64,000 nucleotides of DNA. It comes from Cephalotus follicularis (Eukaryota; Streptophyta; Magnoliopsida; Oxalidales; Cephalotaceae). The stretch lies in contig BDDD01000378.1 in the NCBI GenBank assembly GCA_001972305.1, forward strand, positions 124,715-188,714, in the 5' to 3' direction. The notes under the pieces are model-generated. The model made no database searches and was not told the DNA's origin. It saw only the letters and a program-made list of their open reading frames with translations. Positions within the stretch are counted from its first letter, which is position 1. Every line of letters begins with the position of its first letter. Position numbers and translations under genes: made by a program. Below, piece by piece: positions 1-64,000 of the stretch.

Positions 1-931
1 CGGATCATTCCCTGGTCTAGGGAATCTTTGCACTGCTTGTGCTTGTTCTTGAATAAATTCTGGATATTGCACAACCAGCGGGCAATCACTCATATAATGT
101 GCCGGGCTAGCACAAAGGCACATGCCTCTTGTGCAATAGAAGTCTGAGTCGATCACGTAGGAAGCGTCCCTATAGTTAGCACTTTATCTACCTTCTGGGA
201 TTGGATGTCCACCATGGCCTTGATGGTCTCAAATTGGCTAACCTCATAAATACCTCTTTTCTTCTGAGTACCCATTGTAGAGGACTCTACTCTGGATGAT
301 AAATGATGCAGAGAGTTCTCGTTGAGGGACTCAAACAATTTCTATGCCTCGTCTTCAATTTTGTGCATAAATATGCCTCCACACAAAGCATCCACCATTT
401 GTCTATTTTGTAAGGTCAGTCCATCATAGAAGCATTGGACTAACTGCCATTTGGGTACGGCGTGATGGGGGCATTTTCTGATGAGGTCCTTTAATCTTTC
501 TCATGACTCATGGAACTGCTCACCATCTTGCTACGAGAAGCTCATGAGAGCTCGCCTTATTTGATTGGTCCGACCTATGGGAAAATATTTGATTGTGCCC
601 ATGTGGTGATAATCATAGAGTCCAAGGAATGGAGCCATTGTTTAGCTCTGTCCTTTAATGAGAATGGAAATAAAAGCAGCTTAAGGGCATCCTCTGAAAA
701 GTTCTGAATTTTAAATATGGAACAGATCTCAATGAATTCATCCAAATGCTTATACAGTTCCTCAGTGGAAAGTCCATAAAAGGATGGTACCATGTGTATA
801 ATACTAGACTTGATATCATATTGAGCTGCTTGGACAGCAGGCACCCTAATACATGAAGGGGTTGTATACGCACCTGGAGTAAAGTGTTCACTTAAGGGCC
901 ATCTTGGGGGTTTGTCATTATTATCACCCAT
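1..931 (-). pseudogene. gag: Athila-like Ty3/gypsy gag fragment (Ath1), truncated by window edge
   Basis: Gag packages retrotransposon RNA into virus-like particles. The reading frame starts at an ATG at 931-929 and runs leftward out of the window. Residues such as STEELYKHLDEFIEIC and FPFSLKDRAKQWLHSL match the retrotransposon gag domain typical of Athila/Tat gypsy elements. The first frame is open to 575. A frameshift near 580 moves the continuing homology (GRTNQIRRALMS-like) to another frame, and another stop lies near 343, so it is not functional. Near 60-120 a gag-tail stretch resembles a decayed zinc knuckle (ASPAHYMSDC). Its leader, tRNA-Asp-type PBS and LTR scrap lie at 22098-22312, on the far side of the Sir1 insertion. 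The class is well supported; the exact lineage is inference. Confidence 0.8.
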
Positions 932-940
932 TATGTTATT

Positions 941-945
941 CTCTC
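941..945. repeat. Target-site duplication CTCTC of Sir1 (left copy)
   Basis: The 5 bp CTCTC directly precede the LTR terminus TGAAATAAAACACTC at 946. The same CTCTC follows the other terminus (..GTCAACA) at 22093-22097. A 5-bp TSD is standard for LTR retrotransposon integration and fixes both ends of Sir1. Confidence 0.85.
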
Positions 946-1063
946 TGAAATAAAACACTCTTGCAATATACAAGAGGGGGGGTGAATTGAATATTGAAGT
1001 AAAATCGGGAATTTAAAAACTTTAAATGTAAAGAGTTAAGGAAAGAAAAACTTCTCCGAAATT

Positions 1064-1130
1064 TAGAGTGGTTCGGTTAACTCTTGCCTACGTCCACTTT
1101 TCCCAAGGGAGCTCCTTGAGTTTCCACTAT
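1064..1130 (-). promoter_or_regulatory. Conserved structured R/U5 module of copia LTRs
   Basis: In minus sense the segment runs from TAGTGGAAACTCAAGG through AGTGGACGTAGGC to CCGAACCACTCTA. Outer arms TAGTGG and CCACT can pair and CAAGG..CCTTG forms an inner hairpin. The same module is at 9637-9703, 11411-11477, 34878-34942, 41638-41700, 42746-42810 and 63261-63321. Similar sequence is, to my knowledge, common in U5 of plant copia elements; the folding is my inference. Confidence 0.6.
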
Positions 1131-1473
1131 AGCTCGAATTGATTAAGGCAACAATTCGTTACACCTCACAAATTCGTGATTGACCTCAATCACAAGACCT
1201 TGACCTCAAAGCCTTAGAGGATTCTCCTCTTTTACAAGAAATGATAAAAGTGTTTACAAGATGACCTCTCAAATAGGTAGGTATGAAAAATACAGCTCTC
1301 AATATGAAACACTCAGATATTCTCAAAGAATAAAGCTTAGAAGCTTGTTAGAGCAATATAGAGCACTTTGAGCTTTTTACACAAGTATGCTTGGATTTCA
1401 TTTCTCTTTTGATGTTGTGTAATTGATGTTGAATAATTCTGAATTGTTGTTTTTCTTCTAAGGTTTCAATCTT

Positions 1474-1483
1474 CCTTTTATAG
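1474..1483 (-). promoter_or_regulatory. Putative TATA box of Sir1 3' LTR
   Basis: Minus-strand CTATAAAAGG lies about 100 bp downstream of the last array motif. The two other LTR copies have the same sequence in the same position. It is the best candidate for the core promoter of the LTR. Confidence 0.65.
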
Positions 1484-1582
1484 CCACAAAAGATTTGTAG
1501 CCGTTGCATAATTCATGGAAGCTTTTGATTTAATAATGTGTAGTTGCAATCTTTGAATTTGTCTTCTGCTGACATAAAGACA

Positions 1583-2103
1583 TCGACTTCCTTTTAAAGG
1601 CGTCGATGTCTTTGTAGCTGATAGCCATTGGTAGTGCATGTACTAGCCGTTCCAGGTTTCCAGGGTCTTGTTCATTTAAAAAGACGTCGATGTCTTTTTA
1701 AAGGCGTCGATGTCATTTTTGGGAAATCTCCAGCATTTGACTCTTTGAACATCACATCGACTTCTTCTGTGGGGGTCGATGTATTTTCTGGGAAATGCAG
1801 GTAGCTCTAGAAAGGCGTCGATGTCTATCAAAAGGCATCGATGCCTTTTGTACTGACGTCGATGTCTTTGTATATAGGATCGATGTCTTCAATTTGCCAT
1901 TTCGTACAGTAGCTTCTGGCACTAAAGACGTCGATGTCATTTTTAAAGTAGTCGATGTCTTTTGGTACGAACGTCGATGTCATAACTGGAAGGACGATGT
2001 CTTCATTGTATTTTGATCTTGCACTAAAGACGTCGATGTCTTTGTGGAAGGGATCGATGTCATCTTGTACGGACGTCGATGTCATTATTTGAGAGTCGAT
2101 GTC
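1583..2103 (-). promoter_or_regulatory. GTCGAC-type palindrome array, 21-bp period, Sir1 LTR
   Basis: About 18 copies of a 12-bp near-palindrome (plus strand GACGTCGATGTC or variants) lie in 520 bp. TCGA cores start at 1583, 1603, 1687, 1707, 1757, 1776, 1818, 1838, 1859, 1880, 1931, 1952, 1973, 1994 (degenerate ACGA), 2033, 2054, 2075 and 2096. Most gaps are 19-21 bp and several others are near multiples of 21 (42, 84). Sequence between cores is poorly conserved and often T-rich. The array sits in U3 upstream of the TATA box, so an enhancer role is plausible. The spurious ORFs here (DIDVF repeats) are translations of the array. Confidence 0.8.
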
Positions 2104-2222
2104 TTCTTCTGCATATGGTATTTTGCTTTGGTATTGAACTTGTAATTTCTTGCACATTAAGTAAACTTGTCAAATGCAAATATGTTATCATCAAAACAAG
2201 GATTGAGACTTAATCGTCAACA

Positions 2223-2236
2223 ATCTCCCCCTTTTT
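2223..2236 (-). other. Polypurine tract of Sir1
   Basis: Minus-strand AAAAAGGGGGAGAT lies directly against the 3' LTR start TGTTGACG. It is the primer site for plus-strand DNA synthesis. TrG has the same tract in the same place (37480-37493). Confidence 0.85.
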
Positions 2237-2888
2237 GATGATGAAAAAAATTTGCTCAAAAGGCATAAATTAAAGTAATACCAATTTAAAAATATAAGTG
2301 AATACCAATAGAGACAAATTATAATGTAAGCAATTTGTAATGTTCATGCAATATCAAATAAGCAATGAGTTATGAGTCTTAGTCTTAATTTCTCATATTG
2401 AGCCTTTTCTCCCAAAGTTCATAAACTCAAGCATTAGCATTTCTCCCCAAACATAATTCTCCACAAACATAACATATTTCTTTTGAGCCATTAGCATTTC
2501 TCCCCCTTTTTTGTATAGCATCAAAAAGATCTACAAAAGGCAGAAAAAATTAGCTCCCCCTTAATAAAAGCAAGGGTGAAAAAAATATGAACATAAGCAT
2601 TAGAATCAAAATATCGGCAATAATTGAGAAAACACAATTATACAACACAATTATATCATAGATCAAATATATATATTCATACAACACAATTCATAAAAAC
2701 TGTATAAACATCATCGCATAAACACAATTTCATAAACACATAAACATTTCATTAATATCATGAATTCAAACTTGTTCTTACAAAAAATTATAAATAACCA
2801 CTTAGTTTTCATTACATCACAACTAAAAACAAAAAATTAGCAACAAGAAACAAAACAATACCAAATAGAAAACAGCAGCAACAAGCAA
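2237..2888 (-). other. Non-coding tail of Sir1 between ORF3 and PPT
   Basis: This stretch is A/T-rich with scattered plus-strand CTCCCC tracts, i.e. extra polypurine runs on the minus strand (near 2440, 2500 and 2555). No ORF is convincing. TrG has a similar region with repeated GGGGGAG runs at 36900-37490. It is the usual long 3' untranslated region of SIRE-type elements. Confidence 0.6.
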
Positions 2889-4202
2889 TCAAGAGGCAAC
2901 AGGAGGGGCATCGGATTCAGATTCATCTCCCGAAGTCTCTTCGCAACGATCAATAGTTTTGGAGTCGGCAAGCTTTCGTTCCATTCTTTTTAGACACCTC
3001 TTAACGACTTTCAGATCGTAGAAGATGGTGTCATCAACATTTTCGTAGTCGGAATGAAGTATCTTATGATCGTTCTCCAATCTAGTGAGCCGCGTGTTGA
3101 CTTGCTTAAATTTATCATCAAGCGAGGCTTGCATGGAAGCAAATGGAGAACGCATGAACTCCATCAGCCTGTCATAATCAGTAGTGGATGAGCTTCCTTG
3201 AGCTTGAGGCTGAGCAGGTGTAGCTTCCCCTTGAGCTTCCCAAGGAGGGTTCTCTTCTTGCTCTTCAATAGCAATCCTTGGCCCTTGATCCACTTTGGGG
3301 TAATAGGTCCAAATCCCTTCCTGTTTCTTCCACCCCATCCGATTCAAAGTACTCTTGTTGTATGTGTCTTCTTTCTTTAATTTGGTTGCTATCTCTCCTT
3401 CTAGCCGAATATGACAATGTTGGAAGACTTTGGTAAGAATGGAGCCAAAAGGTAGAACTGATTTCTTTTGTGAGAATGCTCTAACCATAGTCTTGAGCAT
3501 GAGGAGAGGAAAACAAAACTCAATTTTGGAAAGGATGCACCACATAAGAAAAACTTGCATCCTAGACAATTTTGCATACCCTCCACCAGTGGGTAGAATT
3601 TGATGAACAATAAGATGGTGGAGTAACCTATGATCTACAGACAATCTATTGGTTGTCAATGCCATATTGGGATGGACATTTGGATCATTAGGGTAGAGAA
3701 TAGACAAAATTTGGTTAGGGTGAAAACCCTCAACCTCCGACCATTTCTTGTGTTCAAAGACATATAAACCGGTGTGTGGAATATGTAAAATAGAAGCTAG
3801 AATCCTAGCATCTAGGTAAATTCTCTGCCCTTTAACAGAGGAGGAGAGTGAAAATTCCTCATTTGGGCTAGAAACAATCCTAAGGTTAGAATAAAATTCC
3901 TTGACCAATTTAATATAAAAGGGGTCAGAAATTTGAACAAGTGGGAGAAGATGTAGATCATCTAACCAGGAAACGAAAGAAAACTCGGAGGAACAGAAAT
4001 CCAAGTCAATATTTCTGCCTCCCATCACACTTTTTTCAACAAAAACTACATTCCTAAGAGAAACTTGCTCTTTGGATGCGGAATCCTAAAGAGAAGGGTC
4101 GGGGGAAGACTCTCTAAGTTCGATCCTCTGCTTTTTAGCAGATTTCTTAGGTTGAGAGGTCGAAGCAGCCTTCTTTTTGACAGTTTGTTTAGTCCAAGGC
4201 AT
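2889..4202 (-). pseudogene. Sir1 third ORF ('envelope-like', plant-transposon-domain protein), one in-frame stop
   Basis: The frame runs from an ATG at 4202-4200 to 2889, 437 codons, with one TAG at codon 39 (4088-4086); downstream it is open for about 380 codons. SIRE elements carry such an ORF after pol, often called envelope-like. What I see is a very basic N-terminus (VKKKAAS..KKSAKKQR, nuclear-localisation-like), a central region resembling the putative plant transposon domain of SIRE/Athila ORFs, a proline/glutamine linker near codon 320, and a C-terminal charged stretch (LTRLENDHKILHSDYE) that could be a coiled coil. I see no signal peptide or clear membrane anchor, so an envelope role is doubtful. 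The stop separates the basic tail from the body; readthrough is known for SIRE1 between pol and env, but the context here (TAG GAT) is unlike that case. Confidence 0.75.
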
Positions 4203-4789
4203 TTTCACAAACAGTTGGTGAGCACAAGGAGAAGACACTGAGAATGACAAAAATAGATGGATTGGAGTAAACGAAAAGAGTTTTTGATGTTGAAAACGGG
4301 TTTAGAAGATGTTTTTCGAAATATTAGAATGATTTTTGAAAGAAAAAGTAGAGAGAAAAAAAATTTGAAATTGCTCATAGTAGGGTAGAAGTGATAAATG
4401 AACATAAGATCGACGTTTTTATGAAGAAGTCGATTTCTGAGTAAAATACGTCGACGTGATTCAAAAGAAGTCGACGCGTTCTTTAAATGAACGGAAGAAA
4501 TCGATACAGAAAACGCTGCGTTTTGAAAAGCATCGACGTGTTTGAAAAGGAGTCGACGTGTTTCAAAGAGATCGATGTTTTGAAAAGAGATCGACGTGAT
4601 TTTCATAAGACATACAGTTTTCCAGAAAAGAAGTCGACGTTATTTTGTAAAGCATAAAATTTCCAGAAAAGAAGTCGACTCTTTTATAAAACAGTGCAGA
4701 AAAATCAAGCAAAAACAAATCAATAACCGAAAACAATCATCACATCAATTATGCATTCAATCAAACATATCATTCAAACATAATAAACA
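4203..4789 (-). other. Spacer between Sir1 pol and ORF3
   Basis: About 590 bp with no convincing ORF lie between the pol stop and the ORF3 start. Most of it is the internal palindrome array listed separately. The A/T-rich remainder (4230-4380) may be the ORF3 leader. Confidence 0.65.
4410..4680 (-). promoter_or_regulatory. Internal GTCGAC palindrome array upstream of ORF3
   Basis: TCGA cores start at 4410, 4430, 4451, 4471, 4501, 4533, 4553, 4572, 4591, 4633 and 4674, so most gaps are 19-21 bp or about 42. Plus-strand forms are AAGTCGACGTG and AGATCGACGTG, with arms that differ from the LTR array. It lies 200-480 bp upstream of the ORF3 start in sense direction. Its position suggests a separate promoter or enhancer for ORF3; that is inference. 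Confidence 0.7.
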
Positions 4790-7700
4790 TCATTCAAGCT
4801 CACACAAACCTAATTCTCTTATAAACTTAGAAAAAGAATTCTCATCTAAAGGTTTGGTGAAAATATCCGCCACTTGTTTTTCGGTGGGAATATGCTCTAA
4901 AACAATGTCACCACATTCTATGTGTTCTCTTAAGAAATGGTATCTAATGTCAATATGCTTTGTCCTAGAATGATGGACAAGGTTCTTAGCAAGGAAAATG
5001 CTACTAGTGTTATCACATTTGATAGATACATCCTTAACACATATACCATAATCAACCAATTGTTGCTTTTGCCAAAGAATTTGAGCACAACAACTACCTA
5101 CTACAATATACTCAGCTTCAGTGGTAGATAAAGCTACTGAATTTTGCTTCTTGCTAAACCAAGAGACTAGCATGCTTCCTAGGTATTGGCATGAGCCACT
5201 AGTGCTCTTGTGGTCTACTTTATAACCACCAAAGTCGGCATCCGAGTAAGAATGTAAATCAAAATTCGAATCTCGGGAATACCATAAACCTAGAGTAGGA
5301 GTGTATGCAAGATATTTAAAAATCCTTTTCACAGCAAATAAATGGGATTCTTTAGGATTGGATTCAAAACGGGCACACAAGCACACACTAAACAAAATAT
5401 CGGGTCTACTTGCGGTTAAGTATAATAAAGAACCTATCATACTTCTATAAAGCTTTTCATCGATACATTTACCTTGTTCATCTTTGTCAAGCTTTGTAGA
5501 GGTACTCATTGGTGTCTTGCTCGTTTTAGCATTCTCCATCCCAAACTTCTTTAGAATATCCTTTGTATATTTTGTTTGGTTGATGAAGATCCCGTCTTTG
5601 TTTTGTGTGACTTGTAGTCCAAGAAAATAGTTGAGCTCTCCCATTAAACTCATTTCAAATTCAGCTTTCATTGTATTTGAAAATTCCTTGCATAAAAAAT
5701 CATTAGTAGATCCAAAGATAATATCATCAACATAAATTTGAACAATAAGTAGATCATTACCTTTAGACTTTGTAAAAAAAGTAATATCAACATTTCCTCT
5801 TTTAAAATCATTTTCAATCAAAAATTTTGTCAATCTCTCATACCAAGCACGAGGGGCTTGTTTGAGTCCATATAAAGCTTTATTAAAATTGAAAACATGA
5901 TTTGGAAAGTGAGGGTCCTCAAAACCTTGAGGTTGTTCAACATACACCTCTTCTTTAATAAAACCATTTAAAAAAGCACTTTTCACATCCATTTGATATA
6001 ATTTGAAATTATTAAAAAATGCAAATGCAAGCAACAAACAAATGGATTCTAATCTAGCAACCGGTGCATAAGTCTCATCATAATCTATTCCTTCTTCTTA
6101 TGAATAGCCTTGGGCAACTAGTCTAGCCTTATTTCTAATAATGGTTCCTTGATCATCCATCTTGTTTCTAAAAACCCATTTGGTTCCTATAACCGAATGG
6201 TCCTTTGGTCTAGGTACAAGAAACCAAACTTTGTTTCTATCAAATTGGTTTAAACTCTTCTTGCATGGCTAAAATCCAATTTGCATCTTTTTCCGCTTCT
6301 ACAAAGTTCTTGGGTTCTATGTGTGAAAGGAATGCAACATAGTTACAAGTGTTTGCTCTAGATCTAGTTCTAATCCCTTGTTGAATGCCACCTATGATAG
6401 CCTCATGTGGGTGGTCTCTAACAACCTTGTAAGTCTTATCTATGAGTTCTTCTTGGTAGCTATCCTTAGGTTCAACTTCTATGTCCTCCGATGGTCCATG
6501 AAAATCTATACTATCATGCACATGTGAACTTGAATCATGCAACTCATCAAAAACAATATGCATATATTCTTCTCCTAATAAAGTACGCTTATTGAAACAT
6601 CTATAAGCTTTAGTAGAGAGAGAGTAGCCAAGAAATATACCTTCGTCCGCTTTGGAATCAAACTTACCAAGTTGGTCTTTGCCATTGTTGTGAATAAAAC
6701 ATTTACATACGAAGGCACGAAAGTAGCTAATGTTAGGCTTTCGCTCCTTCCATAACTCGTATGGAGTCTTTTTGAGAATAGGCCTTATTGATGTTCTATT
6801 CAAAATATAACATGCGGTGTTTGTGGCTTCGGCCCAAAAGTACTTTGGTAAATCATTTTCGCAAAGCATTGTTATTGTCATTTCTTCCAAAGTTATATTT
6901 CTCCTTTCAACAACTCCATTTTGTTGAGGAGTCCTAGGGGTTGAAAACTCATGTTTAAAACCATTTTTAATGCAATAATCATCAAAAATATTATTTTTGA
7001 AATCTTTGCCATGGTCACTTGTAATTTTCAAAATTGAAAGTCCTTTTTCCTTTTGAACTATTTTACAAAAATTGGCAAAGAAGGGAAAAGTTTCACTTTT
7101 ATGTGCTAAAAAGTAAACCCATGTGTACCTAGTATAGTCATCAACAATAACATAGGCATAAGATTTACCTCCTAAGCTTCTTATGTTTATTGGTCCAAAA
7201 AGGTCCATATGGAGTAGTTCGAGTGGCCTAGAAGTTGCAACAATGTTTGTAGGTTTAAAACTTGCTCTTATTTGTTTACCTTGTTGGCAAGCATCACACA
7301 ACTTATCTTTTTGAAAACTCAATTTTGGAAGACCTTTAACAAGGTCATGTTTCAAAATTTTTGCAATTGTTCTCATACTCACATGTCCAAGCCTTCTATG
7401 CCACATCCAACTATCTTCATTTAAGGAGACAAGGCATTTTACATTTTGATTTTGAAGGTCATTTAAATTAATAACATAAACATTGCCTTCTCTTTGTCCA
7501 ATAAATTTAGTAGCATTATTGTTGTTGTCTATGACTCTACATGAAGTATTTTAAAAAATAACTCTATAATTCTTGTCACATAATTGACTTATGCTCAAGA
7601 GATTGTGTTTGAGTCCTTTTACATGCAATACATAAGAAATAGAAATATCCTTGTTACCTATAGATCCGGTTCCAACGATTTGTCCTTTCGTATTGTCTCC

Positions 7701-7814
7701 AAAGGTCACGTTACCTCCGTCTTTTGGTTTCCAAGTTATAAATTGCCGTTTGTTACCCATCATATGCTTGGAACAACCACTATCGAGGTACCAACGTTTT
7801 CTCTTTGGTGACAC
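4790..7814 (-). pseudogene. pol: Sir1 pol: protease, integrase, RT, RNase H (three lesions)
   Basis: The domain order is copia-type. Aspartic protease is at 7790-7560 (WYLDSGCSKHMMG). The GAG-pre-integrase zinc site is at 7406-7260 (WHRRLGH..CDAC). The integrase core carries its DDE residues in HMDLFGP, TSDHGKDF and NGVVERRN. RT follows with MDVKSAFLNG and YVDDIIFG, then RNase H with SDADFGG, STTEAEYI and TKHIDIRYHF, ending at 4790. Lesions are a TAA at 7553-7551, a +1 frameshift near 6250 and a TAA at 6100-6098. The three segments otherwise continue collinearly. The pol frame differs from gag, and the gag TAA (7834-7832) lies about 20 bp before the first protease residues, so a splice or frameshift step would be needed even in an intact copy. 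No activity is expected. Confidence 0.93.
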
Positions 7815-7831
7815 CTACAAAACAAGAAAAT

Positions 7832-9484
7832 TTATGTTGAAGCCTTTGGTACCCAAGTTGCTTTGGGTCCGGGGGGGTTAGTAACAAATGTTCCTTTAGG
7901 AACCCATATAGTTCTTAGTTTCAACAATTTATTTTTTAATAGCAAATTTCTTTTGTTCATGTCATTTTTCTTCCGATAGCATGTGTGTGTAGTGTGGCCA
8001 TGTCTATTGCAATAATTACAAGTCATGCTTGATGAGATCTTTTGCTTATCCTTCTTTTCAAGGTATTTTTGAAAATGTTTAACATTATTCATCTCATCAT
8101 AACCTAGGCCAGCTTTGTTGAAAACACATCTTTGAAGACCTAGTAGTTTATCTAGTTTTTCACTACTATCAGAAAATTTTGAAAAAGTCTTTTTAAGAGC
8201 ATCAATTTGAACTTTTAAAGTCTCATTTTCTTTTTCTAAAGAAATAATCTTATCATCTAGTGACTTATTAGATAAGCATTCTAATTCATGGTTTAAGCTA
8301 ACATTTTCTCTATTAATAGATTTAATGGTCTTTTTAAGAGAAGAGTTTTCTAAGCTAAATTTCTCAAGAAGTTCAAGTGGTTCACTTACCTCATTCTCAT
8401 CTTCATCTTGATCACTATCGTTGATAGCCATCAATGCTATTTGTGCTACTTCTTGGTCTTCTTCTTCTTCGGAACTTGATTCATCACTATCCGACCAAGT
8501 GGCAAGCATAGCTTTCTTCTTTTTGATAGTGTCCTTTGCTTTCTTCAATCTTGGGCATTCACTCTTGTAATGTCCGGGTTTATTACATTCGAAGCACACT
8601 ATCTCTTCCTTCTTTGTTTCGGATTTTGATGGGAATGTCTTCTTGAAATGTTTGTTCCCAAACTTTTTCGTAGCTAGATACTTCTTGAATCTTCTTGTGA
8701 TTAAAGCCATTTCATCGTCACTTTCTTCATCACTTGAGTCCGGTGTAGAGGACTTAAATGCAATGACTTTCTTTTTCTTTTTATCTAGTTCTTCATCATC
8801 CTCATGATTTTTGATGGTCATTTCGTGTATCATGAGTGATCCAAGAAGTTCTTCAAGCGGCAAAGTGTTGAGGTATTTAGCTTCCTCTATGGCCGTAACT
8901 TTAGGTATCCAACTTTTCGGTAGACACCTAAGTATCTTTCTCACCATTTCACTATTAGTGCAGCATTTATTCAATGATTGTAAGGAATTAATAATATTAG
9001 TAAATCTAACAAACATACCGGAAATGTTTTCGTTTTCCTTCATGGAGAACATTTCGTATTCTCTTACAAGCATGTTTATTTTTGCGTCCTTGACTTGATT
9101 TGTACCTTCATAGGTAACTTCTAATCTATCCCACATCTCTTTAGCCGTAGCACATGATGATACTCTATTGAATTCATTAGAATTTAAAGCACATATAATC
9201 ACATGTTTGGCTTTAGCGTTTAGTTGTTCCTTTTTTCGATCATCATCCGTGTAAGAGCTTCTCGGTTTGAGGGTTTTGATACCTTCTTGCGAGATGATGT
9301 GAGGAAGTTCCGGGCCATCAATAATGATGTCCCATAGGTTGAAGTCAATAGCTTCAATGAATATAGTCATCTTTGCCTTCCAATGACTATAGTTGTTTCC
9401 ATCGAAAAATGGAGGCTTTGAGATGGACATGCTTTCCTTGTTTGACATATTCAATTCCATAAGGATCTTTGTAATCTCTAACAA
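7832..9484 (-). CDS. gag: Sir1 gag, intact, two zinc knuckles
   Basis: The 550-codon frame starts at 9484 and is open throughout. N-terminal residues 25-60 (FFDGNNYSHWKAKM) are the short gag N-domain, and residues 95-230 form the UBN2/copia gag domain (AKEMWDRLEVTYEGTNQVK). A CCHC knuckle (CFECNKPGHYKSEC) is near residue 297, acidic serine-rich stretches near 335-375, a predicted coiled coil about 380-455, and a second knuckle (CNYCNRHGHTTHTC) near 495. The gag encapsidates genomic RNA; long gags with a distal second knuckle fit SIRE. A later in-frame ATG (residue 9 or 13) could be the real start. This is the only Sir1 ORF without a lesion, so it could still supply capsid to relatives such as TrG. 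The first 121 codons are copied at 10895-11258. Confidence 0.9.
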   Translation of the reverse strand: MLEITKILMELNMSNKESMSISKPPFFDGNNYSHWKAKMTIFIEAIDFNLWDIIIDGPELPHIISQEGIKTLKPRSSYTDDDRKKEQLNAKAKHVIICALNSNEFNRVSSCATAKEMWDRLEVTYEGTNQVKDAKINMLVREYEMFSMKENENISGMFVRFTNIINSLQSLNKCCTNSEMVRKILRCLPKSWIPKVTAIEEAKYLNTLPLEELLGSLMIHEMTIKNHEDDEELDKKKKKVIAFKSSTPDSSDEESDDEMALITRRFKKYLATKKFGNKHFKKTFPSKSETKKEEIVCFECNKPGHYKSECPRLKKAKDTIKKKKAMLATWSDSDESSSEEEEDQEVAQIALMAINDSDQDEDENEVSEPLELLEKFSLENSSLKKTIKSINRENVSLNHELECLSNKSLDDKIISLEKENETLKVQIDALKKTFSKFSDSSEKLDKLLGLQRCVFNKAGLGYDEMNNVKHFQKYLEKKDKQKISSSMTCNYCNRHGHTTHTCYRKKNDMNKRNLLLKNKLLKLRTIWVPKGTFVTNPPGPKATWVPKAST

Positions 9485-9504
9485 TTAAGAAATAAGATTG
9501 ACCT

Positions 9505-9517
9505 CTCTGATAGCAAT
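9505..9517 (-). other. Sir1 primer-binding site (diverged)
   Basis: The minus strand reads TTGCTATCAGAGAGG directly after the LTR end at 9518. It resembles the initiator tRNA-Met PBS TGGTATCAGAGC with mismatches. The copy at 11279-11291 is identical. Confidence 0.7.
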
Positions 9518-10788
9518 TGAAATAAAACACTCTTGCAATATACAAGAGGCGAGGGTGAATTGAATATTGAAGTAAAATTGGGAATTTAAAAACTTTAAAT
9601 GTAAAGAGTTAAGGAAAGAAAAACTTCTCCGAAATTTAGAGTGGTTCGGCTAACTCTTGCCTACGTCCACTTTTCCCAAGGGAGATCTTTGAGTTTCCAC
9701 TATATCTCGAATTGATTAAGGCAGCAATTCGTTACACCTCACAAATTCGTGATTGACCTCAATCACAAGACCTTAACCTCAAAGCCTTAGAGGATTCTCC
9801 TCTTTTACAAGAAATGATAAAAGTGTTTACAAGTTGACCTCTCAAATAGGTAGGTATGAAAAATACAGCTCTCAATATGAAACACTCAGATATTCTCAAA
9901 GAATAGAGCTTAGAAGCTTGTTAGAGCAATATAGAGCACTTTGAGCTTTTTACACAAGTATGCTTGGATTTGATTTCTCTTTTGATGTTGTGTAATTGAT
10001 GTTGAATAATTCTGAATTATTGTTTTTCTTCTGAGGTTTCAATCTTCCTTTTATAGCCACAAAAGATTTGTAGCCGTTGCATAATTCATGGAAGCTTTTG
10101 ATTTAATATTGTGTAGTTGCAATCTTTGAATTTGTCGTCTGCTGACATAAAGACGTCGACTTCTTTTTAAAGGCGTCGATGCCTTTGTAGCTGATAGCCG
10201 TTGGTAGTGCATGTACTAGCCGTTCCAGGTTTCCCGGGTCTTGTTCATTTAAAAAGACGTCGATGTCTTTTTAACGGCGACGATGTCATTTCTGGGAAAT
10301 CTCCAGCATTTGACTCTTTGAACATCACATCGACTTCTTCTATGGGGGTCGATGTATTTTCTGGGAAATGCAGGTAGGTCTAGAAAGGCGTCGATGTCTA
10401 TCGAAAGGCGTCGATGTCTTTTGTACGAACGTCGATGTCTTTGTATATAGGATCGATGTCTTCAATTTGCAATTTCGTACAGTAGCTTCTGGCACTAAAG
10501 ACGTCGATGTCATTTTTAAAGTAGTCGATGTCTTTTGGTACGGACGTCGATGTCATAACTGGAAGGACGATGTCTTCATTGTATTTTGATCTTGCACTAA
10601 AGATGTCGATGTCTTTGTGGAAGGGATCGATGTCTTCTTGTACGGACGTCGATGCCATTATTTGAGAGTCGATGTCTTCTTCTGCATATGGTATTTTGCT
10701 TTGGTATTGAACTTGTAATTTCTTGCACATTAAGTAAACTTGTCAAATGCAAATATGTTATCATCAAAACAAGGATTGAGACTTAATC
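9518..10788 (-). repeat. Sir1 5' LTR, duplicate copy 1 (truncated)
   Basis: It matches 946-2214 and ends at ..GAGACTTAATC, where GyA begins (10789). It carries the same array (TCGA cores from 10156 to 10669), TATA box and structured module (9637-9703). It lacks the last bases (GTCAACA), which lie at 22086-22092 beyond GyA. Confidence 0.9.
10156..10676 (-). promoter_or_regulatory. GTCGAC palindrome array, Sir1 5' LTR copy 1
   Basis: This is the same 20-21-bp-period array as in the 3' LTR, with a few point differences, some of them CG/TG changes. The duplicate is at 11930-12450. Confidence 0.78.
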
Positions 10789-10892
10789 TGTCACACCCGT
10801 TCCCTACAACAACCAATATCCTTACCGAGAACGGATATGACGTTCCATATGACAACTTCCTTTCGGAAATCACCATATGGATTTTATAACTT
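10789..10892 (-). repeat. GyA LTR scrap in the duplicated unit
   Basis: 104 bp beginning TGTCACACCCGTTCCC are identical to 12563-12666 and end at the duplication joint. This is a chimeric junction of GyA LTR directly against Sir1 gag. Confidence 0.9.
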
Positions 10893-10894
10893 AT

Positions 10895-11258
10895 CTAATC
10901 TATCCCACATCTCTTTAGCCGTAGCACATGATGATACTCTATTGAATTCATTAGAATTTAAAGCACATATAATCACATGTTTGGCTTTAGCGTTTAGTTG
11001 TTCCTTTTTTCGATCATCATCCGTGTAAGAGCTTCTCGGTTTGAGGGTTTTGATACCTTCTTGCGAGATGATGTGAGGAAGTTCCGGGCCATCAATAATG
11101 ATGTCCCATAGGTTGAAGTCAATAGCTTCAATGAATATAGTCATCTTTGCCTTCCAATGACTATAGTTGTTTCCATCGAAAAATGGAGGCTTTGAGATGG
11201 ACATGCTTTCCTTGTTTGACATATTCAATTCCATAAGGATCTTTGTAATCTCTAACAA
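10895..11258 (-). pseudogene. gag: Duplicated 5' part of Sir1 gag
   Basis: This codes for the same first 121 residues as the gag at 7832-9484 and then runs into GyA LTR sequence, giving a spurious C-terminus (DKL). It holds only the gag N-domain and the start of the UBN2-like domain, without zinc knuckles. It is a by-product of the tandem duplication. If transcribed from the adjacent 5' LTR copy it would give a truncated gag; there is no evidence for this. Confidence 0.88.
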
Positions 11259-11291
11259 TTAAGAAATAAGATTGACCTCTCTGATAGCAAT

Positions 11292-12562
11292 TGAAATAAA
11301 ACACTCTTGCAATATACAAGAGGCGAGGGTGAATTGAATATTGAAGTAAAATTGGGAATTTAAAAACTTTAAATGTAAAGAGTTAAGGAAAGAAAAACTT
11401 CTCCGAAATTTAGAGTGGTTCGGCTAACTCTTGCCTACGTCCACTTTTCCCAAGGGAGATCTTTGAGTTTCCACTATATCTCGAATTGATTAAGGCAGCA
11501 ATTCGTTACACCTCACAAATTCGTGATTGACCTCAATCACAAGACCTTAACCTCAAAGCCTTAGAGGATTCTCCTCTTTTACAAGAAATGATAAAAGTGT
11601 TTACAAGTTGACCTCTCAAATAGGTAGGTATGAAAAATACAGCTCTCAATATGAAACACTCAGATATTCTCAAAGAATAGAGCTTAGAAGCTTGTTAGAG
11701 CAATATAGAGCACTTTGAGCTTTTTACACAAGTATGCTTGGATTTGATTTCTCTTTTGATGTTGTGTAATTGATGTTGAATAATTCTGAATTATTGTTTT
11801 TCTTCTGAGGTTTCAATCTTCCTTTTATAGCCACAAAAGATTTGTAGCCGTTGCATAATTCATGGAAGCTTTTGATTTAATATTGTGTAGTTGCAATCTT
11901 TGAATTTGTCGTCTGCTGACATAAAGACGTCGACTTCTTTTTAAAGGCGTCGATGCCTTTGTAGCTGATAGCCGTTGGTAGTGCATGTACTAGCCGTTCC
12001 AGGTTTCCCGGGTCTTGTTCATTTAAAAAGACGTCGATGTCTTTTTAACGGCGACGATGTCATTTCTGGGAAATCTCCAGCATTTGACTCTTTGAACATC
12101 ACATCGACTTCTTCTATGGGGGTCGATGTATTTTCTGGGAAATGCAGGTAGGTCTAGAAAGGCGTCGATGTCTATCGAAAGGCGTCGATGTCTTTTGTAC
12201 GAACGTCGATGTCTTTGTATATAGGATCGATGTCTTCAATTTGCAATTTCGTACAGTAGCTTCTGGCACTAAAGACGTCGATGTCATTTTTAAAGTAGTC
12301 GATGTCTTTTGGTACGGACGTCGATGTCATAACTGGAAGGACGATGTCTTCATTGTATTTTGATCTTGCACTAAAGATGTCGATGTCTTTGTGGAAGGGA
12401 TCGATGTCTTCTTGTACGGACGTCGATGCCATTATTTGAGAGTCGATGTCTTCTTCTGCATATGGTATTTTGCTTTGGTATTGAACTTGTAATTTCTTGC
12501 ACATTAAGTAAACTTGTCAAATGCAAATATGTTATCATCAAAACAAGGATTGAGACTTAATC
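11292..12562 (-). repeat. Sir1 5' LTR, copy 2 (continues at 22081-22092)
   Basis: The last 5 bp before GyA, TAATC (12558-12562), are repeated at 22081-22085, where the LTR resumes and ends GTCAACA at 22092. This is the copy that GyA split. It carries the array at 11930-12450 and the structured module at 11411-11477. Confidence 0.9.
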
Positions 12563-13283
12563 TGTCACACCCGTTCCCTACAACAACCAATATCCTTACC
12601 GAGAACGGATATGACGTTCCATATGACAACTTCCTTTCGGAAATCACCATATGGATTTTATAACTTAAAACTACTTCAAGACTTTGCAAAACCATTCATA
12701 AAATTTACACTTTTCCAAAACTTTAAAAATTTTTCTAACTCTTAAATTTTTACGAAAATTGGGCATGTAGTATCCGTTTATCGGACTATGCCCCCTGTAA
12801 AGAAAAACACATTTTATAAACACACTCCCGAAGGAGGAATCAACAGTTTTAAAACGGGCTCAGCCCTCAGCAAACCACATTTAAAAGCAGTAAACATGGG
12901 TTGGGCTCAGCCTTAACCATTTCAACAAGCAATAAAGTAAATATATCGGGCTCGGCCCTTTTTAAAGCAAAACCATAATAGAAAACCGTTTATATGAAAC
13001 ATAAGTAATGCATAAATTAAAATGTGATGTAATGCTGCTATGCATGTTTTGAAATCCTGGTAGCATGCCCTGCCTCCGTGGTCCATCATCTAACCTCTAT
13101 CTGGAAGGAAAAGAAAAGATAGGGGGTTAGTCCAAGTGACTAAGTGAGTAGAAACAATAAATACATCTCCCATAACCATATATCGAATAAAATGAGAAAT
13201 AATATAAGCTCAAAGTGGAATGCAATGTAATCTACAGCAATAAATGAAATCAAGATCCAAAAGGATAGTCACAATCAACCGAA

Positions 13284-13620
13284 GATATCAAGATCCAAAA
13301 TAAATCATGATCCACAAGGGATATCGTGATCACAAGAGATATCGAGGTCACAAGGGAATATCGAGATTCTCGATGTGTAAACGAAATCAACGAAAGGGAT
13401 CTCGATACTCGACAAATGGCTCCGCAATATAACATGAGTCATAAATGGAAACAATATCATCAAAAGAGATCCACAGAGGTTCCAAGATCATCTCGATACT
13501 TAACAACGAAATCCACTGAACGAATATCAAAGTCAAGACAGAAATCGAATACATGAGAGTCAACAACAAATCCAAGTATCTGAATATCAACTCAACGATA
13601 CGATCATAAATCAATATCAA
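13284..13620. repeat. Degenerate 18-20-bp repeats with GATATC/ATATCGAG core in GyA LTR
   Basis: Repeated units such as CACAAGGGATATCGTGATC have cores at 13284, 13320, 13338 and 13358, and weaker copies follow. The other LTR has the same zone at 20650-20940. The spacing resembles that of the GTCGAC arrays, but the core differs. Confidence 0.55.
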
Positions 13621-14529
13621 ATATCAAGAATGTAGTTTGTGCCCAAATAATCATACACAACAAAAATATAAGGGGATGCTGGTACCAATCCTGTCACTGT
13701 CTCATATCCTCGCCAAATCACATGGCGACATATCATATCCCCGCCAAATCACATGGCGTCATAAAATAACCGCTGCAGCAATAATACTAGGTAAGGCTAC
13801 AAGGTGTGATCATCATCCATCATACACCGGTGTAGAGTGCCTACCTCTGCCTCGAACGAGGGGCTGGCATGATCAGTGCACGGACCCAACCATCGTCCGA
13901 AAATCCCGCACGCACACTCAACCTCATCCGAGGGACCGCGTACAATATATATATACATCAGTAACCAAACACAGTCCAATAGGAGGGTAATGGAGCAGCT
14001 CTGCTGCACTCACACTCAGCATACCATCATAGACAATAGTATGTCGCAGATCCAGGTATGGAACCCGGGGGCAGTTTCCACATAACACCCCATCATAGAC
14101 CAATGGGACTGCTAAGTAGAGTTGAGCGTCGAACATGTACCTCTCCTTGGACTAGTAGAACCATAATGCCGGTACCCAGCATCAGAGTATAACACGGTAT
14201 AACAACATAACAAATCACAATGTCAAAAATGTGAGAAGGTGACCAAGTCACCCAGAACATCGAGGATACAACCGCTCGGAAATCATATCACAATCCAATG
14301 GATACGTTACAGAAGACAACCGGGATACAAATCCCAACCAAGATCACATATCACAAGAAACCGGGCACATATGAAAACAACGTCACCACCACTCTGGCCT
14401 CGTTACCGCGGAGCCGGCCTCGAGACCGCGCCGCCATCGGCGGCTAAGAGCCGCTCAATGCCCGCCGCTGCACATCATGCCTGCAGCACACTGTGAAAAA
14501 CATTTCACCGGTATTAACAACCAACTGGC

Positions 14530-14556
14530 CACTCAACTGAGTCACTCAGTTGAGTG
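14530..14556. repeat. 27-bp inverted repeat around GAGTCACTC in GyA LTR
   Basis: CACTCAACTGAGT and ACTCAGTTGAGTG are complementary 13-base arms around one central base. The site contains a TGAGTCA/TGACTCA-type (GCN4/AP-1-like) core. Confidence 0.6.
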
Positions 14557-15789
14557 ACGGCCGTCACCGACGGGCAAGAGCCCGCTCAGTGTCACTTTAA
14601 GCCAGTCATTACACAACTGGTCGTTAATACCCTACGAGCCAAAACCCACTGTAGCCTTGAAGCCGTCCAACCGGCCTCAAGGCTAATGCTATCTAAAACA
14701 AAGGACACTCATGCAGCATTGCTATACATAACAAATACGTCTCACCGTCGACTATCTTAAAGGTTTGCTACTGCTGGGTATTAAAAAGCCATTCAGCGTT
14801 AAGTGAAAGAAAAGGACACGTTTCAGCAAATAATTCGATAACTATTACTAAGCCCTTATCGTACTTACTACCTTCATTCTACACATATTTATACAAACAA
14901 TTTTTCAACCTTTGCACGTACTTAGCTCTAAATTCTTATTCGATACAATCATCATGATTTGTTGAGTGTATACACGCAGCTAATCGCAATTCCTCATTAA
15001 TACTCATACTATTACGATTCACATCTTAGTATATTTATTTACTATCATCTCACCCGCAACTCTCGATTGTTCTGCCTTATCGTAAAACTGTGAAGTACGT
15101 ACGTATGTACGTGTAAAGCAATAATCATACCTAGTACACTTAGGATTCTGACAATACATTACCAAACATCTGAACCTTAGGACATAAGCTAGGCCTCGGT
15201 AACTCCCCAATTTAGTCGCCAACAATGGAAGGCATTTATTCACTCATCTTGTAGAGGAAGGAATAAAATAGAATCAACGACAACTATAAGACAAACAACT
15301 GAAGATACCGAACACTATACAACTAAGGTATTAACGAGAACCTTAGGGAATAACTATTGAATTAAACTTAGCTAAAAGCTTAGCAAACGAACTTTGGAAA
15401 TAACTATAAAGCTAACTTACAAGTATAACTATACTGAACAACTATCAGCTTAACTTTAGCTAAGGAATTTGCAAACGAAACTCGGGAGACAACCATAAGA
15501 CTAACTTACAAGTGTAACTATACTCTGGAACACCAGCATATAAGTAAAGTGAAGCGCTACAGCATAGGCGTAACCGAGGACGCCTGTATATAACAAAAAT
15601 AACGATGACAATATGAATAAGATCTAAGCATAGCAGCACAAACTCAAAACAACGACCGATACACGAAAAACACCAAGATAATACTTTACCGATAACTCCC
15701 GGCATAAACAACTCAAACTAACCAGAGGCGTAAGAATATAAACTCGAAACAACGACTACAGCAACTCGTTAAGAAATAAACTCTCAGAG

Positions 15790-15814
15790 NNNNNNNNNNN
15801 NNNNNNNNNNNNNN
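15790..15814. other. Assembly gap (25 N)
   Basis: A run of 25 undetermined bases lies inside the part of the GyA 3' LTR that is absent from the 5' LTR, so its content cannot be inferred from the other copy. Confidence 0.99.
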
Positions 15815-16247
15815 CGCTAATCGACGCACATATGTGAGTTGTTTAGTACTACTAACATAGCTTATTCTTAAATCTCGATTCATGCACGTTTCCAACTTTT
15901 TAACAAACATATTTATACACATCTTACTTCCATCATTCATGCTATTCCCGAATCATTATCAATAGCTTAATAAACGACTTTGCACAGGAAAAGAAAGTGA
16001 ATTGCGACTTACCGAAAAATTATGGGTCGTCATCGTTTGGAAATTCTATCAGCTGCCACTCTGCATAAACATACACATATCGTTACGACGTACTCACAGG
16101 AAACATAATCTATCGTAATCGGAACTCCGGCCAACCTGCCGAAGTTCCGATGTCACCCAAAACCGAGCATCCATAATTGCTGGTCAACACATTACTGACC
16201 GAATTTCACTGTGACTCGCCCGAGAACGGGCAGCCACTGCCGGCAGC

Positions 16248-16270
16248 GAGTTGACTCACTGAGTCAACTC
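16248..16270. repeat. 23-bp inverted repeat GAGTTGACTCA..TGAGTCAACTC
   Basis: It is a near-perfect palindrome around an AP-1/GCN4-like core, with 11-base arms around a central C. It is conserved in the other GyA LTR at 21284-21306. A related sequence lies in the GyF LTR near 52020-52190. Confidence 0.65.
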
Positions 16271-17046
16271 ACCGGTCAACCAACAGTTATGGCCACTTTA
16301 CAAAAAGTTGTCCACGAGGTCCGTACTACACGTCGCCGCCCGTAACTCGCCGAGAATCGGCGGCTACCGCCGCGCCAGAGCTCCGGCCGAGGCGCCATTG
16401 CTCCGGTCTCACCACCACTGGCATCCACAAGCTCCAGTCTACTCATTGGTGGCCGAGACTCGCCGGGAATCGGCGCCAAACGTGGCGCCATAAGCGGCAG
16501 CGAGTCGGCTCAACTCAGTCGACTCAACCACTAAATCCGGCCGTTTTTCGGCCGAATCACGCCTCAACCACCACTGAAATGGAAAGAGGTGGTCTTCTAG
16601 ACCACGACCGTACCCATCCGCGACGCCAAAAGTGGCGGAGGAGCAACGGCAGTGGCCGTTTGGCACGAAAGAGAAGAAAAATAAGAGAGAGAAAGAGAAA
16701 AGGAGGAAGAGAAGGATACCTGGCAGCGGTGGTGACGTCGCCCACCGTCTTCCCCGGCCTCCGGTGCCTCGCCTCCCGGTCTCTGCATCTCTCTCTCCCA
16801 TCTCTCTTCTCTCTCTGTCTCAACTCTCTCCCCCTCTCTGTTTTTCTCTCGCCCGAAGCCCCCCTTTTAAGTTAATTTGTCTGGCGCGTCTAGCGCCTTC
16901 TAGACGCGCCAAACACCCTCTTTTTTTTTAACATTATTATTAATATATAATATCAACATAATAATACACTAATATTCTACTCGCGTGTTTTGCACGCTCA
17001 CGTGTTTTTGCAAATCAGCCTCATAAATGTGACACGGGGTGTCACA

Positions 17047-19928
17047 ATCTCCCCCCCTTAAGAAATTTCGTCCTTGAAATTTACTCACATCACAAGATAA
17101 AGAAATGTGAATACATGTCTGCTCATTTCGTCCATACTCCCCCAAGAAGTATCTCTCTAAAAGAACTGATCTCGTATGTCATGGATCTGTACTGGTACTC
17201 TCTCAACATTGATACATGGAAACTATCATAGATGCATTCTAGCTCTATAGATAAGTCGAATTAGTAGACAAATGCATCAATACATAGAGTGGTGTCGAAT
17301 GATCCAATATCGTTGAACTGAGCCTTTCGCAAGTTTTCTAGTTTAATCACTCGTGTACCGTGATGCCCATAGGAACACTTTTTCACCAGCTGAAACTTCA
17401 TGTTCACGCGACATTTATTTACGAACACCTCAACCTACTTTGAGATACCAGTAGGCTCTTCACATATTACTCTTACTGATATAATCTCAAAATGAGTATC
17501 TCGTGTTGCCAACCATACAACATCCTTGAAGGTGTCAAACGACTAGCCTGAATCTATAAAAGTCATAACACAAGCCCATCTTAGAACTATTCCCGCTCAA
17601 GCACGCTTCCGCTGCACCACTCTAATGGAATCCGGTGCATTAGTGCTGATATGGTCATTCCTCAAGGCGGTCTATATCATAGGCGCAGAATCGATAGATG
17701 TGAGCCGTTTAGGCAAGTCATTTCAGTATGACTTATATCGCATCGTACCTTAACAATGTCCATGTCGTTCATATAATGAAGTCCATCGCGACATGCTCCC
17801 ATATAACGTCAAAAACCATATAAGCCACCCATTGAAGCCAACATGCACGTTGTGGGGTCAACAAGGCACACGAACATCATACATGTCAAGCGACAACACT
17901 TGGACAACGAATATGGAGCGAAGTCCTATGTCCATTTTATATTCCGTATCCAACTGCACAAGAAATGTCCAATAGCCCACATCATGTCGAATGAACAACG
18001 TATACTTGGAGCACACAACTATTACATGGTCAACCAACACTTGATAGGCATCGAGCCAAAATCTCTTGAGGGACATTGGTATTCTGTTACATAGCTATGC
18101 AGCACAAGGTCCAAACGCAATCCATCAATAGCAAGGATGTCTGCAGACAAAACTGAAGAGACATGCGTATTGATCGATCGATGAATCGTCATGAAGCCAG
18201 CCAAGCCACGCAATCAGAATCCCGCTCAAGCGCCCGTACGGATACAAGCAAGAAGTTATCTGGACAAACCACAATTCAAAACGATGAATAGTCAACGTCA
18301 AATGTGTGGAAACGTCGAGAGAATCCCATGCTAGCACCGTTAGGCGTGATGTAAGAATGAGTAAAAACTCCTGGTACGGATAATCAAGGCTGACGATCGA
18401 AGCATCGTGTGCAAAATGCACAGGCTCAAGGCACCATGAAGGCAAGTTGCATATACTCATGTCTATCATGCGTACAAACGCCAGCACACGCAGAAAAACA
18501 TACACATAAATACGCACACAAACCTCGTGCAAGTATCACATTAAGCGTTCACAATCACCAAGCGAGCAGTAAGAAGGGCACACAATAGCATGCGAAAAAC
18601 TCTTCGTGTGGACAATGAATGCATCGACTGTATAAAACGCACACGAGCGCACATCAAGATGCACACGCAACAGCCAAGCGCACAACAATTAGCATTAATA
18701 GCATAAGGGCACTGCAATCATAGCACACTCTCCGCTTGAGAATATAAAGCAGCTGCAATAGCTTGAAGTTTCACTATTGCTCCACATTGAGTTGCTGGTA
18801 TGTTGAACATCTCATTATCAGAACTGCGGTATTCCTCTTCATGTTGTTCTATCAGAAGTGCTCCCTCCAGCAACGACACACTTGGTACTATTAGGTTGTA
18901 TTGCGGAAAAATGATTTATGTCTTTCACAAAAACTTATGTATGACAGCTTCATCATGAGACAAACATAACCTGTCCCATACATCAACATTCCATTGTCTC
19001 AAAGCGAGCAGTCAGTGCGATTACAGTTCTATCACCGAGCATCACTGATCCGGTCCTGCAATATCGGTCTCTCCCGAAGAGTAGACGATAGAGCTCTCAT
19101 GCATAAGACTGACAAGTTCACGTGCAATGATCGGGAAAACTCATCCGAAGATAAGCAAGAGAAGTACAAAACTTCTTACTCAAGGCATCTGTAATCACGT
19201 TTGCATTGGGTATTCGTTAACATAATCGAAATCTTTAATCATCTCCACCGAGCTCTGCTCGAGGTTCGAATCTCTGTCTATAAAGATCTGCATAGGGCTG
19301 ACATTCATACATAATAGATGATGTCATCTCGACATAACTCTTATAGGCTGAATCCTTTGTTGTACTCTGCTAACGTTTCCACTAAGTACTCAAACAGAAC
19401 GTACTATACTGATTGCCTAAACCTCTTCTGACGATTCGTCACTGTCAACAATTCGTCACCATGATGCTACCCTAGAACATAAGCAAGAACCATAGGGTAG
19501 TTTCGCCAATACATTAAAGGTGTTATGTCACGTACATCATGCCTTAATAGCTTACAAAGTCTAGAATAGCCAGGCTGTGGCCCGCTAGAACTCTGTCTCA
19601 GACATATCAATCAGTAAAAGGGCAATAGAGGAGATAACGTCCTCGCGGCTAACTTGGCCGCTAGCCAAACAAAAGATGATATTCAAGAATATCTCCAGTC
19701 TCAGAATCCTTATCCTTACATCTTATTCTAGCTCTACATCAAACATCTATCTAGTAACCATAAAATATCCTACTATTTATATCCACAACGGGACCATCTT
19801 ACCGACCACGGGGCATGCTACCGAACACATGACATGCAATGCATGATATGCAAGAGTTTAAAAACCTTTTGAAAACATTTCACCTTAAAAGTATAGAGAA
19901 TCTAAAACCAATAGCTCTGATACTAAAA
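17047..19928 (-). pseudogene. GyA interior: PPT, decayed pol remnants, PBS
   Basis: In minus sense, a PPT (AAGGGGGGGAGAT, 17047-17059) abuts the 3' LTR. Upstream of it are recognisable relics of the integrase C-terminus: FHVSMLRE-like at about 17235-17205 and GEKVFLWAS-like followed by KLAKGSVQRYWI at about 17400-17300. These match the conserved pol tail of Tekay/Del gypsy elements but are full of stops. From 17450 to 19900 I recognise no domain and no long ORF. At the right end, TAGTATCAGAGCTATTGG beside the LTR is a PBS of initiator-Met type with one mismatch (19905-19925). This is a dead, non-autonomous derivative. The short ORFs in both strands (e.g. 17843-18532) show no homology I recognise. 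Confidence 0.75.
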
Positions 19929-22080
19929 TGTCACACCCGTTCCCTACAACAACCAATATCCTTACCGAGAACGGATATGACGTTCCATATGACAACTTCC
20001 TTTCGGAAATCACCATATGGATTTTATAACTTAAAACTGCTTCAAGACTTTGCAAAACCATTCATAAAATTTACACTTTTCCAAAACTTTGAAAAAATTT
20101 CTAACTGTTAAATTTTTACGAAAATCGGGCATGTAGTATCCGTTTATCGGACTATGCCCCCTGTAAAGAAAAACACATTTTATAAACACACTCCCGAAGG
20201 AGGAATCAACAGTTTTAAAACGAGCTCAGCCCTCAGCAAACCATAATATAAGGCAGTAAACATGGGTTGGGCTCAGCCTCAACCATTTCAACAAGCAATA
20301 AAGTAAATATATCGGGCTCGACCCTTTTTAAAGCAAAACCATAATAGAAAACCGTTTATATGAAACATAAGTAATGCATAAATTAAAATGTGATGTAATG
20401 CTGCTATGCATGTTTTGAAATCCTGGTAGCATGCCCTGCCTCCGTGGTCCATCATCTAACCTCTATCTGGAAGGAAAAGAAAAGAGAGGGGGTTAGTCCA
20501 AGTGACTAAGTGAGTAGAAACAATAAATACATCTCCCATAACCATATATCGAATAAAATGAGAAATAATATAAGCTCAAAGTGGAATGCAATGTAATCTA
20601 CAGCAATAAATGAAATCAAGATCCAAAAGGATAGTCACAATCAACCGAAGATATCAAGATCCAAAATAAATCATGATCCACAAGGGATATCGTGATCACA
20701 AGAGATATCGAGGTCACAAGGGAATATCGAGATTCTCGATGTGCAAACGAAATCAACGAAAGGGATCTCGATACTCGACAAATGGCTACGCAATATAACA
20801 TGAGTCAGAAATGGAAACAATATCATCAAAAGAGATCCACAAAGGTTCCAAGATCATCTCGATACTTAACAACGAAATCCACTGAACGAATATCAAAGTC
20901 AAGACAGAAATCGAATACATGAGAGTCAACAACAAATCCAAAAACATATTTATACACATCTTACTTCCATCATTCATGCTATTCCCGAATCATTATCAAT
21001 AGCTTAATAAACGACTTTGCACAGGAAAAGAAAGTGAATTGCGACTTACCAAAAAATTATGGGTCGTCATCGTTTGGAAATTCTATCAGCTGCCACTCTG
21101 CATAAACAATACATATCATTACAACGTACTCACAGGAAACAAAATCTATCGTAATCGGAACTCCGGCCAACCTGCCGAAGTTCCGATGTCACCCAAAACC
21201 GAGCATCCATAATTGCTGGTCGACACATTACTGACCGAATTTCACTGTGACTCGCCCGAGAACGGGCAGCCACTGCCGGCAGCGAGTTGACTCACTGAGT
21301 CAACTCACCGGTCAACCAACAGTTATGGCCACTTTACAAAAAGTGGTCCACGAGGTCCGTACTACACGTCGCCGCCCGTAACTCCCCGAGAATCGGCGGC
21401 TACCGCCGCGCCAGAGCTCCGGCCGAGGCGCCATTGCTCCGGTCTCACCACCACTGGCATCCACAAGATCCGGTCTACTCATTGGTGGCCGAGACTCGCC
21501 GGGAATCGGCGCCAAACGTGGCGCCATAGGCGACAGCGAGTCGGCTCAACTCAGTCGACTCAACCGCCAAATCCGGCCGTTTTCCGGCCGAATCACGACT
21601 CAACCACCACTGAAATGGAAAGAGGTGGTCTTCTAGACCACGACCGCACCCATCCGCGATGCCAAAAGTGGCGGAGGAGCAACGACAGTGGCCGTTTGGC
21701 GCGGAAGAGAAGAAAAATAAGAGAGAGAAAGAGAAAGGAGGAAGAGAGGGATACCTAGCAGCGGTGGTGACGTCGCCCGCTGTCTTCCCCGGCCTCCGGC
21801 ACCTCGCCTCCCGGTCTCTGCATCTCTCTCTCCCGTCTCTCTTCTCTCTCTATCTCAACTCTCTCCCTCTCTCTGTTTTTCTCTCGCCCGAAGCCCCCCT
21901 TTTTTCTTAATTTGTCTGGCGCGTCTAGCGCCTTCTAGACGCGCCAGACACCCTTTTTTTTTTAACATTATTATTAATATATAATATCAACATAATAATA
22001 CACTAATATTCTACTCGCGTGTTTTGCACGCTCACGTGTTTTTGCAAATCAGCCTCGTAAATGTGACACGGGGTGTCACA
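19929..22080 (-). repeat. GyA 5' LTR (2152 bp, internally deleted)
   Basis: It is collinear with 12563-13574 (offset 7366) and then jumps to sequence equal to 15905-17046, so 2.33 kb is missing. The junction is at about 20940. It ends GGGTGTCACA at 22080. Confidence 0.9.
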
Positions 22081-22097
22081 TAATCGTCAACACTCTC

Positions 22098-22312
22098 TAA
22101 TGCCAGCCAAGGTTCTTTCGATCTTTAGGTCACAGGTAACTACTTCAGAATCTAATGATCGGTAACCTAGCATGCACCTAAGCTTTTATGGCACTCATTC
22201 AGTTCCCCGAGAACGGTGCCAAAATTTTGTTCGATGTCGTTGAACCGATTCAAAATTACCATAATCTAAAAATTAGCAAAATGGAAAGTAGGGATCGTTC
22301 CCATGAAGAGCT
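22098..22312 (-). other. Ath1 leader, tRNA-Asp-type PBS and LTR fragment
   Basis: In minus sense, an LTR end (..CGACATCGAACA, ending 22228) is followed by TTTTGGCACCGTTCTCGGGG (22224-22205), close to the tRNA-Asp PBS TGGCGCCGTTGCCGGGGA used by Athila/Tat elements. About 120 bp of leader then leads to the gag start at 931 once Sir1 is removed. The LTR fragment stops near 22312, where plus-strand gypsy pol begins. Confidence 0.75.
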
Positions 22313-22927
22313 GTACCGATATGCTATAAAAATGAACTTAGTGTGCTGAAGAGAGATATTGCTGAATATGTGGCAAGATGTTTCACTTGTCAGAGAATGA
22401 AGTCAAAACATCAGAAACCTGTTGGATTATTAGAGCCCTTACGAATGGTTGAATGGAAGTGGGAGCATTGACCATGGACTTTGCGTCGGGATCGCCGAGG
22501 TCATAGATTCATCATGAGGCTGTGTGGGTTATCGTGGACAGACTAACTAAGTCTGCTCACTTTCTTCCGATGAACATGACCTATTCCATCAAGAAGTTAG
22601 CTAGACTGTACATTCGAGAGATTGTAAGCTTGCATGGAGTGCCGGTCAGTATTGTTTGTGACCGTGATGCAAGGCTTACTTCAAGGTTTTGAAGGAAGTT
22701 CCAAGCAGGTATGGGAACGACCTTGAGCTTTAGTACTACATTTCACCCACAAACTGATGGGCAGTCTGAGCATACCATTCAAACACTGGAAGATATGCTC
22801 CGGACTTGTGTTATTGATTTTGGTGGAAATTGTGAGGATCATCTTCCACTTATTGAATTCTCCTACAACAAAAATTATCATTCTAGCATTGGGATGGCTC
22901 CTTATGAAGCCCTATACGGAAGGAAGT
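22313..22927 (+). pseudogene. pol: GyB pol, integrase part (broken), 5' of the nested solo LTR
   Basis: This holds the integrase zinc region (EYVARCFTCQRMKSKHQ, near 22370-22410) and core ([17 protein letters not shown] at 22520-22570; CDRDARLTS near 22655; [20 protein letters not shown] near 22740-22800; [23 protein letters not shown] near 22855). The D-D-E residues are present, but a frameshift near 22310-22350, a frame break near 22470 and stops near 22503 and 22688 disable it. The frame resumes at 28508 after the solo LTR insertion. The upstream RT, protease, gag and 5' LTR are missing. The lineage is Tekay/Del-like. Confidence 0.88.
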
Positions 22928-25571
22928 TGTCACACCCCGTTTTCACATTAAGACAACATATAAGCGGTAAGGCAATCAGCACAAGATATAATCCAGCTCA
23001 TGCAATTTTACCAATAAATAAATTTCTCGATAGCGGAAGCATTCATGTAAAATCTGAATTTAAAAATACATCATGCATCACATACTGTGTGATGCCCAAC
23101 AAGTTTATAATAAAACCCAACCACATAGTCGATCGCCCAAAACGGAGCGTGATAAACAGTACGAGATAACAAAATAAATCATGTTACAATAATCCAAATA
23201 CATGACCACTATTCATTGACCCAATACAAGAAATAAGAGAAACTACACAGTCTTCTCTTTAAGTCTCCTTGCATGCTCCATGTTAAATCCACTCCATCAA
23301 TCTGTTACAGTAGGGGTTAGCCTTTGTCCTCACTCGGCTAAGTGAACCAACTTATAAATACAGTTCGAGTCATATGATAATGAGTATCATGAATGAATGC
23401 AGTATGATGCAGTATGACATGTAATTTCTCACAGTAATTTTATCTCCGTATATACATATAAAAATATATGCATGCTCACAGTACAAGTATAACCTCATAA
23501 GTTATATCTACACAAGAAGTAAATGTGTCCCAAAAGGAACCAGACAAGCAAGCCGTCATAACCGTCGTCACCTCCTGGCTCCAACGTCATGCACTCTTAC
23601 CCCATCCCCGTTTGCGAACGGTTTGGATCAAGTCCTCCGTATGTTGCCTAGCACGACGGCTAAACCAACAGCAAGTTACTAGCACAGTGGCTGAGTAATC
23701 AACAAGCTATTAGCCCAGCGGCTAATAATCAACAAGCACAAGCATGGCACAGTACAAGTCAAACAATAACATATAATTACTTGATCAAATATATTTGTTT
23801 AAAATATATTACTCCGTTCACAAGTTGTGATAAGTTATAAAACTTAAAACAATACATTTGATTGTATAATCAATCTTTTAAAACATTTCTTCGTCTTTGG
23901 AAATACTTCCCCAAACATTTCGAATATATATAAATTCATATGTTGACAAATATATATTTTAGCACAATACATTTGATTGCATAATCAATCCTTTAAAACG
24001 TTTTTCCGTCTTTGGAAATACTTCCCCAATCATTTCAAAAATATATAATATCATATGTTGACAAATATATATTTCCGTACAAAAATGATTATAATAATCA
24101 TTCAAGCTTTTCAAAATGGTTAACACTTTTTAGAAATCAACCATAATGCAATTCACAATAATAATGCAAACATATGCTCAGAATGCATCTAAGATTATTT
24201 CTAGGGTCGTTTCGGGTCTAGCAGGTCCCATTCGAATGAAATTCTATTAAACAGGGAGACAGGCGTCTGTCACACCCCGTTATTCATTTCCATTACCATT
24301 AAGACAAGCATATGTGGTGATATCAGTAATTGAATATATATTCTAGCATTCATTTAACAATTCATAAATCATATGCGGAAGCATTCAAAAGCCAGAATAT
24401 AAACATAAGTCATCCGTATGCATCCCAGACTACGTGCGGTTACAATTCAAATAAATTATCCTTACAAGCGGAAGTACAACATTAACGAGGTATGAACCGT
24501 TCAATACAAAACAGTACAACATCATGAAAAAAACAACCTTAAAACGAAAGTAGAAGCTCTCCAAGCTTCAGCAGCAATCTTCAAACGTCTTCGCTTAATC
24601 TGAAATTGTAGGGGTTAGCTGTTGTCCTCACTTGGCTAAGTAGGAAGATAATGTATGCTAAGGAATATATGAATGCAACATGTATGACAGTTTATATGAA
24701 AATAACATTTGAATGTGCCGATATATAAGCAAACATGCCAAGTGGCCATAGACAATTCATATGCAAGAATACCGCACAAGGGTACAATCAATTCATCCTG
24801 GTTTGGGTGTCACATGCCGCTATCTCCTAGCTCTGACTGTGCACTACCTAACTATCTCCTGCGCTCCGAGGATGATAGAACATGTAACATTTACTACCGG
24901 CGTTGGCGGCTAGTTTAACAAATAATATCTGCAATGCAGATAAGTTTTGGAGATCTCCTGGCCAACTCCTGGCACCCAGGATCCCTACCGTAGTCGGTGA
25001 CCACAGCCATCACTCGACCACCGACAACAAGTACAAACAATACAAGCATTCAATAATAATATTACATATATCAGCAATATGCAATATAAAGTTGTTTTCT
25101 TAGAAACGTATAACAATTAATTTATCGTACATCTCATAGGAGGAAAACGATCTCAATACAATAATGGTTCTCGATGGGAGAACAAACAGGTGGTACCTCT
25201 CATAGGAGGAAAATCAATAATTTCTTTAAACAATGGTTCTCATTTGAAAATGATAGTTGATATCATAATTTGGGTACATAGCCCATAGTCGGTTTCAATT
25301 ATTTAAATACAAGTGGTATTGGTGTTAAATGACACCAAACAGTATATACTAATATGACAGTAGCATATTCAGTAACAATAACCAAAGTAGTAGCAATTCA
25401 AAGTCATTCATATGCAACTCTCACAAGGAGTGCGTACGTTGTTTAGTTTTGGAATGTAATTGTATATGAGGCCAGGACTGATTGTTATAATCATCCGTAT
25501 GGAGGCCAAGTTAATTACATTCAAAATTAAGGCCCAACCAGGACCTATATCAGCAATTTTACCCAGGACAG

Positions 25572-25681
25572 TCGACTGCTCTCAAGAACAGTCGGCTGTT
25601 TTGGTTTAGTAGTCGACTGTTTCTCTTAACAGTCGACTGGTTAGGGTTAAGTAGTTGACTGTCATGAAGAACAGTCGACTG
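25572..25681 (-). promoter_or_regulatory. ACAGTCGACTGT palindrome array 1 of nested solo LTR
   Basis: Cores are at 25572, 25592 (TCGG), 25613, 25633, 25655 (TTGA) and 25675, with gaps of 20-22 bp. It sits at the same place in the LTR as the array at 30273-30430 in GyB, relative to a shared ACCCCTACCTCAAT stretch. Confidence 0.75.
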
Positions 25682-26717
25682 CTTCTGCCCAGAAATGAAG
25701 GCAGTAGTAGTTTGTATGTTACACAATCCAATGTAAATACAATCAAAGCATGCAACAATGCATACAAATAAACATACATGATATGCATACTCATATCTTC
25801 CATAACATATCGTTACCCCTACCTCAATAGCTTATCCCAAGATCAATTGGAATGATCTTTCTCTTTGAGATTACAAAGTCTTTTACACCAACAATCTTCA
25901 ATCCAGCAGAATATAATCTATACATGCAGGTTTAGAGTTTCAGTCACCTAATCAGTAGGTCGACTAATCTATCCAGACTCAAATACTACATCAACATCAT
26001 CTTATTACAAGTTCCCTTCCATTTTTTAACTTCCTTTGAACTCTATGTCAACTATTATTCAATTTCGGATCCTTTGATCTTAATGTGTTGACAGAAGGTA
26101 TATATGTGTACTTAGGGGAATCAGTTTGCTATAACAACTAACTAACAACAACAATAATCCAAATTAGAGGTTACCATCTCCATTTATACTTGAACCATTA
26201 TCACTTTCTATTTCGATTCTAGCTGTTGTTGATTCTTAACCATTATAGAAGATAACTAACCTTCCTAGTTGCATCATTAACAGTACTACTTAAGCAGGGA
26301 GCTCGAATCGAACTTACCAGGAGAAGTCTAAGCTTCCAAGTCTTTGAGTTCCACTCCAAATCCTCAATGCAAGCTCCAATAATCCCAGTAACTCTCCTCA
26401 ATTTTCAGTGTTTCTAACACTCACTTTCAGCTCATGCACAGCTGATATAGGGATCAGGGACCTTGAATTCGCCAGAGTCCTTTAACCCAGCTTCTCTCAT
26501 TCCTTCTCTCTCTCACATGCACTCCTCTTTCTCACCTTTCTCTCTTTTGTTTTTTGCAGGTTACAGGTCTGCAACTTGCAGATGGAATAGAGGGCATGCA
26601 AGCATTCTAATTTGCATCCTCTGGTAGCTCTGGTCACGCATGACACCTGCCCTCCATGCATTCCCTTTCGTTTCAGTCACATAGGCATGCACAGACACCT
26701 GTTCTGTACCGATCCAG

Positions 26718-26840
26718 TCGACTGTCTTCAACTGGCAGTCGACTGTCCACTCACGCATCAAACAGTCGACTGTTCCCCTGTGACAGTCGGCTGTTCCTTC
26801 ATAACCAGGCAATCGACTGGCCCCCTGTGGCAGTCGGCTG
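26718..26840 (-). promoter_or_regulatory. ACAGTCGACTGT palindrome array 2 of nested solo LTR
   Basis: Cores are at 26718, 26739, 26766, 26787, 26813 and 26834, with gaps of 21, 27, 21, 26 and 21 bp. One copy (26763-26774) is the perfect 12-bp palindrome ACAGTCGACTGT. Confidence 0.75.
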
Positions 26841-27013
26841 TCAATGGTTGTTTTAGGGTTTCTTAAGTTTGATACCTCACCAACGTTTATCCATTCATCC
26901 CAAGCAATTACCAATCACAATTTATAATAATTGGACATTAAATTCAAATGAGTGCACATTTTTATTAATCAACATTACAATGTACACGAATTGAATTTGT
27001 GGTTATTACAGCA

Positions 27014-27433
27014 TCGATGTCTATCCCTAAGGCGTCGACGTCTTTACCCTGAGGCGTCGATCCTATGTACAGTTATTCCCAGGCGTTTTTGGATAAAAGA
27101 CGTCGATGGCTTTATAAAGAAATCGATGTCTTTATGATACCAGAAGGTATCAGTGCGCGAGTCTGGATTCTGGAGGGAAGAATCTAGTCTCTAAATCCTC
27201 ATATAAGCGAAGTTTAACCTCTCAAGGTGTAGGAAAAGCTACTGGCTATCATAGTATGTAACCAGAACGTCAATTCGTAATCAAAAATGTAATCCCAAGT
27301 GGCTAATTTGCCATCTGCAATAAGCATTACAGTTTATGATTACCCAGAAAAGGCGTCGATGCTTTTACTCAAGCATCGATGTCCTTTTCATACGTACACG
27401 AAGACATCGACGTCTTCAGGTAGACGTCGACGC
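27014..27433 (-). promoter_or_regulatory. GACGTCGACGTC-type array in the outer solo LTR
   Basis: Cores are at 27014, 27034, 27057, 27102, 27123, 27356, 27376, 27407 and 27427, mostly 20-23 bp apart within clusters. It corresponds to 48446-48560 and 48780-48810 of the GyC LTR. Confidence 0.7.
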
Positions 27434-28187
27434 TTATCCAACCCAGAACATTTTCTCCATAGCTTTAACACAACAGGCCATCATCAAAATCATCCATACA
27501 TAACCCAGTTCAATATCCATGTAATTTACACATGCATGTTAACTCCGTATATCACAGTAAACACCACAACAAGTCCAGAATCACAATTCAACAATTAGAA
27601 TGTAATTCATCATGTTATTCACTAACTTAAAACCCAAAATGCATGTATAAGATTATAACTTTCCCCTACCTTGTTGTTCCACGTTAGGAATTGGAAAGTC
27701 CACCCCTTTAAGTTCCCAGGTTCTGGCCACAGTAGCTCCAAGATCCTCTCAGCAACTGCTACCCGCGAGCTCCAAGTTCTAGCTCCAATCAAGCTCAACA
27801 ATGGTGGCTCTCACTCTCTGTTTTCTTACACTGGTGTTTAGCTGAACCAGGGATGAAGAGAGGAGGCATTTTATGCATGTCTCACGTCCCTCTTCCCTCT
27901 CTGGCCCATTGCATGCATCTCACAGGCTCCATTTCCCATTCCTTTCTCTTTCCCAGTTCTGCCTCCCTTCTTTTGCAGGAGCAGGCATTGAGGGTGGCAC
28001 ACAGCCTGCATGCATACCCAAGTGTCACGCCCTTCCTTCCAATCTAGCACCTGCATGCCTGGTATCATGCTATCATGCTCAACACGTATCATCCACGTCC
28101 CAAGGTGCCTGCAAAAGGCCCTAAAAGGCTCCCCCTTGCACGTTATTTGTCAGCAGAGTAACGTGACTAATATTCATTTCAAAGACG

Positions 28188-28333
28188 TCAATGTCTTCCA
28201 TAGACGTCGATGTCTTTTCCCCTTTTTATACGTGAGGGTCTATGCCTTTGCCTACATCGACGTGCATGTACGCATGCATTCACGTACGCCTTTGCTCCCA
28301 TAGGCGTCGATGTCTTTCCAAAGGCAACGACGC
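28188..28333 (-). promoter_or_regulatory. Second GACGTCGATGTC cluster in the outer solo LTR
   Basis: Core pairs are at 28188/28207 and 28307/28327, spaced 19-20 bp. The homologous cluster in GyC is at 49568-49715. Confidence 0.65.
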
Positions 28334-28507
28334 GTTTCTTCCAAAACTGCGTCGTTTTCAAGTTTAACACACACATTCCTTTTCCAAAACAATATTTAGG
28401 GCTTGGAAATATCTTTGACGTTGAAATCTCTAACATTCTTATTAATTCAAGTTTAAGATTACATCTCAAAATGAAATATTACAATTAGGATAATACCGGG
28501 TGTTATA

Positions 28508-29102
28508 GAAGTGTAGATCGCCTATATGTTGGGTTAAAGTGGGTGAAAAGCAAGTGTTGGGAGCGGATCTTGTCCAAGAGACTACTGACAAGGTTAAGAT
28601 AATTAAGAAAAGGTTACTCACTGCACAGAGTCGGCAAAAGAGCTATGTCGATAGAAGGAGAAGAAAGTTAGATTTTGAGAAGGGAGATCATGTTTTTCTA
28701 AGAATCTCACCTTCGAAGGGGATACACAGATTTGGCCAGAAAGGGAAGTTAGCTCCAAGGTATATTGGATAGTATGAGATACTGGAGAGAGTTGGGGAAG
28801 TCGCATATGAGATAGCACTGCCACCCAACTTGTCTAATGTGCATAACGTATTCCATGTTTCCATGCTATGGAAATACCTACATGATCCTTCTCATGTGTT
28901 GAGCTATGATCCAGGTTTTATTAATGATAACCTCTCATGCGAAGAAAGGTCGATGACGATTCTGGATAGAAAGGAGAAAGTTCTGAGGAATAAGACTATT
29001 TCTATGGTGAAGGTACTATGGCAGTTTCATAAAGCTGGAGAAGCTACATGGGAAAGTGAAGTCGAGATGATGGAAACATTCCCTCATTTATTTCGCATGT
29101 AG
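28508..29102 (+). pseudogene. pol: GyB pol, integrase C-terminus and chromodomain-like tail
   Basis: This continues the integrase from 22927. It reads SRQKSYVDRRRRKLDFEKGD then HVFLRISPSKG and KLAPRYIG, with an in-frame TAG at 28770-28772. It resumes with [37 protein letters not shown] and a tail ILDRKEKVLRNK..VKVLWQFHKAGEATWE that resembles the Tekay chromodomain region, which targets integration to chromatin. The frame ends at the TAG at 29100-29102. PPT-like AAAGATGGGGGAA (29131-29143) follows, then the LTR. Confidence 0.87.
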
Positions 29103-29346
29103 AGTCTAAATTCGAGGACGAAATGTCTATAAAGATGGGGGAATGTAATAACCGTAATTTTTAATTAATGTATATTGTACAAATTATGAATAAAATATAC
29201 ATTGAATTGAGATTAAATGTCCAATTGTCATGTGAATTGTGATTATTGGATTGTATTGAGGGTTTAATTGAATAAGTTAAGGACTGGATCTAAAGGAATT
29301 GAAAGTTGGATTATAGAGTTTAAAGAAAGGAATTTGGCAGCAACCC

Positions 29347-29503
29347 TCGACGCCAAGATACAACGGTCGACCCTTAAGTCGAAACCATCGATGTCAAAGG
29401 AATACCATCGACGCTTTGAGCATAGACACGTATTCAATACGTGTCGTGTAGAAACTGAACTATAGCGCACAAACCGTGGGCGCCAACGTTAAACTGTCGA
29501 CGC
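29347..29503 (+). promoter_or_regulatory. TCGACGCTT-armed array 1 in GyB LTR
   Basis: Cores are at 29347, 29367, 29388, 29408 and 29497, with 20-21-bp gaps except the last. Sense form is approximately CNGTCGACGCTT. Confidence 0.7.
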
Positions 29504-30272
29504 TTTGAATGGTGCTAGGTGTGTGCTACGTGTTGAGTTAAACAGAGCAGTGGTGTTAAACGGATTGTAAGCTGGGAAAGTGTTCTAGGACGTGTCAAGG
29601 ATGCTCAAAACGTGTCCTCGGCTACTAATGAGTGATGCATGAGTGTCCTAAGTGTTGCTCAACACCTGGAATATGCAAGAAATGAAGGAATGAAAAAAAA
29701 AACAGAAAAGAGGAAGAACACAGTAGAGAGAGAGAGAGAAGGAAGATTCCAGGAGATTGAGTTAATGAAATTAATGAGACACTAAATGAGAGTTCTATAT
29801 CAGCTATGAGTATGAGCCGAAATAGGAGTTAGAAACACTTGAAAAAGGAGGAATCGTTCTGGGAGATTGTTGGAACTTTGCATATTGAACAAAGAGTGTT
29901 CAAAGTGGAGATTGGAGCCTCCATTGAAGTGGTAAGCTACTGATTCGAGCTCGCTTGTGTTATCATGGTTAATCGACCTTATATACATACTGATCTCATT
30001 ATATATATCTACTGTTAACATGCATCTATAGATTAAATTACTTGAATTGTTGGAGTTGACTGAATTGAAGGAGTATTGGAGCTTAGAGAGAAGAATCAAA
30101 CCAATTGATTCTGGGATAAGCGATTGAGGTAGGGGTTTTGACATGATTTTGAACATATAGTATTTATATCATGTATGGATGATTCTTATACGATTGCATG
30201 CGGTTTTTGGATGGATTGAATGTGAGATTTTCATGCTCTGTTTTTCTAGAATTGCATGGACGCTATTAAGGG

Positions 30273-30430
30273 CCGACGCTTAATATGGTACCGTCGACGC
30301 TTAAGGCATACATGTCAAAACTTTAGACAAACATTACATTGACTCTTAAGTGTAGAACTGTCGACGCTTTAGGATAACCATCGACGCCTTGGATGAAACT
30401 GTCGACGCTTAATATGAAACTGTCGATGCT
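30273..30430 (+). promoter_or_regulatory. TCGACGCTT-armed array 2 in GyB LTR
   Basis: Cores are at 30273, 30294, 30361, 30381, 30402 and 30423, with gaps 21, 67, 20, 21 and 21. The form is ACTGTCGACGCTTAA. The homologous position in the nested solo LTR carries ACAG/CTGT arms. Confidence 0.75.
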
Positions 30431-31647
30431 TAAGGACCTGTTTTGTGTTTAATCTACCTGATTACACTGGCTTTTACACGGAATGATTTCCATAATCAGT
30501 CCCTTCTATGTGTAGTCAAATGATAGGAATCGAACACCTATACATCACTGTTTGCTCCTATGAATTGTTTAAAAATGTACTGTTACTATTGTTGTTCTTG
30601 AAATGGACTGAATTGCATATCATGAAATATACTACTATTTACTATTTTCAAGAACTGAGTGCTATATGAACAATTTACTGATACTGTTTTCAAGGACTAA
30701 GTGTTATATGCACAGCTGATTAATTTAGACTACTGTATTTTGTTCCCAAGAGAACCTACTGAAAGTGTTACTGTTATTTTGTTCCCTAAATGAGAACCAC
30801 TGATACTGTTTACTGTTTTACTATTTTCTCTAAAAATGAGGATACTGTTTTATTACATTATATATGTAATACACTGTATTTTTTGTGAGTGCTAGTTTCT
30901 GTTAGTTGAGTGATAGGAGCCATCACTGACTACATAGGTGAGCCTATGTACCAGGAGATGGCTAGAGCTTATACACCATACTGATCTACATTGCAGACCA
31001 TGACTGTTAGCTGCCAGCTAAATTCTGGCAAAACTGTTTAGCTTTTCTGCCATCATCGGAGTGCATGGTGGTAGTTAGGTGGTGCACGGTTGGGGCTAGG
31101 AGTTAGTGACATGTGACACCCACTACTGGTTTGCGAACACCCACTGGACTGATTGTTTGTACCCTTGTGCGGTATCTCTGATAACTGAATTGATTGTAGC
31201 CACTTGAAATGATTGTTTATATATATTGTCGTATGTATATTTATTGTTTTAAAATACAAACTGTCATGCATGATTACATTTATATATTCATATTCATGCA
31301 TAATTCCTACTTAGCCGAATGAGGACAAAGGCTAATACCTACAATTACGGATTAACAAAGGAAGTGGAGACTTACTGCTAAAGCTATACTTGGAGGCTTC
31401 TCTCATATTTAAGGTTGTAAAATGTAAATGTAATAAAGTCATACTTTGTTGTTATATTTTACATTGCCAATATGTATTATGTAACTTGTATTGTACTAAG
31501 CTTAAGCATGTAGTATGAGCTACGTGTGTATGCGATTTAAATAATCCAGTATGAATGAATGCTTCCGTAAAAGTTTTAAATTTTGGATTATTGATAAATG
31601 ATGGATTAATTGATAACCATGTGTTAAATCGAAAACGGGGTGTGATA

Positions 31648-32039
31648 GCTAGCCCCTCGATTTATAGGACCTTTTGAGATCCTTGAGAGAGTGGGTGCCA
31701 TCACCTATCGACTTACCTTACCACCCAACCTAGCTGATGTGCATAATGTGTTTCATGTTTCGATGCTAAGGAAGTCTCATCCTGACCCTTCTCATGTGTT
31801 GCAATGGGAGCCTTTAGAGTTGAGGATGGATATGAGTTTTGAAGAAATACCAATCCAGATCCTCGACCGTCGAATCAAATAGTTGAGAAGTAAAACCAAT
31901 CCATTGGTAAAGGTTCTATGGCTATACCACGGACTAGAGGAAGCTACTTGGGAGAGAGAAGAAGATATGAAAGCTATGTTAACACAATTGTTCTATCCTT
32001 AGGGAATCTCGGGATGATATTTCTTTAAGGAGGGGAGGA
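31648..32039 (+). pseudogene. pol: GyD pol tail and PPT
   Basis: The fragment starts abruptly after the GyB LTR. It reads [49 protein letters not shown], then LKVLW-type and [11 protein letters not shown] tail, with a TAG at 31879-31881 and a stop near 32000. It is the last 115 or so codons of a Tekay/Del-like integrase and chromodomain-like tail. GGAGGGGAGGA (32029-32039) is the PPT next to the LTR start. Everything upstream is missing. Confidence 0.85.
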
Positions 32040-32065
32040 TGTAATGCCCCTGAATATTATAAAGA

Positions 32066-32151
<86 letters not shown>
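32066..32151. repeat. Microsatellites (TTA)n and (GT)n
   Basis: About 16 ATT units are followed by about 15 GT units. The 61-codon ORF across them (poly-Tyr, poly-Val/Cys) is an artefact. Confidence 0.97.
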
Positions 32152-32154
<3 letters not shown>

Positions 32155-32957
32155 ATGGGCCCGAAGAATTATTCCTCTCCATTTGGGCTGGACATGAACA
32201 GTAGAAATGAGACCTGGGTTATGAAATAATGGTTGGGCTCAAAAGGGAATAGGAAGAAGAAGTAAGGCTTGAGCATGCTTGCATTAGAAGGAGTAATGGC
32301 CCGGGTGATTGTTCTAGATTCTTCCCTATTCCATTATAAAAGATGGGAGACACCCGGGAGATGCACTATAGATACTCTTACACATTCTTATTCTAGAAAA
32401 ATCGCGAGAAGGGAGAAAGAGTGGAAAATGAGGGCCAGATGCTAGAGAAAGGGGAGAAAGAAGACAAAAGGATGAGCTTTCTCGGGAGAGTTCTATGCCT
32501 CTTGTGCTCCTGCATAAATCCCCATCTCCCAGAACTGAGGGTGTAGTGGAAGAGTAAAGAAGAGAAGAAATCTTAGGTATGCAGCAATTACAAAATCAGA
32601 AGAAAGTCCAGAATCTAAGTAAGGAGTCGTGTGATCTCCGTTTTCAACCGAAAGCAGGTAAGTTGCTATATGTCCGAGCTTCTGCAACCATGTGTGTGAA
32701 TTGTTCTGATATGTGTGATTGCATTGAATATGTTGTTGTGTGTAATGCTTAAATTATTGTGAATGTTGTTAGATTAGGATTAGATGAATGTTAGGATTTT
32801 TGGTTGCTTCTATGCCGAGGTTGATGTGTTGATAAATGGCTATATACCGAATCTTTGAGTTGGTGAAATGATAAAGCTTAGTAATTGAAAAGTACTTAGA
32901 GGATAAACCCAACGTTGAGGTAGACTAGTCTCCAAAGGACTCGAAGCTTCTCTGCTC

Positions 32958-33170
32958 CAGCAAGCCAGTCTATATGGTCGCCGAGCATACTAGTCCATGC
33001 GTGCCAAAAAGACCAGTCCACATGGTCGTCGAGCATACTAGTCCATACGTGCCGAGTAGACCAGTCCACATGGTCGCCGAGCATACTAGCCTATGCGTGC
33101 CAAGCAAACAATCCCACATGGTCGTCGAGCATACTAGCCCACAGAAGCCAAGCAGACCAGTCCTTCAAGG
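32958..33170 (+). repeat. 48-bp minisatellite, 4+ units, in GyD LTR
   Basis: ATGGTCG starts units at 32974, 33022, 33070 and 33118, exactly 48 bp apart. Units contain CGAGCATACTAG and CCAGTCCACATGG. Because 48 is divisible by 3 it produces a repeated HMVVEHTSP peptide ORF, which I do not consider real. Confidence 0.85.
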
Positions 33171-33303
33171 CGCAGAGAAGTCTAGCGCCCAATTGTATAG
33201 CGCCTAAAGAGCGCAGAGTAGACTAGTGGTTGGAATGTTGATAACAGACTACCTTCTCTGCCTAATATATATATATATAGACTTGTTAGTGACACGTCCT
33301 ATA

Positions 33304-33515
33304 GCAGGTGAACTTAAGAGTGAATTTTTCATAATGACCATCCCGCAGCAGGTGAGCCCAGAGGGGTGAATTACGCAAGAGCAAGTGAACCTAAGGGTGA
33401 ATTCCGCATGGCAGGTGAACCTCGGGGCGATTCCTGCTTAACAGGTGAACCTAAGGGTGAATTCCACAAGATAGGTGAACCTAAGGGTGATTTTTTCATG
33501 GCAGATGAACCTTAC
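33304..33515 (+). repeat. About 31-bp minisatellite (CAGGTGAACCTAAGGGTGAA)
   Basis: Six to seven degenerate units contain GGTGAACCTAAGGGTGA. It is restricted to the GyD LTR. Confidence 0.75.
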
Positions 33516-34086
33516 ATAGTAACCGGACCAACTCCTCTGCCTGATATGTTAAGATTGTGAAGTCTGCCTTGTTGAGTAGAGTAGTACGAGGAAAGTGATA
33601 CGCGCCTGAAAGTAAATTATGATGTTGCATACATGAACATGGGTTGTATTTATAAAGTGGAATGTAGGCATCTTCCATGATCATTTCATCTGCATATTTC
33701 TACATATAGTAGCCTACACAACCATGGGTTGCTGACCCATTCATTGAATGGGTCTGGTTAAGGAACAAGTGGAGCGTCACAGCAACTCAAAGGATAAAGA
33801 GTAGTGTAAGTCCTCCTCCTCGTCAGTGCAGTTCTGTGGACCAGTTTAGTAAGTGAGAATTATGTAATAATTATATGATCTCCCGGTTTGTGGCAGAGCT
33901 TACTTGAGATTATAGTGTATAAATGTTGGCTTATCCACATAATTAATTTGATGATTATTCTACATGAGAGAGTGTGAATTAAAGTTTTAAATTTTTATGA
34001 TGGTTGAATTTATGGATTAATAAGTTATGTGTATGGTATGCCATGTGTCAAGCCATGGGACCCATCCCACGGATCGGGACGTGACA

Positions 34087-34138
34087 CAAGTTGTTAGAGA
34101 CAAAGGTGAATTTTCAGGGAAAACAGGTGTTGGGAAAT
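34087..34138. other. Short unassigned stretch between GyD LTR and TrG
   Basis: 52 bp with no feature I recognise. The 5 bp before TrG are GAAAT. The 5 bp after the TrG 3' LTR (41861-41865) are GGGTA, so no TSD is visible. Confidence 0.5.
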
Positions 34139-34260
34139 TGTTGACGTTGAGTCTCAATCCTAAGTTTTAATGATTACAAATTTGCATTTAACATGTTTAC
34201 TTAATGTGCAAGAAATGAGAAAGTTCCACAAAGGCAAAAATCATCTGCAGGGCAAAGACA

Positions 34261-34658
34261 TCGACCTTCCAGAAATGACAATGGCGTCCGTACAGAAGAC
34301 ATCGATCCCTTTCAAAAAGACATCGACGTCTTTAGTGCCAGAAGCTACTGATCAAATTTTAAATGAAGACATCGATTCATACAAGCAAAGACATCGATGT
34401 CCATACCAAAGACATCGATCCCTTTACTAAGACATCGACATCTTTCTAGACCTATCTGCAAATCCCAGAAAAGACTTCGACCCATGAAGAAGAAGTCGAC
34501 GTGATGTTCATATATTCAAAGCCTGGACAGATTCCCAGAAATGACATCGACGTCTTTTTAAATGGATTGACCCTGGAAACATGGAACGGCTAGTTGGCGT
34601 ACTTACAACGGGTAGTAACAGTCAAAGACATCGACGCCTTTCTAAAGACATTGACGTC
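34261..34658 (+). promoter_or_regulatory. GACATCGACGTC array in TrG 5' LTR
   Basis: Cores are at 34261, 34302, 34323, 34372, 34394, 34414, 34435, and further copies to 34630 and 34651. Most neighbouring gaps are 20-22 bp. In the sense direction the form is GACATCGACGTC, the same orientation as in Sir1. Confidence 0.78.
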
Positions 34659-34754
34659 TTTCTGTCAGCAGAGACAAAAATAGGAGTTGCATCAACATTT
34701 TTTTTATATCCAAAGTTCCCAAGACTTTTGCAACGGCTATAATCTGAAGAATGC

Positions 34755-34762
34755 TATAAATA
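34755..34762 (+). promoter_or_regulatory. TATA box of TrG 5' LTR
   Basis: TATAAATA lies in ATGCTATAAATACAAG, about 100 bp downstream of the last array motif. The 3' LTR has the same box at about 38128. Confidence 0.7.
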
Positions 34763-34877
34763 CAAGCCAAGAAACAAGCTCAATAGTTGATTTGCACCCG
34801 GAACCCAAAATCAAGTGTAAGGTGGTTTACTTTCATTTGCACCCGTAAGCCAAAAATCAAAGGTTGCTAATGGTACC

Positions 34878-34942
34878 TAGTGGAATCTCAAGGGGTTCTT
34901 GAGAAAATGGACGTAGGAACGGATTTTGCCAAACCACTATAA
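34878..34942 (+). promoter_or_regulatory. Structured R/U5 module of TrG LTR
   Basis: Outer arms TAGTGG/CCACTA, inner hairpin CTCAAG..CTTGAG, then ATGGACGTAGG. The 3' LTR copy (41638-41700) has GTGGACGTAGGCA and a second small stem GGCA..TGCC. Confidence 0.65.
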
Positions 34943-35100
34943 ATTCGTTTGCACACTCTCTATCCCTTATCTCTTTACTTACAATTGCATTATTTATTCT
35001 TGTGTGGATTGTTTAGTTTCATACTTTAATTTGTTATTTCCACAAACAAATTATTTTGTAGTTTAAGGTTGCCATATAAGGGTTATTGGTTTTTCTCAAT

Positions 35101-35112
35101 TGGTATCAGAGC
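35101..35112 (+). other. TrG primer-binding site
   Basis: TGGTATCAGAGC is a perfect match to the initiator tRNA-Met 3' end complement. It follows the LTR by 2 bp. Confidence 0.92.
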
Positions 35113-35153
35113 GGTTATTTCATTATTCTTAATTGTTAGAGATATAAAGATCC

Positions 35154-36823
35154 ATGGCAAACCATATGAATCTAAACATAGGATTAGAAGGTTCCTCCAT
35201 AACTAGACCTCCGTTCTTTGACAGAATTAACTATAGTTTTTGGAAGACTAGAATGACCATTTTTCTACAATCCCTAGACTATCAATTGTGGCATTTAATT
35301 GTTGATGGTCCTAGGATGCCCACAAAGACAATAGAAGGAGTAGTCTCTCCTAAATCCGAAAATGAGTATAATGATATTGATTTTAGGATGCTTCAATTAA
35401 ATTCTAAAGCTAAAAATATTTTATTTTGTGCCATTGGCCCTAATGAATTTAATCGGATATCTTCTTATGATTCGGCAAAAGAAATGTGGGATTTATTAGA
35501 AATCACTTACGAAGGCACCAATCAAGTAAAGGAATCGAAAATAAGCATGCTTGTACATGAGTACGAATTATTTGTGATGCATGATAATGAGTGTATTAGT
35601 GATATCTTTTCTCAATTTACTACTATCATTAGCTCTCTTAAGAATCTTGGCAAATCATATTCTAACCAAGAACTTGTAAGAAAAATTTTAAGATGCTTGC
35701 CGAAGAGTTGGACGCCTAAGGTGACGGCCATTGAGGAGGCTAAAGATCTCTCCACTCTCCCACTCGAACAACTCCTTGGTTCTTTGATGACACATGAGAC
35801 AACAATGAAGAATCATGAGAATGTGGAAGTCAAGAAGAAGAAGGCAATCGCTTTTAAAGCTTCAAAGGAAGATAGTGAAAGTGATGAAGATGGAGATGTT
35901 GCACTTATCACTTCCCAATTCAAAAGGTTTCTCAAAAATCAAAAAGGGAGAAAGAGTTTCAAAAAGAATTTCCCTCAAGATGAAGAGTCAAGCAAAAGGA
36001 AGAACCAACGTGCTACGAATGCAACAAGTCCGGCCACTTCAAAAACGAGTGTCCAAATCTTAAAAAGAAAGAGCAATTCAAGAAAAAGAATGAATACTTC
36101 AAGAAGAAGAAATGAATGGTAGCCACATGGTCGGATAGCGATCCCTCAAGCTCCGAAGAGGAAAGCGATGAAGAAGTTACACACATTGCCTACATGGCAA
36201 TTGAGGACAAGGAAGAAAATGAGGTAAATTTTACTTTCGATGAATTGCAAAATGCATATGAAAAATTGTATGATGAATATGAAAATGTATGTTTAAAGAA
36301 CAAGACCCTAAAGAAAAATGCTATTTCTATGACTAACGAATTAGAAATTCTAAAGAATGAAAATAGCAAATATGTGAACGAAATTGAATCTCTAAAGGAT
36401 AAAAATAGCTTTTATATAAATGAGATTGAAATTTTAAATGTTTCTTCAAAATTATCAATTGACTTTATGGAAGAAAATGAAAAGCTAAAAATTGAAATTG
36501 ATGCTTTAAAGAAATCTTTTTCAACTTTTTCAAATAGTAGTGCTAGATTGGATAATCTTTTAGGATTACAAAGATGTGTTTTTGACAAAGTCGGTCTTGG
36601 CTTTGAAGAAATGAAAAATATCAAACATTTTAAGAACTTCTTTGTTAAGAAAAATGAGCCTAAAATTGTTTGCAATTATTGTGGTAGAATAGGACATATT
36701 TCTACTTCTTGTATTTATAGAAATAACTTTTGCTATGGTAAAACTAGAGAGATTTGGGTTCCAAAAGGAACTCTTGTGACTAACTTGAAAGGACCCAAAC
36801 TCAAATGGGTACCAAAAGCTTAA
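35154..36823 (+). pseudogene. gag: TrG gag with one frameshift and one stop
   Basis: The start is the ATG at 35154, 42 bp after the PBS. Residues 1-270 match Sir1 gag: PPFFDRINYSFWKTRMTIFL, AKEMWDLLEITYEGTNQVKE, RKILRCLPKSWTPKVTAIEEAK. A frameshift near 35980-36005 moves the zinc knuckle (CYECNKSGHFKNEC, 36011-36052) out of frame, and a TGA near 36113 precedes MVATWSDSD. The second part, to 36823, has the coiled coil (NELEILKNENSKYVNEIESL) and second knuckle (CNYCGRIGHISTSC), ending TKEIWVPKGTL-like as in Sir1. Gag would bind and package the TrG RNA; this copy cannot make the full protein. Domain order and length (about 555 codons) match Sir1. Confidence 0.88.
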
Positions 36824-37493
36824 ACTTTGTTTTGTAGGTGTACTTGAAGTCAAGCTCAATCATTTCAAGTACATAACTTGGGGAGACAAGCTCTTGTTGA
36901 GGGGGAGGTATCATTTTGCTCTCTTTGTTTTGATCTTTTATTTTCAATTGGTATATTTCAAAATCTTAAATTATTTTATTGATAATATAACTTCAACAAT
37001 TGGTATAAGTATCATTTTATCCAAAAATTGGTCTCTCTCAATTTTTTTTTTTGATATTGATATTTTAATGTTCAATGGACTTTATTTCAATTGGTATTCC
37101 TTTATTCTCATTTGATATCCCTTTAAAACTGTTTAATTGGTATCAAAGTTTAGACATAATCTTTTTGATGCTCACAAAAAGGGGGAGAATGCTTAATGCT
37201 TAAGGAAAAATTGATAGATTATGCGTACGGGGAAATGCTTAGGAAAAGCTAGATATGAAATGTGCTTTTAATGATGAATATGTTAAGGGGGAGTTTTATG
37301 GTAAAAAGGAAGCTAGATAAAATTTACTTGCATAAATCGTTATTTGCATAAAAAAATTTTAGATATCATATTAAGGGGGAGTATATCTAAAGTTTTTATG
37401 TTGGTATCTAAAAGAAAATCTTTTTGCTTTGAAATGTCATATATTTTTCCATAATGAAGCAAATTTTTGTAATCATCAAAAAGGGGGAGATTG
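36824..37493 (+). other. TrG non-coding tail with PPT
   Basis: Right after gag, TTTGTTTTGTAGGTGT matches Sir1 sequence just before protease (TTCTTGTTTTGTAGGTGT), so the pol deletion begins there. The rest is A/T-rich with repeated GGGGGAG runs (36900, 37183, 37288, 37375) and no ORF of note. AAAAAGGGGGAGAT (37480-37493) is the PPT. Confidence 0.75.
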
Positions 37494-38157
37494 TTGACGT
37501 TGAGTCTCAATCCTAAGTTTTAATGATTACAAATTTGCATTTAACATGTTTACTTAATGTGTAAGAAATAAGAAAGTTCCACAAAGGCAAAAATCATCTG
37601 CAGGGCAAAAACATCGACCTTCCAGAAATGACATCGACGTCCGTACAGAAGACATCGATCCCTTTCAAAAAGACATCGACGTCTTTAGTGCCAGAAGCTA
37701 CTGATCAAATTTTAAATGAAGACATCGATCCATACAAGCAAAGACATCGACGTCGGTACCAAAGACATTGATCCCTTTACTAAGACATCGACGTCTTTCT
37801 AGACCTATCTTCAAATCTCAGAAAAGACATCGACCCATGAAGAAGAAGTCGACGTGATGTTCATATATTCAAAGCCTGGACAGATTCCCAAAAATGACAT
37901 CGACGCCTTTAAAAAGACATCGATGTCTTTTTAAATGGATTGACCCGAGAAACATGGAACGGCTAGTTGGCGCACTTACAACGGGTAGTAACAGTCAAAG
38001 ACATCGACGTCTTTCTAAAGACATCGACGTCTTTCTGTTAGCAGAGACAAAAACAGGAGTTGTATCAACATTTTTTTTATATCCAAAGTTCCCAAGACTT
38101 TTGCAACGGCTATAATCTGAAGAATGCTATAAATACAAGCCAAGAAACAAGCTCAAT
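37494..38157 (+). repeat. TrG 3' LTR, left part
   Basis: It starts TGTTGACGTTGAG after the PPT and follows the 5' LTR to GAAACAAGCTCAATA, where GyC LTR sequence begins. The array spans 37614-38034, with cores 20-21 bp apart. Confidence 0.88.
37614..38034 (+). promoter_or_regulatory. GACATCGACGTC array in TrG 3' LTR
   Basis: The cores from 37614 to 38024 are the same array as at 34261-34658, with extra copies and fewer CG-to-TG changes (e.g. the pair at 38004 and 38024, both GACATCGACGTC). Confidence 0.78.
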
Positions 38158-38159
38158 AT

Positions 38160-39401
38160 CATAAACGTATAAGGTATGCTACTGGTTAATGGGTACACAA
38201 CCATAATATCAATCCGAAACCAAACAGGTGATTCCAAGTGGTTAAACAACCATCTGAAATGAACATCACAGTTCATACAATTTCCCAGAAAAGGAGTCGA
38301 TGTCTTTACAAAAGACGTCGATGTCTTTTACAACACAGAACGTGTTTTCCAAAATTTTAACCCACCAAGCCATCAACAAACCCATCCCTTACACAACAGA
38401 TTCACGCATTCATGTAATCATACATGCAAGCTTAACTCAGTGCATCACAGTAACACTTCAACAAGTCCAGAATCACAATCTAGTCAATAACATGAAATTC
38501 ACCATGCTATACATTAACTTAAAACTCAAAGTGCACATATAAATTCATCACTTTCCCCTACCTTAATGTTCCAAGTTAGGAACTGGAAAGTCCACCTCTT
38601 TTAGTATCCAAACAGGTCGCAGCAGCCTCTCTAGGTCCGTCCCGTAGCTGCACCAGTAGTTCCAAGGTCCAAGGTCCAAGCTCCAAGCTCAACAATGGCA
38701 CACACACACTCACTGTTTTTCTTTCTTCTCTCTCTTCTGGTGTTATAAAACGAGAGAGAGAAGTGGGGAAGGGTATTCTTATGCAGATGACTCCCACCTA
38801 ACACCCTTCTTTTGTCATTTAACATCCACTCCCGAGATCTCTCCCACTTCCAAGTTTTCTGCATATCTTTTTGTTTTCTAATCTCTCTTTTGCAGGTTGC
38901 ATGGTAGGATGGCATGATCCTTGCATGTTCCATGTGAGGTTAGGTTTTAGTGCTTCTGGTCAGTACACAGACATGCTCAACACGTCGAATCGCACTTGAC
39001 AAGGCATTAGATAAAGCCTTTAAACAATTCCCCTTGCACGTTATGCTGCCGACGAAGAACGTGCTGGCCATTCTTACAAAGGCGTCGACGTCTTTCCTTG
39101 GACGTCGACGTCTTTTGCATTTTGTAAGAAGGTGTCGATGCCTTCTTCCGTTGTCGACGTGCATGTCCCTTCCTTCACGTGTACCCTGGATCCAATAGGA
39201 GTCGATGTCTTTCCAAAAGACGTCGATGTCATTATGCCAAAATAGTGCCGTTTCAAGCTTATAACGCACATTCCATTACCAAAGTCATAAGTAGGGTTTG
39301 TAGCATCTTTTGAGTTCAAAAACTCAACATTCTCATTAAATCAAGTTTAATGATTACATCATAAATGGAAATATTACACCAGGAAAATACCGGGCGTTAC
39401 A
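38160..39401 (-). repeat. GyC 3' LTR, inner 1242 bp
   Basis: It ends ..ACCGGGCGTTACA at 39401 beside the PPT and matches 48644-49885. Palindrome pairs are at 38297/38318, 39084/39104, 39135/39153 and 39202/39223. GGACGTCGACGTCTTTT at 39102 contains the perfect 12-bp palindrome. A CT/GA-rich stretch is at 38700-38760. Confidence 0.88.
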
Positions 39402-39446
39402 TCCACCCCTCCTTCAAGAAATTTCGTCCTCAAAATTTACACAGTG

Positions 39447-41517
39447 CTAGAACAAGTGTGGGTAGCGTTCTCGGATGTCCTCCTCACGCTCCCAAGTTGC
39501 CTCATCTGGTTTGTGGAACTGCCATTGAACCTTGACCGTGGAAATGGTTCGGTTCCTCAAAGTCTGTATCTTCTGATCGAGAATCCGCACAGGTAACTCC
39601 TCATAAGATAGATCATCCTGTACAGGAACAGTACCATAATCCAGGACATGTGATGGGTCCGGGATATATCTCCTTAGCATAGATATGTGGAAGACGTTGT
39701 GCACGTTTGACAGTGCAAGAGGTAAGGCAAGCTGATAGGCTACCTCCCCAACTCTCTCTAGAATCTCGAAAGGACCAATGTAGCGAGGAGCTAATTTTCC
39801 CTTCTTCCCAAACCGTTGCACGCCTTTCCACAGTGATACTTTCAGGAACACGTGATCACCCACGTTAAAGACCAGAGGACTTCGCTTCACACTGTCAGTG
39901 TAGCTCTTCTGCCGACTCTGAGCAGCAAGCAGCTTCTTCTTGATCGTCCTGATCTTTTCTGAAGTTTCCTCCACCAGTTCTGTCCTGAGTAAAGGTCGCT
40001 CCCTGACCTCATCCCAACACACAGGGGATCTGCACTTCCTCCCATACAGTGCCATGCCAATGCTGGAATGATAGCTGTTATTGTAAGAAAACTCTATCAG
40101 AGGAATATGATCCTCCCAGGTACCAGCAAAATCAATAATGCACGTCCGTAGCATATCCTCCAAGGTCTGGATGGTACGCTCAGACTGCCCATCGGTCTAA
40201 GGGTGGAAGGCAGTACTCAAGTTCAGCTTCATCCCGAAAGCTGACTGAAACCTCTTCCAAAAGTTGGAAGTGAAGATAGCATCTCTATCACATACGATGC
40301 TGACTGGAACCCCATGTAGCCTCACAATCTCCTTTACATACAACCGAGCCAGCTTGCTCGCAGAATCAGTAACGTGTGTCGGTAGAAAGTGTGCTGATTT
40401 GGTGAGTCTATCCACGATAACCCACACCGCATTATGGCGGTTCCGAGTCAGAGGAAAACCTGAAACAAAATCCATTGTAACATGTTCCCACTTCCACTCC
40501 GAAAAGGGCAAAGGCTGTAGCAAACCTGCCGGTCTCTGGTGTTCGGCCTTAACTATCTGGCAAGTCCAACACTTCGCCACGTACTCGGAGATATCCCACT
40601 TCATGAAGGGCCACCAATAACACTTCTTCATGTCTTGATACATTTTCGTGCTACCAGGATGAACACTGTACATAGATTTATGAGCCCCGCGGAGTAGCTC
40701 ATCCTTCACTCTAGGCTCATTCGGAAGGCATACACGTCCCCGATATCTCATAATACCATCATCATGTACCCTGAAATCCGACTCCGAATCCAGATTCTCT
40801 CGAATCCGCTGCGATTCAGGATCATCTGGTTGTGCCTCTTTGATGCGATGCAGTAACACTGGTTCTACCCGCATGTCTGCTAGAATGATCCCCGGTGACT
40901 GATTAAACGGGTACCATTCTCGGAGGTCTTCCAGCATCTTCCATTGTGACACCATAGTACTAGCAAGCATAGCCTTGCGACTCAAGGCATCAGCGACTAC
41001 ATTCTCTTTCCCCGGGTGGTACTGGATACTGCAGTCATAATCATTAAAGAACTCCACCCATCGGCGCTGTCTCATGTTCAGTGTGTCTTGGCAGAACAGG
41101 TACCTTAAACTTTTATGATCATTGAAGATCTCAAACTGTGCCCCATAAAGATAGTGTCTCCACTTCTTAAGGGCAAAGATAATAGCCGCAAGTTCAAGGT
41201 CATGAGTCGGGCAGTTTTCTTCATACGGCTTTAGCTTCCTAGAAGCGTAAGCAATCGCCTTTCCTCGCTGCATCAGCACGCAGCCCAAGCCCTTACCCGA
41301 TGCATCGCTATAGACTACAAAGCCCTCATTACCCTCAGGTAATGTCAAGATAGGAGCGGAAACCAACCGATCCTTTAGCTCACGGAAACTGGCTTCACAA
41401 CCTTCATCCCAGACAAACAGAGTCTTCTTCTGGGTCAATCTTGTCAAAGGCTCAGCTATTCTTGAGAAATTCTGAATAAACCTTCTGTAATATCCCGCCA
41501 AGCCAAGAAAACTACGG
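39447..41517 (-). pseudogene. pol: GyC pol 3' half: RNase H, integrase, chromodomain-like tail
   Basis: In minus sense from 41517: RT/RNase H connection (SFLGLAGYYRRFI), RNase H (YSDASGKGLGCVLMQ, DHKSLRYLF, RRWVEFFNDYDCSIQYHPGK), H2C2 zinc site (HPGSTKMYQDM..CWTCQIVK), integrase core with D, D, E in TMDFVSGFP, CDRDAIFTS and the segment after STAFHP, then [35 protein letters not shown] and the tail [15 protein letters not shown]. One TAG at 40199-40197 breaks the frame at the FHP/TDGQ motif, a glutamine position in relatives. Otherwise it is open. The lineage is Tekay/Del-like. The missing upstream half is probably 44756-47020, with about 60 residues lost. Confidence 0.93.
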
Positions 41518-41860
41518 GAACCCAAAATCAAGTGTAAGGTGTTTGTTTGATTTGCACCCGGAACCCAAAATCAAGTGTAAGGTGGTTTACTTTGATTTGC
41601 ACCCGTAAGCCGAAAATCAAAGGTTGCTAGTGGTACCTAGTGGAATCTCAATGGGTTCTTGAGAAAGTGGACGTAGGCACGGATTTGCCGAACCACTATA
41701 AATTCGTTTGCACACTCTTTATCCCTTATCTCTTTACTTACAATTGCATTATTTATTCTTTTGTGGATTGTTTAGTTTCATACTTTAATTTGTTATTTCT
41801 GCAAACAAATTATTTTGTAGTCTAAGGTTGCCATATAAGGGTTATTGGTTTTTCTCAACA
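41518..41860 (+). repeat. TrG 3' LTR, right part
   Basis: It matches 34822-35098 and ends ..GGTTTTTCTCAACA. It carries an extra copy of the AACCCAAAATCAAGTGTAAGG unit relative to the 5' LTR. The structured module is at 41638-41700. Confidence 0.85.
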
Positions 41861-42971
41861 GGGTAAAGCGTCGACAGTTACAATGTAACCGTCAGCGCTT
41901 AGGGACAAACCGTCAAAGGCCAAATATCAAGCGTCAGCAGTTCAGCAACTTGGTCAAAGTTAATATGTATAAAGCAGCAACGCTTAGCTCAACACTGTCA
42001 GTGCTTAGAGCCAAAATGCACCAACTGTTAAGAAGGCCATGCTAGCGCTTTGACACAATGAATTCACAAAGTTGCTCAAACACGTGAAGCAGCGATGCTT
42101 AAAGGAAACCGTTAGCGCTTTGTGCAAAGTGAAGAAAAGTTACACCAAGCCTCAACGGTTAAAGAATCTAGACTAAATAACACACAAACCGATGACGCCT
42201 TTATTTAAAGTGGCAGCGCTTTACTAAGCGTAGAGTTGAAATTGAAAAACCGACAAAGTTTTAAAAGGGGAGACTCAAATTAAGGCGTAACGGTAACCTC
42301 TAAGTGTCGACGCTTAGATCTAAACCGGCGATGCTTTGATAGGGGGATTACAATCTGCTCAATCTTATCAACGCTGAATTAAATGCAGAGTTTTCCAAAT
42401 TGTTTCCAACGGCTCTCTAACGTCTCCAACGGCTATTTCCTGCTACACACTATAAATAGGAGGCTTGAATCACAACAACATGACACAACAATCAACACTA
42501 CAATACTTTGTCATCAAATTTCGTTAGCAAGTGCTATTATTTTATTTTGAGTTACTGTAAGGTAGCATATTCAGTCAATATCCAACCTTAGAGAGGTTAT
42601 ACAAAAACACCCAACAACTTTGTATTACTTTTATTATCAAGGGAGTGAACCCAAAGTGTATGTGATTGAGCTGAATCACAAAAATTGTAAGGTGCACTGA
42701 ATCGCTCCAGTAAAGATATTCGGAGTTTGTATTTAAGGGTGAATACTAGTGGAATCTCAATGAGGTATTTGGAAAAGTGGACATAGGCAAGATTTAGCCA
42801 AACCACTCTAAAACTGTGTTTGCAATTTCTAAACTCTATCTCTTTACTTATAGTCATTTTTATATTGGAATTGTTGTTTTACCTTTATACTGTTATCATA
42901 TATCAAAAAAGTTTATAAGTTTATACATACTACAATTCACCCCCCCCCCCCTCCACCTTGTAGTAATTTCA
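41861..42971 (+). repeat. CopE: copia LTR fragment, 5' end missing
   Basis: It has the copia LTR layout of Sir1 and TrG but is a different family. A degenerate palindrome array (41871-42335), a TATA box TATAAATAGG (42451-42460), the structured module (42746-42810) and a terminal CAATTCACCCCCC stretch ending TTTCA at 42971 are in order. The start TG is not found, and no PBS or coding follows, so this is a truncated solo LTR. Confidence 0.75.
41871..42335 (+). promoter_or_regulatory. Degenerate GTCGACGCTT array in CopE
   Basis: Starts at 41871, 41892 (TCAG), 41912 (TCAA), 41934 and on to 42307 and 42328 are about 20-22 bp apart. Many are GTCAGCGCTT, a decayed GTCGACGCTT. It is the oldest-looking of the arrays. 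Confidence 0.6.
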
Positions 42972-43835
42972 TCCCTGACCACGAGGCATGCTACCGGACA
43001 CATGACACTTGCATATAAATTCTAATGTGAATGTCTACATGCAATGCATGATATGGATGGGTCTAGAAAATTTAAATCCATTTTTCCTTTTCTTCAAAAT
43101 CTTGAAAACATTCCACTTTAAAAGTCTGGAGAATCTAAAACCAAACGCTCTGATAGCAAAATTTCTCACCCCCGTCCCGACAGGTATCAGATAATCCTGC
43201 CGAGACATATGTGACAATCACATGACAAGCCTCATTTCAGAAACCCCCACGTGATATCTTAAAACCGTTTGAAAACTGCCTAAAACCATTTAATCAAATT
43301 AAAAGTCATAAAGTAGAACTTTTTTAAAAACTTAAAAATAATTCTAACTCTTAAATTTTTTCAAAAATCGGGCATGTAGTATCCGTTTATCGAACTATAC
43401 CCCCAATAAAGAAAACACAATTCATAAAACGGACTCAACCCCTCAGCAAACCACAATTTAAAATAGTAAACATGCGTGGGTTGGGCTCCACCTCAACCAT
43501 GTTATCAAAGAATAAATTATAAATAGGGCTCAGGCCTTTAAAAACCATACAAACATTCATATATAAATATAAATAATGAATAATTTAAATGATGATGTCG
43601 TGGATGCTATGCATATGCTGGAACCCTAGTGGTCATGCCCTCGTGGTCCGACGTCGACTGAAGCAGACTTAGCAACTATTTTGCCACTATCTGAAAAAGA
43701 TAAAAGGGAGGGGGTTAGTCCAAATGACTAAGTGAGATAGAACACTTCCCCTGAAACATCAATAGGAAGGACAAGAATATATTGAAATAAAGGAGAAATA
43801 ATATCAACAGAGATATAAGCATAAATAATGTAGAA
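42972..43835 (-). repeat. GyA-family fragment: leader, PBS and LTR end
   Basis: 42972-43160 resembles 19800-19928, including CCAAACGCTCTGATAGCAAA as the PBS. 43164-43835 resembles the start of the GyA LTR (AAATCGGGCATGTAGTATCC; GAGGGGGTTAGTCCAA; GACTAAGTGAG) but is clearly diverged. It is cut at 43836 by GyF. No gene was seen. Confidence 0.75.
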
Positions 43836-44719
43836 TGTCACGCCCCGAACCGTGAGGGAAACCCCCACGACCCGACACTTGATCACCTTCCTTTCAATCC
43901 TTAAATCTCATTATTCAAAAAGCGCTATAAATTTAAAATTTTAATCAATCATATCATATCAGCGGAATAATCAATTGAATATATTCTAACTCTTATAATT
44001 TTACGAAAATCGAGCATGTGTTATCCGTTTATCAGACTATACCCCCTGTAAAGGGAAACACAATTTATAAAGTGGGCTCAGCCCTCAACGAACCATACTC
44101 CCGTAGGAGGAAATCAGAATTATATCATTCTAATACCTCAAATGATGAACCCATCCATATCCAGTGCATTAACACACATATATCTTAAGCATTGCCACAA
44201 GCCGGTAGGTCGGTAGCTGAATAAAACAAATCTCTATTTCATCTTTAGATTGTCTCTTAAACATAACAAGTCTTATGCTAACTCATACAAGGTAAACCAT
44301 ATACGCAATGTATATAACCAATATCTGAAACTCATATAGGAAAATTTGTATACATAAGATGAATAATAATAATATGAATTCCCTATCTGAGAATCTGCCC
44401 TAGATGTCCATCCATCTCAGTCTATCTCACTGCAATACATCACCTATACCTGGATCTGAACCTGAACCTGACCCATTCCATTATGAAATGGGTCAGCAAC
44501 CTTTGGCCATGTACAATATACATATGCAATGAAATGTGCAAATTGAAGCAAGTATATATGTATGTGTCATGAGGATACATAACAAACAGGAATGTCAAAT
44601 GATATTAACATAACTCATCAATGTTCAGCAGTTCATAATTATAGCTATGTCATTCTATACCCTTAGGTATTCTACTAGGAATCTAGAGCTTGACTACATA
44701 TATATATTGTCCCATACCA

Positions 44720-44755
<36 letters not shown>
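43836..44755 (-). repeat. GyF 3' LTR, left part, ending in (AT)n
   Basis: It is similar to 54102-54990 throughout. It ends in an (AT)n tract at 44722-44755 directly against GyC RT sequence, so the GyC truncation point is in the microsatellite. Confidence 0.85.
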
Positions 44756-44757
<2 letters not shown>

Positions 44758-46110
44758 TCTTCCTCGCTTTTCGAGTATACAAGTACGTCGTCAATAAACA
44801 CAACGACGAACTGGTCCAAGTACGGTCGGAACACATCGTTCATCAATGACATGAACGCAGTCGGTGCATTGGTGACACCAAAAGGCATCACCAGGAATTC
44901 ATAGTGACCGTATCTTGTCCGGAAGGCAGTTTTCTCAATATCTCCTTCCCTCACCCTCAACTGGTGATATCTTGTCCTCAGATCAAGCTTAGAGAACACT
45001 CTCGCTCCTTGCAACTGATCAAATAAACCCTCAATGTGGGGTAAAGGGTATCTATTCTTGATAGTTGCCTTGTTTAACATTCGGTAATCGATACAGAGTC
45101 TCATCGACCCATCCTTCTTCTTGACGAACAGTACCGGTGCACCCCATGGAGAAACACTGGGTCTTGCAAAACCCTTATCGATCAGGTCTTGTAATTGCAG
45201 CTTCAGCTCTCGCAACTCAGTCGGAGCCATCCGATAGGGTGATTTAGAGATAGGAGCCGTTCCAGGAACAAGGTCAATAACGAACTCCATACTCCTCTTG
45301 GGTGGTAAGGATCCCAAGTCATCAGGAAACACATCCGGAAATTCGCACACAACTGGAATTTCCTCCAAGCTCAAACCTTTCTCCCTCCTTCTATCAATAA
45401 CATAAGCCAAATATCCCTCACATCCCTTCTCCAGGTATCTCGATGCTCGGATAAAAGATATGATCGGTGTAGAGAATCCCTTGTCTCCCTTGAACTGAAA
45501 AGTCGTTCCATCGGGCAGACAGAAATCCACAGTCTTATGGTAGCAATCCATACGAGCACGGTGCGTCGATAGCCAATCCATCCCCAATATTACATCGAAG
45601 TCACGGATAGGCAGTACAATCAGATCTACATATAGAGGAATGCCTGCCATAGACATCTCACAACTCCTATATACCGAGTCAGTATACATAGAAGTCCCGG
45701 TCAGTGTACTCACATCAAGCGTATAAGACAAGCAGTCAGGGGTGACATCTAAGCAAGATGCAAAACGTGCAGATATAAATGAATACGATGCACCTGAATC
45801 CATTAGTACTCTAGCAGAATAACCATATATATACAGGGTACCTCCAACAACGGAAGTCGATTCTGGAACCTCAGTCTGAGCAAGTACAAAGATTCTACCT
45901 TTTGCGATGCCCTTGCCAGTATCTCTCCTCTGTGATGGTCCCGCAGTCGCACCACTGCTGTTAGCTGGTCCGGTAGGTGCTGTAGTTTGATTCTTCGGGC
46001 AGTCCCTTACCTAATGGCCAGATGCTCCACACCTCAAACATAGCCCATTCATCCTCCAACAATCCTTCTGCAAGTGGCCCTTCCAAACACAGTGATAACA
46101 GGAGTTCCCG
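44756..46110 (-). pseudogene. pol: GyC zinc knuckles, protease and truncated RT
   Basis: In sense order two CCHC knuckles (CYHCVWKGHLQKDC near 46110-46060 and CLRCGASGH near 46038-46012) precede the aspartic protease ([12 protein letters not shown] at about 45810; ILGMDWLS at about 45590) and RT ([20 protein letters not shown] at about 45140; [29 protein letters not shown] near 44780). A TAG at 46013-46011 falls inside the second knuckle at a position normally glutamine. RT stops after the FIDD catalytic motif, where the frame runs into (AT)n and adds meaningless IYIY residues. The thumb and connection domains are lost. Confidence 0.9.
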
Positions 46111-47020
46111 CATTACTCCCCTGACTAGGAGTCCTTAGTGTGGCAGTCTGCCCAGATCTATTCTTCGATGACTTACTCGGAGAACCACTACCTTGCCATT
46201 TCGAGGAAGCCGGTCTTGTCGGGTTCTGTTTAACTTGTTGCACCCGAGCCTTCTCTGCTCGGTCCTCACCAGATATGCTCTCTAGCAGCCTCGCCTTCTG
46301 TGCGACCTCTGAAAAGGTACCCAGCTCCATAGCCCTAATCATCGACCGAAGATCCGGTCGCAAACCCTTCAAAAACCTCCTTATCTTCTTCACATCATCA
46401 GCTACCAGATATGGTGAGTGTCTGGATAGCTCCATGAATCTGGCCTGGTACTCGGCCACAGACATCTCTCCTTGTCGTAACTCCAAAAGCTCACTCTCCC
46501 TCCGCTCTTGCTCCATCCGAGGTACATAGGAATCAAGGAACTATGTCTGGAACCTCTCCCATGTAGCATCAAGTCCAGCTGACTCCCATTTTGCTTTGAC
46601 CATCTCCCACCAGTGAGTGGCCTCTCCCCAAAGATGGTACACGGAAAATTTCAACTTCTGAGCATCGGTGCAGTCCATCACTGTGAAAATCTTCTCTAAA
46701 TCTTGAAGCCGTCTTTCAACAATTGTGGCATCAAGCTCTCCCCGGAAACTAGGTGGGTTTTGTCTCATGAATCTCTCGACGTCCCTTCCGAATTGACTAC
46801 CATCCTCTCCCGGGCAATGATCGGGAGCTCTGTGTTGCGGTCGGGCTTGCGCGTAGTGTTGGAGCATCTCCTCCGCATTGGCCATATTGAAGGCCATCTG
46901 TTGTTGGAAGTAGTCAGCAATCCGGGTCATCGGATCTCTAGTATCCTGAGGAACATTCAATCCCTCGGGGGCGTTGGCTCCAGTGGCCCTAGCCCTTCCA
47001 AGCGTTCTCCTTCGGTCCAT
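46049..47020 (-). pseudogene. gag: GyC gag with one in-frame stop
   Basis: The ATG at 47020 is about 100 bp after the PBS. The first 160 residues include PPSFRGELDATIVERRLQDL and HWWEMVKAKWESAG (retrotransposon gag domain). A TAG at 46543-46541 interrupts after TWERFQT, and the frame then continues as FLDSYVPRMEQERRESEL, MSVAEYQARFMELSRHSP and KIRRFLKGLRPDLRSMI to about 46060. A frameshift follows, since the zinc knuckles are in another frame. The domain make-up is that of Tekay/Del gag. It is not functional without readthrough. Confidence 0.9.
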
Positions 47021-47117
47021 ATGTTCCTATAAGAAGGACGATGGTTAGTCACGACTTTAGGAAAACAATTTATTGATTTCCAAGGAACTTATCCAAGCTA
47101 AGCATATAATGGAATAT

Positions 47118-47129
47118 GCTCTGATACCA
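47118..47129 (-). other. GyC primer-binding site
   Basis: Minus TGGTATCAGAGC matches the initiator tRNA-Met PBS exactly, 4 bp inside the 5' LTR boundary at 47134. Confidence 0.92.
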
Positions 47130-47133
47130 CTGT

Positions 47134-49885
47134 TGTCACACCCCGTTTTCCAACTTAAGACAACATATAAAGTGGTAAGGCAACCAACGCAAAAAATAAT
47201 CCAACTCATACGAAAGATACCAAAATTTAAAACTTTCGATAGCGGAAGCAACAACAACAACAACATACATGAGTCGAATAGAAAGACACATCACACATCC
47301 CATACTACGTGATGCCCGATAACCCAAAAGTAACCGTTGATCGCCCAAACGGAGCGTGAAAATGATACAATACAAGATAACAAATATCCAATGTTACAAA
47401 ATCCGAATAACATGATAATTGTTCAATAACCCAAAATACATAAGTAAGAGAAATAATAAGTCTTCTCTTAAAATCTCTGTGCATGCTCCATGTCAAGATC
47501 ACTCCATCAATCTGTTACAGTAGGGGTTAGCCTTTGTCCTCACTCGGCTAAGTGAATAAATCCATAAATACAGTCCGAGTCATAAGATAAAGAGTATCAT
47601 GAATGAATGCATAATGATGAGCCATGACATGTAATTTCTTTCAGTAAAATACCTCCGTGTGTACATATCAAAATATGTGCATGCTCACAATACAAGTATA
47701 ACTCATAAGTTATATCAACACAGGCAGTAAATATGTTCCCAAAAAGGAACCAGACAAACAAGTCGTCGTGACCGTCGCCACCTCCTGGCCCCAACGTCGC
47801 GCACTCTTGCTTTAACCCAATGGTTTTGGAGCAAGTCCTCAGTAAGTTGTTTAGCACGGCGACTAAACCAACAGCAGGTTACTCGCACAGTGGCTAAGTA
47901 ATCAACAAGTTATTAGCACGGTGGCTAATAATCAACAGGTTATTAGCACGATGGCAAATAATCAACAAACACAGGCATTTCACAGTACAAGTCAAGCAAT
48001 TACATATAATTACCTGATCAAATATATTTGTTTAAAATATATTATTCCGTTCACAAGTTGTAATAAGTTATAAAGCTTAAAACAATGCATTTCTCTGTCT
48101 TTGGAAATACTTCCCCAATCATTTCAAAAATATATACAGTCATTATACATTTTCGCAATTTACATTTGGTTTCATAATCAAAGCTTTTAAAACAGTTCTC
48201 TATCATTGGAAATACTTCCCCAAACTTCTGAAAATATATAAATTCACGTGTTGACAGATATACATTTTCGTACCCAAATGATCATAATAATCATGCAAGC
48301 TTTTCAAAATGGTTTAACACTTTTAGGAAAGCAACCGTAATGCAAATCATAGTAACAATGCAACATATGCTCAGAATGCATCTAGGTTCGTTTTGGGTCA
48401 TTCGTGCGAAATTGTACTGTCCAGGAGGAAAGACGTCTATGTCATTCCCTAAGGCGTCGATGTCTTTTAGCCTAAAGCGTCAATCCTGTGTACAAATATT
48501 TCCAGGTGTATTCAATCCAAAGACGTCGATGTCTTTTACAAAGACGTCGATGTCTTTTTCATATCAAAGGGTTTCAGTTCGGTACTTTGGTTCTAGAGGG
48601 CAAGATCCAACCTTTTAATCCCTCTTAACAACAAACCCCACTCCATAAACGTATAAGGTATGCTACTGGTTAATGGGTACACAACCATAATATCAATCCG
48701 AAACCAAACAGGTGATTCCAAGTGGTTAAACAACCATCTGAAATGAACATCACAGTTCATACAATTTCCCAGAAAAGGAGTCGATGTCTTTACAAAAGAC
48801 GTCGATGTCTTTTACAACACAGAACGTGTTTTCCAAAATTTTAACCCACCAAGCCATCAACAAACCCATCCCTTACACAACAGATTCACGCATTCATGTA
48901 ATCATACATGCAAGCTTAACTCAGTGCATCACAGTAACACTTCAACAAGTCCAGAATCACAATCTAGTCAATAACATGAAATTCACCATGCTATACATTA
49001 ACTTAAAACTCAAAGTGCACATATAAATTCATCACTTTCCCCTACCTTAATGTTCCAAGTTAGGAACTGGAAAGTCCACCTCTTTTAGTATCCAAACAGG
49101 TCGCAGCAGCCTCTCTAGGTCCGTCCCGTAGCTGCACCAGTAGTTCCAAGGTCCAAGGTCCAAGCTCCAAGCTCAACAATGGCACACACACACTCACTAT
49201 TTTTCTTTCTTCTCTCTCTTCTGGTGTTATAAAACGAGAGAGAGAAATGGGGAAGGGTATTCTTATGCAGATGACTCCCACCTAACACCCTTCTTTTGTC
49301 ATTTAACATCCACTCCCGAGATCTCTCCCACTTCCAAGTTTTCTGCATATCTTTTTGTTTTCTAATCTCCCTTTTGCAGGTTGCATGGTAGGATGGCATG
49401 AGCCTTGCATGTTCCATGTGAGGTTAGGTTTTAGTGCTTCTGGTCAGTACACAGACATGCTCAACACGTCGAATCGCACTTGAAAAGGCATTAGATAAAG
49501 CCTTTAAACAATTCCCCTTGCACGTTATGCTGCCGACGAAGAACGTGCTGGCCATTCTTACAAAGGCGTCGACGTCTTTCCTTGGACGTCGACGTCTTTT
49601 GCATTTTGTAAGAAGGTGTCGATGCCTTCTTCCGTTGTTGACGTGCATGTCCCTTCCTTCACGTGTACCCTTGATCCAATATGAGTCGACGTCTTTCCAA
49701 AAGACGTCGATGTCATTATGCCAAAACAGTGTCGTTTCAAGCTTATAACACACATTCCATTACCAAAGTCATAAGTAGGGTTTGTAGCATCTTTTGAGTT
49801 CAAAAACTCAACATTTTCATTAAATCAAGTTTAATGATTACATCATAAATGGAAATATTACACCAGGAAAATACCGGGCGTTACA
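47134..49885 (-). repeat. GyC 5' LTR (2752 bp, complete)
   Basis: It starts TGTCACACCCCGTTTTC and ends ..ACCGGGCGTTACA. Its right 1242 bp match 38160-39401 almost exactly, which supports a single recent GyC insertion. The solo LTR at 22928-28507 is the same family. Palindrome pairs are at about 48446/48467, 48527/48548, 48781/48802, 49568/49588 and 49686/49707. The short ORFs on both strands are artefacts of the arrays and CT tracts. Confidence 0.9.
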
Positions 49886-50094
49886 ATATATATAAGGGCT
49901 ATCTTTAGCCTACTCTGCCATAGAGACAGAATACAGATGCTCCAACTCTTCTTAGATTCAATACAGGCTCTTTCACTCTTCACTGCATCATTTCAACAGG
50001 CCACCGACATTCCAAGTAATCTCGGAACAAATACAGGCTCTTCTTGGCCTTCTCTGCTCAAGAAGGTATGAGCAGATCGAGCACTTTAAATCTT

Positions 50095-50890
50095 CTATTT
50101 ATTCTTAAGGACATTAAACCTCTGTTCTATTGAGGACCTTAAACCTCTGTTCTATTGAGGACATTAAACCTCTGTTCTATTGAGGACATTAAACATCTGT
50201 TTTATTGAGGACATTAAACCTCTAAGACATGAGCAGGTAAAGGACATATAACCTTCTTACTCTATTCAGCAGGTATGAGTAGGTAGAAGACCTCTAACCT
50301 TCTTACTCTATTCAGTAGGTATGAGTAGGTAGAGGACATTTAACCTTCTTACTATACTATACCTCCTAAGGCATGAGCATCTAGAGGACATTTAACCTTC
50401 TTACTCTACTCAGCAGGTATAAGTAGGCAGTGGACATTTAACCATCTATGCTCTACTATACTTCCTAAGGACTTTTAACCTTCTATATTCTATTGAGGAC
50501 ATTTAACCTCTTAAGGCACGAGCAGGCAAAGGACATTTAACCATCTGTGCTCCACTCGGCAGCTATAAGTAGGCAGTGGACATTGAACCATCTATGCTCT
50601 ACTATACCTTCGAAAATAAGAGCAGGCAGAGAACTTTCAACCTTCTATGCACTACCGTATCAGTATGAGTAGGCAGAGGACTTTTAACCTTCCTACTCTA
50701 CTTAGCAGGTATGAGCAGGCTGTGGACATTTAACCTTCTTACTCTGCTATACCTCTTAAGGACCTTTAACCTTCTATGAAATTCTAGGACGTTTTACCTT
50801 TTATGATATTCTAGGACGTTTAACTTTCTATGATATTCTAGGTCGTTTATGATATTCTAGGACCTTTAACCTTCTATGATATTCTAGGTC
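50095..50890. repeat. Degenerate AGGACATTTAACCTTCT minisatellite in GyF LTR
   Basis: About 25-28-bp and 48-50-bp units repeat GGACATTTAACCTTCT with GTATGAGTAGGTAGA between them. The other GyF LTR has a homologous array at 55290-55990 with different unit numbers. Confidence 0.8.
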
Positions 50891-51129
50891 GTTTAACCTA
50901 GTCTTAAAGGCTTCCCAGTCTGGTGTAGACTATGAGCTTGAAGCTCTGACCATCAGCACAAGGTATACCTCTAGTACGAGGTCTCTTCTACAGTCAATGG
51001 CACATGTCTGCTCGGCAGCCTCAGGGACAGGTCTGCAAGGCAGCCTTGAACGCTAGTCTACTCTTAGAGTCATCTGGAATTGAGACCCATGTAAAATACT
51101 TGATTTAGTTAAAACATGGGATTTAGGCG

Positions 51130-51595
51130 TCAATGTTATTGCTCTAAGCGTCAACTCTTAGCGTTGTTCTGCCATATTGCGCTAAAACATTATGCGTTGA
51201 CGCGTTCGCTCATTTTCCTTTACGCGTTGCTAGACTCTATGTTCATGTTAACGCCCCATGCTACAATGAGTGTTGGACATAGATATGCTATTTGCACGTC
51301 AATGTTGCGCATTGACGCCCTGCGCTGATTAGCAAACAAAACCTCAAGGAAACTCGCATTGCATCAACTGATTCAACCACAAGGCCTCAACTGGTTGCCT
51401 TGGCGTCGACAACTCGTCTTAGGCATCGACTGGTTTCATTAAGTGTCGATAGAACACTCTTATAGCATTGACAGTCTTTACAGTCACGTTAACACATCAC
51501 ACTACGAAGCCGAGTTGTGCATCGATTGGTCACCCTCAAGGCATCAACTGATTGCCTACAATGCGTCGACGCTTTTCACCAACACGTCGATGGTT
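51130..51595 (-). promoter_or_regulatory. GTCGAC/TCAACTG array in GyF LTR
   Basis: Cores are at 51130, 51151, 51364, 51387, 51406, 51426, 51446, 51468, 51544, 51565 and 51587, with neighbouring gaps 19-23 bp. ATGCGTCGACGCTT (51560-51573) keeps a 10-bp perfect palindrome GCGTCGACGC. Confidence 0.7.
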
Positions 51596-52852
51596 GACCA
51601 AGCATGGGAGCTCAAAGAACATATGGAAATCCATACAATTCTATACTCAGCACACATTCATCCATCACACTCAATCATTCATTCAACCAGCAATCATCAA
51701 TCAATAACAACAACAAGCCATTCAATCCATTTAGAATGCATTAATGCAGCACATGCATATTGTATATTGTACCTGAAATTACAGCAGCTACGCTTTGCAG
51801 ATTGGGAGGTCTTGCAGCAATTCGACGATTGTTGCTTTCTTCAGCTTCACTTACTGCCTCAACCACTATGGATCGTCACTAACTTGTCTTGTCGGAGCTC
51901 CAACCAGGATGCTTGAGCTCCGATCGCGCCATAACCAGCCTTCAAATCTTCCAATCTATCCATATCCACTCAAGACTCATCGTTGATCACTTGGCCACCG
52001 CTTTCACCAAGTTTGAGTCACTAAGTTGACTCACTGAGCTTCGATCGCTTTGCCATAGCTCGGCCAAGCCACCGCTAGCCTCCAAACGCTTCGATCTTCA
52101 TGTCTCTACGGCGTACCCGCTGTGACTCATCACAGAACGCAAAGTCACAACTTCACTGAGTCAGACTCACTGGGTTGACTCAGTCGTCAAACCAACGCCG
52201 AAACTGCCAAAAAACGACCAAGCTAAGGTTAACCAAGGAAGAACTGACCTCCAAGGCAAAGTCCAACTCCACTGTGAGCGAACACCGGTGGTGAACAGAG
52301 ATGAAAACTTGACAAAGCTTCAAGCTTGCTGCTGGGAGAAAGGAAAGAGAATGCGAATAAGGAAACCTATGTTCTCTTTCTCTCTATCAACCGGATGTGT
52401 GAGGAACGTTGTCGAACGGCTGATGCGCTAGGAGAGCACTGCTCTCTCTTTATCTCTCCCTGACTCCGCCGTTCTGCCTCTCCTTCTTATCTTTGTTCTT
52501 TCTCTTCTATTTTCCTGATTCCTTTTCATGCGTGCACAATATATACATAAATGCACCGTTTACTCTTTTGTTTTCTTCCAGCAAATCATAACACTTAGGT
52601 CTTATATACTGCGCATTGCAATATCAGTTATTACATCCGCCCACTAATTAAACGGGATGTTAAGGCAAATATTGGGCCTTGTGGGTGCGCATTAATAAAT
52701 GGGCTTTATTAGCCATTTGGGCCTTATAATTGTGGGCTTTAATACACAATATCTTTTATTGCATCGGGACTTTATTGAGCTTTTTTGCACAATGCCATAT
52801 ATCTCAACAATTATTTATTACCACAATTATTTATAAAATTATGGGGTATTAC

Positions 52853-54101
52853 ATCCTCCCCTCCTTAGAGAAATCTCGTCCTGAGATTCCCTAGGTTAAA
52901 ACATGTGAGGTACAATATCTTCATCTCTCCCTCATGTCCCATGTGGCTTTCTCAAGCCCATGATATTGCCATAACACTTTCATCAATGAAATGTCCTTCT
53001 TTCTCAACTGTTTGTTTCGATGATCAATTACCCATATAGATAGCTCTTCAAGCTCATATCCGTCCGTAACTCTAACGGGTCATTTTGTAGCACGTGAGAA
53101 GGATCTGGATAATACTTCCTGAGCATTGAGACATGAACACATTATGCAATACATGATTCCCCATTAGAAATTATACTAATGGCAGATGTTCATTCCAACT
53201 GCCATCCCAATCCATCGTACTTTCACCGTGCTACTCTGATTCATGGCATACACTCTACGTTACATGGTAGGTTCCATTCCCATCGACTGGGTGGTGGGCA
53301 AGCCTTTAGGCAACTGCGCCCACACTCTCTGCATGTCATTCCACCAAATTGGGCTTCATATTGTGGTACATCTTGCTAATCACCTGATGTACTGAGAACT
53401 GAAGCAATAGGCTTGCGATCACAGCTCATCTTTCGGCTCTTTGTTGTAAAGAATACCAACTCTGCCTTGGAATCTAATCCATTTGTCACCATGAATCAAG
53501 AATTTAGGTTTTAACCCTCGTTGGAGTAGGGTGCCTATAACCAATCCCTATCAAGGATTTCATTCAATTCATCCATCAGCAACACTATCGGATCGCTTAG
53601 GAAGATCCGTTGACCTGTGGGTTAGGATCCACTAGGAAACTTCTTAGCCTTCCTTGCTTCAGTACTAATGATATGAGGTGCTATCCTTGATAACTCAATA
53701 AACTTAACCTCATACTGGGCCACTGTCATGCTACAGCCACTTGTCGCTGCATCATTCCATTCATTTAGACCATCAATTCATGCATCTCTCTCAATAATCT
53801 CTAGGCTCTTCTCGAGCCGGACCAATATTTTCTGCTTCTTGGGCCGTACTTTCTTTTCCACAACTCTATTAGCTCGGGTTCATCTAGTTGTTGACCCGGC
53901 TCTATCTCCTCTTGCGGTTCGTCCGCTTCGACCTTCCATACTCTACCTTACGTAAAAGGAATGGGTTCATTATCCACTTGTTATATCCGCTACTCCAAGT
54001 AACTCCAAATATAGCACTTTATCCAATCAATCACTTTCAATTTCCAATAGCCAAGGACCCTATCCTGGCATATCCAGCATAGACCGGCTCTGATACCAAA
54101 C
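52853..54101 (-). pseudogene. GyF interior: PPT, collapsed gag and integrase relics, PBS
   Basis: In minus sense from the PBS: a gag scrap (MTVAQYEVKFIELSRIAPHI, about 53730-53640), then without protease or RT an integrase zinc-region scrap (KWIRFQGRVGILYNKEPKDEL near 53470-53410; SKMYHNMKPN near 53375), then HVSMLRKYYPDPSHVLQNDP (about 53135-53075) and decayed tail to the PPT. All have stops or frame breaks. So about 4 kb of coding has been lost internally while PBS and PPT are kept. The plus-strand short ORFs here are antisense noise. Confidence 0.78.
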
Positions 54102-56003
54102 TGTCGCACCCCGAACAGTGAGGGAAACCCCCACGACCCGACACGTGATCACCGTCCTTTCAATCCTTAAATCTCATTCTTCAAAAAGTGCTATAAATTT
54201 AAAATTTTAATCAATCATATCATATCAGCGGAATAATCAATTGAATATATTCTAACTCTTATAATTTTACAAAAATTGAGCATGTATTATCCTTTTATCG
54301 GACTATACCCCCTATAAAAGGAAACACAAGTTATAAAGTGGGATCAGCCCTCAGCAAACCACATTCTCGTAGGAGGAAATCAAAATTATATCATTCTAAT
54401 ACCCCAAATGATGAACCCATCCATATCAAGTACACCAACACACATATATCTTAAGCACTGCCACAACCAGGCAGGTCGATAGCTGAATAAAACATATCTC
54501 TAATTCATCTTTAGATTGTCTCTTAAACATAACAAGTCTTATGCTAACTCATACAAGGTAAACCATATACGTAATGTATATAACAAACATCTGAAACTCA
54601 TATAAGAAAATTTGTATACACAAGATGAATAATAATAATATGAATTCCCTATCTGAGAATCTACCCTAGATGTACATCCATCTCGATCTATCTTACTGCA
54701 ATCCATCACCTATACCTGGACCTGAACCTGGCCCATTCCATTACAATGAAATGGGTTAGCAGCCTATGGCTGTGTACAATATACAGATGCAGTGAAACGT
54801 GCAGAGTGAAGCATGTATATATGTATGTGTCATGAGGATACATAATAAACAAGAATGTCAAATGATATTAACATAACTCATCAATGTTCAGCATTTCATA
54901 ATTATAGCTATGTCATTCTATACCCTTAGGCATTCTACTAGGAATCTAGAGGTTGACTACATATATATTCTGTCCCATACGAGCATATATATATATATAT
55001 AGTTGACATAAATGTATTGTCCCATACCAGCATATATAAGTAGTTAACCATCCTATCTTCTCAATTCAATCTTAACAGTTTACTCTGAGACAAATATATA
55101 AGGGTTGTCTTTAGCCTCCTTTGCCATAGCGACAGAATACATATGCTCTAACTTTTCTTAGATTCAATACAGGCTCTTTCGACCTTCACTGCATCATTTC
55201 AACAGGCCACTGACGTTCCAAGTCTTCTCAGAACACATACAGGCTATTCTTAGCCTTCTCTGCCCAAGAAGGTATGAGCAGATCGAGGACTTTAAACCTT
55301 CTAGTTATTCTTAATGACATTAAACCTCTGTTCTATTGAGGACCTTAAACATTTGTTCGATTGGGGACCTTAAAACTCTGTTATATTGAGGACCTTAAAC
55401 ATCTGTTCTATTGAGGAAATTAAACCTATGTTCTATTGAGGACCTTAAACATCTGCTCTATTGAGGACATTAAGCATCTGTTTTATTGAGGACATTAAAC
55501 CTCTGAGGCATGAGTAGGTAGAGGACATTTAATCGTCTTACTCTATTCAGGAGGTATGAGTAGGTGGAGGACATTTTACCTTCTTTATCTATTCAGTAGG
55601 TATGAGTAGGTAGAGGACATTTAACCTTCTTACTCTACTATACCTCCTAAGGCATGAGCATGCAGAGGACATTTAACCTTCTTACTCTACTCAACAGGTA
55701 TAAGTAGGTCATGGACATTTAAAAATCTATGCTCTGCTATACTTCCTAAGGACTTTTAACCTTCCATATTCTATTGAGGACATTTAACCTCTTAAGGCAC
55801 GAGCAGGCAGAGGACATTTAACCATCTATGCTCCACTCGGCAGGTATGAGTAGGCAGTGGACATTGAACCATCTATGCTCTACTATACCTCCTAAAATAA
55901 GTTTAGGCAGAGGACTTTCAACCTTCTATCCACTATCCTATCATTATGAGTAGGCAGAGGACTTTTAACATTCTACTCTACTTATATCACCCAAGGCATA
56001 AGT
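54102..56003 (-). repeat. GyF 5' LTR (truncated by GyG)
   Basis: It is collinear with 43836-44755 and then with 49886-50720. It contains (AT)n near 54985-55000 and the minisatellite at 55290-55990, and stops at ..GGCATAAGT where TGTAATACCC of GyG starts. Confidence 0.85.
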
Positions 56004-58006
56004 TGTAATACCCAGGTACGGTTTTGCAGAAGATTCTCCTTATTATCTGCTTGTTAAGGCCCGGTTTGGGTTCTATTATTTCCTTGGGCCACTTGGAAGT
56101 CCTCTCTTGTGCGACGTTAAGGCCCAAAAGTGTCGTTATTGTGGAGAGTCATTTATTTTGACTAAGCCCATATGTGAATCTTACAAGAGAAGCTAACGGT
56201 TTCCAATGTGAGAAAGATGTGTCTCAGGGAGAGTGTGTGAAATGATATATCTGGAGCCTTGGGCAGAAGGAAGAAGTAAGTGAGAAGTTATTGAGAAGAA
56301 GTCTATGAGAAAAGAGAAGAAGAACGAAGAAAAGGAAGACACTTAGTGAACTTTGTCTGGGTGAGTTGTGAGTACCACCTGTGAGGTTCAAGCTTCCTCT
56401 TTCGTTGGATCCTTACTTCTGGCATGACTGAACATTTCCTCTTCAAGTCTTGTTTCTCTTCTTCTCCATCTCTTCTATAGTCAAACGTGGTTGAAGTTGA
56501 TTCTCATTGGTCTTTGATGTCCCTACCCGAGTGTGGTTTGGTGGATTCAGAGTTTCCTCAATACACTAAGCAGTGAGTTGGTATCCCTGGTGTGTTTGAC
56601 ATCTGAGATAGCGAAACGTGGATCCGCTGGTAGATCCGAAGCTCTAGCTGGGTTATTCGAGTTTTGGGAATATGAATAATACAGTGGTATGGTGGATTCA
56701 GAGTTCCAAGGAACTGGTAAGCATTGCAGGAGCTGCTCTTGAGAGACCCAGGTATTTGACATTTTACTGTGGTTTCATTTATGGTTATACTAACTTAACC
56801 ATTTTGTGTTGAGGTGTTTTGTGAGTTTGTGTTTTAGCATTTAGATTCTGGGTGGACGAGGTTCCTCAGATCTCATGTGATGAAATACAGTTGTTACGGC
56901 CTTGTAGGATACGTGTTCTGGCCAGGGAGTTAGTGCGATGTGCGTCCTGGCAGAGGAGTCAGTTTGGTGTACATCCCCTGCTAAGCAGTGCAGGTTAAGC
57001 TTTCCTTCCAGAGTAGTCCACGTCGGGCGTCCGTTGGTGAGCAGTGCATGTCAAGCATCTTCTTAAGCATTTGCCAGTTGAAGTGTCTCCTTGGTAGTGG
57101 CTGAGCGGTGATTCACAGGCTACTTGGAACGAAACTAACGCTACTTGATTTTCCGATGAGGTAGCTCCTCGATCGATGTTCATATGGTGTAGCGTTGAGC
57201 TTGTGATTGCCGACGTGGGTGGTCTTGTTCTTGCGGAGTTTGTTACCTGGAACCTTGTAGTGCTTGTGGCCTGGTACTTGCGGAGTTTGTTGCCTGTTAC
57301 TTTGTAGTACTTGTGGCCTGGTACTTGCGGAGCTTGTTGTCAGATGCCTTGCAGTACTTGTGATATGTTATGGTCTGCCATTGCGATTCCCTTGGCATCG
57401 TGATCTGTTGTGGTCTGCCGTTGTGGTTCCCCAGGCATCGTGATCTGTTTTGGTCTGCCGTTGTGGTTCCCCTGGCATTGTGGTTTGGCTTTTTGTCTGG
57501 GCATGCAGTGCTTGTGGTCTGGCTTGTTGTCTGGGCAGGCAGTGCTTGTGGTCTGGCTTGTTGTCTTGTACCTTGCAGAGGTTGTGGTCTGGCTTGTTGT
57601 CCGGCATCTTGCAGAGGTTGTGGTCTGGCTTGTGGTCTGGTTCGTTGCAGTACTCGTGGTTTGGCGTTGTCGTCAGGCATATTGCAAAGGTGGTGATCAA
57701 GGGTCCAGAGGAGAAGGTCTGTGTAGGATGTGTTTCCTCTTGACTTAGACCAAGGTGTTAAGTGATCACGTGCAGAACACGAGGGTGCTCTCCTCGGGTG
57801 TAAGTGATATGGTGCGTGTTGGTGTCTTGGAAGACTGTGTTAAGTGATCACGTGTAGAACAAGAGGGTGCTCTCCTCGCGTTTAAGTGATACAGTGCATT
57901 GTTGGTGACAGAGGATATGCAAGACCTTGGCGTGTGGGGCCAGTCCGCTGCTGTGGGTAGCCGAGGCGCAGGTGGACACCCAGTCCTCTGCTCTCGTGCT
58001 GTGCTT

Positions 58007-58047
<41 letters not shown>

Positions 58048-58157
58048 GGAGAAGATGAGAGAAGGAAAAGTTCACATGACCAGTTTGTGCCATGGGTTAT
58101 GCTTAAAGTCATCCCAGTCTTCTGTAACGGTACAGGTTTCGGGAACGGGTCGTTACA
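56004..58157 (+). repeat. GyG LTR 1 (2154 bp)
   Basis: It starts TGTAATACCCAGG and ends GGGTCGTTACA. It contains a CTTGTGGTCTGGCTTGTTG-type minisatellite (57229-57670) and an (AT)n tract (58009-58044). It lacks about 0.8 kb (corresponding to about 61548-62325) and part of the 3' region found in LTR 2. The large overlapping ORFs at 57297-57748 on both strands are translations of the minisatellite. Confidence 0.85.
57229..57670. repeat. GT/TG-rich minisatellite in GyG LTR 1
   Basis: Units of about 27-45 bp are built on GCAGTGCTTGTGGTCTGGCT and GTCTGCCGTTGTGGTTCCCC. A homologous array is in LTR 2 at 62300-62790. The minus strand codes for RPQPLQ repeats in several frames, which argues against a protein. 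Confidence 0.82.
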
Positions 58158-60321
58158 ACTTTTGGTATCAGAGAGACCAGTTTAGTGATCCGTGTGGTTC
58201 TGAAATTCTTTGAGGTTGGAAGGAACTTTTAAGATGGGAAGTTGGTGATTCGTCTGAGTACGAGGAGTATGTGACAACACTGAGGTTGGGATTCTCCGAT
58301 TCTGGTATGGCAGATGGTATATTTGGAGGACATCAGTTGGTTTTGTCACTGGACTTGTGCCTGACAAGTAATCCAGAGTGTCAAGAACCTGGTAAGCTGA
58401 GAATCTGGTAAGTGGTTAGGGTTGCAGAGAATCACTAAGTGAAAACTCCTTTTCCTTATGAGATTTTCTTATTTCTGTCACGTGTTCTCTAAAAACTAGC
58501 CCATGTGCTGAGAATGTGTGGTGACAGGTGGCTTGCTGAGTTTGCACCCCCCTGGGTGACGCTGAGTTTGCTTTCGATCTGATGTCCATCTAACAGTCCA
58601 TTGGTCTATGATGTGATTGTTAAGTGGTACTACCCCTGGGTTCCATAACCAGATCTGCACCTTTCGTCGGTCTATAACGAATTGTTGCATTGAGTGCAGA
58701 CACGCATGATCCGCTGCTATTGCCAACAGACCTTGTGGGCTGCCCTTGCATGTGATTGCCAGTGAAGGTGTGCTGGAATAGCCCTTCTCTCGATGTTCAC
58801 GATGCTGCATGATTGCCGGTGAAGGTGTGTTGGAATATCCCTTCTCTCGATTTTCATGCTATGGTTGCGGATGCTGGATGCTGATTTGCGAGGCTCTAAT
58901 GGCCGAGGAGGAGTGTGCGTTCGATCCCCTTTCCATTCAGCAGTGCCATTGTCTATGATGAGCTGTTGGGTGCGAACTTTGCCTGGGTTCCATACCCGGA
59001 TATGCTCATTTCATTGGTCTATGATGAAATGTTGTGTGAGAGCAGCAGAGAAATCTGCTAACTTCTTTGGTCAGACCATGCTGAGTTCTCGGACATGGGG
59101 TTGCCGACCAGGGAGGGGTTGAGCGGTGATGCGTTGACCTCGCAGTCGATGTCCTCATCATGATTGCTGATGAAGGGTGTTGCCTGCAGGTCCCTTAGTC
59201 GATGTTCATCGTTTATGCATTGCCCCTCAGGGACGAGTCATGCTTGCGAGCTGAGAACCTCCGATGGAAGTTGCCAGTTGAGTTAGGTGATTGCCGATGA
59301 GGGCAAAGCTCTTGCAATGATACGCGGGCCCCTCGATCGATGTTCTCCTACACTATGCTGATGCGGGGGTTACGGGCGCTGTGGCTGCCGGCCCTTCATT
59401 AATGCTGGTGATCTACTTTAACTCTCAGGGGAAGGGCCGTGCCTGATCAGCCGGGAACCCCTGTGGAGCGGTCGCGAATCCTCAGGGAGAAGGATCGTGC
59501 TTGCGAGTCAAAAAACCCCTGTTGGAGACCGAGTCATGGTATCCACGTGTTGACATGAGTAGGGACCAGTGCACACCCTATAGCCATGATTTTTCCTCCG
59601 GCTCGGTGTACATGCCGTTTGAGATGACCTAATAGATTTTGGGCAACAGATGCTCGTATGGGCCGTTGGGCCAAGGTTTTGTTTGATGTGTTGTTTTGCA
59701 GGTATTGCGGATGTGGCTCTGCCAGGATTGAGAATCTCAAGACACGGCTGACGTGTTTACAGCTTATCTTGTTATCTTGCTGACGTGATGTTGGCACAAC
59801 ATATATTATGATCGATGGTTATTCCGGTTGGGCAGTGGTATCTGTTCATATATGTTGCTGATAAATTTTCTAGTTGGTCTCCTATGGTCAATGGACTTCT
59901 GGCGTAGCTCTTTTATCACTGCTGATGGTTGTTCCAGCAGGTCGTATCTTATTTTCCGGTACCAGTATGTTGCAAAGGATTGCTGTGGTTATGACTGCAT
60001 AGAAGATCATCTATTGCTGAAGTGGTTCCCGTGGTCTTAAGCATCTTCTGATCCGCTGATACTGTGATTTTCCTGAGCAGGCTTATTTTCTCTGAAGATG
60101 AATATCTTGTTGAGTTGTTTCTTCAGATGGGTTGTCCTCAGACTTATGTTGGATAGCATCTCGGGACCTTGAAGAGTCGTCAAACTACGAACTTTGGAGT
60201 CCTTGCTTGGGTGGGTTCGTTAGGCACTGTGAAAGTCTTACTGGGTAGTGTGATCTCTCCTCAACTTCTGTCATGGCAAGCAAGCAAATTTTGGGGACAA
60301 AATTCTTAAAGGGGGGACGAT
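58158..60321 (+). other. GyG interior, non-coding
   Basis: PBS at 58163-58175. No gag or pol motif was found on either strand. Repeated blocks containing ATTGCCG.TGA.GG..G and TCGATGTTCA occur near 58740-58860, 59140-59210 and 59280-59350, and related blocks lie in the LTRs. The 3' end has the PPT. The ORFs present are short and overlap on both strands. Confidence 0.7.
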
Positions 60322-61439
60322 TGTAATACCCAGGTACGGTTTTGCAGAAGATTCTCCTTGTCATCTGCTAGTTAAGGCCTGGTTTGGGTTCTATTATTTC
60401 CTTGGGCCATTTGGAAGTCCTCTCTTGTGCTATGTTAAGGTTATTGGGGAGACTCATTTATTTTGACTAATCCCATATGTGAAGCTTACAAGAGAAGCTA
60501 ACGGTTTCCAATGTGACAAGACGTGTGTCAGGGAGAGTGTGTGAAATGATATATATGGCGCCATGGGCAGAAGGAAGAAGTAAGTGAGAAGTTAGTGAGA
60601 AGAAGTCTGTGAGAAAAGAGACGAAGAAGGAAGAAAAGGAAGACATTAAGTGAACTTTGTCTGGGTGAGTTGTGAGTACCCCCTGTGAGGTTCAAGCTTC
60701 CTCTTTCGTTGGATCCTTACTTCTGGCGTGACTGAGCATTTCCTCTTCAAGTCTTGTTTCTATTCTTCTCCATTTCTTCTGTAGTCAAACATGGTTGAAG
60801 GTGATTCTCACTGGTCTTTGATGTCCCTACCCAAGTGTGGTATGGTGGATTCAGAGTTTCCTCAGTACACTAAGCAGTGAGTTGGTATCCCTTGTATGTT
60901 TGAAACCTGAGATAGCGAAACATGGATCCGCTGGTAGATTCGAAGCTCTATCTGGACTATTCGAGTTTTGGGAATATGAAGAATCCAGTGGTATGGTGGA
61001 TTCAGAGTTCCAAGGAACTGGTAAGCATTACAGGAGCTGGTCTTGAGAGACCCAGGTATGTGACGTTTTACTGTGGTTTCATTTATGGTTATACTAACTT
61101 AACCATTTTGTGTTGAGGTGTTTTGTGAGTTTGTGTTTTAGCTTTTAGATTCTGGGTAAACGAGGTTCCTCAAATCTTATATGACGAAAAACAGCTATTA
61201 CGGCCATGTAAGATGCGTGTTCTGGTCAGGGAGTTAGTGCGATTTGCGTCCTGGCAGAGGAGTCAGTTTGGTGTACATCCCCCGTTGAGCAGTGTAGGTT
61301 AATCTTTCCTTGCAAAGTAGTCCATGTCGGGCGTCCCTTGGTGAGCAGTGCATGTCAAGCGTCTTCTTGAGCATTTACCAGTTGAAGTGTCTCCTTGGTA
61401 GTGGCTAAGCGGTGATTCCCGGGCCACTTGGAACGAAAC

Positions 61440-61630
61440 TAACGCTACGTGATTTGCCAATGAGGTAGCTCCTCGATCGATGTTCATATGGTGTAGTGCT
61501 GAGCTCGTTATTGCCGACGGGGGTGGGCTTGCGTAGCCTCTCGATCGATGTTCATGTAGTGAGGTGTGCCAAATGTGTGATTGCCGAGGAAGGAATGCTC
61601 GCGTAGCCCTTCTATCGATGTTCATGCGGT
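61440..61630. repeat. 68-70-bp block repeat with TCGATGTTCATG
   Basis: TCGATGTTCA occurs at 61477, 61545 and 61615, each preceded by ATTGCCGA-like and GTAGC-like text. Single or degenerate units recur in LTR 1 (57150-57185) and in the GyG interior. Confidence 0.65.
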
Positions 61631-62299
61631 GCTCTAGAAGTGGGTATCTATGTGCGTATATGAGGGATGTGTACAGTCCTGTAGCCCATGACCATGTTGA
61701 TGGATCTTCAACACAGTTGTTATTTGTGCTTGCTGAGGTGGTTCCAGCTATGGAAGCGTGAGAGCAAGGAGTTTCCTTAGTTTGCCCGTCTTCCAGACCA
61801 GCTCGGTCCCTGAAGATGTTTTGTCGGGTGAGCCCTGGTGGATCCCTTGGGTATTGGGCCGGGGTGAGATTTCATCTCCTTAGTGTAAATCGAGTGTTGG
61901 TGGGACCTCGGGTAGTTGTCCCAAATGCTTGGCGTTTTTCCCCGTGCCTTGTGTTGATCCCAGGCACTGCTTATGTTAAACGTTGTCGTTTCTTTGTGCA
62001 CGGGCATTTGCTGTTGTGGTGGTCTCCTCGGGCATTTGCTGTTGTGGTGGTCTCCCCAGGCTTTGCTGTTGTGGTGGTCTCCCCGGGCATTTGCTGGTGT
62101 TGTTGTCTCCCCGGGCATTTGCTTGTGTGGTGGTCTCCCCGTGTATCGCTTGTGTAGTGGTCTCCTCGGGTGTTGACTGAAAGAAGTGGCTTCTCTAATG
62201 TTTTGTTGAAGTTGCCTTCTTGGGCGTGAAGCTCCTTGGGCTACCTGGTCTGGTGCTGGGAGTTGGTTGGTATCTGTGGATGGTTGATATCCGTGGATG

Positions 62300-62790
62300 G
62301 GCTGTTGTTCCGTGAGTGGTCTGGTACTTGCGGAGCTTGTTGCCCGATACCTTGTAGTGCTTGTGGCCTGGTACTTGCGGAGCTTGTTGCCTGGTACTTT
62401 GTAGTACTTGTGACCTGGTACTTGCAAAGCTTGTTGTCTGGTGCCTTGCAATACTTATGATCTGTTGTGGTCTGCCGTTGTGGTTCCCCTTGCATCGTGA
62501 TCTGTTGTGGTCTGCCGTTGTGGTTCCCCTGGCATCGTGAACTGTTGTGGTCTGTCGTTGTTGTTCCCCTAGCATTGTGGTCTGGATTGTTGTCTGGGCA
62601 GGCAGTGCTTGTGCTCTGGCTTGTTGTCTGGGTAGGCAGTGCTTGTGGTCTGACTTGTTGTCTTGTACCTTGCAAAGGTTGTAGTCTGGCTTGTTGTCCA
62701 GCATCTTGCAAAGGTTGTGGTCTGGCTTGTGGTCCGCTGCCTTGCAGTACTCGTGGTCTGGCGTTGTCGTCTGGCATATTGCAAAGGTGG
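62300..62790. repeat. GT-rich minisatellite in GyG LTR 2
   Basis: It is homologous to 57229-57670, with units GGTACTTGCGGAGCTTGTTG, then GTGGTCTGCCGTTGTGGTTC, then GGGCAGGCAGTGCTTGTG. The unit order is the same in both LTRs. Confidence 0.8.
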
Positions 62791-63260
62791 TGATCAAGGG
62801 TCCATAGGAGAAGGTCTATGGAGGATGTGTTTCCCCTGGCCTTAGACCACGGTGTTAAGTGATCACATGCAGAACACGAGGGTGCTCTCCTCGGGTCTAA
62901 GTGATACGGTGCGTGTTGGTGTCTTGGAAGACAGTGTTAAGTGATCACGTGTAGAGCACGAGGGTGCTCTCTTCGGGTTTAAGTGATACGAGTCGTTGAT
63001 GGTGTTTTGGAAGATAGTGTTGAGGATTAAATGATACGGTGAGTTGGGGCTCTCCTCTCGTTGAAGTCCCCTGCTCCTTTCTATACTACATCCTTGGAGT
63101 GGTCCTCGGGTCTTGTTGAGCAGTGGCTTCTGGTTTGGCATAGCTCCCTTGAATGAATGAAGTCCGGTGCGGCTTCTTTTCCATGTATGGCCGGTGTGGT
63201 TATCCTTTCATTCTCTGTATTGGCTAAGCTATGTAACCTTGTATGTAATGAACTTCATAC

Positions 63261-63321
63261 TAGTGGAACCTCATGGATGATTGAGGAAGTGGACGTAGGC
63301 ATATTCTGTGCCGAACCACTA
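63261..63321 (+). promoter_or_regulatory. Structured module in GyG LTR 2, same as copia LTRs
   Basis: TAGTGGAACCTCATGG.. with CCTCA..TGAGG inner stem, AGTGGACGTAGGCAT, a second stem GGCA..TGCC and closing CCACTATA. The stem bases differ from TrG in a compensating way. LTR 1 does not have it. Confidence 0.65.
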
Positions 63322-63370
63322 TAAAAGTGACTGTCTCATTCTTCTCTTTCTTTTATCATGTATGTGTGAA

Positions 63371-63618
63371 TGCATGATGCTGTGTCCAAGTTGTTATGGT
63401 TATGGTCCTCTACCGTGGAGACAGAGGATAGGCAAGACCTTGCGGCGTGGCGCAAGTCCTCTGCTCTCGTGCTGTGCTTGGAATATATACATAATGCATG
63501 ATGCTGTGTCCAAGTTGTTATGGTTATGGTCCTCTACCGTGGAGACAGAGGATAGGCAAGACCTTGCGGCGTGGCGCAAGTCCTCTGCTCTCGTGCTGTG
63601 CTTGGAATATATACATAT
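63371..63618. repeat. 124-bp tandem duplication
   Basis: TGCATGATGCTGTGTCCAAG starts both units (63371 and 63495). They are identical wherever I compared them. LTR 1 has one diverged partial unit near 57905-58010. Confidence 0.9.
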
Positions 63619-63700
63619 ATAACCAGTTTGTGCCATGGGTTATGGTTAAAGTCATCCCAGATCCTTGTAATGGCTCGGGTTTCAGGAGCGGGGCGTTACA

Positions 63701-64000
63701 AATTTTGGTATCAGAGAGACCGGTTTAGTGATCCGTGTGGCTCTGAAACTCTTTGAGGTTGGGAAAAACTTTAAAGATGGGAAGTTGGTGATTCGTCTGA
63801 GTACGAAGAGTATATGACAACGCTGAGGTTGGGATTCTCCGATTTCTGGTATGGTAGATGGTATATTTGGAGGACATCAGTTGGTTTTGCCACTGGACTT
63901 GGGCCTGACAAGTAATCCAGAGCAACAAGAACCTGGTAAGCTGAGAATATGGTAAGTGGTAGTGGTTGCAGAGGATCAGTAAGTGGAAAAACTCCTTTTC
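63701..64000 (+). other. Second GyG interior start with PBS
   Basis: TGGTATCAGAGAG at 63706 and following sequence match 58163-58460 closely. It continues beyond the window. It shows that LTR 2 is followed by another interior rather than by a target-site duplication. Confidence 0.85.

Follow-up and report, generated by a model that had tools for sequence, protein, structure and literature searches.

Helically phased (G/A)TCGA(C/T) palindrome arrays in Sirevirus and Gypsy LTRs of Cephalotus follicularis

In a 64,000-nt stretch of Cephalotus follicularis DNA (the window; contig BDDD01000378.1), LTRs of copia and gypsy retrotransposons carry arrays of short palindromes that share a constant (G/A)TCGA(C/T) core and whose spacing follows a ladder of helical turns. 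In the copia elements, the arrays occupy the position of the palindromic "RM boxes" of Sireviruses. Although some doubt remains, we consider it probable that they are RM-box-type, multi-site cis-regulatory modules, i.e., phased sites on one face of the DNA for a dimeric factor acting on LTR transcription.

Results

TCGA occurs 295 times in the full window, and pairs of TCGA are separated by 19, 20, 21, and 22 bp in 10, 28, 29, and 9 cases, respectively, with none at 23-26 bp. The 76 pairs at 19-22 bp, a number inflated by the near-identical LTR copies present, contrast with 2.2 ± 1.3 in 100 shuffles that preserved dinucleotides (maximum 6). Twenty 10-kb stretches from elsewhere in the genome gave 67 pairs against 4.2 ± 2.0 (maximum 9) in 30 shuffles, and 11 of the 20 held an array of at least three cores with at least two steps of 19-22 bp. 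When all 256 tetramers were ranked by their excess at 19-22 bp over neighboring distances in these 200 kb, CGAC and GTCG came first and second and TCGA sixth. The periodic palindrome arrays reported in an earlier note on this DNA are therefore real, and their excess over shuffled sequence is large both in the window and in the 20 stretches. Of the 16 intervals for which that note gave a spacing of about 20-21 bp, 14 hold at least one step of 19-22 bp (70 of 129 TCGA gaps overall); such a step is missing from 28188-28333, where the gaps are 50 and 50 bp, and from 41871-42335, where two TCGA lie 436 bp apart. We also collapsed the arrays of the window and 60 genome stretches (L001-L008 excluded) into 26 sequence families, a threshold-dependent number that fell from 28 once 20 further stretches were added, single linkage having merged some families through similarity at unit level only. 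Among their adjacent gaps, 88 of 143 measured 19-22 bp, none 15-18 bp, and two 23-27 bp.

The repeated unit consists of the RTCGAY core and arms of three classes (T1, T2, and T3), of GAC, CAG, or GCG type, and the CGG-CCG signature is absent. Classes were set by eye for 16 of the 18 families of a first set and all 28 of a later one, the array at 4409 being tallied as T1 although it is merely T1-like. Conserved half-widths are about 8 bp in T1, 6 bp in T2, and 6-7 bp in T3; linker identity is near chance, and steps hold at 19-22 bp across all three classes. A bZIP C-box, GACGTC, had been put forward as the core. We reject it as the common site because GACGTC, present in 34 of 87 T1 units, is nearly absent from T2 (1 of 51) and T3 (0 of 39); ACGT within ±9 bp of the core was found in 44, 1, and 3 of these units, respectively. 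The arms of a unit were no more complementary to each other than to arms from other units of their array (P = 0.22, 0.52, and 0.31), which indicates that half-sites are conserved separately; this lack of covariation between left and right arms speaks for a dimeric protein and less for an RNA hairpin. In methylated plant DNA, CpG mutates readily, and core CpGs were preferentially retained: 68 of 76 in the core compared to 116 of 203 elsewhere with retained sites counted from both sides, or 34:8 versus 58:87 with each counted once (P = 3e-6), a difference that out-of-register alignment of the repeated units may have inflated (P = 0.01-0.16 for single pairs).

At longer distances, the spacing of GTCGAC is a ladder of helical turns, although not a perfectly sharp one. 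In the 1.58-Gb assembly, 146,643 GTCGAC pairs lie 20-21 bp apart versus 1,355 at 25-26 bp; numbers rise again at three turns (6,016 at 30-31 bp), drop to 524 at 35-36 bp, rise at five turns (13,781 at 51-52 bp), and drop to 1,001 at 56-57 bp, while the 3,954 pairs at 46-47 bp, the remaining distance counted, are above chance. A reversed control word gave 45-1,615 pairs over the same distances. High-copy families weight these counts, and a search for strict GTCGAC captures T1 much less than T2 and T3, since only 23 of 87 T1 units carry it. With one representative for each of the 26 families, gaps past the first step fell at 30-32 (8), 40-44 (9), and 48-54 bp (16), and off-phase at 24-29 (3), 33-39 (1), 45-47 (2), and 55-60 bp (2). 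Phasing past the first step was significant against uniform (P = 0.003-0.022) and jitter (P = 0.0008-0.012) nulls in a test limited to periods of 10-11 bp and applied to three ranges that overlap (the best period being 10.0-10.45 bp), and 28 families gave P = 0.022; arrays were admitted to both sets only with two steps. The initial 18 families gave no significant phasing (P = 0.07-0.16), and they include L024 and L025:3616, neither a convincing array. Forty of the stretches, each ~1 kb, were picked at listed places of one contig (C1), which favors T2 and T3 arrays with the 20-21-bp step. The ladder is imperfect in that several T2 arrays (e.g., L013 and L025) have 48-49 bp instead of 51-52 bp, and the unit is 28 bp long in some T3-like arrays. 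Two causes had been offered for the spacing. A constraint on the scale of helical turns, independent of whole-LTR homology, is borne out; the length of 21-nt small RNAs is rejected as a common cause because the peaks at 30-31 and 51-52 bp, not solely multiples of 21, do not fit it.

The hallmarks tested in their sequences place the copia elements A and C among the Sireviruses (Table 1). Both have multiple AGGGGGAG polypurine-tract (PPT) octamers in the linker, where seven of the eight AAGGGGGAG found on both strands of the window are located (three in A, four in C), and in both a terminal PPT is followed by the AT/TG attachment site: AGGGGGAG-AT-TG, ending at 2221, in A, and in C a PPT at 37481 with the 3' LTR alignment beginning GGGAGATTGTTG at 37485. 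Gag, integrase, and RT were found in A, and gag alone in C. The LTRs of A (946-2219 and 9518-10793) are 97% identical. In the 5' LTR (1276 bp), cores lie at 121-634 and the TATA box at 739, so that the array fills the upstream half, before the TATA; the observed/expected CpG ratio (a ratio only, with no island call) is 1.52 in the array and 0.50 downstream. The C LTR alignment is shorter (674 bp), and its cores extend to 539. Each of the four LTRs of A and C has a single TATA, which lies downstream of the array, 105 bp from the last core in three LTRs and 125 bp in one. The similarity of the A and C arrays to each other is ordinary homology within a lineage. The interval at 4410-4680, which the earlier note listed with LTR arrays, is outside the LTRs, in the space that separates pol from the 3' ORF of Sirevirus A. 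This extra cluster ahead of the 3' ORF (4409-4679) has a counterpart in L013 (5088-5134, ahead of PF20167), and internal and LTR arrays share their arm class in both elements (T1-like and T1 in A; T2 and T2 in L013).

Pfam and tblastn confirmed that the arrays are present in gypsy as well as copia. They occur in the LTRs of Gypsy D, L018, L028, and the Gypsy LTR at 29144, and in LTR E by its homology to D; the arrays of L014 flank Gypsy coding sequence, but L014 was left out of this tally because no LTR pair was found. The D and E arrays resemble each other simply through homology within one lineage. The LTRs of Gypsy D, L018, and L013 yielded no TATAWAW; LTR E has one, which sits among its cores. 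Between homologous Gypsy LTRs, core and step are kept at the same place and the arms differ. Among seven LTR/array regions compared, copia-gypsy matches were at most 54 bp for T1 and 58 bp for T2 (L013-L018), all within arrays. Descent from one ancestral LTR, i.e., whole-LTR homology across the superfamilies, is thereby rejected; a piece of ~40-60 bp may have been swapped between copia and gypsy.

Table 1. Arrays and associated features in the window.
Position	Strand	Feature	Details
946-2222	-	Sirevirus A 3' LTR	TG start at 2222 after PPT octamer and AT; junction AGGGGGAG-AT/TG
1476-1482	-	TATAWAW, sole one in A 3' LTR	105 bp beyond last core
1582-2100		T1 array, 3' LTR of A	17 RTCGAY cores
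2225-2562	-	Three PPT octamers of A	AAGGGGGAG, first bases 2562, 2508, 2233; Sirevirus hallmark (PMC2829016)
2889-4085	-	A 3' extra ORF	PF20167 (Transposase_32); at ENV-like gene place of Bousios et al.
4409-4679		A internal T1-like array	11 cores; RT/RNaseH ORF end (4790) on one side, PF20167 ORF on the other
4790-9484	-	Sirevirus A gag, integrase, RT	Pfam PF14223, PF00665, PF07727
10049-10055	-	TATA box, A 5' LTR	
10155-10673		T1 array, 5' LTR of A (about 9518-10793)	16 cores
11929-12447		T1 array	In duplicated LTR 11292-12567
25571-25679		T2 array (CAGTCGACTG)	Region homologous to L018 Gypsy LTR
26717-26817		T2 array	Homologous to L028 Gypsy LTR array
27013-27431		T1 cores, LTR E (27013-28505)	LTR E homologous to Gypsy D LTR
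28206-28312		Three T1 cores, LTR E	50 bp apart; no 20-21-bp step
29366-29501		T3 array, Gypsy LTR from 29144	LTR directly after Gypsy integrase piece (28509-29099)
30293-30427		T3 array, Gypsy LTR region from 29144	
34260-34635		T1 array, copia C 5' LTR (about 34132-34785)	10 cores; TATA at 34755
37179-37489	+	Four PPT octamers of copia C	37179, 37285, 37373, 37481
37613-38028		T1 array, copia C 3' LTR	13 cores; TATA at 38128, 105 bp beyond last core
38297-39227		T1 cores, Gypsy D 3' LTR (38160-39401)	
39447-46010	-	Gypsy D coding region	Pfam; weak Chromo match (22.2 bits, below cutoff of 25.1)
48456-49711		T1 cores, Gypsy D 5' LTR	
51405-51591		T3-like array	

Discussion

Bousios et al. (2010) described palindromic RM boxes in Sireviruses, with an extra cluster ahead of the ENV-like gene, and the Vitis RM box, CGGTCGACCG, contains GTCGAC (PMC2829016). 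Since the arrays of A and C are Sirevirus RM boxes, this kind of array was already known, which answers the earlier note, whose author knew of no plant LTR family set defined by such an array but allowed that one might exist. The resemblance covers high-copy, CpG-rich palindromes in the upstream LTR half before the TATA, a second cluster ahead of a 3' ORF, and, as Sirevirus features, multiple AGGGGGAG PPTs and the AT/TG junction (PMC2829016). However, the cores here lack the CGG-CCG signature, as does the RM of Tnd-1, the arrays also occur in Gypsy LTRs, and they follow a helical ladder, unit spacing not being found in the passages of that paper covered here (PMC2829016). According to the same passages, RM boxes are absent from classic copia elements and the comparison was limited to copia; we call the Gypsy arrays RM-like and do not class them as members because they fall outside the restriction to Sireviruses (PMC2829016). 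The 2010 paper was unable to point to a binding factor common to RM boxes (PMC2829016), nor was one met in the covered passages of other literature.

Palindrome clusters likewise lie in the Sirevirus LTR cis-region of maize Opie, Ji, and Giepum (Bousios et al., 2016, as described in PMC5311732 and PMC10760457), but there the motif is CACCGGACNNNGTCCGGTG and, in the portions of those papers covered, small-RNA targeting is discussed. The targets of VANC, in VANDAL anti-silencing, are also tandem short motifs in non-coding element DNA, and they vary in concert from one related element to the next; they differ in element class, in motif (YAGTATTAY), and in having an element-encoded reader whose binding has been shown, as against a putative reader here (PMC5735166, in part). 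In the literature searched (titles and abstract openings, from partial listings with most subscription papers outside their scope), no GTCGAC arrays, helical phasing of LTR palindromes, or such arrays in Cephalotus were reported. As far as that search extends, four features appear to be new: the phasing of LTR palindromes; the occurrence of a closely similar palindrome in Gypsy LTRs having no other LTR homology; a constant core whose arms belong to one of three classes and can change class even from one Gypsy LTR to a homologous one; and the preferential retention of core CpGs. In the LTR enhancers of Tnt1 and Tto1, host factors likewise bind U3 cis-elements present as repeats, but these are known from single families and not as a palindrome spanning superfamilies. 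We know of no plant factor for GTCGAC.

A ladder that outlasts the turnover of linkers and arms and is present in two unrelated superfamilies points to protein on DNA. Each palindrome of ~12-18 bp would comprise two inverted half-sites, joined at (G/A)TC-GA(C/T), and be bound by a putative dimeric DNA-binding protein. With units two, sometimes three or five, turns apart, bound dimers would all sit on the same side of the DNA, and their cooperative binding upstream of the TATA box would drive or de-repress LTR transcription; the second array, ahead of the 3' ORF, could play the same role for a subgenomic transcript. The same or related factors may serve both superfamilies. Were unrelated retrotransposons to have a switch in common, their awakening or silencing could occur jointly, which bears on how such elements come to fill plant genomes.

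It is unlikely that the arrays instead act at the RNA level, with the palindromes of LTR transcripts forming hairpins as a source of small RNAs, as read for maize Sireviruses, or serving in RNA dimerization. Palindromic LTR regions in maize are small-RNA hotspots (PMC5311732, PMC10760457, in the portions covered), and for each of the two arrays folded, the RNA structure was better than those of its dinucleotide shuffles (z = -4.1 and -3.9), none of the 100 reaching its level. Good folding can be a by-product, since any palindrome array folds; moreover, the arms do not covary within units, T2 is conserved for just about 6 bp per side, and hairpins do not predict the peaks at 31 and 52 bp.

A bolder form of the protein-binding reading strikes us as distinctly unlikely: one helix-phased RTCGAY code would be common to Ty1/copia Sireviruses and Ty3/gypsy elements, a factor co-evolving with the arms (perhaps encoded by the Sirevirus 3' ORF) would assemble as a one-sided filament, and Gypsy elements would have adopted the code, forming a trans-acting network.

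That the elements encode a VANC-like reader, e.g., the PF20167 ORF after the internal array, which Gypsy elements exploit, is quite improbable. The matching arm classes of internal and LTR arrays agree with it, and arms that differ between elements are expected if reader and sites co-evolve, as VANC targets vary among related TEs (PMC5735166, in part); the arm match, however, is seen in two elements only, and no PF20167 match was found in the T2-bearing Gypsy elements L018 and L028. PF20167 is also the only match in a Pfam search of the A 3' ORF, its structure models are poor (pLDDT 40 and 62, the second with no fold match at E ≤ 0.001), and a PDB sequence search gave no relevant match.

We give as little credence to chromatin geometry, in which nucleosome positioning or DNA bending follows from the phasing of GC-rich cores and AT-rich edges, with no specific protein. 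Rotational nucleosome positioning needs phasing of ~10.4 bp, as would be provided here, and AA/TT-type steps lie near ±7 to 8 in T1 and ±6 to 7 in T3. In T2, however, the AT edges are weak (0.25-0.47 at ±7 to 8) with the step unchanged, and nucleosome signals need less sequence specificity than the RTCGAY core shows.

Finally, a functionless minisatellite is very unlikely: although tandem duplication is the likely route of unit multiplication, and segmental repeats of 102 and ~41 bp are seen here and 28-bp units elsewhere, plain duplication of a ~20-bp unit is rejected as a sufficient cause because units are not similar over their full length, their linkers being near chance identity, while step length drifts little, unrelated families have similar cores and steps, core CpGs persist despite their mutability, and gaps of three and five turns occur.

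Spacing of the palindromic cores

The earlier note had claimed that GTCGAC-centred palindromes recur every 20-21 bp in the LTRs of both copia and Gypsy elements. The regular spacing is real. In the window, pair distances between TCGA sites gave 76 pairs at 19-22 bp and 0 at 23-26 bp, against 2.2 ± 1.3 at 19-22 bp in the shuffled window. A genome sample (20 contigs, each represented by one 10-kb stretch at a site hand-picked blind to sequence) held 67 such pairs vs 4.2 ± 2.0 in shuffles, with an array present in 11 of the 20 stretches. The 18-mer AAAGACGTCGATGTCTTT occurred exactly 18,614 + 18,817 times in the 1.577-Gb assembly and its reversed control 86 + 75 times.

Units were located via the core RTCGAY and belong to three arm classes, with palindromes resembling AAAGACGTCGACGTCTTT (T1), CCAGTCGACTGG (T2) and AAGCGTCGACGCTT (T3). 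Conserved half-widths differ (~8 bp in T1, 6 bp in T2, 6-7 bp in T3) and linker identity is near chance, yet core-to-core steps are 19-22 bp in all three; thus, the spacing is no by-product of unit length. Exact GTCGAC is found in 48/51 T2 and 29/39 T3 units; since it occurs in few T1 units (23/87, the others having A or T at one edge of the core), genome counts of GTCGAC speak mainly for T2 and T3.

Pairs of GTCGAC and of the control CAGCTG by distance, whole genome
Distance (bp)	GTCGAC pairs	CAGCTG pairs
20-21	146,643	1,615
25-26	1,355	181
30-31	6,016	101
35-36	524	107
46-47	3,954	166
51-52	13,781	322
56-57	1,001	45

The core spacing forms a ladder of helical turns. It is not perfectly sharp, because the 46-47 bp bin exceeds the chance level (~1,000 GTCGAC pairs per two-distance bin, estimated from 113 GTCGAC in the 200-kb genome sample), several T2 arrays have spacings of 48-49 bp, and some T3-like arrays (e.g., G000:C102:575617-575706) are true tandem repeats of a 28-bp unit, GTCGACGCTTTTATGTGTTAAACTTACA, that lies off the ladder. 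These last arrays contribute part of the 56-57 bp count. High-copy families weigh on the genome-wide counts; therefore, one array per sequence family was also analysed. Among 26 families, 88 of 143 gaps fell at 19-22 bp and the remainder grouped near 31, 42 and 51 bp (P = 0.0008-0.022 across the ranges and null models used). Phasing gave P = 0.022 in a smaller set (28 families) and P = 0.07-0.16 in the smallest (18 families). No prior report of the helical ladder, of arrays shared with Gypsy elements or of the arm switching described below was found among the papers listed by searches of the open-licence literature.

Arrays in Sirevirus copia elements

Copia A (about 946-10793, minus strand) encodes gag, integrase, RT and a 3' ORF of Pfam family PF20167 (Transposase_32). 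Cephalotus follicularis, an Oxalidales pitcher plant, accounts for all of the best 120 of 387 matches to this ORF, with identities reaching 94%, and is taken to be the host. Three copies of the octamer AGGGGGAG, with an AT/TG junction, precede the 3' LTR of copia A, and copia C has four; such repeated octamers and junction are a Sirevirus hallmark (Bousios et al., PMC2829016). The arrays of both elements lie upstream of the sole TATAWAW in each LTR, CpG observed/expected in the copia A 5' LTR is 1.52 within the array vs 0.50 downstream of it, and copia A has a second array directly before its 3' ORF. This matches the anatomy published for RM boxes, the palindromic repeats of Sirevirus LTRs (PMC2829016): the arrays of the Sirevirus elements are of an established type and differ in their core. 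A Sirevirus-like remnant elsewhere in the genome (L013) follows the same plan as copia A with T2 units: each of its two long repeats contains an array, as does the interval separating an RT piece from PF20167. Another array-bearing copia (L009) is of a different lineage, its RT being ~33% identical to that of copia A; the array lies within the element or a nested insertion.

Copia C looks like a non-autonomous Sirevirus derivative, because gag and four Sirevirus PPTs are present and pol was not found between its LTRs (34132-38158). The 5' LTR and the start of gag are duplicated in tandem at 9115-12667, with copies 1,774 bp apart and 99.9% identical, in the order LTR - gag piece - LTR; this duplication probably reflects very recent unequal exchange.

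Arrays in Gypsy elements and arm switching

The claim that both superfamilies carry arrays was confirmed: beside Sireviruses A and C, arrays occur in Gypsy D of the window (T1), whose chromodomain match falls below the Pfam cutoff, within the LTR pairs of L018 and L028 elsewhere in the genome (T2), and in the Gypsy LTR at 29144 (T3). LTR E (T1) was assigned to Gypsy by homology to the LTR of D, and L020 is probably a further T3-bearing Gypsy LTR. At L014, T1 arrays flank Gypsy coding sequence on both sides, and no LTR pair was found there, so this locus is left out of the Gypsy LTR cases. Whole-LTR homology across the two superfamilies is not supported as the source of the arrays: copia-Gypsy matches span at most 58 bp, all within arrays. 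Inside Gypsy D, 41547-41858 matches 34787-35099, directly after the copia C 5' LTR, at 96%.

The LTRs of L028 (T2; cores at 204, 225 and 251) and at 29144 (T3; cores at 223, 244, 264 and 353) align in their flanks (86% in the first block of 50 columns, 80% in the second and up to 86% near column 1000), while the array region does not align. Seven pairs of LTR/array regions were compared for CpG retention, two without alignment; in the five aligned pairs, CpG was retained at 68/76 core vs 116/203 other sites (P = 1e-7; 3e-6 with retained sites counted once; 0.01-0.16 in single pairs), subject to misregister of the repeated units.

Possible readers of the arrays

We prefer as reader a dimeric protein that would contact half-sites on DNA. 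The units might instead act as RNA hairpins, and both arrays tested did fold better than shuffles; however, good folding is expected of any palindromic array. In a functional hairpin, a change in one arm is expected to be matched in the other. Among 110 units of 16 families, complementarity within units (241/531, 56/180 and 101/279 positions) did not exceed that obtained when arms were reshuffled among the units of an array (P = 0.22, 0.52 and 0.31), which favours the dimeric protein. More speculatively, the PF20167 ORF, which adjoins its own array on the downstream side, might encode the reader. An element-encoded protein that binds tandem motifs is described for VANDAL elements (VANC; PMC5735166). 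Structure models of PF20167 had mean pLDDT of 40 and 62, and the second had no match among solved folds.

Other repeats in the window

The region 56000-64000 has 46-49% GC, reversed skew and complex repeats with units of 24, 36, 40, 47 and 82 bp; parts are present in two ~90% copies, and the one ORF tested had no Pfam match. Another array, of 25-bp and 46-bp units (GACATTAAACCTCTGTTCTATTGAG-type) and unrelated to GTCGAC, lies in a repeat pair at 50108-50455 and 55281-55722. At 63369-63617, a 124-bp unit is perfectly duplicated in tandem.
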